Of a stretch of DNA of 42,581 nucleotides, positions 1 through 42,581 are shown piece by piece (within the stretch, counting starts at the first letter, position 1; the number at the start of each line of letters is the position of its first letter). The notes below the pieces were generated by a model, which had not been told where the DNA came from, searched no databases, and saw only the letters and a list, made by a program, of their open reading frames with translations. The stretch spans positions 1-42,581 of the forward strand of contig VBBQ01000035.1 of the NCBI GenBank assembly GCA_005888755.1, read 5' to 3'. This DNA is from Candidatus Bathyarchaeota archaeon. GTDB lineage: Archaea > Thermoproteota > Bathyarchaeia > 40CM-2-53-6. The position numbers and the translations under genes are program-made.

Positions 1-128
1 AACACGTCCAGCAACCTGAGAACCTCCCATGCTGGAGCATGGTTTTGCCAGACAGATTTGACAGCCAACACAATAAACGACAAGAGCCAAAATCCTAGCT
101 ATAAGTCAGAGAGGCATCCGACGATAAG

Positions 129-323
129 TTAACAGAGCCGTTGGGTGTAGTGTTTAAATCGAGGAACAGCCGAATCTCGGTAGCCATGTGCGACACCTGT
201 GGCTGTTCTTCCGAGCAGGAAGATAAGAGCGGCGAGGAAGCCTAGCCCTAGGCCTGCCGGGGCGTAAGTTTCCCAAATATCCATAGAAGGGGCTCCGTGG
301 AAGCCTTTTCCATTTTTCGACAA
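129..323 (-). CDS. small single-pass membrane protein
   Basis: A 64-residue protein with one hydrophobic segment at about residues 22-41, preceded by a short polar N-terminus and followed by a basic, polar tail, so probably membrane anchored. It lies 30 nt downstream of, and in the same direction as, the multi-pass membrane protein at 354-740 and may be cotranscribed with it. I do not recognise a family. The assignment rests on the membrane segment and the gene order only. Confidence 0.45.
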   Translation of the reverse strand: MSKNGKGFHGAPSMDIWETYAPAGLGLGFLAALIFLLGRTATGVAHGYRDSAVPRFKHYTQRLC

Positions 324-353
324 CCTAGGGGAATCTCTAGTCCGGAACCCGGT

Positions 354-740
354 TTAGAAGATCTTCGGAAATCCGAAGAGCGCGCCTAGAGCCAGGGCGC
401 CGAGAATGAACGTGAGAACTACGCCTACTATGACTGCCATAATGGCGACGCCGATTGCTCCAAGCCAGCCTGTTTTGAAGTAGTGTTTGACGAGTAGCAA
501 GAAAATCAGAATTCCCAGCAGGACGCCTATTAGGCCGAGGAAGGTGATTGAAGCGCCGACAAGGAATGTTCCTGTGCCGGCCACGGCTAGTGCTTCTCCG
601 AAGGTGACTCTCCTACCGACGACGATCTCTCCGGCCAACCAGAGTACGAAGCCGATGATCAGGAGGTAGATTATGAAGAGGACGATGAACCCGAGGAGAG
701 TCGTGCCAATGCCTATGCTCGGGATCATAGGGTTTGCCAT
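354..740 (-). CDS. multi-pass membrane protein of unknown function
   Basis: A 128-residue protein that is almost entirely hydrophobic: segments at about residues 13-38, 48-84 (probably two helices) and 92-125, separated by short charged turns such as GRRVTFGE and KHYFKTG. This predicts four or five transmembrane helices with no soluble domain. No catalytic or transport motif is visible and I do not recognise the family. The reading frame is well supported by its hydrophobic periodicity; the opposite-strand frame at 487-669 is a shadow. Confidence 0.65.
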   Translation of the reverse strand: MANPMIPSIGIGTTLLGFIVLFIIYLLIIGFVLWLAGEIVVGRRVTFGEALAVAGTGTFLVGASITFLGLIGVLLGILIFLLLVKHYFKTGWLGAIGVAIMAVIVGVVLTFILGALALGALFGFPKIF

Positions 741-878
741 TGTCAGCTATCGCTCAGCGATCGCTTGTTGTGTCAAGTTATCCCTATTGAAACCACGTCC
801 CATGTCTGGTAGTAATCCTCGATCGCGCTTCGTTTACTTTGGGAAGGTTTAAGCTTGCCAGCTTTTCCGGGTAGCCTT

Positions 879-1053
879 GCCCAGGACATGTATGCCGGGC
901 TCGCGCCCTATTCCTGGAATATGGGAGTGCGTAGAGGTAGTATAGCCCGGTCCGCGGCTTGCGGGAGCCGGCCGAGAGTATGCACGGCTGTCACCCGTGC
1001 GACACTCGAGTAATTCGAGCGCGTTGCGGGTTCGAATCCCGCCCTGGGCGCCA
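879..1053 (+). tRNA. tRNA-Asp(GTC) with three non-canonical introns
   Basis: The 5' acceptor strand GCCCAGG (879-885) pairs perfectly with CCTGGGC (1043-1049); G73 is at 1050 and CCA is encoded at 1051-1053. The anticodon stem CACGG/CCGTG encloses loop CTGTCAC with anticodon GTC at 990-992. The T arm is GCGGG/TTCGAAT/CCCGC (1026-1042). Three insertions must be removed for a cloverleaf. One of about 52 nt (886-937) lies between position 7 and the D arm; its ends can slide 3 nt on a repeated AGG, and I could not find a clean BHB for it. One of 23 nt (954-976) is in the D loop: central helix CGGT/GCCG, 3-nt bulges. One of 22 nt (1004-1025) lies between the variable region and T stem: TGCG/CGCG helix, 3-nt bulges. 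The canonical 37/38 site is not interrupted. A TATA-like TTTAAG is about 28 nt upstream. Confidence 0.85.
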
Positions 1054-1420
1054 AACAGTCCCACCAGTCCTCTGTGGAGGTCAAACGCGGCTGTATCCGG
1101 TTAATGCGCAAGGCAGGAAAATCGGCTGTTATCAACCCTAATCTCGAATCTAAGCCTGCGATTTCCAGACACGCCATATTCCACGCCTATCCCTAGGGGA
1201 ATCCGCAGGGATCGAAAACAGCCAGACAAGGCGATAACAAGCCCGTCTCCCGAAAACAAGCCGGGAAACCAGCCCAGACAGAAACAGGTCGTGAAAAAAA
1301 TACCTAGATCATGCTCAAAGTCCCGCGTCGCAAAAAGTGGTCGGGAGGAAGGATACTCATCACGCTTCCAGAACAAAAACAGTACGCCGTCCTCCTTGAG
1401 ACAAACTACAAACTAATTGG
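1054..1420. other. intergenic stretch without a recognisable gene
   Basis: Between tRNA-Asp and the inverted repeat copy. The short frames here (for example 1101-1376 on the minus strand) show no protein-like composition or motif. I see no RNA gene in it. Confidence 0.4.
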
Positions 1421-1583
1421 TAACTTTTCTTTTCGCGTAACTATTCTTTTCTGTCAACTTTTCTTTTTTTCGCTAACTATATCATGACCCCCGGGGTGAC
1501 TGTTTTTCCCACGCCCCGCCCTTCGTGAAAACGCTCAGAATCCACGTTCACTGACCATCGCCTATCCCTTCTTCCTTCGTGAA
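1421..1583 (-). repeat. dispersed non-coding repeat, copy 1 (inverted relative to copy 2)
   Basis: On the minus strand this region matches 7643-7803 of the plus strand. In the 100-bp core (1471-1570 versus 7655-7754) I count 3 mismatches. Beyond the core, toward lower coordinates, there is an A/T-rich arm with weaker, gapped similarity. The copy ends directly against the stop codon of the isomerase gene at 1585. It has no coding potential. It could be a miniature mobile element or a structured RNA; the sequence alone does not say. Confidence 0.85.
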
Positions 1584-1584
1584 A

Positions 1585-2631
1585 TCAGCCGAACATGGCG
1601 CGAATATTCTCCGCTAAAGGCTGACTAACCACACCACGGTCCGTCACAATCCCAGTCACCAGCTCGGGCGGAGTGATGTCGAAGGCCGGGTTCAAAGCCC
1701 CAACGTTCTGGGGAGAAAAGCGCCTCCCGCCAATCAACAGAACTTCTCTCTGATCCCGTTCCTCAATAACCACGCGAGACGGGTCGGTCACCAGATCCAG
1801 CGTTGATACGGGAGCGGCCACATAGAACGGAACGCTGTGGAACTTTGCAGCAAGGGCGATCGGCAGGGTCCCGATCTTGTTCGTGACATGTCCGGTGCCC
1901 AAGATCCTGTCTGCCCCAACGATAACTTTGTCCACCACTCCCTGAGCCATCAGCTGCGCAGCAGCGTTGTCACAGATTACCCGGACTGGAATTCTGTCCC
2001 TAGACAGTTCAAACGCGGTCAACCTGGACCCCTGCAACAGCGGCCGCGTCTCTGTCGCGATCACGGACACATTTTTCCCGTCCTCGACAGCCGAACGGAC
2101 CACCGCCAGCGCAGTACCGTAGCCCGCAGTCGCGAGAGCCCCCGCATTACAGTGAGTCAGCACGGTATCTCCATCCTCGATCAGACCTGCGCCAAAGCGT
2201 CCGATGTTGTGAGCGGCCTCAAGTTCCTCGCGAAGAATCGCATCGGCCTCCCGTCTCAACTCATCACCCAAAGATGCGACCGAGTCGACCTGGAAAGATG
2301 CTTTGAAGACTCGCTCGACAGCCCAGCGAAGATTCACACCCGTCGGCCTTGTCGAGATCAGAGAGTCAGCGGACTTGCGAAGCTGGGACCTCGCCTGACT
2401 CAAATCCCCGTCCCTGATCTTCAACGCGGCCAGAACCAAACCATAGCCACCAGCAACACCGATCAACGGCGCACCTCTGACCTTCATGGACCGGATCGCG
2501 GAACAAACCTGGTCCACGGTCCGCATACGAACATAGACCAGCCTTCCCGGCAGCCTCGTCTGGTCAATAGCCTCCAGAACTCCACTCTTCCATCTAACTG
2601 GTTCGAGAGAGTCTCGGTTTTTCCCAGGCAT
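1585..2631 (-). CDS. mtnA: S-methyl-5-thioribose-1-phosphate isomerase (MtnA/aIF2B-like family)
   Basis: A 348-residue protein of the eIF2B alpha/MtnA fold. Visible signatures are GAPLIGVAGGYG near residue 53, RPTGVNLRWA near 95, THCNAGALATAGYG near 159 containing the catalytic-type Cys, ATETRPLLQGSRLTA near 192 and VGADRI near 238 with the catalytic Asp. MtnA interconverts methylthioribose-1-phosphate and methylthioribulose-1-phosphate in methionine salvage; in archaea relatives can act as ribose-1,5-bisphosphate isomerase, but the N-terminal region here fits MtnA better. Length is normal. It is divergent from endA across an 85-nt gap with a TATA-like element. A repeat copy abuts its 3' end. 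Confidence 0.85.
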   Translation of the reverse strand: MPGKNRDSLEPVRWKSGVLEAIDQTRLPGRLVYVRMRTVDQVCSAIRSMKVRGAPLIGVAGGYGLVLAALKIRDGDLSQARSQLRKSADSLISTRPTGVNLRWAVERVFKASFQVDSVASLGDELRREADAILREELEAAHNIGRFGAGLIEDGDTVLTHCNAGALATAGYGTALAVVRSAVEDGKNVSVIATETRPLLQGSRLTAFELSRDRIPVRVICDNAAAQLMAQGVVDKVIVGADRILGTGHVTNKIGTLPIALAAKFHSVPFYVAAPVSTLDLVTDPSRVVIEERDQREVLLIGGRRFSPQNVGALNPAFDITPPELVTGIVTDRGVVSQPLAENIRAMFG

Positions 2632-2672
2632 TTCTCAAAACTCTGCTACTTGATCCCAATTGTTCGCATGCC

Positions 2673-2680
2673 TTTATAGA
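2673..2680 (+). promoter_or_regulatory. TATA-like element between mtnA and endA
   Basis: TTTATAGA lies 37 nt upstream of the endA GTG and reads as a TATA-like box on either strand, so it may serve one or both of the divergent genes. No start-site data can be seen. Confidence 0.35.
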
Positions 2681-2716
2681 CGCCTGCCCGCCGCTAGCGC
2701 TCTCAAATCGTAACTG

Positions 2717-3247
2717 GTGCCTTGCTTGATGACGATAGAAGTTCTAGAAGCCTTCCTCTCCAAGAACAAAATCTACCTGAAAGAACCCGAGAAACTCATG
2801 GAGCTCCGAGAGAAAGCCTTCGGGACCTTGGCGGAGGACAAGCTCTTCCTGAGCCCCTACGAAACATTCTATCTCGTCGAGAAAAGAAGAGCCCGAGTAA
2901 CTGATGAGAAGACGGCGAAAGAGAAGACGCTCCAACATCTCGTCACAAAACTGTCCGTTGGGAAACCAACAATATGGACAAAGTATCTAGTATACCGAGA
3001 CCTACGCGATAGAGGCTATCTGGTCCGAGAGTCCGAGGGAGGCTTCGACTTCGAAACCTTCGGAAAAGGAGCGACCCGACGACAAGTATCAATCGTCTTC
3101 GAAGGAGGAGAATCCACCCTCGAAAGACTCGCGAGGCTCTCCGCAAAAGCGAACAAGGAAGGCAAAGACCTAGTCCTCGCAGTAATCGACAGACGCACAG
3201 ACATCGTATATTATACGTTGAACACTGAACGGTTCGAAGGAAAATAG
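2717..3247 (+). CDS. tRNA-splicing endonuclease family protein, probable structural (non-catalytic) subunit
   Basis: A 176-residue protein (GTG start; an ATG four codons in, at 2729, is equally likely). The C-terminal half carries the EndA fold signature YLVYRDLRDRGYLV followed by the beta segments of the nuclease domain and LVLAVIDRRTDIVYY. In catalytic EndA the loop VYxxG holds the catalytic Tyr and GHSxYLV the catalytic His. Here the equivalent positions read ETFGKG and RQVSIV, so Tyr is Phe and His is Val; the third residue, Lys, seems kept (GKDLVLAV). Known heterotetrameric archaeal enzymes pair a degenerate structural subunit with a catalytic one and accept non-canonical introns. That suits the intron-rich tRNA genes on both sides. 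The catalytic partner is not in this window. hisS follows after 26 nt, so they are likely one operon. Confidence 0.8.
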   Translation: MPCLMTIEVLEAFLSKNKIYLKEPEKLMELREKAFGTLAEDKLFLSPYETFYLVEKRRARVTDEKTAKEKTLQHLVTKLSVGKPTIWTKYLVYRDLRDRGYLVRESEGGFDFETFGKGATRRQVSIVFEGGESTLERLARLSAKANKEGKDLVLAVIDRRTDIVYYTLNTERFEGK

Positions 3248-3273
3248 CTCCGAGACGGGAGAACCACGGTATC

Positions 3274-4590
3274 TTGTCAGAAGCACAATTCACTCTTCCA
3301 AGGGGAATGAAAGACATTGACCCCGAGGAAATGTCACGCAGGATCTGGCTAACTGACAAGATTCGACAAGAGCTCTGGAACTATGGGTTCCAGATGTTGG
3401 AGCCTAGCCCTGTAGAAAACCTGGAAACCCTCGAGGCAAAATCAGGCCCCGCAGTCAGAGACGAAATCTACTGGTTCAAGGACAAGGCAGAACGAAACCT
3501 CGGACTTCGATTCGACCTCACGGTAGGCATGACCAGGATGGTTGCAAACAGGTTCGACCTCCCAGAACCGATCAAGATCTCATGCATCGGTGGAGTATGG
3601 CGCTACGACGAGCCCCAGTTCGCCCGCTACCGATACCACACACAGTGGGACGCTGAAATCTACGGAGTCGCAGATCCATCGGCCGACGCAGAGATCATCG
3701 CACTAGGCTCCGACATTCTAGAGTCAGTCGGTCTCAAAGACCACTTGGTCAAGATTAGCAACAGAAAACTCGTTGAAGGCTTCCTGCGTGGCCTTGGAAT
3801 TCAGTCCCAAAATGATCTCGATCTCCTGATCAGGATAGTCGACAAATTAGGAAAAATCGGCTCCGAACAGGCAGAGCGAGAATTCACAAGAGCCGGCCTG
3901 TCCAAGGACAAGGTCAAGCGAATCCTAGGCTTCGCAGATATCGGTGGAGACCCGGACAAGGTCCTCGGAGAGCTAGAGAGCAAACTTCCCAAGGGCGAGA
4001 TGATCCACCAGGGTTTCAAAGAACTCTCTGGAACAGTCGACATGATAGAATCCCTCGGAAAAAAGGAGAAGATCAGGATCGACCTGGGAATAGTCCGGGG
4101 AATAAGCTACTACGATGGAACGGTGTTCGAGGCCTACGACCGAGACGGAGAAGACGTGGGCGCAATCTTTGGAGGCGGGCGTTTCGACAAGCTAAGCAAG
4201 ATCTACGGAAAACGCGACATGCCAGCAACGGGAGTCGCAGGAGGCTTCGAAAGACTCATGCTCTCCCTAGAGCGAAAGGATCTGTTCCCTGATATCCAGC
4301 AACACCCACAGGTGTTCGTGGTCACAGTCAACGAAACCGTCTGGAACGAAGCTGTGAAAACAGTACAACTACTCCGAAGCCAAGGCATCAGAACTGACTA
4401 CGATCTCAAACAACGTCCACTCGGCAAACAGTTCGAGTACGCTGACTCGTTGAAGGTAAGGGTATCTCTTGTCTTAGGGCCCAGAGAGATCAAGGAAGGA
4501 AGTGTCCGTCTGAAAAACATGAAAACAGGCGAAGAGAAGAGCGTCAAGCTATCATCTGTAGTGGATCAGACCCGAAAGGCCCTCCAATGA
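3274..4590 (+). CDS. hisS: histidyl-tRNA synthetase
   Basis: A 438-residue class II aminoacyl-tRNA synthetase starting at TTG. It begins with the family hallmark FTLPRGMKDIDP, contains motif 2 (WRYDEPQFARYRYHTQWDAE) with the HisRS-specific residues, the histidine-binding signature GIVRGISYYDG near residue 271, and motif 3 region GGGRFDKLSKIYG through VAGGFERL. The C-terminal 100 residues form the anticodon-binding domain (VFVVTVNE through REIKEGSVRLKN). It charges tRNA-His with histidine in the cytosol. The gene follows endA after 26 nt, suggesting cotranscription of a tRNA-splicing and a tRNA-charging gene. Confidence 0.95.
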   Translation: MSEAQFTLPRGMKDIDPEEMSRRIWLTDKIRQELWNYGFQMLEPSPVENLETLEAKSGPAVRDEIYWFKDKAERNLGLRFDLTVGMTRMVANRFDLPEPIKISCIGGVWRYDEPQFARYRYHTQWDAEIYGVADPSADAEIIALGSDILESVGLKDHLVKISNRKLVEGFLRGLGIQSQNDLDLLIRIVDKLGKIGSEQAEREFTRAGLSKDKVKRILGFADIGGDPDKVLGELESKLPKGEMIHQGFKELSGTVDMIESLGKKEKIRIDLGIVRGISYYDGTVFEAYDRDGEDVGAIFGGGRFDKLSKIYGKRDMPATGVAGGFERLMLSLERKDLFPDIQQHPQVFVVTVNETVWNEAVKTVQLLRSQGIRTDYDLKQRPLGKQFEYADSLKVRVSLVLGPREIKEGSVRLKNMKTGEEKSVKLSSVVDQTRKALQ

Positions 4591-4838
4591 ACCAGGTTGC
4601 CCCAGGGAGGAACAGGATCGAATCCTTTTTCACAAGACAGAAAAGTTTCGAACGAGAACATCCATCATCAGCTTGGTATATTAGGCCCTAATGATCTTCT
4701 CAGTTCCCCGTGGAACTGGTTGAGTTTTCGTTCAAGAACTCGTAACGTTAGACGGAGACGGGTCAGAAGAGAAACTAGAACTAGACTCATTCATGTTGCT
4801 GTTGCAGCTGGATAGCCATCCACGAATGATTCGACTGG

Positions 4839-5267
4839 CTACTCCCTGGGATTTAGATCGTACATTTCGGGTGGATTCTTCGGCAGAACGAAATGGATGT
4901 ATCCGTATCCGTATTTTTCGTGGAATTGATCGCTAGCCTGAACACCTTTCTTGAAGGCCTCTTCAAATCTCCTCCAGTCTTGCGCACGAATAGCCTCACT
5001 CAAAGGATGAAAATGTGTTTTTACGAAGCCGTTCAAGTCTTCGGTGAACTTCGGCCTGAGAGTCGCACCTATTCTGAAGAGGGCGATGACTTGGTTGAGC
5101 TGGTACTGTGCGAGCTTCCAGTTGAGCGCCTTCGCAGCGTAGTAGATGACGTGATACCTTTCTCCAACCTCTTTCATTAGATGGGCCATGCCGTGTTGAG
5201 CCTCGGCGAGCTGTTCGAGGCTAAGTTCTCCGTGTTTTGTCTTAATGACAATCTTCTCGTCTGGCAT
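4839..5267 (-). CDS. helical protein resembling a haem-less c-type cytochrome domain
   Basis: About 142 residues if translation begins at the Met of MPDEKIVIKTKHG; the frame is open 100 codons further upstream but that part overlaps the divergent zinc-ribbon gene. The sequence is helical (GMAHLMKEVGERYHVIYYAAKA, then NWKLAQYQLNQVIALFRIG) and ends GYGYIHFVLPKNPPEM. The layout recalls a bacterial family of small cytochrome-like proteins in which the C-terminal part has CxxCH followed by a Gly-rich turn and an xxLP tail; the corresponding place here reads SDQFH, lacking both cysteines. Homology is from memory and tentative. Function unknown. Confidence 0.65.
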   Translation of the reverse strand: MPDEKIVIKTKHGELSLEQLAEAQHGMAHLMKEVGERYHVIYYAAKALNWKLAQYQLNQVIALFRIGATLRPKFTEDLNGFVKTHFHPLSEAIRAQDWRRFEEAFKKGVQASDQFHEKYGYGYIHFVLPKNPPEMYDLNPRE

Positions 5268-5348
5268 GAACGGGTCGATGGGATTTTCGTAGTGAGTTTC
5301 CTTATAGGCGTAAGGTGTCACGCTAATGTGTGAAGGGGCGGAACGATA

Positions 5349-5573
5349 ATGTGGGTTGAGTTCAAGTGTCCGATCTGTGGAAGAGATCTGGATGATGACA
5401 ATTCGATGGCGAATTTCATGATCTGTAACGAATCGTCTCATGGAACATTGAGGTTTTTCACCGGGGATGGTTGCTTCTTCACTAGCGATAAGAAAGTTGC
5501 TGAGGAACTCACAAAGAAGGGGAAGCGGGTTCACGTCGTAGACCCGCAAGAGTTTTTCGCCAAACAAGCCTGA
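5349..5573 (+). CDS. small zinc-ribbon protein
   Basis: A 74-residue protein starting MWVEFKCPICGRDL with one CxxC knuckle and further cysteines at FMICNESS and GDGCFF, enough for a small zinc site. The rest is a mixed alpha/beta tail ending VVDPQEFFAKQA. It is divergent from the helical gene ending at 4839, with 81 nt between starts, and lies 80 nt before tRNA-Arg. I recognise no specific function. The opposite-strand frame over it is a shadow. Confidence 0.6.
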   Translation: MWVEFKCPICGRDLDDDNSMANFMICNESSHGTLRFFTGDGCFFTSDKKVAEELTKKGKRVHVVDPQEFFAKQA

Positions 5574-5653
5574 GACTTAGGCAAGGCGAGGACCTTAGAG
5601 TCGAACTATTCTTAGGAACAATTAACTAGGATGCATCATAGTCCAACCCTTTC

Positions 5654-5763
5654 GGGCCCGTAGCTCAGCCTGGATAGAGCGGCAGTCAATTCCTGGCCGA
5701 TCCCCCTATGCCTTGAGCGGGTTGAGCTGTAGGTCCGGGGTTCGAATCCCCGCGGGCCCGCCA
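5654..5763 (+). tRNA. tRNA-Arg(CCT) with two 16-nt introns and an apparent C33
   Basis: The acceptor GGGCCCG/CGGGCCC (5654-5660, 5753-5759) is perfect, with G73 at 5760 and encoded CCA. The D stem is GCTC/GAGC; the T arm is CGGGG/TTCGAAT/CCCCG. A cloverleaf needs removal of 5686-5701 (between 30 and 31; central helix CGGC/GCCG, bulges AGT and ATC) and of 5709-5724 (between 37 and 38; CCC/GGG helix with a C-T mismatch, bulges TAT and TGA). Both have the same design: a 2-bp inner stem and 5-nt loop. The spliced anticodon arm is GCAGC / CCCCTAA / GCTGT, giving anticodon CCT and A37. Position 33 is then C instead of the near-universal T. The Arg identity also fits the GGATAGAGC D arm. Confidence 0.85.
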
Positions 5764-5911
5764 CAATAATTTCTTGACAAGCCAAATGGATTTCTGCCCA
5801 TGTGTGAATCTCTTGGGCCTTTTTCTCCTTCAGAATGAGGAATCCACCTAAACGAACCTCCCGAACGCATAGCTTGAAATCTCAGGCTAACCGACCTGAA
5901 TCGTCTTCAAG

Positions 5912-6334
5912 TTGAAAGGATCTATCGACCCGGTTAAGCTAACTGAGAAAGAGATCAGGTTTCTGGAACAGAATGAGTTGTGCAGGTTCGCGACAGCGTC
6001 GAAGAAGGGCGAGCCACATGTTGTACCGGTTTCCTACGTCTGGCATGAAGGTTCACCGTATATCGTGACTGACTACGGGACGAGGAAACTCAAGAACCTA
6101 AGAGAGAACCCTCGCGCAGCAATACTGGTTGACACAGCCGGGACCCAGAAGCTGCTGTTGATCAGCGGCCCAGTCTCGATTATCGAGAAAGGAGAGGAGT
6201 ACCGGAAACTCTACAAGATATTCCATGCCAGGCTGGACTGGGTAAAGCGCGATCCATGGAAGGAAGGCGAAGCACCGTTCGTGAAGATCAGTCCTGCTTT
6301 CAAAGCTGGCTGGGGACTCCGCGGCGAGAAGTAA
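5912..6334 (+). CDS. pyridoxamine 5'-phosphate oxidase-like flavin/F420-binding protein
   Basis: A 140-residue single-domain split-barrel protein with TTG start. The typical order is present: LTEKEIRFLEQNELCRFAT, then GEPHVVPVSYVWHEG, the basic RKLKNLRENPRAAILVD strand that contacts the cofactor phosphate in this family, and a C-terminal FVKISPAFKAGWG. PPOX-class proteins bind FMN or F420 and reduce small molecules, or bind haem; the substrate cannot be read from sequence. It sits alone between tRNA-Arg and a zinc-finger gene. Confidence 0.8.
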   Translation: MKGSIDPVKLTEKEIRFLEQNELCRFATASKKGEPHVVPVSYVWHEGSPYIVTDYGTRKLKNLRENPRAAILVDTAGTQKLLLISGPVSIIEKGEEYRKLYKIFHARLDWVKRDPWKEGEAPFVKISPAFKAGWGLRGEK

Positions 6335-6470
6335 CAGGCGTTCTTTCATCATTCTAAGTCCCCTTTCCCGTTCCGGAACAGTTTGAAAGTGAGACAGTAG
6401 CGCGAACTGGTTACAAGACTCTTTAATAGCGCTGGAACGGCCAACTTCCAATTAGAGCTGACTCGGAAAA

Positions 6471-6854
6471 ATGGCAGATTTCTGTTCCAGATGCGGTAAG
6501 ACGCTAAGCCTCATCGATCCGTTGCTAGAACTCAAAGGATTGAGGTTCTGTGAAGACTGCTACCCCGACGTCAAACGGGAACATGCAGCCGCTAGCATCT
6601 CCGATAAGATGGATCGGAAGAACCGTGCGGCCTTCGCTGACGACGAGAGCGACGAGAATCTTCGCGGATCTATTATCAAGGGTAAGCAAGCCTTGGCGGC
6701 AAAGGAGAACGAGTTCAAATGGGACAATCCTTCTCTCTCTCTGATTGCTAGCGCGCTACGGATTCTCACCGATCAGAACAAGATCATAATGAAGCAGAAC
6801 GAGCTCATACTGAGAGAGCTTGAGAGCCGAACGCCTGCGGTAAAATCGAAGTAA
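6471..6854 (+). CDS. zinc-finger protein with C-terminal coiled coil, unknown function
   Basis: A 127-residue protein. Residues 5-30 form a four-cysteine finger (CSRCGKTLSL ... CEDCYPDV). The middle is polar and charged. The last 40 residues (LRILTDQNKIIMKQNELILREL) have a heptad-like pattern suggesting a coiled coil and hence oligomerisation. A TATA-like TTTAATAGCG lies about 45 nt upstream. I do not recognise the family; a nucleic-acid or protein adaptor role is only a guess. Confidence 0.7.
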   Translation: MADFCSRCGKTLSLIDPLLELKGLRFCEDCYPDVKREHAAASISDKMDRKNRAAFADDESDENLRGSIIKGKQALAAKENEFKWDNPSLSLIASALRILTDQNKIIMKQNELILRELESRTPAVKSK

Positions 6855-6885
6855 GAACCTACCTTCTTCCATCCCCAAACGGGAA

Positions 6886-7095
6886 TGGTCCCGGGGACCG
6901 GAGTCTCATAGAGGTTGCTACCTCTATTTTGAATTCGCCGAACCGGTTTTTCTGGTTCTCCGGCGACACTCCGGTGTCTACTGTTAGCCTGGTAAGGCTG
7001 ACGTGGCTGCGCACTGGGCGCACACCTACAGCGTCTTCGTCGCCCACTGTTCTAGGGGGCGGCTCGGAAGCTCTTCCAGGCTGAGCTACCCCGGG
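6886..7095 (-). tRNA. tRNA-Tyr(GTA) with four introns
   Basis: Read on the minus strand from 7095. Acceptor CCCGGGG/CCCCGGG gives C1-G72, with A73 (6889) and encoded CCA: the identity set of archaeal tRNA-Tyr. D stem GCTC/GAGC. Removing four insertions gives anticodon arm TCCGG / CTGTAGA / CCGGA, variable region GTGTC and T arm GCCGG / TTCAAAT / CCGGT. The introns are 7033-7064 (32 nt, 30/31; helix CTTC/GAAG), 6976-7025 (50 nt, 37/38; CTGT/GTAG with two G-U pairs), 6934-6959 (26 nt, 53/54; CGCC/GGCG) and 6903-6927 (25 nt, 59/60; TTCA/TGAG). Each has a 4-bp central helix and two 3-nt bulges, and cutting between the second and third bulge bases yields exactly this cloverleaf. The exons total 74 nt and the introns 133 nt. 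Confidence 0.9.
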
Positions 7096-7125
7096 ACACG
7101 GCCAAGACGCGACCTTCGCGTCTAG

Positions 7126-7572
7126 TTAAGATTTCTCGGGATCAGGTTGGTGATTTTCTCTTATCCAGCGAGCTAGGTCTCGCAGGCCAATATTGGAGGT
7201 TACGTCGATTACTGGGACTTCGATGTTCCCGACGCGGACGAAGTTGTTGTATTTTGCCATCGGTGCGTGGGATATGTTCGAAGCGTAGATTCTGCCTTTG
7301 ACGTATTCTTCGGGGAGGGCTTCCGGTTCGACGAAGTCTGCTAGGAAGACAACGCCTTCTGCCCAGTAGAGAGCCAGAGGCTGGCCGGACACGTTCATGA
7401 CGAACGCAACCATGGAGGCAAGGTTGGTCTGGCTGGTGAAGCTGGTGAGCCCGGTGACAACGATTTCCTGGGGTGGTGCGTGGATTATGGAGACCAAGGC
7501 GGTTTCGGTTGGCGTAGGAGGGTCGCCTGTGTTAAGGCTTGGTCGGCAGCCTGCTTTGTAACGCGTTTTCAC
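7126..7572 (-). CDS. conserved-looking protein of unknown function
   Basis: Up to 148 residues. The first 25 (Pro/Thr-rich) look non-native, and a TTG at 7497 opening LVSIIHAPPQEIVVTG is a likely alternative start. The remainder has an alternating beta-strand pattern (AFVMNVSGQPLALYWAEGVVFLADF) followed by a helical C-terminus (LRDLARWIRENHQ). No catalytic motif is seen. The upstream side carries repeat copy 2 and a short extra fragment of the same repeat (GTTTTCACGAAGG, 7564-7576), so the annotated N-terminus may be repeat-derived. Function unknown. Confidence 0.6.
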   Translation of the reverse strand: MKTRYKAGCRPSLNTGDPPTPTETALVSIIHAPPQEIVVTGLTSFTSQTNLASMVAFVMNVSGQPLALYWAEGVVFLADFVEPEALPEEYVKGRIYASNISHAPMAKYNNFVRVGNIEVPVIDVTSNIGLRDLARWIRENHQPDPEKS

Positions 7573-7642
7573 GAAGGACGGAATAGATGCCTTCGGCGAA
7601 GAGGCCAGACTCCACAGGTTCCGGTCCAGAACCTAGATTCCG

Positions 7643-7803
7643 TCACGAAGAAAGGAGGGATAGGCGATGGTCAGTGAACGTGGATTCTGAGCGTTTTCAC
7701 GAAGGGCGGGGCGCGGGAAAAACAGCCACCCCGGGGGTCATGATATAGTTAGCGAAAAAATGAATTTTTGGCAGAAAAGAAGTTACGGGAAAAAATTGTT
7801 ACG
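7643..7803 (+). repeat. dispersed non-coding repeat, copy 2
   Basis: The plus strand here matches the minus strand of 1421-1583, with only 3 mismatches in the 100-bp core 7655-7754 and a weaker A/T-rich arm to about 7803. It sits in the 382-nt gap between the unknown gene starting at 7572 and the regulator gene ending at 7955. A shorter fragment of the same element (GTTTTCACGAAGG) is repeated at 7564-7576, suggesting remnants of an earlier copy. There is no open reading frame of quality in it. The rest of the gap (7804-7954) shows nothing recognisable. Confidence 0.85.
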
Positions 7804-7954
7804 GAAAGAGCGAGTTCACGACGGGAGAAAGTTGAGGAATGATCGGTTCCTCTTGGAAAAGCATGCTTATTCGGTGTGGTGGAAGAGCGAAGACCTTTTT
7901 CTGGGATTTCGGCCGGCGCAAATCTATACCTTTTCTACTGATGAAGAGTAGGTT

Positions 7955-8773
7955 CTATGCGGATATTTCTCGAACTTCTCTCGTCTCTCTTGACTCTCTT
8001 TCCTTCTCCTTAGGCTCCTTCTTGATAACCGGGGTCACCACCTCCACGGGAACGTTTCCAGCAGACTCGATACGAGCTTTCCAATCAGTCCCGATAGACA
8101 CGAGAGCGTAGATCCCTATGACTTCCGCCTTTGCCTTTTGGATAATCTTCATCATGGCACGCTGGGTCTCGCCACTATCGATGATATCGTCGACGATTAG
8201 CACGCAGTCAGTCTTCTTGATCGCGTCCCTCGGAACGAATAGGCTCAACACGACCGCTGTCTTGGGAGGTACGAAAATCTCCTCGATAAACTCTCTAACA
8301 CCAACTTCCCTTGCTTTCTTTGCAACGAGTAATCCAACACCGAGCCGGTGAGCTAGGAGAGTTGCTAGCGGTATTCCGTCAACGGCTGCCGTCATTATCT
8401 TTGTAACTCTCTTTCCTGCGAACTTGCCCACTGCATGCTGGACGGCGCGTTCCATCAGCATCGTGTCACCGATGATCGCCGTGTTATCAAAATACCCGCC
8501 ATCATCGAAATGAATTCTTTCCAGAAGCTCCTTGTCCAGACTCATGTATCTCTGGAGAGTCTTGTTGATCTCTTCGGCCCTTTGTGCCGTCGGTAAAACA
8601 TGCCCTTTCACGTAACGGCTGAGAACTGTTTCAGGAAGGTGAACCATCGCCGAGAGTTCCCGATAAGTGAACCGCTGTTTGGCCAGGTTGAGCAGTTCGA
8701 TCGTCATGAGTTTGTATTTTAGGTCTAGAATGCGTGAAGTGTCCTTCATTTCTTGTATCAACGTTTTACCCAC
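7955..8773 (-). CDS. HTH-PRTase regulator (orotate phosphoribosyltransferase-like, GfcR type)
   Basis: A 272-residue protein. Residues 30-60 form a helix-turn-helix (FTYRELSAMVHLPETVLSRYVKG). Residues 95-235 form a type I phosphoribosyltransferase fold with the PRPP loop VLIVDDIIDSGET near 189. This architecture is that of archaeal PyrE-like transcriptional regulators such as haloarchaeal GfcR, which sense phosphorylated metabolites rather than make OMP; transfer of that role here is inference. The C-terminus is a charged Arg/Glu-rich tail. Its start overlaps the end of the dCTP deaminase gene by 8 nt, so the two are translationally coupled, hinting at a role in nucleotide or sugar control. 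Confidence 0.85.
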   Translation of the reverse strand: MGKTLIQEMKDTSRILDLKYKLMTIELLNLAKQRFTYRELSAMVHLPETVLSRYVKGHVLPTAQRAEEINKTLQRYMSLDKELLERIHFDDGGYFDNTAIIGDTMLMERAVQHAVGKFAGKRVTKIMTAAVDGIPLATLLAHRLGVGLLVAKKAREVGVREFIEEIFVPPKTAVVLSLFVPRDAIKKTDCVLIVDDIIDSGETQRAMMKIIQKAKAEVIGIYALVSIGTDWKARIESAGNVPVEVVTPVIKKEPKEKERESRETREVREISA

Positions 8774-9251
8774 TCGTACCCTGTATAACGCTTTCCATTA
8801 TTTTCGGTGTGTGTGAACGTCTTCTGCGACGACTCGCAACAACTCCGCTACTATTCTGGTAGCGTCCGGCGTATTTTTTGATCGCGGGCTTTCCAAGTCT
8901 TAACAGAGAGAGCTGGATGAACCTCTCACCCTTTGCAAGATTGACAGCGCTGTCTCCAGAATTATAGAGACTGACAGTGAGCTGCCCGCGAAAGCCCGGG
9001 TCCACCAGAGCAAGACTCGCGAACAATCCTTCACGGGCCAAAGACGAGCGAAGATGTAAAAATCCGACAATACGACCAGAGAGCTCGACCCTTTCGATGC
9101 TAGCAACTAGCGAATGTTGTTTTGGTTTGAGCCGGATTCTCCGATCGACGCGCAGATCCACTCCCGCCGGGCTGAGCCTGAATCCCGGAGGAAAGATTCT
9201 CAGCTCTCCCCTCTTCATTGCAGAAGAGATCTCTTTGTCCGAAAGTACCAT
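8766..9251 (-). CDS. dcd: dCTP deaminase / dUTPase family protein
   Basis: About 161 residues from the Met of MVLSDKEI, the usual family start; a GTG 8 codons upstream is open. Motifs are LRVDRRIRL, the substrate loop LRSSLAREGLFASL with the family RSSLAR signature, VDPGFRGQLTVSLYN, and the C-terminal YQNSSG. These trimeric enzymes make dUMP from dCTP or dUTP, feeding thymidylate synthesis and keeping uracil out of DNA. The C-terminal tail is Arg-rich (ASRRRRRSHTP). The gene overlaps the downstream HTH-PRTase regulator by 8 nt and is divergent from the AlkA-type glycosylase gene, pairing nucleotide-pool hygiene with DNA repair. Confidence 0.85.
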   Translation of the reverse strand: MVLSDKEISSAMKRGELRIFPPGFRLSPAGVDLRVDRRIRLKPKQHSLVASIERVELSGRIVGFLHLRSSLAREGLFASLALVDPGFRGQLTVSLYNSGDSAVNLAKGERFIQLSLLRLGKPAIKKYAGRYQNSSGVVASRRRRRSHTPKIMESVIQGTSG

Positions 9252-9305
9252 TGACAAATCCGCTTCAATTAGCACTCACTATTCAAAGCTTGAAGGCAGA
9301 CTGGA

Positions 9306-9965
9306 TTGACTCAAAAATTGGTAGAGGCAAGTCTGACCGAGAAAGAGGTGTGGGCTCAGGGGATTAAACACCTTAAGAAAAACGACCCCGTCCTCGCAAA
9401 GATCATCAGCCGCCTCGGACCTTACAAGTTTCAGCTGGACGACGATCACTACGAAGCGCTGGTCGGCTCGATAATTTTCCAGCAGCTGGCAGGAGCCGCA
9501 GCGCGTGCAATACTCAACCGGTTCAAACAAATCTATGATGGCAAGATTCCTCGGCCTCGCCAATACCTCGATACTGAAGAGCAACACCTGCGAGCCAGCG
9601 GATTGTCCCCACAGAAGATCCGTTACATTCGAGACTTATCTGAGAGAGTCGAGAACGGCGTTCTAAATCTGGAAAAAATGTCCCACCTTCCTAGCTACGA
9701 GGTTGTGAAAGAACTGGATGAGGTGAAAGGGATCGGGAGATGGACCGCCGAAATGTTTCTCATCTTCGTCTTGGGACGAACGGATGTGTTGCCAGTTGAC
9801 GATCTTGGCCTGAGGAAGGCCGCGCAGAAGACTTATCGACTACGGAAACTACCGACGAAAGAAAAATTCGAACAGCTGTCGAAAAAATGGCACCCCTACT
9901 GTTCCATAGCGACACTCTATCTCTGGAGGAGCCAGGAGAAACCACAAGGCGCTGTGAAATGGTGA
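9306..9965 (+). CDS. DNA-3-methyladenine glycosylase II (AlkA/HhH-GPD family)
   Basis: A 219-residue protein with TTG start. It has the HhH-GPD order: helical region LVGSIIFQQLAGAAA, the helix-hairpin-helix LDEVKGIGRWTAEMFL near residue 140, and the catalytic-Asp segment VLPVDDLGLRKAA near 160. A WHPYCSIATLYLWR C-terminus is typical. It removes alkylated bases in base-excision repair. Divergent from dcd, with about 54 nt between starts. Confidence 0.9.
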   Translation: MTQKLVEASLTEKEVWAQGIKHLKKNDPVLAKIISRLGPYKFQLDDDHYEALVGSIIFQQLAGAAARAILNRFKQIYDGKIPRPRQYLDTEEQHLRASGLSPQKIRYIRDLSERVENGVLNLEKMSHLPSYEVVKELDEVKGIGRWTAEMFLIFVLGRTDVLPVDDLGLRKAAQKTYRLRKLPTKEKFEQLSKKWHPYCSIATLYLWRSQEKPQGAVKW

Positions 9966-9986
9966 CATGGGGTACAGGACTTCTCT

Positions 9987-10678
9987 CTATCTCAGAACGA
10001 AATCCAGAGCACGTCCGAGCTTTAGAGCGAAATCTTTGGGATAGTCGTGGCCCAAACCCTTCTCAATAACGTACTCGGATTCTAGGCCGTTCTGTTTCAT
10101 GCTTGAGTGGAGAACGTTGATCCGCTCGAAGAAACGATCTTTGTCCCCAACTAGTATCCATCCCCTCGAGTCCGGATTCCTATCGGTTTTGACGAAAGAT
10201 GTGAACTCTTCAGAGTGCGACGGGATTATTGTTGAAGCCGGAGCTATCGCGACGAAACCTCGAGCCGGCAAGCTTCTTTTCAAAGCGAGGTAGATTGCAA
10301 GCGTTGCACCCTGAGAGAAACCAGACAGAATTATCTTCTCTTGATCGAGCTTGCAGCTGCTATTCAGTTGTGAATATGCGTCGACAACCTCTCTTTCTGA
10401 ACGAGTCAAGTCATCCCGGCAACGGCTATGAGAGCCGAACGGTTGAGAAGAACGTGGGAGAGCGACAACCACACCTTTCGATAGCGCATGCCTCCAGAGC
10501 CGGGTAAAATCCTCGAAGTCTTCGCCCCTCGGGTGCAGAGCGATCAGTAGGCCCGAACTTCTCTCGGAGAATAGTCGTCAGGAGTAAGAGCGAGATTGTA
10601 AAGTTCGAAGATCTGCTTTTGGAGAACATAGAAATCTTCTGAAGAATCTGACCCGAGATTTGGCGACGGTGGTCTCAC
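9987..10678 (-). pseudogene. alpha/beta hydrolase (carboxylesterase/phospholipase type), frameshifted
   Basis: The C-terminal part (from a GTG at 10472) carries nucleophile elbow GFSQG, acid segment VGDKDRF and catalytic His in GLGHDYP. In the same frame, upstream of that GTG, coding continues without a start: LLIALHPRGEDFEDFTRLW and RHALSKGVVVALP, the expected first strands and oxyanion region. Further upstream the coding sense is in another frame (LQKQIFELYNLALTPDDYSP, start GTG at 10678). One base is missing near 10558-10573. The full protein would be about 230 residues, normal for this family. Either an assembly indel or a recent pseudogene. It is the last gene of a thioredoxin-GNAT-hydrolase run on the minus strand. 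Confidence 0.75.
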
Positions 10679-10696
10679 TGCTATTGTCTCGAGGAA

Positions 10697-11296
10697 TCAC
10701 AGTTCTCTGGCCATAATTAGGCCGTCAAAGTATTTTCCGTGTCTGAAGACTTTGCTGGCGATTATTCCAGCTTCTTTGAAGCCTGCTTTCTCGTAGGCTC
10801 GCCGAGCTATCACATTATCGGCCAGAAACTCTACTTCTAGGCTCCTGAGTCCCGCGCCGCGGCTTTCTCGGACAAGCAAATCGATCATCCTCCGTCCAAC
10901 GCCTTGCCCTCTGTGCTCGCCGATCATGGTAAGTCCAATTTGTCCATGGCGACGAGTGTCTTTGTATCTGCCCTGTGCTACCTCACCATTCGCGATTATT
11001 TTTCCAGCGATTTCTGCGACCATATTGATGACATTTCCTCCCTCTATTGCTACTAGGGTTTGTGCCAACCATTCCGCTTCCTCCTCACGGGTAACCTTCC
11101 TGTCAAACCCTGTGTAGAGGGTCGATTTTGGTTCACCTAGCTTCTCTTCGACGAGACTATTGATGAAAAAGAGAAGACTATCGAGGTCCTCCCATTGTAG
11201 CACGCGCAGAGTTACCTTCTTGCCGCTGGCAAGCGTGAAGCGTTCGTAGACATGACCGGCTTTCAACAAGATCCGCGATGCAGGCGTTCTTGCCAA
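10697..11296 (-). CDS. GNAT-family N-acetyltransferase
   Basis: A 199-residue GNAT-fold protein. The acetyl-CoA pyrophosphate loop RGQGVGRRMIDLL is at about residues 131-143, preceded by the strand GQIGLTMIGE, and followed by the motif B region VIARRAYEKAGFKEAG. The substrate cannot be told; the N-terminal YERFTLASGKKVTLRVL is a common lead-in for amine or peptide acetylases. It starts 3 nt after the thioredoxin-like gene and precedes the frameshifted hydrolase, so all three are probably one transcript. Confidence 0.9.
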   Translation of the reverse strand: MARTPASRILLKAGHVYERFTLASGKKVTLRVLQWEDLDSLLFFINSLVEEKLGEPKSTLYTGFDRKVTREEEAEWLAQTLVAIEGGNVINMVAEIAGKIIANGEVAQGRYKDTRRHGQIGLTMIGEHRGQGVGRRMIDLLVRESRGAGLRSLEVEFLADNVIARRAYEKAGFKEAGIIASKVFRHGKYFDGLIMAREL

Positions 11297-11298
11297 GG

Positions 11299-11859
11299 TT
11301 ACCAGACAATACTGCAGCCGAAGGGAGTTGTCTCGGACACTCGAACCGGGCTATTTGCAAGGAGATCGTCGATCGCGTTTCGGAGGTCACTGATTGTCAC
11401 TCTTTCGGGATTCCTTGAATCGTCTATTCGACCCTTGTAACGAAGCCTCCGTTCCTCGTCCAGCAGGAACACGTGAGGGGTGCATACAGCGCCGTAGGCC
11501 CTCGCAACGGTCCTATCTTCATCTTTGACATAGGGGAAGTTGAACCCTTTCCCCTGATTTCTAAGGACCATTTCAGAATAGGTATCAGCAGGAGAAAGAT
11601 ACGGGTTGTTTGAGTTCAAGGCCACCAACTGGACATTTTTCGGTTCGTAGTCTCTCTGGATCTTGATCATGCGGTCCTGGCAGGCCTTCACTGTTGGGCA
11701 CCCGTTTGAGATGAACAACAGAACGAGCATTCTCTTGTTCTGGAACGATGAAAGAGAGTAGCGTTCCCCATCCACGCCGAGCAGATTCCCGAAATCCGGA
11801 GCGCCCGCTGCTATCGTGAAGGTTTCTGTTCTGACTTGAGGGAGTTCCGCTTCCAACAC
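11299..11859 (-). CDS. thioredoxin-fold redoxin protein (AhpC/TSA-like)
   Basis: A 186-residue protein. After a short N-terminus the redoxin fold begins GAPDFGNLLGVDGERYSL. The redox site is NGCPTVKACQDRM near residue 65, i.e. C-x5-C, in the place where relatives have NHCPYVKA. The cis-Pro region is CTPHVFLLDEE near 134. No signal peptide or membrane anchor is seen, so it is probably cytosolic. It likely acts as a thiol oxidoreductase or peroxiredoxin-like protein; the second Cys placement suggests a disulfide-forming pair. It heads a run with the GNAT and hydrolase genes. Confidence 0.8.
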   Translation of the reverse strand: MLEAELPQVRTETFTIAAGAPDFGNLLGVDGERYSLSSFQNKRMLVLLFISNGCPTVKACQDRMIKIQRDYEPKNVQLVALNSNNPYLSPADTYSEMVLRNQGKGFNFPYVKDEDRTVARAYGAVCTPHVFLLDEERRLRYKGRIDDSRNPERVTISDLRNAIDDLLANSPVRVSETTPFGCSIVW

Positions 11860-11914
11860 CTCTCGTACTCATCGGCCGTCGGTAACGGTGGATGAGCGCT
11901 AATTCTGTTCCTTG

Positions 11915-12454
11915 CTAGAACTTGTCGGGGAATTGTTTCATGATGCCTTGCGAGATCGTGTCCGCGACTGTGTTAATCTCGGTGAAGACATCGTCGAATG
12001 CCGCAACATCATCGTTCCATCTCTTGTCAAGCCGTGCTTCAACCTGTTTCTTCGTCAGGGTCAGATGCTGATGGAGCAGATCAAACATGTCGTCCTTGGC
12101 CCAGTGAGGGTTCGTCTGGCTTAGGAACCCAGCTATCTCGTCAGCGTTCACGGTCCACTTGCTATCTTGCGTCTCGAAGTTCTTCTGGTCTCCAGCCTTT
12201 GCGAACTCGATGAGGTCAACGCCCAAGAGGACGTGCTTCCTCAAGAGTTCAGCGAGTTTTCTGCCTGTTCCTTCGCCATAGTAGGGGACGAACGAGTTGC
12301 CGATGTTATCTGGAGTCCTCAAAAGTCTCTCTTTTGCCGCGACCATATCAGGTGCCTCGTCTAATGCTGAGACAGCGTACTGACGGGTCCAGATTGCATG
12401 GTCTGCCCAGAGCTTGCGCATGTTGGTCTTGAGGGATACTGTCGTCTCATTCAT
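11915..12454 (-). CDS. helical protein of unknown function
   Basis: A 179-residue, all-helical protein. Recognisable features are LWADHAIWTRQYAVSAL at the N-terminus, RLLRTPDNIGNSFVPYYGEG in the middle, LLRKHVLLGVDLIEFAKAGD, and a C-terminal helix with aromatic spacing. Bacterial relatives that I recall (often mislabelled as glycosyltransferases) share the pattern WxxHxxWTR ... LLRNxxDxG ... LLKEHL. Conserved His and Asp could suggest metal or haem binding in a four-helix bundle, but this is inference. Transcribed alone. Confidence 0.75.
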   Translation of the reverse strand: MNETTVSLKTNMRKLWADHAIWTRQYAVSALDEAPDMVAAKERLLRTPDNIGNSFVPYYGEGTGRKLAELLRKHVLLGVDLIEFAKAGDQKNFETQDSKWTVNADEIAGFLSQTNPHWAKDDMFDLLHQHLTLTKKQVEARLDKRWNDDVAAFDDVFTEINTVADTISQGIMKQFPDKF

Positions 12455-12537
12455 GGTTGTAGCCGAATAACTATCTGTTTCTTTTTTAAGCTATCGGCTT
12501 GACCCCGCCGGTCTCAGCTCGTCAGCCATACTAACCG

Positions 12538-13279
12538 ATGGAACCAAGTGCAAGATTCGCCTTGAAAGTCTCGCCCGCCTCGGTAAAACTGGAAACCAAA
12601 ACGATTCCATGGGGCGCAAAGCGGCAAATCAGCATGGTCTACGGGTCACCCCTGACAAAGACCCGTCAGACTCTACTACGATAGTCATTGCACACGGAGC
12701 TAGAAAATCGATGAGTTCTCCCCTCATTACATTTTTCCATGTCGAAATGGCCCGCCGAGGTTTCTTCACTGTCAAGTTCAACTTTCCTTACATGGAGGCT
12801 AGATTTCGGTTGACTAGAACCCCGGACCCAAAAGAGATCCTCGTAGGATGCTTTCGAGAGGTCCTTGGCGAAGTCAGGTCTCGCCAAAGCCCGGAGAAAC
12901 TGGTCATAGGGGGATTGTCGTGGGAGCCGCCGTCGCATCCCATGTTGTCGCCGACAAGCCTGGGAGAAGCGATGTCGATGGACTGTTCTATCTCAGCTAT
13001 CCCATTCACCGCCCGGGAAGACCAGAAGAACTCGGAGTCAATCACCTCTCCCAGATCTCGAGACCCATGTTGTTCATCTCAGGCACACGAGACCCTAACG
13101 CGCGACAGAAGCATCTTGAGGATCTTATTTCAAAACTTGGACCGCAGGCTAGTTTGCACATGGTCGAGGGAGCGGATCACTCTTTCAACCCCCGCAAGGG
13201 ACGCGCGATCTACTTCAAGAGACTTGATCATACTGCGACCGTTCTGGAAGACTGGATAATGACTCGAGTTAGCCATTGA
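12538..13279 (+). pseudogene. alpha/beta hydrolase (KANL3/Tex30-like), frameshifted twice
   Basis: The protein can be followed through three frames. It starts at ATG 12538 (RFALKVSPASVKLETKTIPW), shifts near 12643-12660 to STTIVIAHGARKSM, continues through FNFPYME and LVIGGLSW, then shifts at about 12922 to GAAVASHVVADKPG, YLSYPIHRPG, LFISGTRDPNA and the catalytic-His segment VEGADHSF. The second shift falls exactly in the nucleophile elbow: GLS then GAAVAS, where adding one base would restore G-L-S-M-G. Apart from the shifts the sequence looks conserved, so assembly indels are as likely as true decay. Confidence 0.75.
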
Positions 13280-13411
13280 TGACGGTAGCTTTCACTACGT
13301 CTCCAAGAAATCCCGGGCTGATCTCTGACAAGTATCGTATTGACGTTACCTCTAGCTGGCACTCTGGGTAAGCGTCATTGGAAATAGGCGGATCCTCCGC
13401 CACCGGGCCTA

Positions 13412-13930
13412 GTGGAAAAAATGCCGAAATCAGAACAGACCAGCTGGGTCTTCGCGAACGTCAAGGGAGGAATAACACGCGCCATCAGCCAAATACGAAG
13501 GATCAATAGTGTGGAATCAGTCACCCCAGTGACAGGAAGATTCGATCTCGTCATCAAGCTGCGAACCAACGAGCCCAACAAGGCGTTCACCATTGTCGAG
13601 AAGATCAGAAAGATCAAAGGGATCACCTCTACTCAGACGGGAATTTCCCTACAGAAAATCTCGAACACGAAAAAGGACGAATCAGAAGATCCTATCGCCT
13701 TCGCACTAGTGAAGGTGAAGGGAGCCTTCAAGAACGTTCTACAAAAAATCAAGAGCTTCCCGAACTTTGTCGAAGCCCACATAATACCTGGAGAGTTCGA
13801 CGTATTCGCCGCATTCCACGGCTATAGTCCCGAGGAACTCCTGGAAACCTCCGTTGAGAAACTAGGCAGTGTCAACGGAGTAACCGGTATGGAGACCCTC
13901 GTTGCCTGGACACCAACAACACCGTACTAG
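13412..13930 (+). CDS. tandem Lrp/AsnC RAM-domain protein without HTH
   Basis: A 172-residue protein (GTG start; ATG three codons on). It contains two copies of the alpha/beta RAM (AsnC C-terminal) fold: about residues 10-80 (WVFANVKGGITRAISQIR ... VTPVTGRFDLVIKL ... TQTGISLQKI) and 95-170 (AFALVKVKGAFKNVLQKI ... HIIPGEFDVFAAFHG ... GMETLVAWT). There is no DNA-binding helix-turn-helix. Single RAM proteins of this kind bind amino acids or modulate full-length Lrp regulators; the tandem form could be a pseudo-dimer. The two halves align in length and in the GxFD motif. Confidence 0.85.
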   Translation: MEKMPKSEQTSWVFANVKGGITRAISQIRRINSVESVTPVTGRFDLVIKLRTNEPNKAFTIVEKIRKIKGITSTQTGISLQKISNTKKDESEDPIAFALVKVKGAFKNVLQKIKSFPNFVEAHIIPGEFDVFAAFHGYSPEELLETSVEKLGSVNGVTGMETLVAWTPTTPY

Positions 13931-14320
13931 AGATCAAGCTCGATCCGACTCTCCGGCCTCTTCTTTTCCTTGAAAACAGTTCAGCTTAATAGAAGTCTCC
14001 AGGAATTTCCCAGTCGCCGGTGGCCGTCAAGACTCCGTAAGCATTGAGTGAAATCCATTTGTTAGGTTTTTCCAATTTGCTCTATGCCGACAGAGGCCTT
14101 TCTTCCATTCCCGCTGGGAAAGAAGAAGCGGATTGTATAGAGAGGTTCGAGTCTCATGGCCCTTCCGAAGTCGCAACAGTACTAATTCTGTTAGAGAAAT
14201 CCTCGGGGTAAATGATAGGGATATGAGCGGTGGCGGGCCCGGTGAGATGCAAGCTAACGGTTCAGAACTAACGATTTGAGCCTACTGCCATCTCGCGCCT
14301 AGAAATTTTCGTGTTGGTTC
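13931..14320. other. intergenic stretch without a recognisable gene
   Basis: A 390-nt stretch between the RAM protein and a short minus-strand frame. It includes a G/C-rich patch at about 14226-14310, but I could not fold it into a known RNA. A TTCGAG segment near 14148 resembles a T loop but lacks a matching stem. Confidence 0.35.
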
Positions 14321-14500
14321 CTAAGCTTGCATTGACTTGCTGTTGCTTGACCCACTCTGCATAGGTCGAGTTCGAAAAACTGAAATGTAGTCTGGTATAC
14401 AGTTTCTCATGAACCTGGCCTTGTCTCCTTTGAAGTGAAGTGAGTAGCCAACATCACTTTCATCAACCTGTTTCACAAAATATGGGGTCAAGGATTCCAT
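14321..14500 (-). CDS. short protein or gene remnant, unknown
   Basis: A 59-codon frame with protein-like composition: MESLTPYFVKQVDESDVGYS, then LHFKGDKARFMRNCIPDYIS. In-frame coding character continues upstream of the ATG for about ten codons (GSIGYLE) to a stop, which suggests the C-terminal remnant of a longer gene or a small protein with an unusual start. It lies divergently next to the homing endonuclease gene. No family recognised. Confidence 0.4.
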   Translation of the reverse strand: MESLTPYFVKQVDESDVGYSLHFKGDKARFMRNCIPDYISVFRTRPMQSGSSNSKSMQA

Positions 14501-14536
14501 TTCTAGGTATCCAATCGAGCCGGTTCTTCAATCGAC

Positions 14537-15454
14537 ATGAGGACTGCAAGTGTGACCTTAACTGAGAGTACTACGAACATCTCCGGAAGAGGCACTCCTC
14601 TTAATCGTATCTCGTTACCCGTCCGAAACGACGTTCACATCCGGAAATATTTACCCCTCGACATCAGGGTGAGGTTGCGGTCTCGGGTCCTCGAGCTTGC
14701 AAAGCTTTCGATGAGTTATCAACAAATACAAACCGAAATCTTCGAGTCCACTAATATACGGCTGTCTAAAGGCTCGATAAGCGGATGGGTCCGAGGAATC
14801 CATAATCCCTCGGGCGGAAAGAACAAGTTCCGCGCGGTCGCTTCTCCAGAACTTGCATATGTGATCGGCGTGATCGCGGGCGATGGTAATCTTAGCGTTC
14901 ATGGATACAATTACGAGATGCTACTGAGTGTAACAGACCATGATTTCGCCGCGGAGTTTAGCAGATGTCTCGCGGAGATTCTCGGAAAATCGAGCCTCTA
15001 CAAGGTTCGATGGAGCGAGAAGAGGAAGAGGTGGATAGTCCAAGGTTCCAGTATTCTCTTGCATAGGTTCCTAAGAGGAGGATGGCAACTACTGAAAAGA
15101 TATGTCGAACACTGCTACCGGTGCCGAGCATCCTTTCTCAGGGCCTTATTCGATGGCGAGGGCACAATAGCCCGGAATAGAATTTCAATTTACAATACCG
15201 ACTTGTCTCTCTTATTTTACATCAGGCAGCTTCTTTCCAAGTTCGGAATTGAAACGCGAAGTCCCTACGTTAACACTCTAGCAGGCTCAATTCTCAAAGA
15301 CCCTCGGACAGGCATATTCTACGAAAGACGAAGAGACTGCTACACCCTGGCTATTAGAACCGCAGATAGCCTACAATTTGCGAGGCGTATTGGCTTCGCG
15401 ATACAAAGGAAGAGTAGGCTACTCCCGCAGCCTCTTGCTTTTGGGTTGTTTTAG
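14537..15454 (+). CDS. freestanding LAGLIDADG homing endonuclease with N-terminal HTH
   Basis: A 305-residue protein. Residues about 55-92 form a helix-turn-helix-like region (SYQQIQTEIFES ... LSKGSISGWVRG). Two LAGLIDADG motifs follow: AYVIGVIAGDGNL near residue 113 and FLRALFDGEGTIA near 202, each with the acidic residue used for metal binding. So it has the two-motif architecture that acts as a monomer. It is not inside an intein or an obvious intron. It stands next to the intron-containing tRNA-Arg(TCG) gene, whose 24-nt intron is far too short to have hosted it. It may be a solitary mobile endonuclease or a domesticated regulator. Confidence 0.9.
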   Translation: MRTASVTLTESTTNISGRGTPLNRISLPVRNDVHIRKYLPLDIRVRLRSRVLELAKLSMSYQQIQTEIFESTNIRLSKGSISGWVRGIHNPSGGKNKFRAVASPELAYVIGVIAGDGNLSVHGYNYEMLLSVTDHDFAAEFSRCLAEILGKSSLYKVRWSEKRKRWIVQGSSILLHRFLRGGWQLLKRYVEHCYRCRASFLRALFDGEGTIARNRISIYNTDLSLLFYIRQLLSKFGIETRSPYVNTLAGSILKDPRTGIFYERRRDCYTLAIRTADSLQFARRIGFAIQRKSRLLPQPLAFGLF

Positions 15455-15497
15455 AAAAACAACTCGTCCAATTTATTTTTTCTCAGAAAGTTAAATG

Positions 15498-15597
15498 CGG
15501 GCCCGGTGGGATTCGAACCCACGATTTTGGGCTCTCTTCGCACTGAAATGGATGGCTCCGAAGGCCCACGTCTTGGTCCTGGCTCGACTACGGGCCC
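15498..15597 (-). tRNA. tRNA-Arg(TCG) with one canonical intron
   Basis: On the minus strand the acceptor GGGCCCG pairs with CGGGCCC, with G73 at 15498; CCA is not encoded. D arm GTC/GAC, anticodon stem TGGGC/GCCCA, loop CTTCGGA with anticodon TCG, T arm GTGGG/TTCGAAT/CCCAC. A 24-nt intron (15534-15557) lies between positions 37 and 38 with a textbook BHB: central helix CTTC/GAAG, bulges GGA and AGA, outer helix equal to the anticodon stem. Confidence 0.93.
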
Positions 15598-15664
15598 CGC
15601 GAGACCGAAAGGGAATGAAACAACTAGTTAACCATTCGGAGGAGCAGAGCTAGAATCTCATTCA

Positions 15665-16891
15665 TTGGTTCTGAGACTCAAGTTTCTATTAAGAAAGTGC
15701 TTTAGCTATTCATCTGGGATTAGTGCAGGCCCGTTCTTGCAGACAACTTTCTTACTGGATGTGGGAATCGCTGTGGCCGCGGCTCTCCTCGTCAGTCTCC
15801 TCTTCTACCGGCTCGGCCTTCCGATGATTGTTGGCCAACTGGTCGCGGGCATGCTTGTTGGACCGTTTGGGCTCGGACTGATCCGTGATACGACGGCCAT
15901 CGACTTTCTCGCGACGCTAGGAATAATTCTGCTCTTGTTTGTCGTCGGGCTTGAACTGGACCCGCGCAAATTCGGCAAGGTTGGATCCAAGGTTCTCATT
16001 TTGGCTACGGTAGAGTTTCTTGTCGCCTTCTCAGTCAGCATGTTGTCGGCTCTGTCTGCAGGGTGGGATCTAGGGACGACGCTCTTTCTCGGATCTGTCC
16101 TCGGTCTAAGCAGCACGGCGATTGTCGCGAAATTGATCCTCGATCGCTACCCCGTGCATGATGAAAATTTCACGGCACTAATGATGGTGATGGTGGTGGA
16201 GGACGTGATTGCCGTTTTCTTGCTCTTTCTTACGCCTGAGCTTGCAGTGGGAGGCCAACTTCAGGCATCAGGGCTATTACTCATTGCGGCAAAGGGATTT
16301 TTCTTGTTCATCGCAAGTTTTGGGTTTGGGAGGTATCTAGGCCCGAGACTGATCAATAAGGTGAGCCAGTACGAGCTGGAAATCGGTGAGGTCGCATTTC
16401 TCCTTGCTTTGTCGTTCGGTTTCCTGTTCGGGGTACTTTCAGACTATCTCGGTTTCTCGCCCGCGATTGGGGCTTTGCTAGTCGGGTTCTTTCTTCCTGT
16501 CAAGCAGTCGAGGTATGTCAGAGAGAAAATTCTGCCCCTTAAGGACGCCTTCATCGTATTCTTCTTTCTGTCGATGGGGACCCTGATCGACACGTCGAGT
16601 GCGCTATCCGTTGGCCTGCCGCTAGTGTTCATCTTAACCGGGGCAGTTCTTGGGAAACTTGCTGGAGGATTCTTCGGAGCGCGTCTCGCTCGGGTCGGAC
16701 GCCCCATTCTGGTTGGTTCCATTCTGGTTCCGCGCGGAGAGTTCTCGCTAATCCTCGCTAAGACAGGAGTCGATGCTGGATTAGTAGGTCCACAGCTCTA
16801 CCCTGTCGCGGGTCTAGCAGTTCTTGTAACTGCTCTCGCATCCCCCCTGATCGATAGACTAACGCGTCCGCACGTGGGCCCTGAAAAGTGA
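15665..16891 (+). CDS. CPA2-family cation/proton antiporter (KefB-like membrane domain)
   Basis: A 408-residue membrane protein with about 12 hydrophobic segments and a TTG start. The family signatures are PMIVGQLVAGMLVGPFGLG near residue 53, LLLFVVGLELDPRKF near 90, LSSTAIVAKLILDRYP near 148 and SPAIGALLVGFFLP near 265. The acidic GLELD segment and the discontinuous helix regions match monovalent cation:proton antiporters. There is no C-terminal TrkA-N domain; the protein stops after the membrane part. It probably exchanges Na+ or K+ for protons at the cell membrane. Confidence 0.92.
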   Translation: MVLRLKFLLRKCFSYSSGISAGPFLQTTFLLDVGIAVAAALLVSLLFYRLGLPMIVGQLVAGMLVGPFGLGLIRDTTAIDFLATLGIILLLFVVGLELDPRKFGKVGSKVLILATVEFLVAFSVSMLSALSAGWDLGTTLFLGSVLGLSSTAIVAKLILDRYPVHDENFTALMMVMVVEDVIAVFLLFLTPELAVGGQLQASGLLLIAAKGFFLFIASFGFGRYLGPRLINKVSQYELEIGEVAFLLALSFGFLFGVLSDYLGFSPAIGALLVGFFLPVKQSRYVREKILPLKDAFIVFFFLSMGTLIDTSSALSVGLPLVFILTGAVLGKLAGGFFGARLARVGRPILVGSILVPRGEFSLILAKTGVDAGLVGPQLYPVAGLAVLVTALASPLIDRLTRPHVGPEK

Positions 16892-17012
16892 TCATTCTAC
16901 AGACGTCTGTTTCGCCGCTCGGTGGAACTAGAGTGTAGTTGCTCTTCGGAGCCTCACCACTGATGGAATTCAAATGTTGGCTTTGGTAAGTCTCAAGATT
17001 ATTGCGGGGGGC

Positions 17013-17936
17013 TCATCTTCTTGGTTTGAAAGGCCACCTTAATCTCCTCAAGAACCGTCCCATCGGTCGTCGCAGTCCCTGAGCCTCAGGAGTCGCTTGG
17101 TTGTATATGGATACGAAGTCTGAATGATAATTGTGGGCTAGGTTGTTATCGGATAGAAAGGTGGCGTTCTCGTAGTTCGAATCCTCGGCTCGGCCGGTAT
17201 AATTGTAGCTTCCCCACTCCACGTTCTTGCCGTCGACGACGATGAACTTATCGTGCATTATCCCTCCCGGCGGAGAAATCAATCGTATCGCGGTTCCTGC
17301 CTTCTCCAATTCGTCATGTAGTGACGCTTGAGGACCCTTTGTCTCTGATTTATCCATGACCAAGGCGACCTTGACTCCTCGCTTGACTGCGTCGAGGAGG
17401 GCCTTTGCGATGTTCTCGTTGGTGAATGCGTATGCGGCCATCTCAATGGTTTCCATCGCAGCACCGATGGTAGTGAGAAGTTGTTGTTCGATTCCTCCTT
17501 TTGGGGAGAAGAATGCTGTTATCGGTGACTCCGTGGGAACTGTGGCCGTTTGAACTGGCTTCACCGGAAAGTCTTGGGCTGTGCTGCCTCGTAGCTCTCC
17601 CGGTGTGTTCGAGGGAGACGATTCTCCGACGTGATCAAGAGAAACTTCCTTTGATACGACTTCGGGATGCGGTTTGAGGGTGATCTTCGCCCCGGTCTTA
17701 CCCTCTGTCGAGAGGAAGAGCTCGGTCTTGCCTCTTGCAGTCCTTGCGCCCTCGATCCAGAGCTCAATAGAATCTACTCTGAGAGTCTTGAACCAATCCA
17801 GTAGCTCGTCAAGTCTGACTCTATGCCCCTTGAAGGGAGTCTCTACCGCTACTTGGGCCGCAGGGTTCTCGGGCGGCCTAAAAACCAGTACGAGCTCGTC
17901 TTCATCAATCGGCCTGTCTTCCCCAAGCACGCTCAT
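17013..17936 (-). CDS. phospholipase D-family protein, single HKD motif
   Basis: A 307-residue protein. The C-terminal half (about 140-285) is a PLD domain: IGAAMETIEMAAYAFT at its start, KRGVKVALVMDKSET, and one HKD motif, HDKFIVVDGKNVEWGSYN, with His, Lys and the downstream Ser/Asn. One motif per chain is typical of Nuc-type nucleases, which dimerise. The first 110 residues form a separate beta-rich domain of unknown role (DELVLVFRPPENPAAQVAVE). No signal peptide is seen, so it is likely cytosolic, in contrast to secreted Nuc enzymes. Function could be nuclease or lipase. Confidence 0.85.
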   Translation of the reverse strand: MSVLGEDRPIDEDELVLVFRPPENPAAQVAVETPFKGHRVRLDELLDWFKTLRVDSIELWIEGARTARGKTELFLSTEGKTGAKITLKPHPEVVSKEVSLDHVGESSPSNTPGELRGSTAQDFPVKPVQTATVPTESPITAFFSPKGGIEQQLLTTIGAAMETIEMAAYAFTNENIAKALLDAVKRGVKVALVMDKSETKGPQASLHDELEKAGTAIRLISPPGGIMHDKFIVVDGKNVEWGSYNYTGRAEDSNYENATFLSDNNLAHNYHSDFVSIYNQATPEAQGLRRPMGRFLRRLRWPFKPRR

Positions 17937-18061
17937 AATCGGCCATCTTTGCGGGTCTATCCTTCAATAATGGTTTGAAACCGTGAGCACTAGGCCCAAG
18001 TAATTTGAGAGCGAGAAAGCCAGAGTTTCAGTCAATTGCCTGCTGTAGACAGGGATTATGA

Positions 18062-19456
18062 TCAATCGGCAAACTTGTAGTGTCGATAGCCTTGCGAGGT
18101 TACGTCTACTAGAACGAACTCGTTCTCGGGTTCTGCCACGAATTTTCTTCCATCTGGGAACGGTTTTCCTTCGTGCAGGATTTCATAGTCGGCGAGAGAT
18201 ACTGGTCGGCGATGGCGCAGCTTCTCGACGTGACCAAACTTCTTCGCAGTCGCCGCCCATTCCTCCTGAAGAGTCCAACTTGAGGCCTTGGCCTTGCAGC
18301 CACTACCGTAATTTCCGGATCCACCTCTCTTCCCCACTAGGTCCGCACCCTTCATCGCCTTGGTCTCCAACAACATCGAGAGGCAGCTCTTCTCCGAGGC
18401 AGAATAGCTGTTACCACTTTCCCTAGCGTGCACGAGTCCGTCAGCCACCTTGTCCAAGTACTCGCTCTGGAACTGATGTGTCTCCATGAACCGTTTCATA
18501 TAGTCAGTCTCGACCTTTTCGAATTCTTCCCTCTTCTTGTAGCCCTCTGTTTTGGGTTCATCGCCGATTTCGCGCACGATTTCTTTCCATCGAGGAAGCC
18601 CTCTCCAGAAATGTCGCAACAAGTACGCGAAAGCTTTCTCAGCCATTTTCGGGTAGGGGACATGAAAAGACATGGGGCCAATGTGATCTACTAGAGACTC
18701 GCCGGGTCCAGCCTTGATGATGCCGGACTCGACCGCCTGCTCTGCCCAATTGTCTACCGCGCCTTCCATTGCTCTCAGGTAGCACCTCTCGGAATGCTTC
18801 CCATGCACGACCGCTGTCGTCGAGAATAGTGGTCTCCAGAAGTCATCCTCATCCTCCATGTGAGTGCCGATGACGGGATCGATCGTCAACAACCGAGGAT
18901 CCTCCTTGACAAGCAGTGCAACCGCACCAGCTCCCTGGGTGGGGTCCCCAGGGGAGCTCAGAGGGTATCTAGCTATGTCGGTTGCGCAGATGATACTGCA
19001 TCTTCCATTGCTTCTGCCCGCCCATGCCCAGTCCAGCGAACTCTCCAGGGCATCAGCAGTGCTAACACACGCGAACTTGTACTCGACACCTGAGGTTCTC
19101 TTCAGAGACCCTTTGCCATACCGTTGTTCCAGCATTCCGTGAACGTAGGCCGCCACAGGTTTGGACTCGTCCACTCCGGTCTCTGTAGCTATGTCTATTC
19201 TGGCCAGATTGGACGGGCGAACGTTGTTTCTCTCCATTAATTCGAAGATTGCGTTCGCAGCCAAAACCGCGCTGTCTTGGTATGTGTCTGGAATGGACAT
19301 TCTGGCGATTCCAATACCATGAAGGTATTTTGAAGGATCAGATTTCCTAGCCATAGAAAACTCGGTCGGTTTCTCTGGCCGATTCTCGTCGGCTAGCTCT
19401 AGGTACAATCGAGGAATGTAGATGGCTATGTCATCTATGCCAACGGCGGTTCTCAC
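18062..19456 (-). CDS. hydroxymethylglutaryl-CoA synthase
   Basis: About 464 residues from a GTG at 19456, chosen because GGAGG stands just upstream; the frame is open to an ATG at 19510. It is a thiolase-fold enzyme with the catalytic Cys in FACVSTADAL, the His in HVPYPKMAEK, and GDPTQGAGAVALLV typical of HMG-CoA synthase. It condenses acetyl-CoA and acetoacetyl-CoA to HMG-CoA, the first committed step of the mevalonate route to archaeal isoprenoid lipids. The length is nearer the eukaryotic/bacterial type than the shorter archaeal type usually found with thiolase and a DUF35 protein, neither of which is adjacent here. Confidence 0.88.
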   Translation of the reverse strand: MRTAVGIDDIAIYIPRLYLELADENRPEKPTEFSMARKSDPSKYLHGIGIARMSIPDTYQDSAVLAANAIFELMERNNVRPSNLARIDIATETGVDESKPVAAYVHGMLEQRYGKGSLKRTSGVEYKFACVSTADALESSLDWAWAGRSNGRCSIICATDIARYPLSSPGDPTQGAGAVALLVKEDPRLLTIDPVIGTHMEDEDDFWRPLFSTTAVVHGKHSERCYLRAMEGAVDNWAEQAVESGIIKAGPGESLVDHIGPMSFHVPYPKMAEKAFAYLLRHFWRGLPRWKEIVREIGDEPKTEGYKKREEFEKVETDYMKRFMETHQFQSEYLDKVADGLVHARESGNSYSASEKSCLSMLLETKAMKGADLVGKRGGSGNYGSGCKAKASSWTLQEEWAATAKKFGHVEKLRHRRPVSLADYEILHEGKPFPDGRKFVAEPENEFVLVDVTSQGYRHYKFAD

Positions 19457-19603
19457 GAGGGATCCTCCAGACACGTTACTATCACGGAAGTGTCGTCTCG
19501 AGTTCTGCAAGTGCTAGAGGGGCGGATTTCGGGAAGATAGGCGAGGTGTTCCTCCGTCACAAGTTCGCAGTTACGATTCGGCATCTTTGCCGTAATAGTC
19601 AAG

Positions 19604-19667
19604 CCATCTTGACTTGATATACTTGCGGTAACCTACTTGGTAGCAGATAACTACCAGCTTTATAATA
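19604..19667 (+). promoter_or_regulatory. operator and TATA box of doxX, shared with the 34208 gene
   Basis: TACTTGGTAG, 7 nt, CTACCAG, one base, then TTTATAAT (about 19634-19666) is nearly identical to 34151-34182. The half-sites TTGGTAG and CTACCAG form an inverted repeat ending just before the TATA box. Similarity extends about 25 nt upstream (ACTTGATA ... AACC). The TATA box lies about 25-30 nt before the ATG at 19690, consistent with a leaderless or nearly leaderless transcript. Confidence 0.75.
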
Positions 19668-19689
19668 AAGACCATGCTCCCGAAAGGAC

Positions 19690-20094
19690 ATGATTCAAAC
19701 CCTCTTCGGAAACTCTCCGGACCTGCCCTCACTCATCCTAAGACTGGCAATTGGAACCTTGTTCATCATACACGGATATCCTAAGCTGACTGCCGCTCAA
19801 AGGAAGCAGGGCGGTGCATGGATGAAGAGCCAGGGAATGCCGGTAGCTATGATTCCCCTCGGCGGCTTCGTAGAGTTCTTCGGTGGAATAGCATTGATTC
19901 TCGGATTACTCACGCCCATAGTCGCGGTCCTTTCAGCGTTATGGATGCTGTCGACAACATGGTTCTCAATTAGCAAGGTGAAGAAAAAGTATGCTGGTGG
20001 GTACGAGATCGACGTTACACTCTTCTTGGCAGCGCTTGCCCTGGCTCTCCTTGGCAGCGGAATCTTTTCTATCGACCACTTGCTGGGACTTTAG
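19690..20094 (+). CDS. DoxX-family membrane protein
   Basis: A 134-residue protein with four hydrophobic segments. The family signature is the first helix RLAIGTLFIIHGYPKL followed by GFVEFFGGIALILGLLTPIVA and a last helix with LALALLGSGIFSIDHLL. DoxX-like proteins are small quinone- or redox-linked membrane proteins, first described with archaeal terminal oxidases. The gene has a strong promoter with a palindromic operator also found before a winged-helix gene at 34208, so it is probably controlled by that or a related regulator. Confidence 0.85.
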   Translation: MIQTLFGNSPDLPSLILRLAIGTLFIIHGYPKLTAAQRKQGGAWMKSQGMPVAMIPLGGFVEFFGGIALILGLLTPIVAVLSALWMLSTTWFSISKVKKKYAGGYEIDVTLFLAALALALLGSGIFSIDHLLGL

Positions 20095-20122
20095 GAGAAC
20101 TAAGGTAGTATTGAGAAGAAAC

Positions 20123-20908
20123 ATGAATGTAGCCAAGACTTCCGCTCCGACCAGCGATATCGCCGAGAGTGAAGTTGTCAAGAAGGCCTTCTTGAACGCG
20201 TCCCGCATGATGAAGGAATCAGGCTTTGGCCTCAAGAGTGACGTGAAGGTTGCAATCGATCCTCAGCTTCCATTCATGGGTTATAGCATGCCGTTGGGCA
20301 AAGGGTACAGAATAGTCGTATCAGGTGGCTCGGTCGGTTCAGGAATGCTTGAAGGCTTGATAGTTCATGAAATGTCGCACATTTACAGGATGGAGAACAA
20401 TCACATTTCTCACGATGCTGAAGTAATCGAGGCGGCAATTGACAAGATCGGAAAGAAGCATCTGTCGCATGATTATCAACAGAAGATCGTCCACGATCTA
20501 CTGAATGACATCCAAGACCTGTACGCGGACGACATCTCTATGAGAGTACTCAAGAACAACCAGATACTCGATCCAGCTGAGATCAGCACCTTCCTCCAAG
20601 ACTGGGTAAAAGATGAGCCCGTCAAATCCGATGATCCAAAAAGAGACCGTTGGGTGAACACGTCAATAATGGTCCATAATGCTCGAGCACTTGGCCAGAT
20701 GACCAGACACGGCATAGAAGATACCGATGGAAAGGCCGAGGAATCGAACAAGAGATTTCTCTCACGAATGCCGCCTACAGCCTCAAGCCAGTTCCCAAGT
20801 TTCCAGGACCTAATGATCAACTTGAAGGAAAACATGACTAGAGATCAGTATCGAAAGCTTCTCGCAGACTACCTGAACAGGTTCTTGGAAGTCGCCGAAA
20901 AGAACTAA
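20123..20908 (+). CDS. HEXXH zinc metallopeptidase-like protein
   Basis: About 261 residues from ATG 20123; the frame runs open to 19991 but that part overlaps doxX and is not protein-like. The zinc-binding helix is IVHEMSHIYR at about residue 77, an HExxH. A further histidine-rich stretch, NNHISHDAEVIEAA, may supply the third ligand. Residues 100-140 are acidic and helical (DLLNDIQDLYADDISMRVL). No signal peptide is present, so it acts in the cytosol. The gene starts 28 nt after doxX. Peptidase activity is inferred from the motif only. Confidence 0.8.
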   Translation: MNVAKTSAPTSDIAESEVVKKAFLNASRMMKESGFGLKSDVKVAIDPQLPFMGYSMPLGKGYRIVVSGGSVGSGMLEGLIVHEMSHIYRMENNHISHDAEVIEAAIDKIGKKHLSHDYQQKIVHDLLNDIQDLYADDISMRVLKNNQILDPAEISTFLQDWVKDEPVKSDDPKRDRWVNTSIMVHNARALGQMTRHGIEDTDGKAEESNKRFLSRMPPTASSQFPSFQDLMINLKENMTRDQYRKLLADYLNRFLEVAEKN

Positions 20909-20930
20909 TGCTTGATCGAAATAGTCCTGA

Positions 20931-21230
20931 GTGACCGGATTGAGTGAAGGATTCGACTTCAACAGCGCACTGAAAGAACTCGACAAGAGCGAAACCCACC
21001 TCACAATAAGAGTCGAGTTCCGCAGATGGGGAAAACCGGTAACAGTCGTCCAAGGACTCCCGAAAACCGGACGGTCCCTGGCAGAGGTCGCTCACAAACT
21101 GAAAGAACGTCTCGCGACAGGCGGGACAGCCAAGGACGGCGTGATAATGCTACAGGGCGATCACCGGGCAAGAATCAAAGCCGAACTGGTCAAGCTCGGC
21201 TTTCCAGACGACCACATAGAAATATTCTAG
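20931..21230 (+). CDS. translation initiation factor aIF1 (SUI1 family)
   Basis: A 99-residue SUI1-fold protein with GTG start: VEFRRWGKPVTVVQGLP, a helix AEVAHKLKERLATGG, GVIMLQGDHR and the closing strand LGFPDDHIEIF. All conserved elements of eIF1/SUI1 are present (GKxVTxVxGL, LxxxLATGG, IxLQGDHR). It assists start-codon selection on the small ribosomal subunit. It lies 22 nt behind the metallopeptidase gene. Confidence 0.93.
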   Translation: MTGLSEGFDFNSALKELDKSETHLTIRVEFRRWGKPVTVVQGLPKTGRSLAEVAHKLKERLATGGTAKDGVIMLQGDHRARIKAELVKLGFPDDHIEIF

Positions 21231-21284
21231 GTCTCCCGACCTGCGGCCGCAACGCTATCTGTTGCGCCGGCCCTCGTTTGATGA

Positions 21285-21725
21285 TTATGAGGGTTTGACG
21301 GTTATCTGTCCAGCGAGCCACTGATGCCACGAACAGGTGTACTTGTAAACCCCTGGAACAGTTAGGGTTGCCGTGAAAGCTTTTCCTGGACCGATCAATC
21401 CCGAGTTGAACATCAAGCCTCCTGGCGGTGCTATGAAGGCTGAGACCGTGTGATCAACTGTATCATCGTTTACCCATCGTACTGTATTGTTGACGCCTAT
21501 GGTGACTGTGACATTGAAGGGATACTTGTAGGAGTTCGTAAGGAGTTGTGTTACGTTGAATCCTACTGGGTGTATGTAGGACCCTCTAGGAATGCTAATC
21601 ACTGTCACTGGCGGCTTGACGTTGTCACTAGCCGGAAACAACGGACCGAGGTAAATGTAACTAGTCGCGACTGTCGCAACTATGGCTATGACAATAATTG
21701 CAAGAGGGAGAAATCGCCGCAGCAT
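21285..21725 (-). CDS. membrane-anchored cupredoxin
   Basis: A 146-residue protein with an N-terminal membrane helix (about residues 6-27) and a plastocyanin-like domain. Type I copper ligands are visible: His in TVDHTVSAF, and Cys and His in YTCSWHQWLAG. The usual axial Met is absent (HQWLAG where HPWMHG is common), giving Gln or Leu near that place. It is probably tethered to the outer face of the membrane and carries single electrons. It is adjacent to a second cupredoxin and divergent from a Tat-exported dehydrogenase. Confidence 0.88.
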   Translation of the reverse strand: MLRRFLPLAIIVIAIVATVATSYIYLGPLFPASDNVKPPVTVISIPRGSYIHPVGFNVTQLLTNSYKYPFNVTVTIGVNNTVRWVNDDTVDHTVSAFIAPPGGLMFNSGLIGPGKAFTATLTVPGVYKYTCSWHQWLAGQITVKPS

Positions 21726-21846
21726 TTAGTTCTCGTAAAGGTCTGTTTTCTCGTAGTTGAAGTTACCTTTTCGGGAGCTGCGAGGTCTCTTGGAGGTCGT
21801 TGCTAAGGCTCGTTGAATCTAACGAGGGTGATTTGGCGTGGTCATG

Positions 21847-22296
21847 TTATCCGGTGACTGTTAATGTTCCGTGCATCCAGGGATGGTACGTGCACTTGTA
21901 CTGGTATGTGCCGTCTACCGTGAAGGTCACGGTGTATGTGGCGTTCTGATTCATGTTCCCGGAGTCAAAGCTGCTTGCTCCAGAAGGAACGCTAGTGGAG
22001 GTGACGGTATACGGAACCGGATCGTTGTTTGTCCAGGTCACTTTACCGCCCTTCGCGACACTTACGCTTGCTGGATTATAGTTGAGGCCCTGTGTGCTAC
22101 CGACCCCTTTCGGCATCGAGACGCTCAGAGTACTCCCTCCAGGGTTCGAGCTTGAAAGTGCGAAGATGGGAGAGCCTGTGGTTAGCTGAAATACTCCTAG
22201 CCCCGCGAGGCCAATCCCTGCGCCTATAGCAAGAACGATTAGGACCGGGACAATAAGGTCAGCATACTTTATTTTCTTTGGCGGAGTCGTTTCCAA
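21847..22296 (-). CDS. membrane-anchored cupredoxin lacking the first His ligand
   Basis: A 149-residue protein with N-terminal helix (about residues 13-36) and a cupredoxin fold ending YKCTYHPWMHGTLTV, which supplies Cys, His and Met ligands. The first His of the copper site, normally in NDPVPHTVTS, is Tyr here (NDPVPYTVTS). This may give an altered or non-blue copper site or none. Its start is about 124 nt from the divergent gluconate-dehydrogenase-like gene, so the two cupredoxins and the dehydrogenase probably form one exported electron-transfer module. Confidence 0.88.
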   Translation of the reverse strand: METTPPKKIKYADLIVPVLIVLAIGAGIGLAGLGVFQLTTGSPIFALSSSNPGGSTLSVSMPKGVGSTQGLNYNPASVSVAKGGKVTWTNNDPVPYTVTSTSVPSGASSFDSGNMNQNATYTVTFTVDGTYQYKCTYHPWMHGTLTVTG

Positions 22297-22420
22297 CCTA
22301 CAACACAGAAGTCATGAGCCGATCGATGAGAAAATAAGCTTTCAGAAGTAAAGACTTGCATTCTCTTTCTGAGATGGTGCTAGCTAAAATAGGAGTAGGT
22401 CAGGGCAAATCTGATCCCGA

Positions 22421-23377
22421 ATGGTCGACCAGACCAGACGTGAATTTCTCAAACTCGGATTAGCAGCTGCCGCCAGCGCAGTCACAGCATCCGCAATCGA
22501 GATCCCACTCTTTGGGAACCAAAACTCTTCTATGCAAACTCAGCTGAATAACGCGAATACTCAGCTCGCCAACCTGAAAAATCGAGTCAATACCGTTGTT
22601 GGCTTTGTCAGCCTGAGCGTGACTGAGCAGTCTCTTCTGGAGAAGATAGTAGAGACAATCATCCCCACCGATAGTGATCCGGGGGCGAAAGAAGCCGGGG
22701 TGATCTTCTTCATTGACAGAGCATTGGCAGGTGACTATGGGCAGAGCGCCAACATGTTCATGGACGGTCCCCACATACTCCCAAGGATAGCAGCTAGCAA
22801 TTCCACCCCACTTGTTGTCAATCCAACTCTAAGTTGGGCTACTAATCCGAATATTCCCGGGGCCTCCACTAGCCCGATCTCATACACCGGAGGTAGCATC
22901 AGCACTCCGGGAGTCGGTGCTGGCATCACAGCCAGTCCGAGAGTAGGTTCTGGTATCAACTACCAGTATCCGCTTAACTTCAGAGAATTCTGGAGAGTCG
23001 GCTTAGTAGCCCTGCAAGCCTATGCTAACAGCGCCTACGGAGGAAACTTCGAGACACTCTCTTCAACGAACCAATTGCAGCTCCTGAAAGATCTTTGGGC
23101 TAACACACCGACCAGCTTCAGCAACATCCTTCCGTCTGATTTCGCCTATGAGCTCGTCTTCATGACGTGGGCAGGATTCCTGATGGACCCGATCTATGGA
23201 GGAAACCAGAACATGGTCGGATGGACGTACACAGGATTCAATGGGGTCAACTTCGGCAACTTCTACGGCGAGGGTCAGGACCAGAAAACCCTCATGGTTG
23301 CTACTATCCCCACAAGGCTCAAGCCAGCAAGCCTTGCGCAATATCAGCAGCAGGCGTCCGGGTCCGGGGGCGCGTAA
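22421..23377 (+). CDS. gluconate 2-dehydrogenase subunit 3-like protein, Tat-exported
   Basis: A 318-residue protein. It opens with a twin-arginine signal: TRREFLKLGLAAAASAVTAS at residues 5-24, so it should be exported folded. The mature part has the subunit 3 signature EKIVETIIPTDSDPGAKEAG near residue 70. A Gly/Ser/Thr-rich insertion is near 140-180. It is followed 2 nt later by the FAD subunit, which has no signal of its own and is probably co-exported with this one. The short subunit is otherwise a structural partner of membrane-bound flavoprotein dehydrogenases. Confidence 0.85.
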   Translation: MVDQTRREFLKLGLAAAASAVTASAIEIPLFGNQNSSMQTQLNNANTQLANLKNRVNTVVGFVSLSVTEQSLLEKIVETIIPTDSDPGAKEAGVIFFIDRALAGDYGQSANMFMDGPHILPRIAASNSTPLVVNPTLSWATNPNIPGASTSPISYTGGSISTPGVGAGITASPRVGSGINYQYPLNFREFWRVGLVALQAYANSAYGGNFETLSSTNQLQLLKDLWANTPTSFSNILPSDFAYELVFMTWAGFLMDPIYGGNQNMVGWTYTGFNGVNFGNFYGEGQDQKTLMVATIPTRLKPASLAQYQQQASGSGGA

Positions 23378-23379
23378 AA

Positions 23380-25260
23380 ATGCCAACAACGATTACAGAG
23401 CCAGCGGCAGACGTAGTTATCCTGGGGGTCGGCTACATGAGTGGCGTAATAGCCGCCGAGCTTTCAATTGCAAGTCTAAACAATAACAAGAACTACAAGG
23501 TAGTCGCCATAACCAAAGGTCCCTACTGGGATTACGTAAACGACTTCTCAACCACAAAATATGATGAGTGGGGAGTCGGGCTAGGACGGAAATACGACAG
23601 CCCGCTTCCTCTTCAATCGACGACGATCAGGAATACCCCTTACCAGTTCGCACTGCCCGTCCGACGATATACGATGCCCATTCAGTATCACGCGCTTGGG
23701 CATGGAGTAGGCGGCGCAGCTCAGCACTACGGCGGAACAATGGGACGTCAGGGCCCATGGGGATACCAGATGTTATTACAAACCAACACTAGGTATCCGG
23801 GCACCATTGACACGATCAACCCGCACAATGACCTTGAGGACTGGCCTCTTCAGTACTACCAATACGAGCCATACTACGTACAGTGGGAGAATGCACACGG
23901 ACTCTGCGGAAACTACAACGGGAGTATTGACAATCCGGGGTCTGACGCGAGCGGCTATCCCTGGATGAGCCAGAACTACAAGCTTCCTCCTCATCCCCTC
24001 ACGTCGGCTGCACAGTTATTCCAATCGACTGTTTCGTCTGCTCCGTTCAATTATCATCCCTTTCCCCATGTAAACGCTCTGGCCTCACAGCCCTACGTCA
24101 ACTCGTACGGCGTACCCGTTAACCCATGTGTCTATGACGGTTACTGCGGTGGTCCCTGCGACTATGCATGCGAGACTGGCGCTAAAGCAAATGCGGCATA
24201 CAGAACCATCCCTGCGGCTATGAAAAGTGGGAACTTCACTCTAGTCGTGAATAGTTTCATTTTCCGACTGGACACCGATCCTACTAGTGGTTTGGTGACC
24301 GCTGCCCGGTACTACGATCCGCAAGGAAACGTGCACATCCAACCGGGAACGGTCTTCTTCAACGGTATGTGGGGTTACAACATGATCAGAATAATGCTAC
24401 TCTCAGGTGTCGGCGCACCCTATGTTTGGAATTCGGATCCGACCTTGGTCTCGGGTACCGTGGGAAGAGGTCTGACCAACGGCTACTCGCCATTCAAGGG
24501 TACAAACGTGTCCGGAACTCTCTCCAACATTGGCGGGAACGCCTATCCCGCAGGGAATGCAGGCGGTGGCAGTGTGGACATTTACGATCTGATGGACGAT
24601 AATTTCGACCACACCGGTTTGGGCTTCATAGGAGGGAGCCAGATCGGCGTGGGCGGGTACCCGGGAGGAGGACCTGGCAATATTACATTCGCGGGAGGAG
24701 TCTCCTCAGCGAGTATGGGACCCCAATTCAAACCAAGCCAGAAAGACAAGTACTTGCAGACCAAGACAATCGTAAGCGCGACCCCCTTCGCTCCTGACCT
24801 TCCGACTAAGGATAACTACGTTGACCTAGATCCGCACTACGCAGATATCTACGGCGACCCGCTAGCGAGATTGACCTACGACTGGACTCAGAACATGTAC
24901 ATTGGAGCAACCTACCTTGCAAACAAGGTCAAGGACATCTTCACGAAGATGGGTGCTTCAAACGTCACCGTAAGTAGCACGGTATCTCCTGGAGCAGCAC
25001 ACAATGACTGGTGGGGCCACCACTTGAGGGGAGGATGCCGCATTGGCACGGCCCCGGCCTCATCAGTGTGGGACAAATGGAACCAATGTTGGTCACCCAC
25101 AGTGAAAACACCTTTCAACATATTCGGCGCTGGCGAGATTACGAACACTTCAGGTGACACTGTCCCCTCTGGAACACATGTCGCCGGGCCGCAGTCCTAT
25201 CGTGCCGCTGAAGGGATCAAACAGTATCTCGGGCTCATGACCCCCGGTCTGGTACCTTAG
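23380..25260 (+). CDS. GMC-family FAD dehydrogenase (gluconate 2-dehydrogenase large-subunit-like)
   Basis: About 626 residues from ATG 23380, right after the subunit 3 stop; the open frame to 23167 overlaps that gene. N-terminal dinucleotide fold VVILGVGYMSGVIAAEL is a GxGxxxG variant. The GMC signature GHGVGGAAQHYGGTMGR is near residue 107. A CVYDGYCGGPCDYACETG cluster near 250 has four cysteines and could hold an iron-sulfur or zinc site. Near the C-terminus are HNDWWGHHLRGGCRIGT and GTHVAGPQSYRAAEG, in place of the usual GVNPTLT. The substrate is an alcohol or sugar acid by family. There is no cytochrome c subunit next to it; the neighbouring cupredoxins may accept the electrons. Confidence 0.85.
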   Translation: MPTTITEPAADVVILGVGYMSGVIAAELSIASLNNNKNYKVVAITKGPYWDYVNDFSTTKYDEWGVGLGRKYDSPLPLQSTTIRNTPYQFALPVRRYTMPIQYHALGHGVGGAAQHYGGTMGRQGPWGYQMLLQTNTRYPGTIDTINPHNDLEDWPLQYYQYEPYYVQWENAHGLCGNYNGSIDNPGSDASGYPWMSQNYKLPPHPLTSAAQLFQSTVSSAPFNYHPFPHVNALASQPYVNSYGVPVNPCVYDGYCGGPCDYACETGAKANAAYRTIPAAMKSGNFTLVVNSFIFRLDTDPTSGLVTAARYYDPQGNVHIQPGTVFFNGMWGYNMIRIMLLSGVGAPYVWNSDPTLVSGTVGRGLTNGYSPFKGTNVSGTLSNIGGNAYPAGNAGGGSVDIYDLMDDNFDHTGLGFIGGSQIGVGGYPGGGPGNITFAGGVSSASMGPQFKPSQKDKYLQTKTIVSATPFAPDLPTKDNYVDLDPHYADIYGDPLARLTYDWTQNMYIGATYLANKVKDIFTKMGASNVTVSSTVSPGAAHNDWWGHHLRGGCRIGTAPASSVWDKWNQCWSPTVKTPFNIFGAGEITNTSGDTVPSGTHVAGPQSYRAAEGIKQYLGLMTPGLVP

Positions 25261-25294
25261 CAGCTCCACTCACAGGCTTTCAAGGAGAGGGCGA

Positions 25295-25903
25295 ATGCCA
25301 GCCCTAAGACTCTCAGAAAAACCAAAGCCTATTGATCTACTCCAGATCCAGAGTAGAATCCCTAAACCAGAAGAACTTGTAGTTCTCAGCAAGCCGCTGC
25401 TTGATGCAACAATAATCATTGGAAAGGCGCTCATGGACTGCGAAAACAAATGGGCCGTTGGAGGGGATGTTGCAGAAGTAATATCAGGCGTCAATGTTCA
25501 ACCTAATCACATCACAATACTTAGTACCAAGGATGGATGCGAGGAGGTTGCGCGAAAGCTAGTCAAGTATCAAGTTGAGCCTCCTCATGATGTCGAGAGT
25601 GAGTTAGCTAGAGACGCCATAGTAGACCTGAAGCCCCATAAAGTACGGATCAAGAGCTACTCCTCTAGATTCGATGTTGAAGGTTCACAGCTCAACGTGC
25701 ATGGGAATTTACGGATCAAGGTGGGCGAGTGGGACTGGGGAGACCCTCTCGACTTTGACCCGGACTATGTATACGTGCTAGGTGTGAAGATGCCAATTGT
25801 TCCTCTTAAGATGAAGAGCGAGCTCTATTCAGGTCTTGGATGGACAGACCGAGCGATAAAGATCCATGAAGCTGTCATGAGAAGCCGACATATGTTCGGT
25901 TAG
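25295..25903 (+). CDS. nucleotidyltransferase-like protein of unknown function
   Basis: A 202-residue alpha/beta protein. WAVGGDVAEVISGVNVQPNH followed by ITILSTKDGCEEVARKL resembles the GGxA...DxDI core of minimal nucleotidyltransferases, but the second carboxylate reads NHITI rather than DIDI, so catalysis is doubtful. The C-terminal half has DWGDPLDFDPDYVYVLGVKMPIV-like strands. It sits 6 nt before the chaperonin-like gene and is probably cotranscribed with it. Confidence 0.65.
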   Translation: MPALRLSEKPKPIDLLQIQSRIPKPEELVVLSKPLLDATIIIGKALMDCENKWAVGGDVAEVISGVNVQPNHITILSTKDGCEEVARKLVKYQVEPPHDVESELARDAIVDLKPHKVRIKSYSSRFDVEGSQLNVHGNLRIKVGEWDWGDPLDFDPDYVYVLGVKMPIVPLKMKSELYSGLGWTDRAIKIHEAVMRSRHMFG

Positions 25904-25909
25904 ACAAAT

Positions 25910-27508
25910 ATGGCAATAACTCAACAGGTCCTGCCAGTAACCCCTCAGATCCTCCAGAAAAACCGGGGAAGAATAAGTGGCAAAGAAGTCTGGCGACAGA
26001 ACTTAACTCTTGCATCACTAGCCGCCTCCAAGATCGGAAACAGCCTAGGACCAAAAGGCGCGTACAAACTCGTAACCTATCACAGGGGTCCTGAAATGGT
26101 GATGAAGGTCACCAAAGATCCCGTCGATATTGTCGACGAACTAGGAATAGAGTACCCGGCGATACTAACTCTCGCGGAAGCAGCGAAGATACAGCGCCAG
26201 CACATTGGGGACGGAATTTCCACCCTCCTTGTTCTTGTCTCAGCACTGCTAGCCGAGGCCGACAAACTGATCGAGATTGGTTTCCATCCGAATACGATTC
26301 TCGATGGCTATCTGAAGGCAACTGAAAAATCAGCCGCGATCATCAACGAAATCGCGAGGAATCCTGCAAGCGACTTTGACGAGCATCTCTTGAAGGTGAT
26401 CGATTGCGGGAGGGAACTTCTCAGTCCAAGGTTGAGGAGACATCTATCGGAGGCAATCAATCGTGTAGTTGAAAATGGATCGATTGACGTCAACAGGGTC
26501 CAGATCGTGAGGAAGCTCGGCGGCCAGAAAGATGATTCCGAACTGGTGCCCGGAGTCATAATCAAGAAAGGCCGGGCGCACCCGAGTATGTCAGATTGGG
26601 TCGACCAGCCAAAAATCGCGTTCCTAGCCAAACTTGAGGTGAAGCGGCTGGAACTAAAATCGGTAGACGAAGGTCCCTTCTCGGCCAAACTCAACATTAC
26701 GAGCCAAGAACAGATTGAGGCTTTCAAGTCGGAAGAGGCTCGGCTGCGGGCCCTCTTGGTAGATATGGTGAAGGCGTCTGGAGCAAACGTCCTCATCTGT
26801 CGAGCGAAAATCGCGGATAGAATCTGCGACCAGCTAAGCAGGCGAGGAATCTTCGCGATACATTTTGTGGCTGCCGATGAGTTCGAGGCCGCAGCAAGAG
26901 CTACTGGAGCCCGAATTGTCGGCAATGCAGACCAGGTGCGCAAAGAGGACCTAGGTACCGCACGAAGACTCGAAATTGACAAGATCAAACCAGAAGAGAT
27001 CTCAATTCTTCAATGCGATAGAGGCGCCTCCTTGCTACTTCGCGGCAGTAGTGTCGAGCTTGTCCAAGAGCTGGAAACGACTGTGAAGAGAGCGCTTCTC
27101 ATCTTGAAGCATTCGCGTTCGAACCCGAGAGTGGTACCTGGGGGAGGCGCGATTCTCGTCGAGCTGGCCTCACAACTTAGAAGATACGCACTGACGTTTG
27201 AGGGAAGGGATCAATTCGTGGTTGGTTCATTCGCTGATGCTTTGGAAAAAGTCCACGAGTGTCTATCACGCAACTACGGTCTGGATCCTATTGACATGAT
27301 GATTCAACTCCGCAATCATCACGCCAGTGGTAAGCAGGCAATGGGTGTTGGAGAACAAGGATGCGTCGACATGTATGATGAGAACATCATCGAGCTTGGC
27401 TCCGTAAACAGGGCCAATGTTCACCGGGCTTTTGAGTTGGTCTCTTTGTTGTTGAGAGTAGATGACTGTTTCTATGTGAAGGATATTCCAAAGTTCCATA
27501 AACAGTAG
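25910..27508 (+). CDS. divergent group II chaperonin (thermosome-like) subunit
   Basis: A 532-residue protein aligning over the full length of archaeal thermosome subunits: SKIGNSLGPKGAYKLV near residue 40, IGDGISTLLVLVSALL near 100, RVVPGGGAILVELASQLRRYA near 405 and ELVSLLLRVDDCFYVKD at the end. Key motifs are altered: the usual NDGATI is KDPVDI, and GDGTTT is GDGIST. The hydrolysing Asp equivalents appear retained, but the phosphate-binding Thr is lost, so ATP turnover may be weak or changed. It could be a specialised paralogue that joins a mixed ring. The lack of the usual C-terminal Gly/Met tail is also notable. Confidence 0.85.
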   Translation: MAITQQVLPVTPQILQKNRGRISGKEVWRQNLTLASLAASKIGNSLGPKGAYKLVTYHRGPEMVMKVTKDPVDIVDELGIEYPAILTLAEAAKIQRQHIGDGISTLLVLVSALLAEADKLIEIGFHPNTILDGYLKATEKSAAIINEIARNPASDFDEHLLKVIDCGRELLSPRLRRHLSEAINRVVENGSIDVNRVQIVRKLGGQKDDSELVPGVIIKKGRAHPSMSDWVDQPKIAFLAKLEVKRLELKSVDEGPFSAKLNITSQEQIEAFKSEEARLRALLVDMVKASGANVLICRAKIADRICDQLSRRGIFAIHFVAADEFEAAARATGARIVGNADQVRKEDLGTARRLEIDKIKPEEISILQCDRGASLLLRGSSVELVQELETTVKRALLILKHSRSNPRVVPGGGAILVELASQLRRYALTFEGRDQFVVGSFADALEKVHECLSRNYGLDPIDMMIQLRNHHASGKQAMGVGEQGCVDMYDENIIELGSVNRANVHRAFELVSLLLRVDDCFYVKDIPKFHKQ

Positions 27509-27533
27509 TCCAAATCGTTCAGACAAATCCTCG

Positions 27534-28053
27534 GTGCTGATTCTAACCATCGGACACTCAACGTGGGCAATAGATGATTTCCTTGACATCCTGAGAGCTC
27601 ATAGCATCACGCGAATTGTCGATATCCGGACAATCCCGCGGTCAGGACACAACCCGCAATTCAACCAAGAATCGCTGTCCGAGAGCTTGAAGAAGTCCGC
27701 AATAGACTACCTTTTGGTGAAGCAGCTCGGTGGCTTGCGTCATTCGAGGGCGGATTCCCCGAATAATGGGTTGGAGGAACTCTTCCTTCAGAGGATTCGC
27801 GGACTACATGCAGACTCAAGAATTCGTGGAGGGCATCGACCAACTGGTTGGGCTAGCTCAAGAAGGTCAGGTTGCCATTATGTGTGCCGAGGTTCTGCCT
27901 TGGCGATGCCATCGGTGGTTGATAGCTGACGCGCTATTGGTCCGGGGAGTTCAGGTAGGACATATCATGACAATCAAAACTCGATCCAAACACACACTGA
28001 CAAAATGGGTTCATATCAAAGGTACCCAGATCATTTATCCAGGGGAGCCTTGA
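27534..28053 (+). pseudogene. DUF488-family protein, interrupted by a frameshift
   Basis: The N-terminal part (GTG start) has the family opening LTIGHSTWAIDDFLDILRA and VDIRTIPRSGHNPQF, then VKQLGGLRHSRADSPNNG. The remainder is in the next frame from about 27768: WRNSSFRGFADYMQTQEF, AIMCAEVLPWRCHRWLIADA. Deleting one T in GGGTTGG near 27770-27775 would join them into one normal DUF488 protein of about 172 residues. DUF488 proteins are of unknown biochemical function; the conserved CAExxPWRCHR looks like an active site. Assembly indel or recent loss. Confidence 0.8.
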
Positions 28054-28274
28054 GCAGATTCATCTGCAATATGTGAATCGCAATGTCGTTCAGGACGTCG
28101 TTTGAATCTCAGCTGAGGAGTCGAATGGCTCGAGACATGGAAGACCTTTCTGTGTTGTGAAGTTCAGGCTTCAATTCCGCGTCGGGGCTAGAGTCGTATG
28201 GGTGAAGCCTTATGTCGAACCAAGCGTTCCTAACGATTGTGAGCGGGGAGATTGTTCTGACCGCTGAAATCGAC

Positions 28275-28394
28275 ATGTACGCTTGCCCAAACTGCAACTA
28301 TGAAATAGACAGTTGTCAGTGCGCATGTCCCTACTGCGCGGAAACCGAAAACTGTGAATGCGCCGTTGGACACGACAAAGCCACGGGAGGTTAA
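28275..28394 (+). CDS. small eight-cysteine protein upstream of korA
   Basis: About 39 residues from ATG 28275 (an ATG at 28212 is open in the same frame). It begins MYACPNCNYEIDSCQCACP and holds eight cysteines including two CxxC knuckles (CPNC, CPYC) plus SCQCAC and NCECA, enough for two zinc sites or an iron-sulfur site. Its stop lies 1 nt before the korA ATG, so it is probably translationally coupled to the oxidoreductase. No family recognised. Confidence 0.5.
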   Translation: MYACPNCNYEIDSCQCACPYCAETENCECAVGHDKATGG

Positions 28395-28395
28395 A

Positions 28396-30369
28396 ATGAT
28401 GAGTCGCGCAAGCATCAAGGTCAATGATCTGTCTTGGATGACGGGAGGTCCGCAGGGCAGTGGGGTCGATTCATCTGCGAACATTTTCGCTGGAGCTTGC
28501 GTGCTGGGCGGGCTCTGGACCTTCGGGCTCCGAGAATACTATTCTAGCATCAAAGGGCCTCACAGCTACTTCGAAGTCAGAGTAAACGGCGACAAGATCA
28601 GGTCCCACGTAAACAACGTGGACGTCCTGGCGACGTTCGACGCGGAGACCCTCATTCGCCACGCAGAGGAAGTAGCTCCTGGCGGTGGGATACTGTACGA
28701 TCCGACATTTGCTAATGTCGAGATCGACAAGATCGATTCGATCGAGACTCCTGTCGTACTGAGGATCAAGGCGAGACTGGCAAAGCAGGGTCTGCCCGGA
28801 ACCGTGAGTGGAATCCTAGAAGAGGTGAAGAAAAGAGGCGTCAACCTGTTCTCGATACCCTACAATGACATCATTGCGAAGACGGCGGCCCAGATTGGAG
28901 AGCACCAGCTGAGCAAGCTTTCAAGAATCGTCAACGTCCTATCTGTCTCAGCCTCTTTCGGAATCCTTGGTTTTGACGAGAACTATCTCAACCAGTCCAT
29001 CGAGAGAGCCTTCGCCAGCAAGAAGAAAGTTGTTGACATGAACGAGATAGGTGCAAAGCTCGCCTACGACGCCGCGAAGTCCCAGTTGAAACAGCCGTTT
29101 CCATTCCAGCTACAACCTATTCAGAACCAGCCGAGGCTATTGCTGATGGGTGTTGAAGCAGTTGCACTTGGGAAGCTGGTGGGCGGTTGCAGGGTCCAGA
29201 CGTATTATCCGATAACTCCTGCTGCTGACGAGAGCGAGTTCTTAGAGTCGCACGGAAACTTCGATATCTCGGGGGGAAACAATCCGAGCCAAAGAGGCTC
29301 GATTCTAGTGACACAGACGGAGGATGAGATCGCGGCCATAACCATGGCGACGGGAGCTGCGTTGACAGGGGCGAGAGCTGCAACGTCCACGTCGGGTCCG
29401 GGCTTTTCCTTGATGGTCGAGGGATTGGGATGGGCGGGAATGAACGAGGTTCCGCTCGTCATAACCCATTACCAGAGAGGTGGCCCGGCGACGGGACAAC
29501 CAACGAGACACGAGCAGGGAGATCTGAAGTTCGTACTCAGCGCCGCGCACGGAGAGTTTCCGAGGATCGTTCTATGCTCGGGGGACATGGAAGAAAGCTT
29601 CTATGACGCGATCAGGATTTTCAACTATGCAGAACGATTCCAGATGCCGAGCATCCACCTGATCGACAAGGGATTAGCGAACAACAGCATGACCATTTCG
29701 CCACCAAAAGGGGATCTAGTCCCAATTCAGCGGGGAAAACTGATCCAGGGAGACCATCAGGGAAATGGTGATGCGGAACCGTACAGAAGATTTGCTTTCA
29801 CTGAGGACGGGGTCTCGCCGAGAGCGGTTCTCGGAATGCCAGGCTATCGATTCTGGAACACCGGAGATGAGCATGACGAGGTGGGACACATCGAGGAAGA
29901 CCCGGACAACAGGGTGAAAATGATGACGAAGAGGATGACAAAGCTGGACACGGCCGCGAAGGAGATTCCAGAAGAGGAGAAGATGAACTTCTTCCGCTCC
30001 TCCAAGAAACAAGCCGACGTCACAATCGTAAGCTGGGGATCCACCAAGGGACCCATACTAGACGCCATGAAGCTGCTGGAAAGAGACGGGATCGGAGTAG
30101 AGTTTCTCCAGATAAGACTCGTAAGCCCCTTCCCAACGGAGACTGTCAAGCAAAAACTGGCGGGAGCCAAACTATTGGTAGATATCGAACAGAACTATTC
30201 AGGCCAGATGGCAGCCGTGATAGCGGAAAAGACAATGATAGATGTCAAGAATAAGATCGTGAAATTCAATGGCAGACCGATGTCACAGGACGAGATCTAC
30301 CAATCAGTTAAACAGGTCTTGTCAAACCCTGCACAAAATAGGAGAGTGGTATTGAGGGCAGGCGCATAG
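28396..30369 (+). CDS. 2-oxoacid:ferredoxin oxidoreductase, fused gamma-alpha subunit
   Basis: About 657 residues from ATG 28396, with AGGT just upstream. The N-terminal 200 residues form the gamma domain (WMTGGPQGSGVDSSANIFAG at its start, the GGQGSG-type motif). The alpha (pyrimidine-binding) domain follows: YYPITPAADESEFLE, TEDEIAAITMATGAALTGA, TSTSGPGFSLMVEGLGWAG, and a C-terminal domain with TIVSWGSTKGPILDAMKLL. With the beta subunit it converts a 2-oxoacid and CoA to acyl-CoA, CO2 and reduced ferredoxin. The beta gene follows after an inserted homing-endonuclease gene. Confidence 0.93.
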   Translation: MMSRASIKVNDLSWMTGGPQGSGVDSSANIFAGACVLGGLWTFGLREYYSSIKGPHSYFEVRVNGDKIRSHVNNVDVLATFDAETLIRHAEEVAPGGGILYDPTFANVEIDKIDSIETPVVLRIKARLAKQGLPGTVSGILEEVKKRGVNLFSIPYNDIIAKTAAQIGEHQLSKLSRIVNVLSVSASFGILGFDENYLNQSIERAFASKKKVVDMNEIGAKLAYDAAKSQLKQPFPFQLQPIQNQPRLLLMGVEAVALGKLVGGCRVQTYYPITPAADESEFLESHGNFDISGGNNPSQRGSILVTQTEDEIAAITMATGAALTGARAATSTSGPGFSLMVEGLGWAGMNEVPLVITHYQRGGPATGQPTRHEQGDLKFVLSAAHGEFPRIVLCSGDMEESFYDAIRIFNYAERFQMPSIHLIDKGLANNSMTISPPKGDLVPIQRGKLIQGDHQGNGDAEPYRRFAFTEDGVSPRAVLGMPGYRFWNTGDEHDEVGHIEEDPDNRVKMMTKRMTKLDTAAKEIPEEEKMNFFRSSKKQADVTIVSWGSTKGPILDAMKLLERDGIGVEFLQIRLVSPFPTETVKQKLAGAKLLVDIEQNYSGQMAAVIAEKTMIDVKNKIVKFNGRPMSQDEIYQSVKQVLSNPAQNRRVVLRAGA

Positions 30370-30372
30370 GAC

Positions 30373-30780
30373 TTGACAATATCGCTATTGTCAAAACTAA
30401 CAACTCAAGTTCTCGACTGGAAAATGTCTGGAGTTTGGCTTGATACTGAAGGTAGCTTATCCTCTGTCATAACTAGGATGAAAAAAAGGGACAGGGTGGG
30501 TCAGCGTAGAGACGACGAGTTAGCTGTCTATCAGGACGAAAGGGAGGTCATGGAGTTTCTGCGCGATTTCCTGATCAAGTCAGGGATCTCCCATCCCTAC
30601 CTATGCCAAAACCAGAGGACGGGTGTGTTGGCACTTACAGTGTATCGGATCAAGGATATCGAAAGAGTCATACAAGAAGTTGAACCCTACATTCTGACCT
30701 TGAAGAAGCGCCTGCAGGTGGAGAAATTTAGGCGGTCTCGGAGTGAGAGATATAAGAGGTTCTCAGAGGTCACAAATTAG
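30373..30780 (+). CDS. single-motif LAGLIDADG homing endonuclease inserted between korA and korB
   Basis: A 135-residue protein, start TTG at 30373 (3 nt after the korA stop), stop directly abutting the korB ATG. One LAGLIDADG-type motif is seen: MSGVWLDTEGSLSSVITRM at about residue 18, with the acidic DTEGS. The rest fits the family: REVMEFLRDFLIKSGI and the C-terminal RVIQEVEPYILTLKKRLQ. With one motif it would act as a homodimer. KorA and KorB genes are usually adjacent, so this is a mobile insertion at the gene boundary that keeps both neighbours intact. The korB gene it precedes itself hosts an intein. Confidence 0.8.
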   Translation: MTISLLSKLTTQVLDWKMSGVWLDTEGSLSSVITRMKKRDRVGQRRDDELAVYQDEREVMEFLRDFLIKSGISHPYLCQNQRTGVLALTVYRIKDIERVIQEVEPYILTLKKRLQVEKFRRSRSERYKRFSEVTN

Positions 30781-32871
30781 ATGGCGCTTAAGCTCACCGA
30801 CCTCAAGACAGACGTCCACAACGACTGGTGTCCAGGATGCTTAACAGGAGATACACTTGTACTTTCGAACCCAGCGGTCAAAGCAATCCAAGATGTCCGA
30901 CCAGGTGAGCGGGTCCTCACCGCTGCAGGAGAGTATAGAGAAGTTGTTGCAAGAATTCAGCATCACTACAGTGGTCCAATGTATCGTGTTCGAGCCAAGT
31001 GTTTTGGAGAAATCAAAGCGACGCCAGAACATCCCTTTGTTGTTGTTAGGAGAACATCAGGCAGACACTATCATAATAGTGACTTTGTGGAGGAAAGAGT
31101 GCAGGCTTCAGATCTCAGAGTAGGAGACTACTTCGTCTTCCCAGTGATGCAGAAGGTCGAAGACGCCGGAACATTTCCATTCAATTACGAAGAGAAAGCA
31201 AAGGACACCCGACATGGGCTACCGCCCTCGGTAGTGAACATTGATGCGGATCTCCTGCGATTAGCTGGCTATTACATCGCAGAGGGGTCTGCACACGGGA
31301 GGTCGCTGATTTTCAGTTTCAGCCAAGCGGAAGCATACCTGATCCACGATACAAAAGCGTTGATGGAGAGAATATTCAGACTAAGGGGCAAGCTCGCGGA
31401 GGCTAGAAAGAACGGTATCGACGTAGTCTTCAATTCTTCATACCTTGCGAAAGCATTTGAGGCGTTATTCGGAAACAGAGCTTGGAACAAGCACATCCCG
31501 CACGAACTCATGTTACTACCGCCCTCAAAACAAAAAGAGCTCATCAAGGGTTTGTGGCGAGGTGATGGAGACTTTAGAGATGCGAAGGCTAGATACAGCA
31601 CAACCTCTGTCGTGCTTGCTGAACAAATGAAGCTTCTACTTCTACGTCAGGGCATCGTTCCAATAACCTCTGTTGAGCATGCACACCAAAATCACAAGAG
31701 TGCCTATAGACTGTATGTCAGCTACTCGAGGGACTACAACAAGTTAGCTGAAATTGTTGGTGTTCCAGCTCGCAAAGATACTAGCAGAGACAAGCGCTCC
31801 TCCGTAATTAGAAACAGCAGACTATATCTTCCCGTTTCTCAAATTGAGACTTTTCCTTTTGACGGGAATGTCTACGACCTTACCATCAACGACCCGGCCC
31901 ACACTTTCGTAACAAGCGTCACAACCTCGGGAAACTGCGGAGATTTTGGTATCGAGGCTTCATTGAAAATGGCCCTGACAGAGATGCCGGTTGATATCAA
32001 CAAGGTTGCACTATTCTCCGGAATCGGATGTTCCAGCAAACTTGTCCATTTCACTAATGCCTTCGGAATCCACACGCTACACGGAAGGGTACTAGGTTAC
32101 GCCCAGGGCGCTAAACTCGCCAATCCGGATCTCGAAGTGATAGCGGTTGGAGGCGACGGTGACGGGCTCGGAATCGGAGTGGGACACTTCGTACACGCTG
32201 GAAGGCGGAACATAGACATGGCCTACATCATACACGACAACGGCGTCTACGGCTTGACCAAGGGACAGGCCTCTCCGACATTGCATCTGGGAATGCAGAC
32301 GAAATCTCTTCCTGAGCCGAACATTAACAGTAATATCAACCCGATAATGCTCGCGCTCGCATCAGGGTTCACCTTCATCGCCCGTAGCTACGCGTACAAT
32401 ACGAGACATCTCAAAGAGATGATCAAGAAGGCCGTCGCCCACAAAGGCTTCGCCCTGATAGATGCGCTTCAACCATGTCCAACATACAACGACATCAACA
32501 CGAAAGAGTGGTACGGCGGCGAGGACCGAATCGATCCAACAGCGAAGAGACCGATGCCCCGAACCTACGATCTAGAAAGCACCGGGTACAATGGTACGAT
32601 CACTGCAGATATGAGCCAAGACGAGATTGACAAGAACCTTGTGCAGGTCATAGAGAAATCGAGAGAATGGGGAGACAAGATCCCGATAGGCATCTTCTAC
32701 CAGAACGAGACGGTGCCGATTTACGAGGAACGAATCAGTGAAAGAATCCCCAGCTACATGAAAGAACCGCCTGCAAAACAACAAATCGGCAAGAGCGACG
32801 GAAAGTCCGTCGTGAACCTAGCTAATCTTTCGAAGGAATTACTATTCGAAAGCCTGGTACTTGCGCAGTAG
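30781..32871 (+). CDS. 2-oxoacid:ferredoxin oxidoreductase beta subunit precursor with intein
   Basis: A 696-residue precursor. Residues 1-19 and 386-696 make the mature beta subunit of about 330 residues. The conserved start [17 protein letters not shown] is split by an intein just before the second Cys. Downstream are the thiamine-diphosphate-binding segments [34 protein letters not shown] and [15 protein letters not shown]. The mature enzyme pairs with the gamma-alpha chain. Because the CPGC motif is interrupted, the precursor should be inactive until splicing. Confidence 0.93.
30838..31935 (+). mobile_element. KorB intein with LAGLIDADG endonuclease
   Basis: A 366-residue intein. Block [10 protein letters not shown], block B TPEHPFVV, and block F/G region [17 protein letters not shown] ending SGN before Cys+1. 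Its endonuclease has two LAGLIDADG motifs: [16 protein letters not shown] and [14 protein letters not shown]. Splicing residues are Cys1, terminal Asn (penultimate Gly rather than His) and Cys+1. The missing penultimate His is a known variation. It appears complete and able to home. Confidence 0.9.
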
Positions 32872-32913
32872 CCAATTCCCTTTAGATCGCGTACGTAAGT
32901 GTTTGTTGTCGGC

Positions 32914-33477
32914 CTAACGAATCAGAGGGGACCTTACACGTTCCCCTAGACGCCTCACAACAGCAGTCCCGAACAGCGCTCCCAAGGCGCCCACGAGAGT
33001 ATCCCCGACAAGAGCCGTGACCCATATGACTAAAAGTGTTGGAACTCCGAAGCCATGGAAGAATCCAAACAACTGAAGCATGGCTAGACCGAAGACAGCC
33101 ATCGCAAGATTGCCCAGGGCTCCGGCAACGACGAATCGCTTCCTCGATAAGCTGTCGAAGATGTGATCTCCCGCGCGCAAAGTGAGGTCGAATACAAGCC
33201 CATTGGGAATTAGGGCGAGGGTAACTGCCAGTGGCGCCCCTGGTGTTGTTATGAGGATAAGACCGGTGACTGTTCCTAGAATGGTTGCGGACCAGGGTTT
33301 GCGTGTCAGCGAGACCAGGATCGTGAAGATTGCCGATATCAGAAAGAACAGGTCCACTTCTCTGATTGTATGTCCGAGCGTTACACCAGACACGTAACTA
33401 TAGCCAAGATACAAGGCGGACATTCCCGCGACGAGTGCTAGGTCACGACTCGTGAAGGAGCCGCTCTTGTTGTCCAT
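32914..33477 (-). CDS. multi-pass membrane protein, ECF-transporter S-component-like
   Basis: A 187-residue protein with about five to six hydrophobic segments: LALVAGMSALYLGYSYVSG, FFLISAIFTILVSLT, ILGTVTGLILITTPGAPLAV, FVVAGALGNLAMAVFGLAML and VIWVTALVGDTLVGALGALF. The pattern, with short polar ends and RKPWSA between helices 2 and 3, resembles substrate-binding S components of energy-coupling factor vitamin transporters. The energising EcfA/T genes are not in the window. The substrate is unknown. Convergent with korB. Confidence 0.65.
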   Translation of the reverse strand: MDNKSGSFTSRDLALVAGMSALYLGYSYVSGVTLGHTIREVDLFFLISAIFTILVSLTRKPWSATILGTVTGLILITTPGAPLAVTLALIPNGLVFDLTLRAGDHIFDSLSRKRFVVAGALGNLAMAVFGLAMLQLFGFFHGFGVPTLLVIWVTALVGDTLVGALGALFGTAVVRRLGERVRSPLIR

Positions 33478-33609
33478 TCTCCTAGGCCTCTTGGAAAATT
33501 CTCTGGGGAGCTGCCTTACCCTGAAGTATGAAGGGTACTAGTCAATACTGTAGAGGACCGAAATAACGGTCGAGCTCGCAGGGATTGTTCTTCCAGGTCT
33601 GTAGATACC

Positions 33610-34065
33610 CTACTTGTGGCCGGCCATCCATTTCTTCTCTTCCTTATTCGGAGTGAGCTGGCATCCGGAAGACCAGAGGAAGGTTCTGGCTGTCGATGGA
33701 CCTACGTGCTGAAATCTATCTTGGACATTTGTCTGCAAACGCTCCTCGTCTTTACCATAGGAGTCGATGTACTTCTTGACTGAACCGAACTCTTTCTCCA
33801 GTTTCAGGAACTCGCCTGCGTTATGGATCGTTGCCCGTATCTTCTTCTCATTACGGACGATTCCTGCGTTGCCCATCAACCTCTTGATGTCTTTCTCGGT
33901 GAACTTGGCGACTTTGGGAAGGGAGAATTGTGCGAATGCCTTCTGGAAATCAAGCCACTTGTTCTCGACCACGGTCCAGTTGAGTCCTGCTGTGAAAACA
34001 GACTTGGTCAGTCGTTCGAAATACTCAGCGTCGTCCTTCGGTGGTTTCATGCTCCTCGGAGACAT
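33610..34065 (-). CDS. DNA-3-methyladenine glycosylase I-like protein (Tag family)
   Basis: A 151-residue protein. AGLNWTVVENKWLDFQKAF followed by VAKFTEKDIKRLM and GIVRNEKKIRATIHNA is the Tag signature. The N-terminal zinc-binding part of bacterial Tag is missing or shortened, which is common in archaeal relatives. It would remove 3-methyladenine in base-excision repair; with the AlkA-type protein at 9306 the cell has two alkyl-base glycosylase types. Its start region is divergent from the winged-helix gene at 34208. Confidence 0.8.
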   Translation of the reverse strand: MSPRSMKPPKDDAEYFERLTKSVFTAGLNWTVVENKWLDFQKAFAQFSLPKVAKFTEKDIKRLMGNAGIVRNEKKIRATIHNAGEFLKLEKEFGSVKKYIDSYGKDEERLQTNVQDRFQHVGPSTARTFLWSSGCQLTPNKEEKKWMAGHK

Positions 34066-34124
34066 GTTGTCTGAACGATGGATTTGCGATATTTATGCGC
34101 CCCGCTTTTTCCTGGTCAAGCCAG

Positions 34125-34183
34125 GCTTACTTGATACGCTTGGGGCAACCTACTTGGTAGCCGTCTACTACCAGGTTTATAAT
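34125..34183 (+). promoter_or_regulatory. operator and TATA box of the winged-helix gene, same as doxX
   Basis: TACTTGGTAG, 7 nt, CTACCAG, one base, TTTATAAT at about 34151-34182 matches the doxX promoter at 19634-19666 with identical spacing; similarity extends upstream through ACTTGATA and CAACC. The TATA box ends 25 nt before the ATG at 34208. The spacer bases differ between the two copies, while half-sites and TATA box are identical, which is the pattern of selected regulator contacts. Confidence 0.75.
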
Positions 34184-34207
34184 CAGGTCACAAGGCTAGA
34201 ACCATAG

Positions 34208-34846
34208 ATGGTCACTACGAAAGAGAACCCTCTCGGATTCCCAGAGCTCGTCGAATCTGGTGAGATCGAGCTCACGCCGAGGGATAGTAACATCCTCCAA
34301 GCAATCCAAGAAGAAGGCTTGACTGTCTTTGCATTCGACGGATTGAAGCGCCTTCTCGGCGTTCATCAGGAGATGTTGTCTAGGGTTCTCGACAGATTGG
34401 AGGATGAAGGTCTTGTAGAGAAGGTGTCCGAAGGGTATAGGTTGACAGTGAGAGGCAACCAACAGGCCCCTCGTCCTCTAAGCTCGACTCAACCACGGAT
34501 CCCAATTGTCCAATCCCTACTCCCGCATGATATTGATGTTCAGAGGATAATCGCAGGACTCAAGGGGCGCTGGTTCGGAAGTCTACGCTGGCTAGGATAC
34601 TCACAGAACGAGGAGGGCCTCGTTCTGAAATGGATCACTGAGGAGGACAGCATCCAGATAGATGCGAAGTTCACCGAGAACTACCTCAGCATCGACGCCA
34701 AGGTAGGAGGGGAAAGAGACACTAGTCAAGCAGTGAAAGCGTCGCACCAGCTTATGGGTCACATTTCACGACTCTACGGCGGACCCAGACGTGGCCGGAA
34801 CATGTTAACGCCGGTTGCGTTCTTTCCGGACATGTCTTTCGCCTAG
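34208..34846 (+). CDS. winged-helix regulator with C-terminal sensor-like domain
   Basis: A 212-residue protein. Residues 20-80 form a winged helix: LTPRDSNILQAIQEEG, FDGLKRLLGVHQEML, SRVLDRLEDEGLVEKV with wing EGYRLTVRG. Residues 105-200 form an alpha/beta domain (GRWFGSLRWLGYSQNEEGLV ... IDAKFTENYLSIDAKV) of unknown ligand. It is preceded by a palindromic operator shared with doxX, so I infer that it represses or activates itself and doxX. It does not match a regulator family that I can name. Confidence 0.8.
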   Translation: MVTTKENPLGFPELVESGEIELTPRDSNILQAIQEEGLTVFAFDGLKRLLGVHQEMLSRVLDRLEDEGLVEKVSEGYRLTVRGNQQAPRPLSSTQPRIPIVQSLLPHDIDVQRIIAGLKGRWFGSLRWLGYSQNEEGLVLKWITEEDSIQIDAKFTENYLSIDAKVGGERDTSQAVKASHQLMGHISRLYGGPRRGRNMLTPVAFFPDMSFA

Positions 34847-34889
34847 CCTTGTGACCCGGGTTAGCACTCCTCGGTCAACAAATAGCTCC

Positions 34890-34906
34890 ACCCACTCTTA
34901 GTGGGT
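34890..34906 (+). promoter_or_regulatory. perfect inverted repeat in the htrA leader
   Basis: ACCCACT-CTT-AGTGGGT, 7-bp arms and 3-nt centre, lies 11 nt before the ATG at 34918 and overlaps the region just upstream of the GGTGA ribosome-binding site. It could be an operator or an mRNA hairpin controlling access to that site. Confidence 0.5.
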
Positions 34907-34917
34907 AAGGTGAAAAA

Positions 34918-35841
34918 ATGAGTAAACAAACAAATTCGTCAGCGATACTTGAATCAATCTCCGACGCAATAGTCGATGTTACAGAGAAAGTCTCTCAATC
35001 CGTCGTCCGGGTAGGAGCCGGAAGATGGAGAGGCGGAACAGGAACCGTCTGGAGCAAAGACGGACACATCGTCACAAGCAACCACGTCATCGGTGATATG
35101 CGCGAAGTCGAAGTAGGCTTCAGCGACGGAACGAAACACACAGCCAAAGTAGTGGGACGAGACCCATACTCGGACATTGCACTGTTGAAGATCGACTCGA
35201 ACAACCTCACACCAGTTGATCAAGGAAACTCCGACAATCTAAAAGTCGGACAGTTCGTCCTCGCAGTAAGCAACCCCTTCGGCAGACAACCAAGCGCCAC
35301 ATCAGGAATCGTAACCAACCCAGCATACAATGTACGTGGATGGTGGGGAGCATCAATGGACAAGGTCGTAGTCTCAGACGCACGTCTCAACCCAGGATAC
35401 TCCGGCGGACCATTGGTCGACGCTAGGGGTAGACTTATCGGAATCAACGCTGCATACGCCAACAACCGCGGAATCTCAGTACCAGTCAACACCGTCAAGA
35501 GCGTCATCGACAAGCTAATGCACGATGGAAAGATCAAGCGCGCATACATGGGCATCACCGCAGACAGTATCAACCTACCAGACAACCTATCCGAGCAAGC
35601 CAGTATCGGCCAAGACGCTGGACTGATCGTCTACGGCGTAGACCAGGACAGCTCTGCGAAGAAAGCAGGCCTAGCAATAGGCGATGTTATTGTGAAGCTC
35701 GACGGGAAACCGGTTGAGAGCCTCATGGAGCTTCGCGGACTACTCGACGACAAAGCCATCGGAAGACACGTCAACATATCGGTGCTTCGCGGAGAAAAGC
35801 TCACACAGCTGACGATAACCCCAACCGAAGCAGAAGAGTAA
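34918..35841 (+). CDS. HtrA/DegP-type serine protease with PDZ domain, apparently cytosolic
   Basis: A 307-residue protein. Trypsin-like domain with catalytic His56 (SNHVIGD), Asp86 (PYSDIALLK) and Ser162 (NPGYSGGPL). A PDZ domain fills about residues 200-302 (DAGLIVYGVDQDSSAKKAGL and IGDVIVKLDGKPV). HtrA enzymes degrade or refold damaged proteins. There is no signal peptide or membrane helix, which is unusual since bacterial homologues are exported. GGTGA ribosome-binding site 5 nt before the start, a perfect inverted repeat just upstream, and a hairpin-plus-T-run terminator after the stop suggest a self-contained transcription unit. Confidence 0.93.
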   Translation: MSKQTNSSAILESISDAIVDVTEKVSQSVVRVGAGRWRGGTGTVWSKDGHIVTSNHVIGDMREVEVGFSDGTKHTAKVVGRDPYSDIALLKIDSNNLTPVDQGNSDNLKVGQFVLAVSNPFGRQPSATSGIVTNPAYNVRGWWGASMDKVVVSDARLNPGYSGGPLVDARGRLIGINAAYANNRGISVPVNTVKSVIDKLMHDGKIKRAYMGITADSINLPDNLSEQASIGQDAGLIVYGVDQDSSAKKAGLAIGDVIVKLDGKPVESLMELRGLLDDKAIGRHVNISVLRGEKLTQLTITPTEAEE

Positions 35842-35855
35842 GCAAACCCAAGACT

Positions 35856-35886
35856 CTGGCCCCAAGCCAGGGTCAATTTTTCTCGT
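35856..35886 (+). terminator. hairpin and T-run after htrA
   Basis: CTGGC-CCCAA-GCCAG (35856-35870) followed by a T-rich ATTTTTCT stretch, beginning 14 nt after the htrA stop codon. Archaeal termination depends mainly on the T-run; the stem may help. Confidence 0.5.
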
Positions 35887-35986
35887 TTCATTCTTGAGTC
35901 ATATTTCCTCCCTCGAGGTCATTTTCTCATGGAGGATAGTTTCCAGTAAATGTTGATAGGAAAGCTGCTCACTCTATAGATCGATA

Positions 35987-36538
35987 ATGTCAACCGAATC
36001 AGGTTCTAGTCAGAAGCCGTCTCAGTCAGCAATCGATCTTACGAGTATGACCCCAATGGAGTTCACAGTAATTTCCGAACCGTGGACTAAGTACAAACTG
36101 GAAGATCAGACCAAGCTCTTCGTGAAACTTGTAGTGGTCAAGGTTGTCAGGGGACTGAATGAGCAGGGACAACCTTCCTACAATATGAACGCGCAGAACA
36201 TTATTGCAACTCATGGTGCCCCGAACCTTAGAGGTCAGCCCACGACGACCCAGCTTAACCTGGCGGACCCTTCATCCTACAAGGTCGTTGCAAGCCTTGA
36301 TTTTGACCGAGTTGGGGATGAGAAGTGGAACGAGTATCATCTTACTGATGGAACGGTTCTGAAGGCGAGGCTCGAACTGTCTAACGTGTCGAGAATAGAC
36401 AAGTATCAAGGCGATGGCGACCCTGTGTATCTTGTCAATACAAGTCAGCCCCTCGTCAGGTTCAAGGTTTCCGACCAGGTCCTGAGATCAGTCAAGGCTC
36501 CGGTTCGACAGCCGGACGTTAAGGCACCCTATGGATAG
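35987..36538 (+). CDS. beta-rich protein of unknown function
   Basis: A 183-residue protein: a Ser/Gln-rich N-terminus, then a predicted beta domain (MEFTVISEPWTKYKLED, TKLFVKLVVVKVVRG) and a segment YKVVASLDFDRVGDEKWNEY with LTDGTVLKARLELSNVSRID. The C-terminus contains VRFKVSDQVLRSV. No signal peptide and no catalytic motif. I do not recognise the family. It is monocistronic, 145 nt after htrA. Confidence 0.75.
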   Translation: MSTESGSSQKPSQSAIDLTSMTPMEFTVISEPWTKYKLEDQTKLFVKLVVVKVVRGLNEQGQPSYNMNAQNIIATHGAPNLRGQPTTTQLNLADPSSYKVVASLDFDRVGDEKWNEYHLTDGTVLKARLELSNVSRIDKYQGDGDPVYLVNTSQPLVRFKVSDQVLRSVKAPVRQPDVKAPYG

Positions 36539-36616
36539 AGGCTCGATCGTTTCCAGTCATGTCTAGTCTAGTTGGGCCATGGGCCAATCGGGGTGGTGGG
36601 TATAGGCCGTTTCTAG

Positions 36617-37000
36617 CTATCTTCTTTCGTTGATCTTGGATGCCAATTCAACCATCTCCAGCATCTCATTGTATTCCTTCTTGTAGGCAAGGAATAGCGC
36701 TGAATGCTTCGGATAACGTGAGAGCAATTGATCTATCTTGGCACCGAGGGATGGTTCGGGGTTCAGACTGAAACCTGATAGTTTAAGGCTCTGCCCTTTC
36801 ATTACTCTAGATACAAGGCCAGCATTGTATCCGTCCCACTCGACGAGATTGGCATGAAAGTCGCTGATTTCCTCGAGTTCCTCGTCTTCAATTTCGCCGG
36901 GCACAAGTTTCGAAAGGCTCGGAAATGGATGAAGATGCGCTTTCCAATTCGCCGCCAGGAGTTCCATTTCAGGATCTGAAATCTTGCCCAAGTCACTCAA
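36617..37000 (-). CDS. helical protein of unknown function
   Basis: A 127-residue, mostly helical and acidic protein (MELLAANWKAHLHPFPSL, EDEELEEISDFHANLVEWDG, KIDQLLSRYPKHSALFLAYK). No motif is recognised. It follows the HIT gene 52 nt downstream on the same strand and could be part of the adenosyltransferase-HIT unit. Confidence 0.65.
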   Translation of the reverse strand: MSDLGKISDPEMELLAANWKAHLHPFPSLSKLVPGEIEDEELEEISDFHANLVEWDGYNAGLVSRVMKGQSLKLSGFSLNPEPSLGAKIDQLLSRYPKHSALFLAYKKEYNEMLEMVELASKINERR

Positions 37001-37052
37001 GCCTAGGTGATGTTTGGTTCCTTTGGCGTCTTCCCGGTATCAATATGTGACT

Positions 37053-37472
37053 CTATCCCTCGATTGCAGCTTTGATCTTTCTACCAATCTGTTCTAGATC
37101 TGCGTCGCTCGCGTTCTTTCGTTCCGGGAAACCGCCAGGCAATTCGTGAATGTAGCGTGGAATAACGTGTACATGCATATGGAATACTTCCTGGGACGCG
37201 GCTCGACCGTTTGACTGGCCGATATTGATCCCGTCAGCCTTGGAGGCTTTCATCACCCCTCGCATAACCTTGGCTACAGAGACGAACACTCTTCCCACCT
37301 CACCGGGTGGCATCTCAACCATGCTCGGATAGTGCTTTTTCGGAATTACTAGAGTGTGTCCGGGATTCAACGGGTGAATATCTAGGAAACCCAGCGAATG
37401 TTCGTCTTCAAAGACGATTACGGCTCCTGCTTTTTTCGAGACGATCTTGCAGAAGATGCAATCCTCATTCAT
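37053..37472 (-). CDS. HIT-family hydrolase
   Basis: About 139 residues from ATG 37472 (a longer open frame to 37523 overlaps the upstream gene). It opens CIFCKIVSKKAGAVIVFED and carries the histidine triad HMHVHVIPR near residue 98. HIT proteins hydrolyse nucleoside phosphoramidates or dinucleotides; the exact substrate is unknown. Its start overlaps the adenosyltransferase stop by 8 nt, indicating translational coupling. Confidence 0.9.
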   Translation of the reverse strand: MNEDCIFCKIVSKKAGAVIVFEDEHSLGFLDIHPLNPGHTLVIPKKHYPSMVEMPPGEVGRVFVSVAKVMRGVMKASKADGINIGQSNGRAASQEVFHMHVHVIPRYIHELPGGFPERKNASDADLEQIGRKIKAAIEG

Positions 37473-38007
37473 GAGTCCATTCCTCTTCCCTGACCTTGTC
37501 TCGCTGGTTTGCCCACCGGGCAAGATCGAATAGGAGGCTTGACAACCGGTTCACGTAAGGAATGGCCTCCGGATTAATCGCCTCTATCTTGGCCAGTGCC
37601 GTGACCCGTCTCTCAGCTCGCCGACAAACAGCTCTTGCGACGTGAAGCTGGGCGCCGGCAACGCTTCCTGTTGGAAGAATGAATCTTCGCAACGGCTTCA
37701 GCTTGACATGAATCGCGTCAATCGTCTTCTCCAAATTGTCAACATGGGATTTGCTAATGCGTGGAACATTCGCGCTGACAAGCTCAGAAGCAAGGTCTCC
37801 CCCAAGCGTGAAGAGATCCTCCTGAACAGTCTTCAGAACCTTCTTTGTCTTTGCGTCCTTTGCAATCGCCCGTGCCAATCCTATCTGCGAGTTCAGCTCG
37901 TCAACCGCTCCGTACGCTTCCACCCTCGGATTCTCCTTTCCAACCCGGGTCCCGCCATAGAGACCCGTCTCTCCCCTGTCGCCAGTCCGGGTGTATCCTT
38001 TCATCAA
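37465..38007 (-). CDS. cob(I)alamin adenosyltransferase, PduO type
   Basis: A 180-residue trimeric-type adenosyltransferase. The N-terminal ATP loop TRTGDRGETGLYGGTRVGK is the PduO signature, followed by VEAYGAVDELNSQIGLAR, RAVCRRAERRVTALA and NRLSSLLFDLARWAN. It transfers adenosyl from ATP to cobalamin, making coenzyme B12. The presence of this gene implies B12-dependent enzymes in the cell. It overlaps the downstream HIT gene by 8 nt. Confidence 0.93.
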   Translation of the reverse strand: MMKGYTRTGDRGETGLYGGTRVGKENPRVEAYGAVDELNSQIGLARAIAKDAKTKKVLKTVQEDLFTLGGDLASELVSANVPRISKSHVDNLEKTIDAIHVKLKPLRRFILPTGSVAGAQLHVARAVCRRAERRVTALAKIEAINPEAIPYVNRLSSLLFDLARWANQRDKVREEEWTHE

Positions 38008-38240
38008 GCCTGGGAGTCCACGTAACGATTCAGAACGGATTGTTGCTTATAGTAGCTTAGGTGGAGTTCTGTCCACTGAGTGAGCCTTGCTGTCTCCTGA
38101 ATTACTCATGAATTACAGAATTATTTGTCGCTCCCTGGGTGTCTCATGAGCCACCAATCAAACTGAAAGCAGGAGAACCAGATGAATCATGAAGAAGTTA
38201 GCCTGAATGGCGCGAAGCAGCTAGGTCTTCCTCACAAAGC

Positions 38241-38819
38241 ATGCTTGAGGACTGCAATTACTGGATTTCTCGCTTACAGCCCCGAAAAAGAACGCTAACT
38301 TCAGAAGAGTGTTTTCACCTTTGGTCCGAGCTTGGATACCTAAGGTTTCACATTTGGTCCAAGACGTTGTCGAAGGAAGAGTCTGACGTACTGGGCGCAA
38401 GTGCCCAGAAACTTCAAGAGCAGTTGTCGGAAGCGGTCGTTCGTTATACAGTTCCACATGCCAAGACTTCGATATTGCTCGTTCGACTTGAGGATGAAAT
38501 GATGAACGTCATTGAAAAGATGCAACACTGGATAAGCAGGGCCAACCAATTACTGAAAGAGCATAACCTCGCCGAATCATGGGATCAGACGGAGTTCGAT
38601 AGTTGGATCCAGGATCTAATGGACGATATTGGCTACACATTAGAGTTGCTAGGAGCAATGAAACTGTCTTTGTCTACAAAGGCCACTGACTCGCTCGCGA
38701 ACCTCGAGAAAAACCTTAGGGGTATTTTTCCGGAATCAGTCAGGCAATATAGGGAGAGCGGACATTATCCCATCGACGCTGGGAGGAAAGTTTGGCCAGA
38801 GTCGTTCTGGTGGCGCTAG
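38241..38819 (+). CDS. helical protein of unknown function
   Basis: A 192-residue, largely helical protein: SEECFHLWSELGYLRFHIWS, LEDEMMNVIEKMQHWIS, WIQDLMDDIGYTLELLGAM, and a C-terminal RKVWPESFWWR. No known motif. It lies between divergent and convergent neighbours without an operon partner, convergent with the nreA gene. The N-terminal 15 residues may be misassigned because the preceding sequence is coding-like in a second frame. Confidence 0.6.
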   Translation: MLEDCNYWISRLQPRKRTLTSEECFHLWSELGYLRFHIWSKTLSKEESDVLGASAQKLQEQLSEAVVRYTVPHAKTSILLVRLEDEMMNVIEKMQHWISRANQLLKEHNLAESWDQTEFDSWIQDLMDDIGYTLELLGAMKLSLSTKATDSLANLEKNLRGIFPESVRQYRESGHYPIDAGRKVWPESFWWR

Positions 38820-38869
38820 GTCAATCGGTGAGCGCTATGGTATCAGCCCATCTGATGGAACATGAGCTT

Positions 38870-40123
38870 CTACAGCCAATTAGACAGATGTTTCTGGGTC
38901 CTATGGTAGCTTAGCAATCGGCTCGCCTCTGCCCAGTTTCTGTAGGGGATTAGTAGTCTCATCCGCGCCTCCGAAAGAGCACCCTCAAGACTCGTGAACC
39001 TCGACGGGTCTCCTGTAAGCGCTCTCCTTGCAAGTTCCCTGAATCTCCATACTCCGAGGGGAACCCATTCCTTTGTTACTTCGAGGAAGACGATTGCTCC
39101 GGCTTGTCGCCGATTCTTGTTAAGATACTCCAGGACAGGAAGCCTTGAGGCGTGGTAGGCACCTGCGATGTTGGTGGGATAGTCTTTCCTTCCCCTGTTG
39201 AGTTCGTAATCACCAAACACCTCCGGCCTCGGCCCAGTCAACCAGCCTTCCAAAGCTTCGAACATCCAGCTGGTCGGGAAGAGGAGAACGTGCACGTTGT
39301 TGCCCACAGAGCGGGCGCTGAACAAGCGGAACTCGTCGAGTCGAGGATACTCTGAGACCTTTCTTCGAAGGTCCTTCGCCAGAATATCGTCAATTGCCGT
39401 AATGCTCCATTCCGTCGGGACTAGCCTACGTGTCCTGCTGGATCCAAGGAGACCGATAGAGAACATTCTGACAATGTGCTGCTGAGATATCCCATTCTGG
39501 TAAAGGAATTGAGCACCCTCGTTGGCAGGAAGGTCGGTGTCGGATACGACTTTGTCGATTTGTCGCGGGACGTCCGGGTTACTTGCCAGGCTGAGCCGTT
39601 CTACAACTCCTGAAGGCCCGTGGGGCGAGCTTCTTGTTAGCAAGTTGATTCTTACGTACGGTTTCTTCTTTAGGACGAGTTCAGTGTCGGTTGGAGTCTC
39701 TGACATCACGATCTCCTGGACTAACGACAATGTCTTGTCCGGGTTTCGAGCGTCTTGGACCCTTACCGTAGATTTTCCTCGAACCAGACCGAACCTGTAT
39801 CGTAGCAGTTCGTCTATCGATTTGTCAAGCCACCGATCCGGAGCATCAAGCAAGGAGGGGTCCGGCTCCTGCAACACTGGGACGAGGGGACCTGCCAGGA
39901 GGTTGGGATAGCCGTAGCTGCCCAGAAAGACGCCCGGGGGAGAGGCTCCGAAAAACTCGGTCTTCCCAACCACCTTCTCGATATCGACTAGACTCTTCGC
40001 CCTGAGGAAAACAGGGCAGCGGGAGGCGTTCTGGACGCAAACTAGCCGGTTTCCTTTGCAGATCTCACATGATACCTCGTGGCTCTGTTCGCTTCGTGGT
40101 GGCCGGTAGAGTGTCTCCTGCAA
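38870..40123 (-). CDS. nreA: archaeal DNA repair protein NreA
   Basis: A 417-residue protein with the Nre family layout. The N-terminal zinc finger is CEICKGNRLVC then CPVFLRA. Next are FGASPPGVFLGSYGYPNLLAGPLVP, RYRFGLVRG and the PHGPSG region. The C-terminal domain has IVRMFSIGLLGSSRTRRLVPTEWSITAIDD and DYPTNIAGAYHASRLPVLEYL. The C-terminus QKHLSNWL resembles a PCNA-interacting peptide (Q-x-x-L-x-x-aromatic), as described for this family. NreA acts in repair of DNA damage with PCNA. It is divergent from the radical SAM gene. Confidence 0.92.
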   Translation of the reverse strand: MQETLYRPPRSEQSHEVSCEICKGNRLVCVQNASRCPVFLRAKSLVDIEKVVGKTEFFGASPPGVFLGSYGYPNLLAGPLVPVLQEPDPSLLDAPDRWLDKSIDELLRYRFGLVRGKSTVRVQDARNPDKTLSLVQEIVMSETPTDTELVLKKKPYVRINLLTRSSPHGPSGVVERLSLASNPDVPRQIDKVVSDTDLPANEGAQFLYQNGISQQHIVRMFSIGLLGSSRTRRLVPTEWSITAIDDILAKDLRRKVSEYPRLDEFRLFSARSVGNNVHVLLFPTSWMFEALEGWLTGPRPEVFGDYELNRGRKDYPTNIAGAYHASRLPVLEYLNKNRRQAGAIVFLEVTKEWVPLGVWRFRELARRALTGDPSRFTSLEGALSEARMRLLIPYRNWAEASRLLSYHRTQKHLSNWL

Positions 40124-40186
40124 TCTTATCGCCTGCCAGGTAAGGAAAACAATTTCAAGTCGGCCAGGATCGTCCTATACCTAGCC

Positions 40187-40214
40187 ACGGCGGGTTCAAA
40201 TCCGTTTCCCGCCG
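40187..40214 (+). promoter_or_regulatory. 7-bp hairpin before the radical SAM gene
   Basis: CGGCGGG (40187-40193) pairs perfectly with CCCGCCG (40208-40214); the 14-nt loop contains TTCAAAT. It ends 6 nt before the candidate GTG start at 40221 and could affect translation. The loop resembles a tRNA T loop, but no tRNA could be folded around it. Confidence 0.4.
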
Positions 40215-40220
40215 GTTCTG

Positions 40221-42351
40221 GTGAAAATCAACGATCAAAGAAGCACTCCTCTACCAGCCACTGGCCGATTCAAGGGTCCGATGCACAGCATGCGCCCGAT
40301 ACTGCAACATTCCCGAAGGAAAGGTAGGCCTTTGCGGGGTCCGCCAGAATATCGGCGGAAAACTCCAACTCCTGGTCTATGGAAAAGTGATCACCGGACA
40401 TATCGATCCTATCGAGAAGAAGCCTGTAGTCCACTACATGCCCGGATCCAAAATATTCTCAATCGCAACAACCGGTTGTAACTGGCTCTGCCATCCCGCT
40501 GGCGCGGAGATCCTACTATCAAACGGCGATAAGAAGCCAGTAGAGGAATTGCTGCCCGGAGATTCTCTCTGGTCTTATGACATAGACAATGGGATGAGTA
40601 TTCATCCAAACGTCGTCACACGTACAGGGTCACGTCTTGCCCGGATCTGGGAGCTGAGATACGGAGCCAGGGGTGCTGGACATCTCTCCCTCACTGCCGA
40701 GCATCCGGTTATGACTGGCTCCGGATGGAAATCTGTAGAGAAGGTTGTGCCGGGGGAAAAGATTCTGAAAGTCTGGTATCAGAATACAAAAGACTGGAAA
40801 CGTAAGAGGCCGGGCTCGATTCAGCGAGCTGTATTCAACTGCACAAAATGCGGAGAGTCGGTGAAAGGAATTGACAACTGGAATCGGCATCGGGGACGAT
40901 GTTACACCGAGGGAATGGGCATGTCTCCAGAGGTCCGGGAGCATCATCGGCAGAGAATGATAAGCGACAACCCGATGAGAGACCCCGACGTTGCTAGGCG
41001 CGCAATAGGCTCGAGCAAGGAGAGATTCCTTCGAGACCCGAATCACGGCTGGCACAGAAATACCGAGAGGCTCAGGACCTGGCTGCACTGCCATCCTTCT
41101 GAAGGCCAGAAGAGGCTATATGAACTTCTTGACGAAATGGGCTTGGAATACGATCAAGAGTATGGAATTCACCCGGATCTTCGTCCTCCGAATTCCCGAG
41201 CTACATATATCGCCGACGCGGCATTTCCCGATTCAAAACTGGACATCGAGGTAGATGGCTGGTGGCACTACAAGCACGAGGCAACTCGCGAGAGAGACCT
41301 TGTTAGGGATCAAACACTTCACGCGAATAGGTGGCAAGTTCTCAGAATATCGGGCAGGCACGTGTATAATCATCCTGAAGAGGTGAAGGCGCTAATCGTA
41401 CAACATCTTGGGGCTCCCTTAATGCTAAACAAGCGAACATGGGTAGAGGTAACAAGCGTAAAGTCGACGGTTCATTTTGAACCGGTATACAGCTTCGAAT
41501 GTATCCCCAACCACAACTATGTTGGTGATGGTGTAATCCTCCACAACTGTGGCTACTGTCAGAACGCCGATATCAGCCAGCGGAGGAAGGTGGAGGGTAC
41601 TGATCTCATGCCTCCTGACGTTGTTGGCTTGGCAGTAAGCCACGGTTGTCAGGGGATTGCGTACACTTACAACCAGCCGACGATTTTCATGGAGTTCGCG
41701 CGAGATATCGGGGTTGAAGCTCGTAAGAACGGGCTCATCAACATCTTCGTCTCCAACGGATTCGATACACCAGACACTGTCGCGATGATGGATGATTTTC
41801 TAGATTGCATAACGGTTGACTTCAAAGGAAGCGCGGAGACGAGCTTTGTCAGAAAGCATATCGGAATACCGGATGCGCAACCAATTTTCCAAACGATACA
41901 GGAGATCAAGAACCGGGGCAAGACGCACATCGAGATCACGGACCTGATTGTGCCGGGGATCGGCGACAATCTTGACGAGGCGCGGAAGCTGACCCGCTGG
42001 CTCTATGACAACCTAGGACCTGACGTGCCAATCCACTTCCTCCGATTCCACCCTGACTACAAGCTCATGCATTTACCAAGTACTCCGGTGAAAACTCTTG
42101 AAGAGCACTGCAGAGTAGCCAGGGAGGAAGGTCTGCGATACGTCTACGTTGGGAATGTTCCCGGACACCGATGGGAACATACGTACTGCCCAGAATGCAA
42201 GTCTATAGCAATCAAAAGATACGGATTCGACATCACCGGATGGAATCTGGATGACAAGAACAGATGCATGAACTGCGGCTACCAGCTACCAATATTTGGC
42301 CAACTCAGCTCGTCAGTCAGCGAAGACAGATTCCTACCTGTCGTCAACTAA
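40221..42351 (+). CDS. amrS: AmmeMemoRadiSam-type radical SAM protein with intein; start region frameshifted
   Basis: From a GTG at 40387 the frame is open to 42351, but conserved coding extends upstream in the same frame: KEALLYQPLADSRVRCTACA, then CNIPEGKVGLCGVRQN and IGGKLQLLVYGKV, the usual N-terminus of this family, with no start codon before the stop at 40222. A GTG at 40221 (KIN then, one base later, IKEALLYQ) would give the natural start, so one extra base is probably present near 40233. The intein splits the radical SAM motif: CNWL-CGYC makes CxxxCxxC after splicing. Then AYTYNQPTIFMEFA, NIFVSNGF and a C-terminal zinc pair CPEC...CMNC. The natural substrate of this radical SAM family is not established. 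Confidence 0.85.
40489..41547 (+). mobile_element. intein with zinc-finger and Vsr/DUF559-like nuclease
   Basis: A 353-residue intein between CNWL and CGYC of the host radical SAM motif. Block A is CHPAGAEILLSNGDKKPVEE, block B TAEHPVMTGSGW, block F/G VYSFECIPNHNYVGDGVILH ending HN before Cys+1. The insert has a CxxC...H...C zinc finger (CTKCGES ... HRGRC), a NUMOD3-like basic region (VREHHRQRMISDNPMRDP), then a nuclease domain with EGQKRLYELLDEMGLEY, ADAAFPDSKLDIEVDG and RWQVLRISGRHV. This matches Vsr/DUF559-like PD-(D/E)xK (EDxHD) enzymes, not LAGLIDADG. Confidence 0.85.
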
Positions 42352-42581
42352 GTGCTGCTCAGGCTTTCAAGTTCTAATTCAGGATATTTGTTTCGACTCA
42401 ATTCGCGGTTAGTCGCCGAGAGCAGGATGCGAACTAGTTCATCCGGGGGGATCCTTCTGACTCCTTTCAAGTGGTGGAGAAGGAGTTCCACCCGGCCAGG
42501 TTGGAAGGCCAGCCTAGCGAGGTACTGGTCCTGGTGGACCTTGTGTCTCTTACCATCATCGACAGAGTAGTGGAGATGAAC
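42348..42581 (-). CDS. C-terminal part of an unknown protein (runs off the window)
   Basis: On the minus strand an open frame enters at the window edge and ends with TAG at 42348: 77 codons with good coding character (VHLHYSVDDGKRHKVHQDQY, LARLAFQPGRVELLLHHLKG, VRRIPPDELVRILLSATNRE). It converges with the radical SAM gene and the two stop codons overlap by 2 nt. The N-terminus is outside. No family recognised. Confidence 0.7.
   Translation of the reverse strand, partial: VHLHYSVDDGKRHKVHQDQYLARLAFQPGRVELLLHHLKGVRRIPPDELVRILLSATNRELSRNKYPELELESLSST

Follow-up and report, generated by a model that had tools for sequence, protein, structure and literature searches.

The four tRNA genes found in the window (the whole 42,581-nucleotide stretch of archaeal DNA analysed here) carry ten introns. 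From their sequences, they are very probably ordinary functional tRNA genes with ten BHB introns, which would be spliced by an alpha/beta EndA together with RtcB, and the same state extends over the genome. Genes and introns were detected with a purpose-written cloverleaf-plus-BHB parser, which gave three introns in tRNA-Asp, two in tRNA-Arg(CCT), four in tRNA-Tyr and one in tRNA-Arg(TCG):

905..1050, + strand: tRNA-Asp(GTC) gene; introns 909-934 (4/5, 26 nt), 954-976 (20b/21, 23 nt) and 1004-1025 (48/49, 22 nt)
5654..5760, + strand: tRNA-Arg(CCT) gene, with C33; introns 5686-5701 (30/31, 16 nt) and 5709-5724 (37/38, 16 nt)
6889..7095, - strand: tRNA-Tyr(GTA) gene; introns 7064-7033 (30/31, 32 nt), 7025-6976 (37/38, 50 nt), 6959-6934 (53/54, 26 nt) and 6927-6903 (59/60, 25 nt)
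15498..15597, - strand: tRNA-Arg(TCG) gene; intron 15557-15534 (37/38, 24 nt)

These are exactly the genes and introns of an earlier note on this DNA, which held that every tRNA gene in the window is interrupted. The parser also agreed with the note on the sites. Three of the ten introns lie at 37/38, in tRNA-Tyr, tRNA-Arg(CCT) and tRNA-Arg(TCG), and the other seven are non-canonical. The whole-window scan caught three of the genes, and tRNA-Arg(CCT) was obtained only via a wider beam anchored at the T-arm. No fifth tRNA gene was found when both strands were scanned with the parser over the full length of the window. The window genes scored 42-49, and 499 kb of reversed sequence yielded a single match, with a score of 20.7.

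A BHB motif was detected at both splice sites of all ten introns, with four of four central pairs in nine of them. The weakest motif is that of the 37/38 intron in tRNA-Arg(CCT), which has three of the four central pairs, and C33 replaces T33 in the spliced tRNA. In tRNA-Tyr, the BHB of the 30/31 intron has a single strict inner pair, and that of the 50-nt 37/38 intron contains two G-U pairs. A fifth tRNA-Tyr intron, formed by a hairpin in the variable region, was considered and rejected. This hairpin was assigned to the 37/38 intron because the resulting parse gives a canonical tRNA and because the relative L119 retains the same two-hairpin form. A reading of the Arg(CCT) locus as a tRNA with anticodon GTT and one intron was ruled out by the relatives and by looser parser settings.

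The 5' end of tRNA-Asp can be placed in two ways, since the acceptor strand also occurs upstream of the gene:

879..885, + strand: GCCCAGG, an exact repeat of the Asp acceptor strand; possibly the true 5' end or a partial duplication

With the best BHB, the gene starts at 905 and the first intron has 26 nt. The upstream copy is conserved in all six aligned tRNA-Asp copies, and it lies at the usual distance from a TATA-like box. The mature tRNA-Asp is identical with either end. In the genome, the 5' end is ambiguous for the tRNAs Asp, Asn and Phe.

The earlier note had further supposed that the interruption of tRNA genes is genome-wide, and the number of introns per tRNA across the genome had been set beforehand as the test that could refute this. 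The source genome is an incomplete MAG (95%, 48 contigs). In it, 41 of the 43 tRNA genes found are interrupted. Since introns are missing from just two of these 43, Leu(CAG) and Arg(GCG), most of the other tRNAs are not intronless, and the claim stands. The 40 resolved genes contain 80 introns, of which 58 are non-canonical, and the highest load is four introns per gene, in Tyr and Phe. Three genes (Glu-TTC and two Leu) fall outside the 40 resolved ones and this intron count. In the automatic census, candidates with a score below 40 were dropped ahead of counting, and six of the census genes were spliced by hand. An A-box pattern search gave 56 matches, compared with 126 for its backward control; thus, the pattern was used solely to suggest candidates. 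Three candidates from this search (Cys, x240 and x241) did not parse as tRNAs.

The spliced products were submitted to ARAGORN, which returned the intended anticodon for all 38 intron-bearing genes tried genome-wide, including the four in the window. In the controls, 1 of 32 was right when the genes were left unspliced, and 9 of 32 when the same introns were excised 7 nt off place. With the unspliced window, general finders performed as the earlier note had anticipated, missing or misnaming three of the four genes. ARAGORN found only tRNA-Asp, with a wrong 5' end. With Rfam, only Arg(TCG) exceeded the cut-off; Arg(CCT) appeared as a weak tmRNA, and Tyr and Asp were missed. On the whole genome, the Rfam tRNA model reached Arg(CCT) with 49.3 bits.

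Because the genome is a MAG, the interrupted genes might be pseudogenes or assembly errors. We regard this as hardly credible. Alignments with other assemblies (as many as 12 copies) show conserved exons and the same intron sites, the spliced products are canonical, and no other copies of these tRNAs were found in the genome. All three introns of tRNA-Asp are present in the six aligned copies. Within one genus, single introns vary in presence and absence, and natural intron-minus copies match the junctions of three of the ten introns: tRNA-Arg(TCG) is intronless in L117, L118 and L124, with identical exons; the 30/31 intron of tRNA-Tyr is exactly absent in L119; and tRNA-Arg(CCT) in L115, L119, L123 and L127 lacks the 30/31 intron and has a 43/44 intron instead. 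In such copies of these three tRNAs, the exons are unchanged or nearly so. In the intron hairpins, pairing is kept despite sequence change, as in the 59/60 intron of tRNA-Tyr in L114 and in the window.

The splicing machinery predicted for functional interrupted genes is encoded in the genome. There are two EndA subunit genes, which by alignment are one catalytic and one non-catalytic, and the latter lies in the window:

2717..3247, + strand: second tRNA splicing endonuclease subunit, non-catalytic, beta-type (PF01974, 44.8 bits; PF02778, 30.8 bits)

In its alignment to 1a79, two residues of the triad, Tyr and His, are not kept. The subunit encoded on contig 46 has Tyr, His and Lys aligned to those of 3p1z_B, which we take to form the EndA catalytic triad. 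RtcB was detected with 568 bits. The pre-tRNAs would be cut at their BHB motifs by the catalytic alpha and the non-catalytic beta subunit, presumably assembled as a heteromer, and the exons would then be joined by RtcB. A two-subunit EndA of this type is tolerant of relaxed motifs and unusual positions, so that introns can build up almost anywhere in the tRNA. For closely spaced introns, such as those at 30/31 and 37/38 in tRNA-Tyr, the second motif would be complete only after excision of the first intron.

We also compared all pairs among 70 introns of the source genome. Only the 53/54 introns of Gly(TCC) and Gly(GCC) are clearly alike, at 0.62, far over the shuffle maximum of 0.39, and these two genes look like paralogues. 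Two further pairs, at 0.47 and 0.45, were slightly over this maximum. Transposition between tRNAs was rejected as a main source of introns in this genome.

LAGLIDADG endonucleases are DNA-cutting enzymes of the intron-moving kind. In relatives of this archaeon, genes for them adjoin several of these tRNA genes, and in the window one lies beside tRNA-Arg(TCG):

14711..15451, + strand: free-standing LAGLIDADG endonuclease gene (PF14528, 56.9 bits), 46 nt from tRNA-Arg(TCG) and convergent with it
14233..14263, - strand: remnant of a tRNA-Arg 3' end, decayed, beyond the LAGLIDADG gene on the side away from tRNA-Arg(TCG) (far side); core of 15-16 nt exact but for one mismatch, remainder assigned by eye

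The domain is over the PF14528 cut-off and its acidic residues are kept, Asp58 being invariant in 11 rows and the second motif having Asp or Glu. Among the 27 ORFs that score at least 70 bits and were counted as family members, 19 have a tRNA gene no more than 160 nt away, of seven tRNA species in total, and all 19 have the 3' end toward the tRNA. Of 17 loci, 9 have far-side tRNA-end fragments that exceed the 95% shuffle level, and eight of these nine begin at the tRNA end. In L117 and L118, the 1.3-kb LAGLIDADG insert and the Arg(TCG) intron are both absent.

These observations are compatible with a phylum-wide free-standing family for which tRNA genes are homing sites, with entry beside them and partial tRNA duplication, and which is a source of intron gain and turnover; we consider this doubtful. 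Such enzymes might spread introns when they cut a tRNA allele and the interrupted allele, along with the endonuclease gene, is copied in during repair, a tRNA-end fragment being the remnant, a course of events that we likewise hold to be rather unlikely. The Arg(TCG) intron is present in all five genomes with an intact or open ORF, but also in 7 of the 10 with none or a broken one (Fisher p = 0.51). Elsewhere in the phylum, in other families, the parser gives no intron for four LAGLIDADG-adjacent tRNA genes, and a fifth was judged intronless by eye. The source genome has two strong LAGLIDADG ORFs against 80 introns, most of which have no such gene nearby, and the single clearly alike intron pair across tRNAs also speaks against spread by these enzymes. 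Immunity against the endonuclease conferred by the intron is not supported as a rule, given the lack of significance for Arg(TCG) and the intronless neighbours in other families. With about even probability, the LAGLIDADG genes could instead be selfish elements inserting at tRNA genes, the tRNA being mended by partial duplication, with no tie to introns. Their adjacency to intronless tRNA genes in other families and the far-side fragments favour this explanation; however, in 8 of the 17 loci the 95% shuffle level was not exceeded, and the insertion junctions are decayed and not placed to the base.

The intron-rich tRNA set itself is already known in kind. In soil Asgard archaea (Atabeyarchaeia and Freyarchaeia), 92-95% of tRNA genes are interrupted, with 228 introns in three genomes; the introns are often non-canonical and more than half of the genes have several, according to the parts cited, in which neither a highest number per gene nor endonuclease genes next to tRNAs are mentioned (PMC11291895). 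The source genome resembles these archaea in its nearly complete interruption and in habitat, but belongs to another phylum. Its HisRS is 97% identical to that of one soil Bathyarchaeota MAG and 88-93% identical to the other closest named matches, which assigns it to soil Bathyarchaeota and not to Thermoproteales; judged from the source names of these matches, the habitat is soil, not hot springs. Thus, the likeness to Thermoproteales proposed in the earlier note holds for the kind of introns (short BHB introns, mainly at non-canonical sites, several per gene), but not for the organism or the density. In the figures cited, Pyrobaculum calidifontis has 71 introns in 46 tRNA genes, with up to three per gene, and the Thermoproteales average is 0.84 (PMC8450103); the density here, with four introns in Tyr and Phe, is above these.

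In the sections cited of a Caldiarchaeum study, an insertion at tRNA-Thr(GGU) has an ORF flanked by a tRNA fragment on one side and an intron-bearing tRNA gene on the other, and intron gain between close relatives is described (Sugahara 2012, PMC3293823). Both features recur here. The two ORFs do not appear to encode the same enzyme: the copy b4 ORF beside tRNA-Thr(CGU), placed by the published coordinates, had no Pfam match and so does not look like the LAGLIDADG family beside Arg(TCG). The Caldiarchaeum genome has a member of this family beside tRNA-Gly(TCC). In archaeal 16S rRNA introns, co-conversion during LAGLIDADG homing can also transfer a short intron located nearby, as described in the portion cited (PMC4496867). 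The protein class is the same, but those genes lie within the intron, whereas that of the source genome is free-standing beside a tRNA gene.

Most of the tRNAs in genomes of this kind escape general tRNA finders, and completeness can therefore look too low. In this lineage, which bears on the origin of the broken-up archaeal tRNA genes and the carrier of their introns, an intron density equal to that of any published lineage compared, on the figures cited, is found in soil, with introns coming and going between relatives and a candidate mobility gene beside some tRNAs. If homing at tRNA genes were true, this Bathyarchaeota genus would show tRNA-intron homing in progress.

A purpose-written parser, which scores the cloverleaf and permits introns anywhere a bulge-helix-bulge (BHB) can form, was applied to the window, contig 32 of a genome of 2.01 Mb in 48 contigs (95% complete). 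The tRNA genes and two protein genes considered here are as follows:

905-1050, plus strand: tRNA-Asp(GTC), three introns
2717-3247: non-catalytic subunit of the tRNA splicing endonuclease (EndA), adjoining the HisRS gene
5654-5760, plus strand: tRNA-Arg(CCT), two introns
7095-6889, minus strand: tRNA-Tyr(GTA), four introns
14711-15451, plus strand: free-standing LAGLIDADG endonuclease gene (PF14528), ending 46 nt from tRNA-Arg(TCG) and facing it
15597-15498, minus strand: tRNA-Arg(TCG), one intron

Ten introns were thus parsed, three of them at 37/38 (tRNA numbering); the tally of 3 + 2 + 4 + 1 that the earlier note had claimed from sequence alone was reproduced exactly. The four genes scored 42 to 49, and the reversed-sequence control (499 kb of the same loci, both strands) gave one match, with a score of 20.7. 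ARAGORN reported one tRNA only in the window, Asp at 957-1053. Rfam reported Arg(TCG) and a weak 'tmRNA' match, which the parser showed to be tRNA-Arg(CCT). An inverted repeat (1444-1582 and 7643-7781; 139-nt arms, 94% complementary, 6 kb apart) encloses the EndA gene, the HisRS gene and two tRNA genes.

ARAGORN, being independent of the parse, was also run on intron-bearing genes of the whole genome. The intended anticodon was returned for all 38 spliced genes, for 1 of 32 unspliced genes, and for 9 of 32 when equal lengths were removed 7 nt off place. Six hand-spliced genes entered the spliced test only.

Automatic parsing of the genome at a score of at least 40 yielded 34 tRNA genes. Introns were absent from two (Leu-CAG and Arg-GCG); one was present in six genes, two in 16, three in eight and four in two (Tyr and Phe), giving 70 introns, 16 at 37/38. 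The six hand-spliced genes added 10 introns, 6 at 37/38, and 58 of the 80 resolved introns are non-canonical. Glu-TTC and two Leu genes are likewise interrupted, their introns lying outside the resolved count. Taking the three groups together, 41 of the 43 tRNA genes found are therefore interrupted. No tRNA-Cys was found in this census, which may miss other genes too. In other families of the order, many Rfam tRNA matches have the intronless length of 73-76 nt; judged by these match lengths, those families look less extreme.

Several features of individual genes were observed. In tRNA-His (L021, contig 3 of genome G000), a 28-nt intron lies at 34/35, within the anticodon itself. An exact 7-nt copy of the acceptor strand precedes Asp (window 879-885; 19 nt upstream), Asn (locus L017; 13 nt) and Phe (locus L026; 4 nt); these 3 of the 34 genes belong to a set of five in which the first intron precedes position 10. 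T33 is near-universal in tRNAs. C33 replaces it in tRNA-Arg(CCT) (window 5702-5708; 13/13 copies matched) and tRNA-Arg(TCT) (L006, minus strand; 8/8), both counted over redundant loci. Arg(TCT) of a more distant relative (L366), read by eye, has T33.

The relatives named by a HisRS search were soil Bathyarchaeota MAGs with identities of 97%, 88-93% and 70-72%. In the alignments, which include the window copy, all three Asp introns were present in 6/6 loci and the same four Tyr introns in eight of nine; the ninth (L119) lacks the 30/31 intron and has additional sequence in the variable region. Among 12 Arg(CCT) loci, eight carry the 30/31 intron and four carry a 43/44 intron instead. Five of eight Arg(TCG) loci have an intron (24 or 39 nt), and three are intronless with the same exons. 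Across the 15 readable genomes of the family (the incomplete locus of G007 was left out), the Arg(TCG) intron, 24 to 39 nt long, is present in 12 and absent from 3. Arg(GCG) was intronless in 13/13 loci read. Pairing of the intron hairpins is kept despite letter changes (Tyr 59/60, locus L114 vs the window).

A second LAGLIDADG copy in the genome lies 120 nt from tRNA-Thr(GGT). We collected all 27 distinct LAGLIDADG ORFs of at least 70 bits from searches of 21 and 256 genomes, counting fragments of a single broken ORF as one. Nineteen have a tRNA gene at most 160 nt away, from one of seven species (Arg-TCG, Arg-CCG, Arg-TCT, Lys-TTT, Lys-CTT, Thr-GGT or Pro-CGG), against a roughly estimated chance of 1% per ORF, and the ORF end points to the tRNA in 19/19. 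Three of these neighbors were identified by eye (Thr in L288, Arg-TCT in L290 and L291) and the others by parser, Rfam or known place. One further ORF lies 2.3 kb from Arg(TCG), adjoining a tRNA fragment, six adjoin a zinc-ribbon gene (named by eye), and one has no tRNA nearby. In the zinc-ribbon subgroup (L246, L249, L251, L253, L286 and L298), the LAGLIDADG gene directly precedes the zinc-ribbon gene rather than a tRNA gene. In a wider sample of 20 further ORFs, chosen from matches in 398 genomes of the phylum, a tRNA gene lies just downstream of 10 (six by parser, four by eye), and five of these tRNAs are intronless (four by parser, one by eye).

The site is empty in the relatives L117 and L118, where it measures about 156 nt, vs 1.4 kb in the window. 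On the flank of the gene away from the tRNA, 9 of 17 loci show a degraded copy of the tRNA end that faces the gene, with a score above the 95% level of shuffled sequence. At L243 (G011 contig 58), three separate tRNA-Arg 3′-end fragments lie around and between the LAGLIDADG gene and an intact tRNA-Arg(TCG), a pattern that looks like repeated entry of elements. Read most cautiously, the LAGLIDADG genes are elements settling beside tRNA genes. It is possible that they additionally carry introns in. Arg(TCG) has its intron in all 5 genomes with an intact or open ORF (one 2.3 kb away, one ended by a contig edge). Where the ORF is missing or broken, 7/10 genomes still have the intron, and most introns of the genome have no LAGLIDADG gene close by.

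The genome encodes RtcB and the catalytic subunit of EndA. Among solved structures, the best relative of this subunit is 3p1z_B, and the stretch GKPVGIPKPKPDQDFEVP aligned where a crenarchaeal loop is expected. Splicing of the interrupted tRNAs is inferred. EndA of such type is tied to introns at odd positions in two reviews (PMC4033280, PMC4090602).

Open-access literature searches for tRNA introns in Bathyarchaeota or Bathyarchaeia turned up no paper reporting them in its listing. The tRNAscan-SE 2.0 authors (PMC8450103) put the maximum for an archaeal tRNA gene at three introns and the record for a genome at 71 introns in 46 genes (P. calidifontis); their averages are 0.84 in Thermoproteales and 0.21 across archaea. 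This genome, with 80 introns in 40 resolved genes and two four-intron genes, lies above those figures. Such heavy interruption is not unprecedented, because 92-95% of tRNA genes are interrupted in soil Asgard genomes (228 introns in three genomes; PMC11291895).

Follow-up and report, generated by a model that had tools for sequence, protein, structure and literature searches.

Archaeal tRNA genes are reviewed as containing up to three introns (PMC8450103, PMC4390854, PMC3400036). The closest known multi-intron genes include those of Thermoproteales, such as tRNA-Glu of Pyrobaculum calidifontis and tRNA-Pro of P. islandicum, each of which has three BHB introns distributed over canonical and non-canonical positions (PMC4390854, PMC8450103). 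In Atabeyarchaeia and Freyarchaeia (Asgard archaea of wetland soil), which belong to another phylum, most tRNA genes are likewise interrupted, many by several non-canonical introns, and soil genomes of this group have 228 introns in three genomes with several introns in over half of the genes (PMC11291895). The main text of that study gives no per-gene maximum, and from these numbers four-intron genes are possible there, though the text does not state them. Among eukaryotes, tRNA-Ile(UAU) of Cyanidioschyzon merolae also has several non-canonical introns in one gene, namely three, in the D, anticodon and T arms (PMC9602550).

Whereas the genes of Thermoproteales have three introns at most, the gene described here has four and that of some relatives five, and it belongs to a soil archaeon of another class, Bathyarchaeia. 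An earlier reading of this DNA from its sequence alone (the sequence-only reading) had placed four introns at or beyond the reported limit, and the reviews do give three as the maximum; a literature search, which covered mainly the main texts of open-access papers, found no report of an archaeal tRNA gene with at least four introns. Set against the reviewed maximum of three, the count per gene thereby rises to four here and, in relatives, to five. The locus is interpreted as the working tRNA-Tyr(GTA) gene of this archaeon, present in one copy and carrying four BHB introns, which would be removed by a pathway of partly fixed order with a D-loop latch (probability about 0.88).

Anatomy of the tRNA-Tyr gene

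The window (the whole stretch of 42,581 nt that was analysed) is one contig of a 2.01-Mb MAG, 94.96% complete in 48 contigs. The HisRS encoded there shares 97% identity with that of 'Candidatus Bathyarchaeota archaeon BA_21' and 88-93% with those of several other soil Bathyarchaeota/Crenarchaeota MAGs. The tRNA-Tyr(GTA) gene occupies 207 nt of the minus strand, with its 5′ end at 7095 and tRNA position 73 at 6889; its parts are listed in Table 1. The predicted mature tRNA-Tyr, CCCGGGGTAGCTCAGCCTGGAAGAGCTTCCGGCTGTAGACCGGAGTGTCGCCGGTTCAAATCCGGTCCCCGGGA, forms a complete cloverleaf with anticodon GTA, C1-G72 and A73, which bears out the identity assigned in the sequence-only reading. The four introns of that reading, with the lengths and positions of Table 1, were found again by an independent parser, and their lengths, once re-derived, add up to the 133 of 207 nt that it had claimed.

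Table 1. Coordinates of the tRNA-Tyr gene, of the two strands of the D-loop:intron 2 helix and of the endonuclease subunit encoded in the window
Feature	Position in window	Strand	Basis and remarks
Exon 1, tRNA positions 1-30	7065..7095	(-)	parser and ARAGORN on spliced form
Intron 1 at 30/31, 32 nt	7033..7064	(-)	parser, ARAGORN; BHB central helix CUUC/GAAG
Exon 2, positions 31-37, anticodon GTA	7026..7032	(-)	parser, ARAGORN
Intron 2 at canonical 37/38, 50 nt	6976..7025	(-)	parser, ARAGORN; in all parsed class tRNA-Tyr genes
Exon 3, positions 38-53	6960..6975	(-)	parser, ARAGORN
Intron 3 at 53/54, 26 nt	6934..6959	(-)	parser, ARAGORN; BHB central helix CGCC/GGCG
Exon 4, positions 54-59 (T loop)	6928..6933	(-)	parser, ARAGORN
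Intron 4 at 59/60, 25 nt	6903..6927	(-)	parser, ARAGORN; BHB central helix UUCA/UGAG
Exon 5, positions 60-73	6889..6902	(-)	parser, ARAGORN
Encoded 3′ CCA	6886..6888	(-)	sequence
D-loop strand AGCCTGG (positions 14-19) of D-loop:intron 2 helix	7076..7082	(-)	complementarity and covariation in relatives; predicted probability 0.98
Intron 2 strand CCAGGCT of D-loop:intron 2 helix	6986..6992	(-)	complementarity and covariation in relatives
Divergent (structural, beta-like) tRNA splicing endonuclease subunit, 176 aa	2717..3247	(+)	PF01974 and PF02778 above cut-off

The parser, our own beam search, combines cloverleaf pairing, conserved positions and BHB introns, with a relaxed inner-helix rule. 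It returns the same four introns whether the anticodon is fixed to GTA or left free, and its score of 80.0 compares with a mean of 36.4 (sd 5.2, maximum 47.3) for 150 dinucleotide shuffles of the region; the four-intron structure is not the product of chance. Both marks of archaeal BHB-spliced tRNA introns are found, namely a cloverleaf upon intron removal and a BHB at each junction. ARAGORN, given each of the 16 intron subsets, recognized a tRNA-Tyr(GTA) free of introns in just one of them, the form lacking all four. The four-intron observation is confirmed; the gene is real and, by all sequence evidence available, appears functional.

The unspliced gene is missed by ARAGORN and Rfam in the window and by RF00005 in the genome, and an Rfam E-value search of the region returns only noise. 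Standard tools partly miss tRNA genes of this soil lineage, and the tRNA sets of such genomes are therefore probably under-annotated. Three more tRNA genes lie in the window, at 957-1053 (+), called tRNA-Asp(gtc) and spanning 97 nt, at 5654-5760 (+), and at 15498-15597 (-), which parses as Arg(TCG) with one 37/38 intron.

Copy number and conservation in relatives

A second tRNA-Tyr gene was sought in the genome with both the precursor and the mature sequence, and above background only the gene itself and its exons were found; a further 30 candidate tRNA loci were parsed in the genome, and a GTA anticodon appears in none of them. A second intact tRNA-Tyr(GTA) gene, which the sequence-only reading had named as a finding that would overturn it, is not found in this 95% complete MAG. 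Among congeners (ten genomes, loci L031-L040, window included), the same four introns are present in all ten, and the mature tRNA-Tyr is identical in nine; the tenth, L038, differs only by a one-base parser shift of the 37/38 cut, and an alternative placement of that cut restores the same mature sequence. No exon column varies among the nine congeners, compared with 37 of 137 intron columns among the ten. It might be supposed that the gene is a decayed or unexpressed copy, with the working gene in the missing part of an assembly that is 95% complete and divided into 48 contigs. The invariance of the exon columns beside varying introns and the recurrence of one interrupted gene throughout the class make this extremely improbable, and argue for a functional gene.

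The 85 parsed tRNA-Tyr genes of Bathyarchaeia have one intron in 4 cases, two in 26, three in 10, four in 38 and five in 7, proportions that are not an unbiased class census because the genes were collected by their similarity to the gene of the window; the three-intron count includes L191 and L192 (37/38 and 44/45), each of which probably has one mis-split 37/38 intron, and so two introns. Four introns are common in tRNA-Tyr of Bathyarchaeia and not unique to the window's gene. Across these 85 genes the mature tRNA is nearly constant and the introns occupy a fixed set of sites, each filled in some genes and empty in others, except for 37/38, which is filled in all. The five-intron genes make up one family, f3 (L048, L049, L132, L135, L137, L140, L144), with the extra intron at 9/10. 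In some members of the window's family an intron at 44/45 replaces that at 53/54, and L050 and L138 are without the 30/31 intron but have both 44/45 and 53/54. With intron numbers that range from one to five while the mature tRNA barely changes, the class offers a natural series for the study of intron gain and loss.

Introns at 72/73 (L045) and 40/41 (L135), and a 37/38 intron split in two (L137, L140, L144, L153, L197, L201, L209, L222), are parser artefacts and were excluded from these counts. The unparsed loci are L041 (which contains N), L134/L267, L136, L163 and L180; the gene of L136 does parse as L268.

The acceptor 5′ strand CCCGCGG is duplicated in the leader, just upstream of some genes. 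A full 7-nt copy is present in eight of the nine genes with a 9/10 intron (L048, L049, L132, L137, L140, L143, L144, L170; that of L135 is partial) and in none of the 76 tRNA-Tyr genes without one. While the acceptor strand is engaged in the BHB of the 9/10 intron, the leader copy may take its place.

The tRNA-Phe(GAA) gene of the same genome (L026/L272, G000:C4:90839-91003) also has four introns, at 8/9, 18/19, 37/38 and 46/47. Four introns are found in tRNA-Phe(GAA) of G010, G017 and G011 as well, whereas that of congeners G005, G006 and G007 has identical exons and no 8/9 intron. Several other tRNAs of the genome parse with two or three introns, so the tRNA-Tyr gene is part of a generally intron-rich set.

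Splicing machinery and proposed order of splicing

The genome encodes both an endonuclease and an RtcB-type ligase (PF01139, E 5.1e-171), as expected for BHB splicing. Two PF01974 proteins were identified, a catalytic-type protein of 189 aa on contig C46 and the divergent 176-aa protein of the window (Table 1). The C46 subunit, whose best PDB relative is 3p1z (E 4.3e-42), retains, in the alignment, the segments that surround the catalytic Tyr, His and Lys (this His is mutated to Ala in chain 3ajv, near-identical to 3p1z), whereas the divergent subunit has no aligned His. Two unlike endonuclease subunits characterize the (alpha-beta)2 type, and judging by their sequences the catalytic and the structural subunit are both present here. 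The (alpha-beta)2 type has been reviewed as accompanying many non-canonical introns (PMC4090602). From the two genes, assembly into an (alpha-beta)2 heterotetramer may be predicted. The gene for the divergent subunit adjoins that for HisRS (3274-4590), approximately 3.6 kb from the four-intron tRNA gene.

In the proposed pathway, the two-subunit (alpha-beta)2 splicing endonuclease would make eight cuts in a transcript of approximately 207 nt, and RtcB would join the exons. The order of splicing is probably partly fixed, with the stem introns (30/31 and 53/54) leaving before the adjacent loop introns (37/38 and 59/60), because the outer exonic helix of each loop intron requires a repaired stem.

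The sequence-only reading had described a canonical BHB at each junction. All four central helices (for intron 2, CUGU/GUAG; for the others see Table 1) do consist of four standard pairs, but that of intron 2 is weak, with two G.U pairs, and the exonic outer helix is poor at introns 1 and 3, so the description was slightly generous. The two G.U pairs, together with the parser's shifting or splitting of the 37/38 intron in some relatives, could mean that splicing does occur but not at all of the assigned junctions, for example that the 37/38 intron has another 3′ cut or is two introns. However, the spliced cloverleaf is perfect, relatives that have anywhere from one to five introns share these junctions and the mature sequence, and any shift here would spoil the anticodon stem or loop; misplacement is accordingly considered very improbable, and the junctions of Table 1 are preferred.

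The suggestion in the sequence-only reading that splicing order may matter is supported by geometry. The outer helix of intron 4 is the T stem, which is contiguous only once intron 3 is gone, and that of intron 2 is the anticodon stem, mostly available only once intron 1 is gone. When the full precursor and partly spliced states were folded at 37 °C, the predicted probability of the T-stem outer helix of intron 4 rose from 0 to 0.77 upon removal of intron 3, but the central helix of intron 4 did not rise, so the predicted order is only partly supported. The BHB helix of intron 3 has a predicted probability of 0.85 in the full precursor and 1.00 after removal of intron 4, while those of introns 1 (0.20) and 4 (0.13) are weak in the predicted ensemble; the case for an order of splicing would be strongest for early cleavability of intron 3. 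For the central helix of intron 2 the predicted probability is close to zero in every state, its region being paired elsewhere. Its formation would need remodelling or a pseudoknot, a structure that the folding program cannot model.

Pairing between the D-loop and the canonical intron

The 37/38 intron contains a conserved block, CAGCCT-N-CC-A-R-GC, that is complementary to the D-loop, GCYTGGNAG. The helix has 9 bp in the class consensus, including two covarying pairs, and 7 bp in the window, with a predicted probability of 0.98 in the full precursor; on the D-loop side it comprises positions 14-19 in the window's tRNA and 15-22 in relatives. Such a 7-bp run, taken alone, has a chance of about 5% in a shuffled intron, so the evidence for the helix is comparative. 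None of the other parsed introns of the genome has a run of more than 6 with its own D-loop.

Scored over 72 distinct loci with G.U as half a pair, the nine-pair helix reaches a mean of 8.28, compared with 7.61 (sd 0.063, maximum 7.80) in 2000 rounds of intron swapping, and sliding by one to three columns lowers average pairing to 3.3 or less. Kinship of sequences can inflate pairing tests, yet the slid controls, which keep kinship, fall far below. D-loop positions 17 and 20 each share the most information with the predicted partner column (0.647, next 0.203, and 0.798, next 0.405, respectively). Among 39 distinct sequences, 95.2% of cells are paired versus 89.4% when shuffled, double-changed cells number 31 versus 12.2, and covariation is 0.332, values that none of 500 shuffles reach. 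The other two of the five measures, the number of pairs with double changes (2) and that of pair types, are no higher than in the shuffles, since both sides vary in only two of the nine pairs.

The block could instead be conserved as one side of a local hairpin (AGCCT-TACC-AGGCT), of which 5 bp can form in this genus, or as an element for some other partner; the CAG at its start is conserved though it lies outside the D-loop helix. In loci with T17 in the D-loop, however, the intron partner changes to A, but in 27 of 30 such cases the hairpin partner is still C, which leaves a C.A mismatch, and swapping introns among loci cuts pairing far outside the shuffles. This alternative is therefore judged unlikely, and a D-loop:intron helix is preferred.

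A conserved element with complementarity to the host tRNA is also found in the box C/D guide intron of archaeal pre-tRNA-Trp, which lies at 37/38 too (PMC11408192). By this precedent the 37/38 intron of tRNA-Tyr might be a guide RNA (box C/D or H/ACA) that modifies its own tRNA, but no C/D boxes are seen beside the block in the intron sequence, no Rfam guide-RNA match rises above noise, and the duplex with the D-loop is continuous, without the unpaired target that an H/ACA guide needs. A guide function is improbable, somewhat more so than a local hairpin.

In the preferred reading, the 37/38 intron would pair with the D-loop and thereby probably keep it off the T-loop until that intron leaves. 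This helix would make a pseudoknot with the BHB central helix of intron 2, so the two may alternate. In other families of the phylum, tRNA-Tyr genes with one to three introns contain the block as well, so it is probably older than the other introns; since the D-loop is almost invariant in those families, the covariation rests on Bathyarchaeia. A covarying helix suggests that the oldest tRNA-Tyr intron (37/38) has been kept for a reason. A literature search, which covered mainly open-access papers, found no report of pairing between D-loop and intron in an archaeal tRNA; as far as found, this conserved pairing is unreported and is the more novel part of the finding.

More tentatively, the helix might be a folding checkpoint throughout the Thermoproteota, a possibility to which we give less than even odds. 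By holding the D-loop (G15, G18, G19), the canonical 37/38 intron would put off both the L-shape and modification of the D-loop, for example to archaeosine at G15, until its own excision, and multi-intron precursors with broken T arms would thereby be spliced in order. The tRNA-Tyr genes of other families of the phylum (L224, L228, L235, L270, L271) parse with introns at further places, namely 15/16, 22/23 and 44/45.

Follow-up and report, generated by a model that had tools for sequence, protein, structure and literature searches.

The components of the element described here are already known, as inteins in radical SAM enzymes and as Vsr-like homing nucleases. For the MoaA intein of P. abyssi, redox control by a trap between Cys-3 and Cys1 is reported (Callahan et al., 2011, cited after PMC10663303 and PMC3922620). 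This intein resembles the one analyzed here in its oxygen-sensitive radical SAM host and in an extein cysteine near Cys1, but its host is another enzyme and its trap involves Cys-3, whereas our intein has its extein cysteine at position -4. Inteins in radical SAM proteins are also represented by two NCBIfam profiles. NF038136 (intein-containing Rv2578c family radical SAM protein) is matched by locus L074 (E = 4.7e-9) from five residues before Cys1 through Cys+1 (profile positions 68-335), which suggests that the corresponding site is occupied in a radical SAM family other than the present host; the copy studied here matches at E = 0.0021 only. No mention of the Rv2578c intein was found in the literature searched. 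NF045703 (intein-containing tetraether lipid synthase Tes) is matched by inteins located at the third motif cysteine, with E = 4e-18 in the related genome G018, where the match takes in both flanks, and E = 5e-19 at locus L091; it concerns a LAGLIDADG-type intein and not the intein at 40489-41547 that is the subject of this report.

With respect to the nuclease, I-Bth0305I and the EDxHD/Vsr-like homing endonucleases share with our intein the nuclease fold, the DUF559-type profile and the presence of extra DNA-binding modules, which adjoin the Vsr-like domain in nucleases of this type (PMC3943268). I-Bth0305I is described among phage intron-type nucleases, whereas the nuclease reported here lies inside a contiguous intein in a chromosomal archaeal gene. 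In Corynebacterium phage phi673, a nuclease ORF nested within a helicase gene combines a cysteine-rich finger, an NPMKDP segment and a DUF559-like domain in the same order and within a Hint-containing gene, but it shows 28% identity, and its frame differs from that of the host gene, in the Hint region of which this DUF559-type ORF is located (L125, about 2460-3107). Dassa and colleagues are said to have described this nuclease family in 2009 beside split inteins. In the part of the literature that was searched, no report was found of a contiguous archaeal intein that carries this nuclease within this host.

Here, we analyze a stretch of 42,581 nucleotides of contig VBBQ01000035.1 (the window) from the metagenome-assembled genome (MAG) of a Bathyarchaeia soil archaeon. 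We consider it highly probable that the element at 40489-41547 is a homing intein of full length that has settled in an invariant motif, and that no regulation need be invoked to explain it.

Insert, Splice Junctions and Host Enzyme

The open frame of the intein-containing gene extends on the forward strand from 40225 to 42351, with the stop codon at 42349-42351 and an uncertain start codon. It comprises an N-extein (40225-40488) that ends in TTGCNWL and carries the first cluster cysteine at -4, an intein of 353 residues (40489-41547) that runs from Cys1 to the terminal His352-Asn353, and a C-extein (41548-42348) that begins with CGYCQN and in which Cys+1 is the second and Cys+4 the third cluster cysteine. 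The host is an AmmeMemoRadiSam radical SAM enzyme (TIGR04337, 258.6 bits against a cut-off of 220), the CxxxCxxC motif of which is present without the insert. The intein enters before the second cysteine of this motif (CNWL/CGYC), which is rejoined once the intein is removed. The insertion is in frame, so that removal leaves an intact host protein, and homologues with an empty site exist; the orthologues read GC(N/S)W.CSYCQN at this position without a gap. Pfam Intein_splicing (PF14890) is matched by the insert with E = 7.1e-9 (36.1 bits against a cut-off of 35.8). The intein and its placement before the second cluster cysteine, as given in the preliminary description, are borne out.

All class 1 intein residues are present, namely Cys1, the TxxH of block B (T69/H72), the terminal H352/N353 and Cys+1. 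The N-terminal half of the Hint splicing domain (40489-40773) contains T69xxH72, and the C-terminal half (41431-41547) ends in SFECIPNHNYVGDGVILHN; the predicted Hint model resembles the RecA and DnaB inteins (Z about 19 over 134 residues). Judged by these motifs and this fold, the Hint domain most likely excises itself with Cys1 and Cys+1 as nucleophiles and would thereby restore CxxxCxxC. In the unspliced chain the intein Cys1 stands in for the second motif cysteine, and the third position alone is lost. It had been stated outright that the host cannot bind its cluster before splicing; because Cys1 keeps CxxxC in the precursor sequence, we regard this as likely only.

Zinc Finger and Vsr-like Nuclease

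Between the two halves of the Hint domain, a CxxC-HxxxC zinc finger (40834-40905) is followed by an NPM(K/R)DP helical segment (40954-41061), a probable DNA-binding linker, and by a Vsr-like/EDxHD-type (DUF559) nuclease domain (41089-41412). The finger residues C118, C121, H134 and C138 are invariant in 13 of 13 relatives. The nuclease residues D243, E254, D256, H260, D270 and R273 are likewise invariant among the 13 aligned relatives and are candidates for the catalytic residues of the EDxHD type. Pfam DUF559 (PF04480) matches the insert above its cut-off (E = 7.6e-8), and every one of the 13 relatives matches both DUF559 and MTES_1575. Pfam LAGLIDADG gave no match in the insert at E = 5, while the G018 intein reached 1e-8 in the same scan, and Pfam HNH gave no match either; the best match of the insert in PHROGs is a family named HNH endonuclease, matched over its middle part only. 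The central region was modeled with a pLDDT of 85. Its predicted nuclease fold superimposes on the catalytic domain of I-Bth0305I with Z = 11.9 and an rmsd of 2.4 over 92 residues, on NGO0050 with Z = 12.1 and on Vsr with Z = 9.0-10.5, and a Foldseek search with the nuclease region ranks I-Bth0305I first.

Profile searches of the insert had been proposed earlier as a check on the claim of a non-LAGLIDADG nuclease. In these, the central domain matches DUF559 and no Pfam LAGLIDADG or HNH profile, so that the claim is not refuted, and the invariant finger, the DUF559 profile and the I-Bth0305I/Vsr fold matches uphold the description as a zinc finger with a Vsr/DUF559-type nuclease. For the segment in between, which had been called NUMOD3-like, Pfam NUMOD3 gave no match even at E = 10 in 13 relatives, although such short repeats are easily missed; NPM(K/R)DP is conserved in the relatives and recurs in a phage nuclease, and the term therefore denotes a resemblance only.

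Distribution, Transfer and Selection

Within the genus, the genomes of which are fragmented assemblies and, where named, metagenome-derived, seven carry the intein, eight have an empty site and three are not assessable. Full-length copies occur in 8 of 256 genomes of the class and in 9 of 398 sampled genomes of the phylum. All of them, in Bathyarchaeia as in Nitrososphaerota, occupy the same residue of the same gene and no other site; the named relatives are Candidatus Bathyarchaeota soil MAGs, RBG_16_50_20, several Nitrososphaerota MAGs and one unplaced archaeon. Scans of viral contigs found no viral relatives. Matches on plasmids were short DUF559 stretches and not inteins like that of the window, and other DUF559-like matches in the phylum proved, when their frames were read, to be helicase-type proteins and not inteins.

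The genome of the window (G000) and the related genome G014 differ by a dS of 0.026 in the intein and of 0.49 in the exteins. Along the intein their identity is about 0.97-1.00; in the adjoining 100 nt it is about 0.96 upstream and 0.99 downstream, beyond which it falls to 0.81-0.93. Around the junction 48 nt are identical, whereas a variant site of the G017 type differs at 22 of 48 nt. In a further genome, G016, the exteins group with those of the empty-site genome G011 (support 98/89), while the intein lies inside the intein clade of the genus (100/100), so that an intein of the G010/G000 type is combined with exteins of the G011 type; the two trees are in well-supported conflict. Selection on the nuclease is purifying (dN/dS about 0.05-0.13 in pairs of Bathyarchaeia); the extein dN/dS of the pair G016-G010 was left out as unusable because of a frameshift in G016. 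Recent movement of the intein between related species is well supported. Taken together, these features are what homing with co-conversion of a short flank, in which cutting is presumed, would be expected to leave behind; general recombination in the region, instead of cutting, could in part have contributed to the high similarity of the inteins.

Proposed Persistence at an Invariant Motif

In the proposed mechanism, the zinc finger, the NPM segment and the Vsr-like nuclease most likely recognize the empty site, which spans the codons of the radical SAM motif, and cleave it there, whereupon repair would copy the intein and a short flank into the cut allele. The intein would persist because its target encodes a motif that leaves the host little room for change and because an imprecise deletion would abolish the enzyme. 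Inteins as a group favor conserved host residues (PMC2814812). Since they need Cys, Ser or Thr at +1 as well as an invariant target, placement at a cluster cysteine is expected; it is not in itself evidence of regulation.

The preliminary description had suggested a redox switch. According to this explanation, oxidation would join Cys1 or Cys+1 to a motif cysteine by a disulfide and leave the precursor unspliced, so that production of the oxygen-labile enzyme is confined to reducing conditions, or splicing would respond to metal. We judge this to be possible yet unlikely and find it unsupported at this locus. Cys1, Cys+1, Cys-4 and Cys+4 do all lie at the motif, but the enzyme requires the extein cysteines for its function, so that their presence is no evidence for a switch. 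Precedents exist in the Cys-3/Cys1 pair of P. abyssi MoaA and the Cys1/Cys+1 pair of Pab PolII (PMC10663303, PMC3922620), and another intein of the window, at an Fe-S CPG/C motif, has a cysteine at -3; here, however, the nearest extein cysteine is spaced at -4 and not -3, and it would be retained for enzyme function anyway. C338, the sole other intein cysteine outside the finger that is common to most copies, is replaced by Thr in several relatives. Close relatives live without the intein, and this absence together with the pattern of transfer fits a selfish element.

It is very unlikely that the intein was vertically inherited and domesticated, with splicing kept and homing inactive. This would agree with the occupation of one site in deep lineages of two archaeal groups, but it is opposed by zinc-finger and nuclease motifs that are intact in every aligned copy, by the low nuclease dN/dS, by the tree conflict of G016 and by an intein dS far below the extein dS between G000 and G014. 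Regulation is unnecessary to account for the intein, which has the appearance of a selfish element in good repair and not of an established switch.

Start and Integrity of the Host Gene

The gene start had been placed at 40221, but the GTG at this position belongs to another frame, and the true frame is open from 40225. No ATG, GTG or TTG was found in the host frame before 40387. In G000, G013 and G014 an extra A (GTGAAAATC, 40221-40237) pushes the usual GTG out of frame. Candidates for the start codon are ACG at 40231 and ATC at 40234, and the sequence suggests a start at one of these or slippage. Just 5' of the gene, at about 40189-40213, lies a hairpin-like sequence (GGCGGGTTCAAATCCGTTTCCCGCC) that is conserved in several relatives and resembles a tRNA T-arm; a tRNA had been suspected immediately upstream from GGTTCAAATCC, and ARAGORN and Rfam find none there. 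The G014 copy (L036/L060), the intein of which is otherwise 98% identical, has an in-frame TAA within the zinc-finger region, and one allele may therefore be dead or misassembled; unless it is an assembly error, this TAA would block the whole enzyme. The C-extein of G016 carries a frameshift. That the gene is decayed or misassembled and yields no active enzyme, for which the missing standard in-frame start codon and the lesions in G014 and G016 could be cited, is nevertheless extremely improbable, given a window frame that is uninterrupted through 708 codons, strongly conserved exteins (dN/dS 0.02-0.03) and a change in the start region that is common to three genomes.

Other Inteins in Iron-Sulfur Proteins

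A second intein of the window (30838-31935, forward strand, 366 residues) is of the LAGLIDADG type and lies in the ORF 30781-32871, which encodes a 2-oxoacid:ferredoxin oxidoreductase beta subunit. Within the Fe-S motif CPGC, the cysteines of which we take to bind the cluster, it directly precedes the second cysteine. A cysteine stands at -3, the position used by the redox trap of MoaA, and the intein is also present in G015 (87%). In G018 (L039:1144-2553), the same AmmeMemoRadiSam enzyme is interrupted ahead of its third motif cysteine by a LAGLIDADG-type intein with a nuclease unrelated to that described above, and a related LAGLIDADG-type intein lies ahead of the third motif cysteine in a radical SAM protein that is more distant (L091, in G218).

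The window's genome is intein-rich, with about a dozen more in a census that rests on profile searches (contigs C1, C3, C11, C17, C18, C27, C30, C37 and C43). Their hosts, named from reading the sequences, include CDC48, EF-2, MCM (two), NrdJ, PolB, an ATP synthase subunit, helicases, endonuclease IV and others, and the insertion sites are P-loops and MCM, polymerase, ribonucleotide reductase, helicase and metal-site motifs. Several show a match to the nuclease portion of a LAGLIDADG intein and DUF559 occurs once, so that the claim that this nuclease class is rarer than LAGLIDADG holds within this genome. We think it quite unlikely that unrelated inteins repeatedly pick radical SAM and other Fe-S motifs in these archaea, as at the second and third motif cysteines of one enzyme and the CPGC of another, because splicing at a cluster cysteine gives useful redox or metal control, which would make the intein both mobile and a conserved switch.

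Significance

The nuclease type is seldom reported inside inteins, and the locus provides a natural series in which close archaeal relatives have either an occupied or an empty allele for one Fe-S enzyme. This series permits direct tests of homing by such nucleases, and it permits testing whether splicing at a cluster cysteine is regulated or whether inteins merely survive best at invariant residues.
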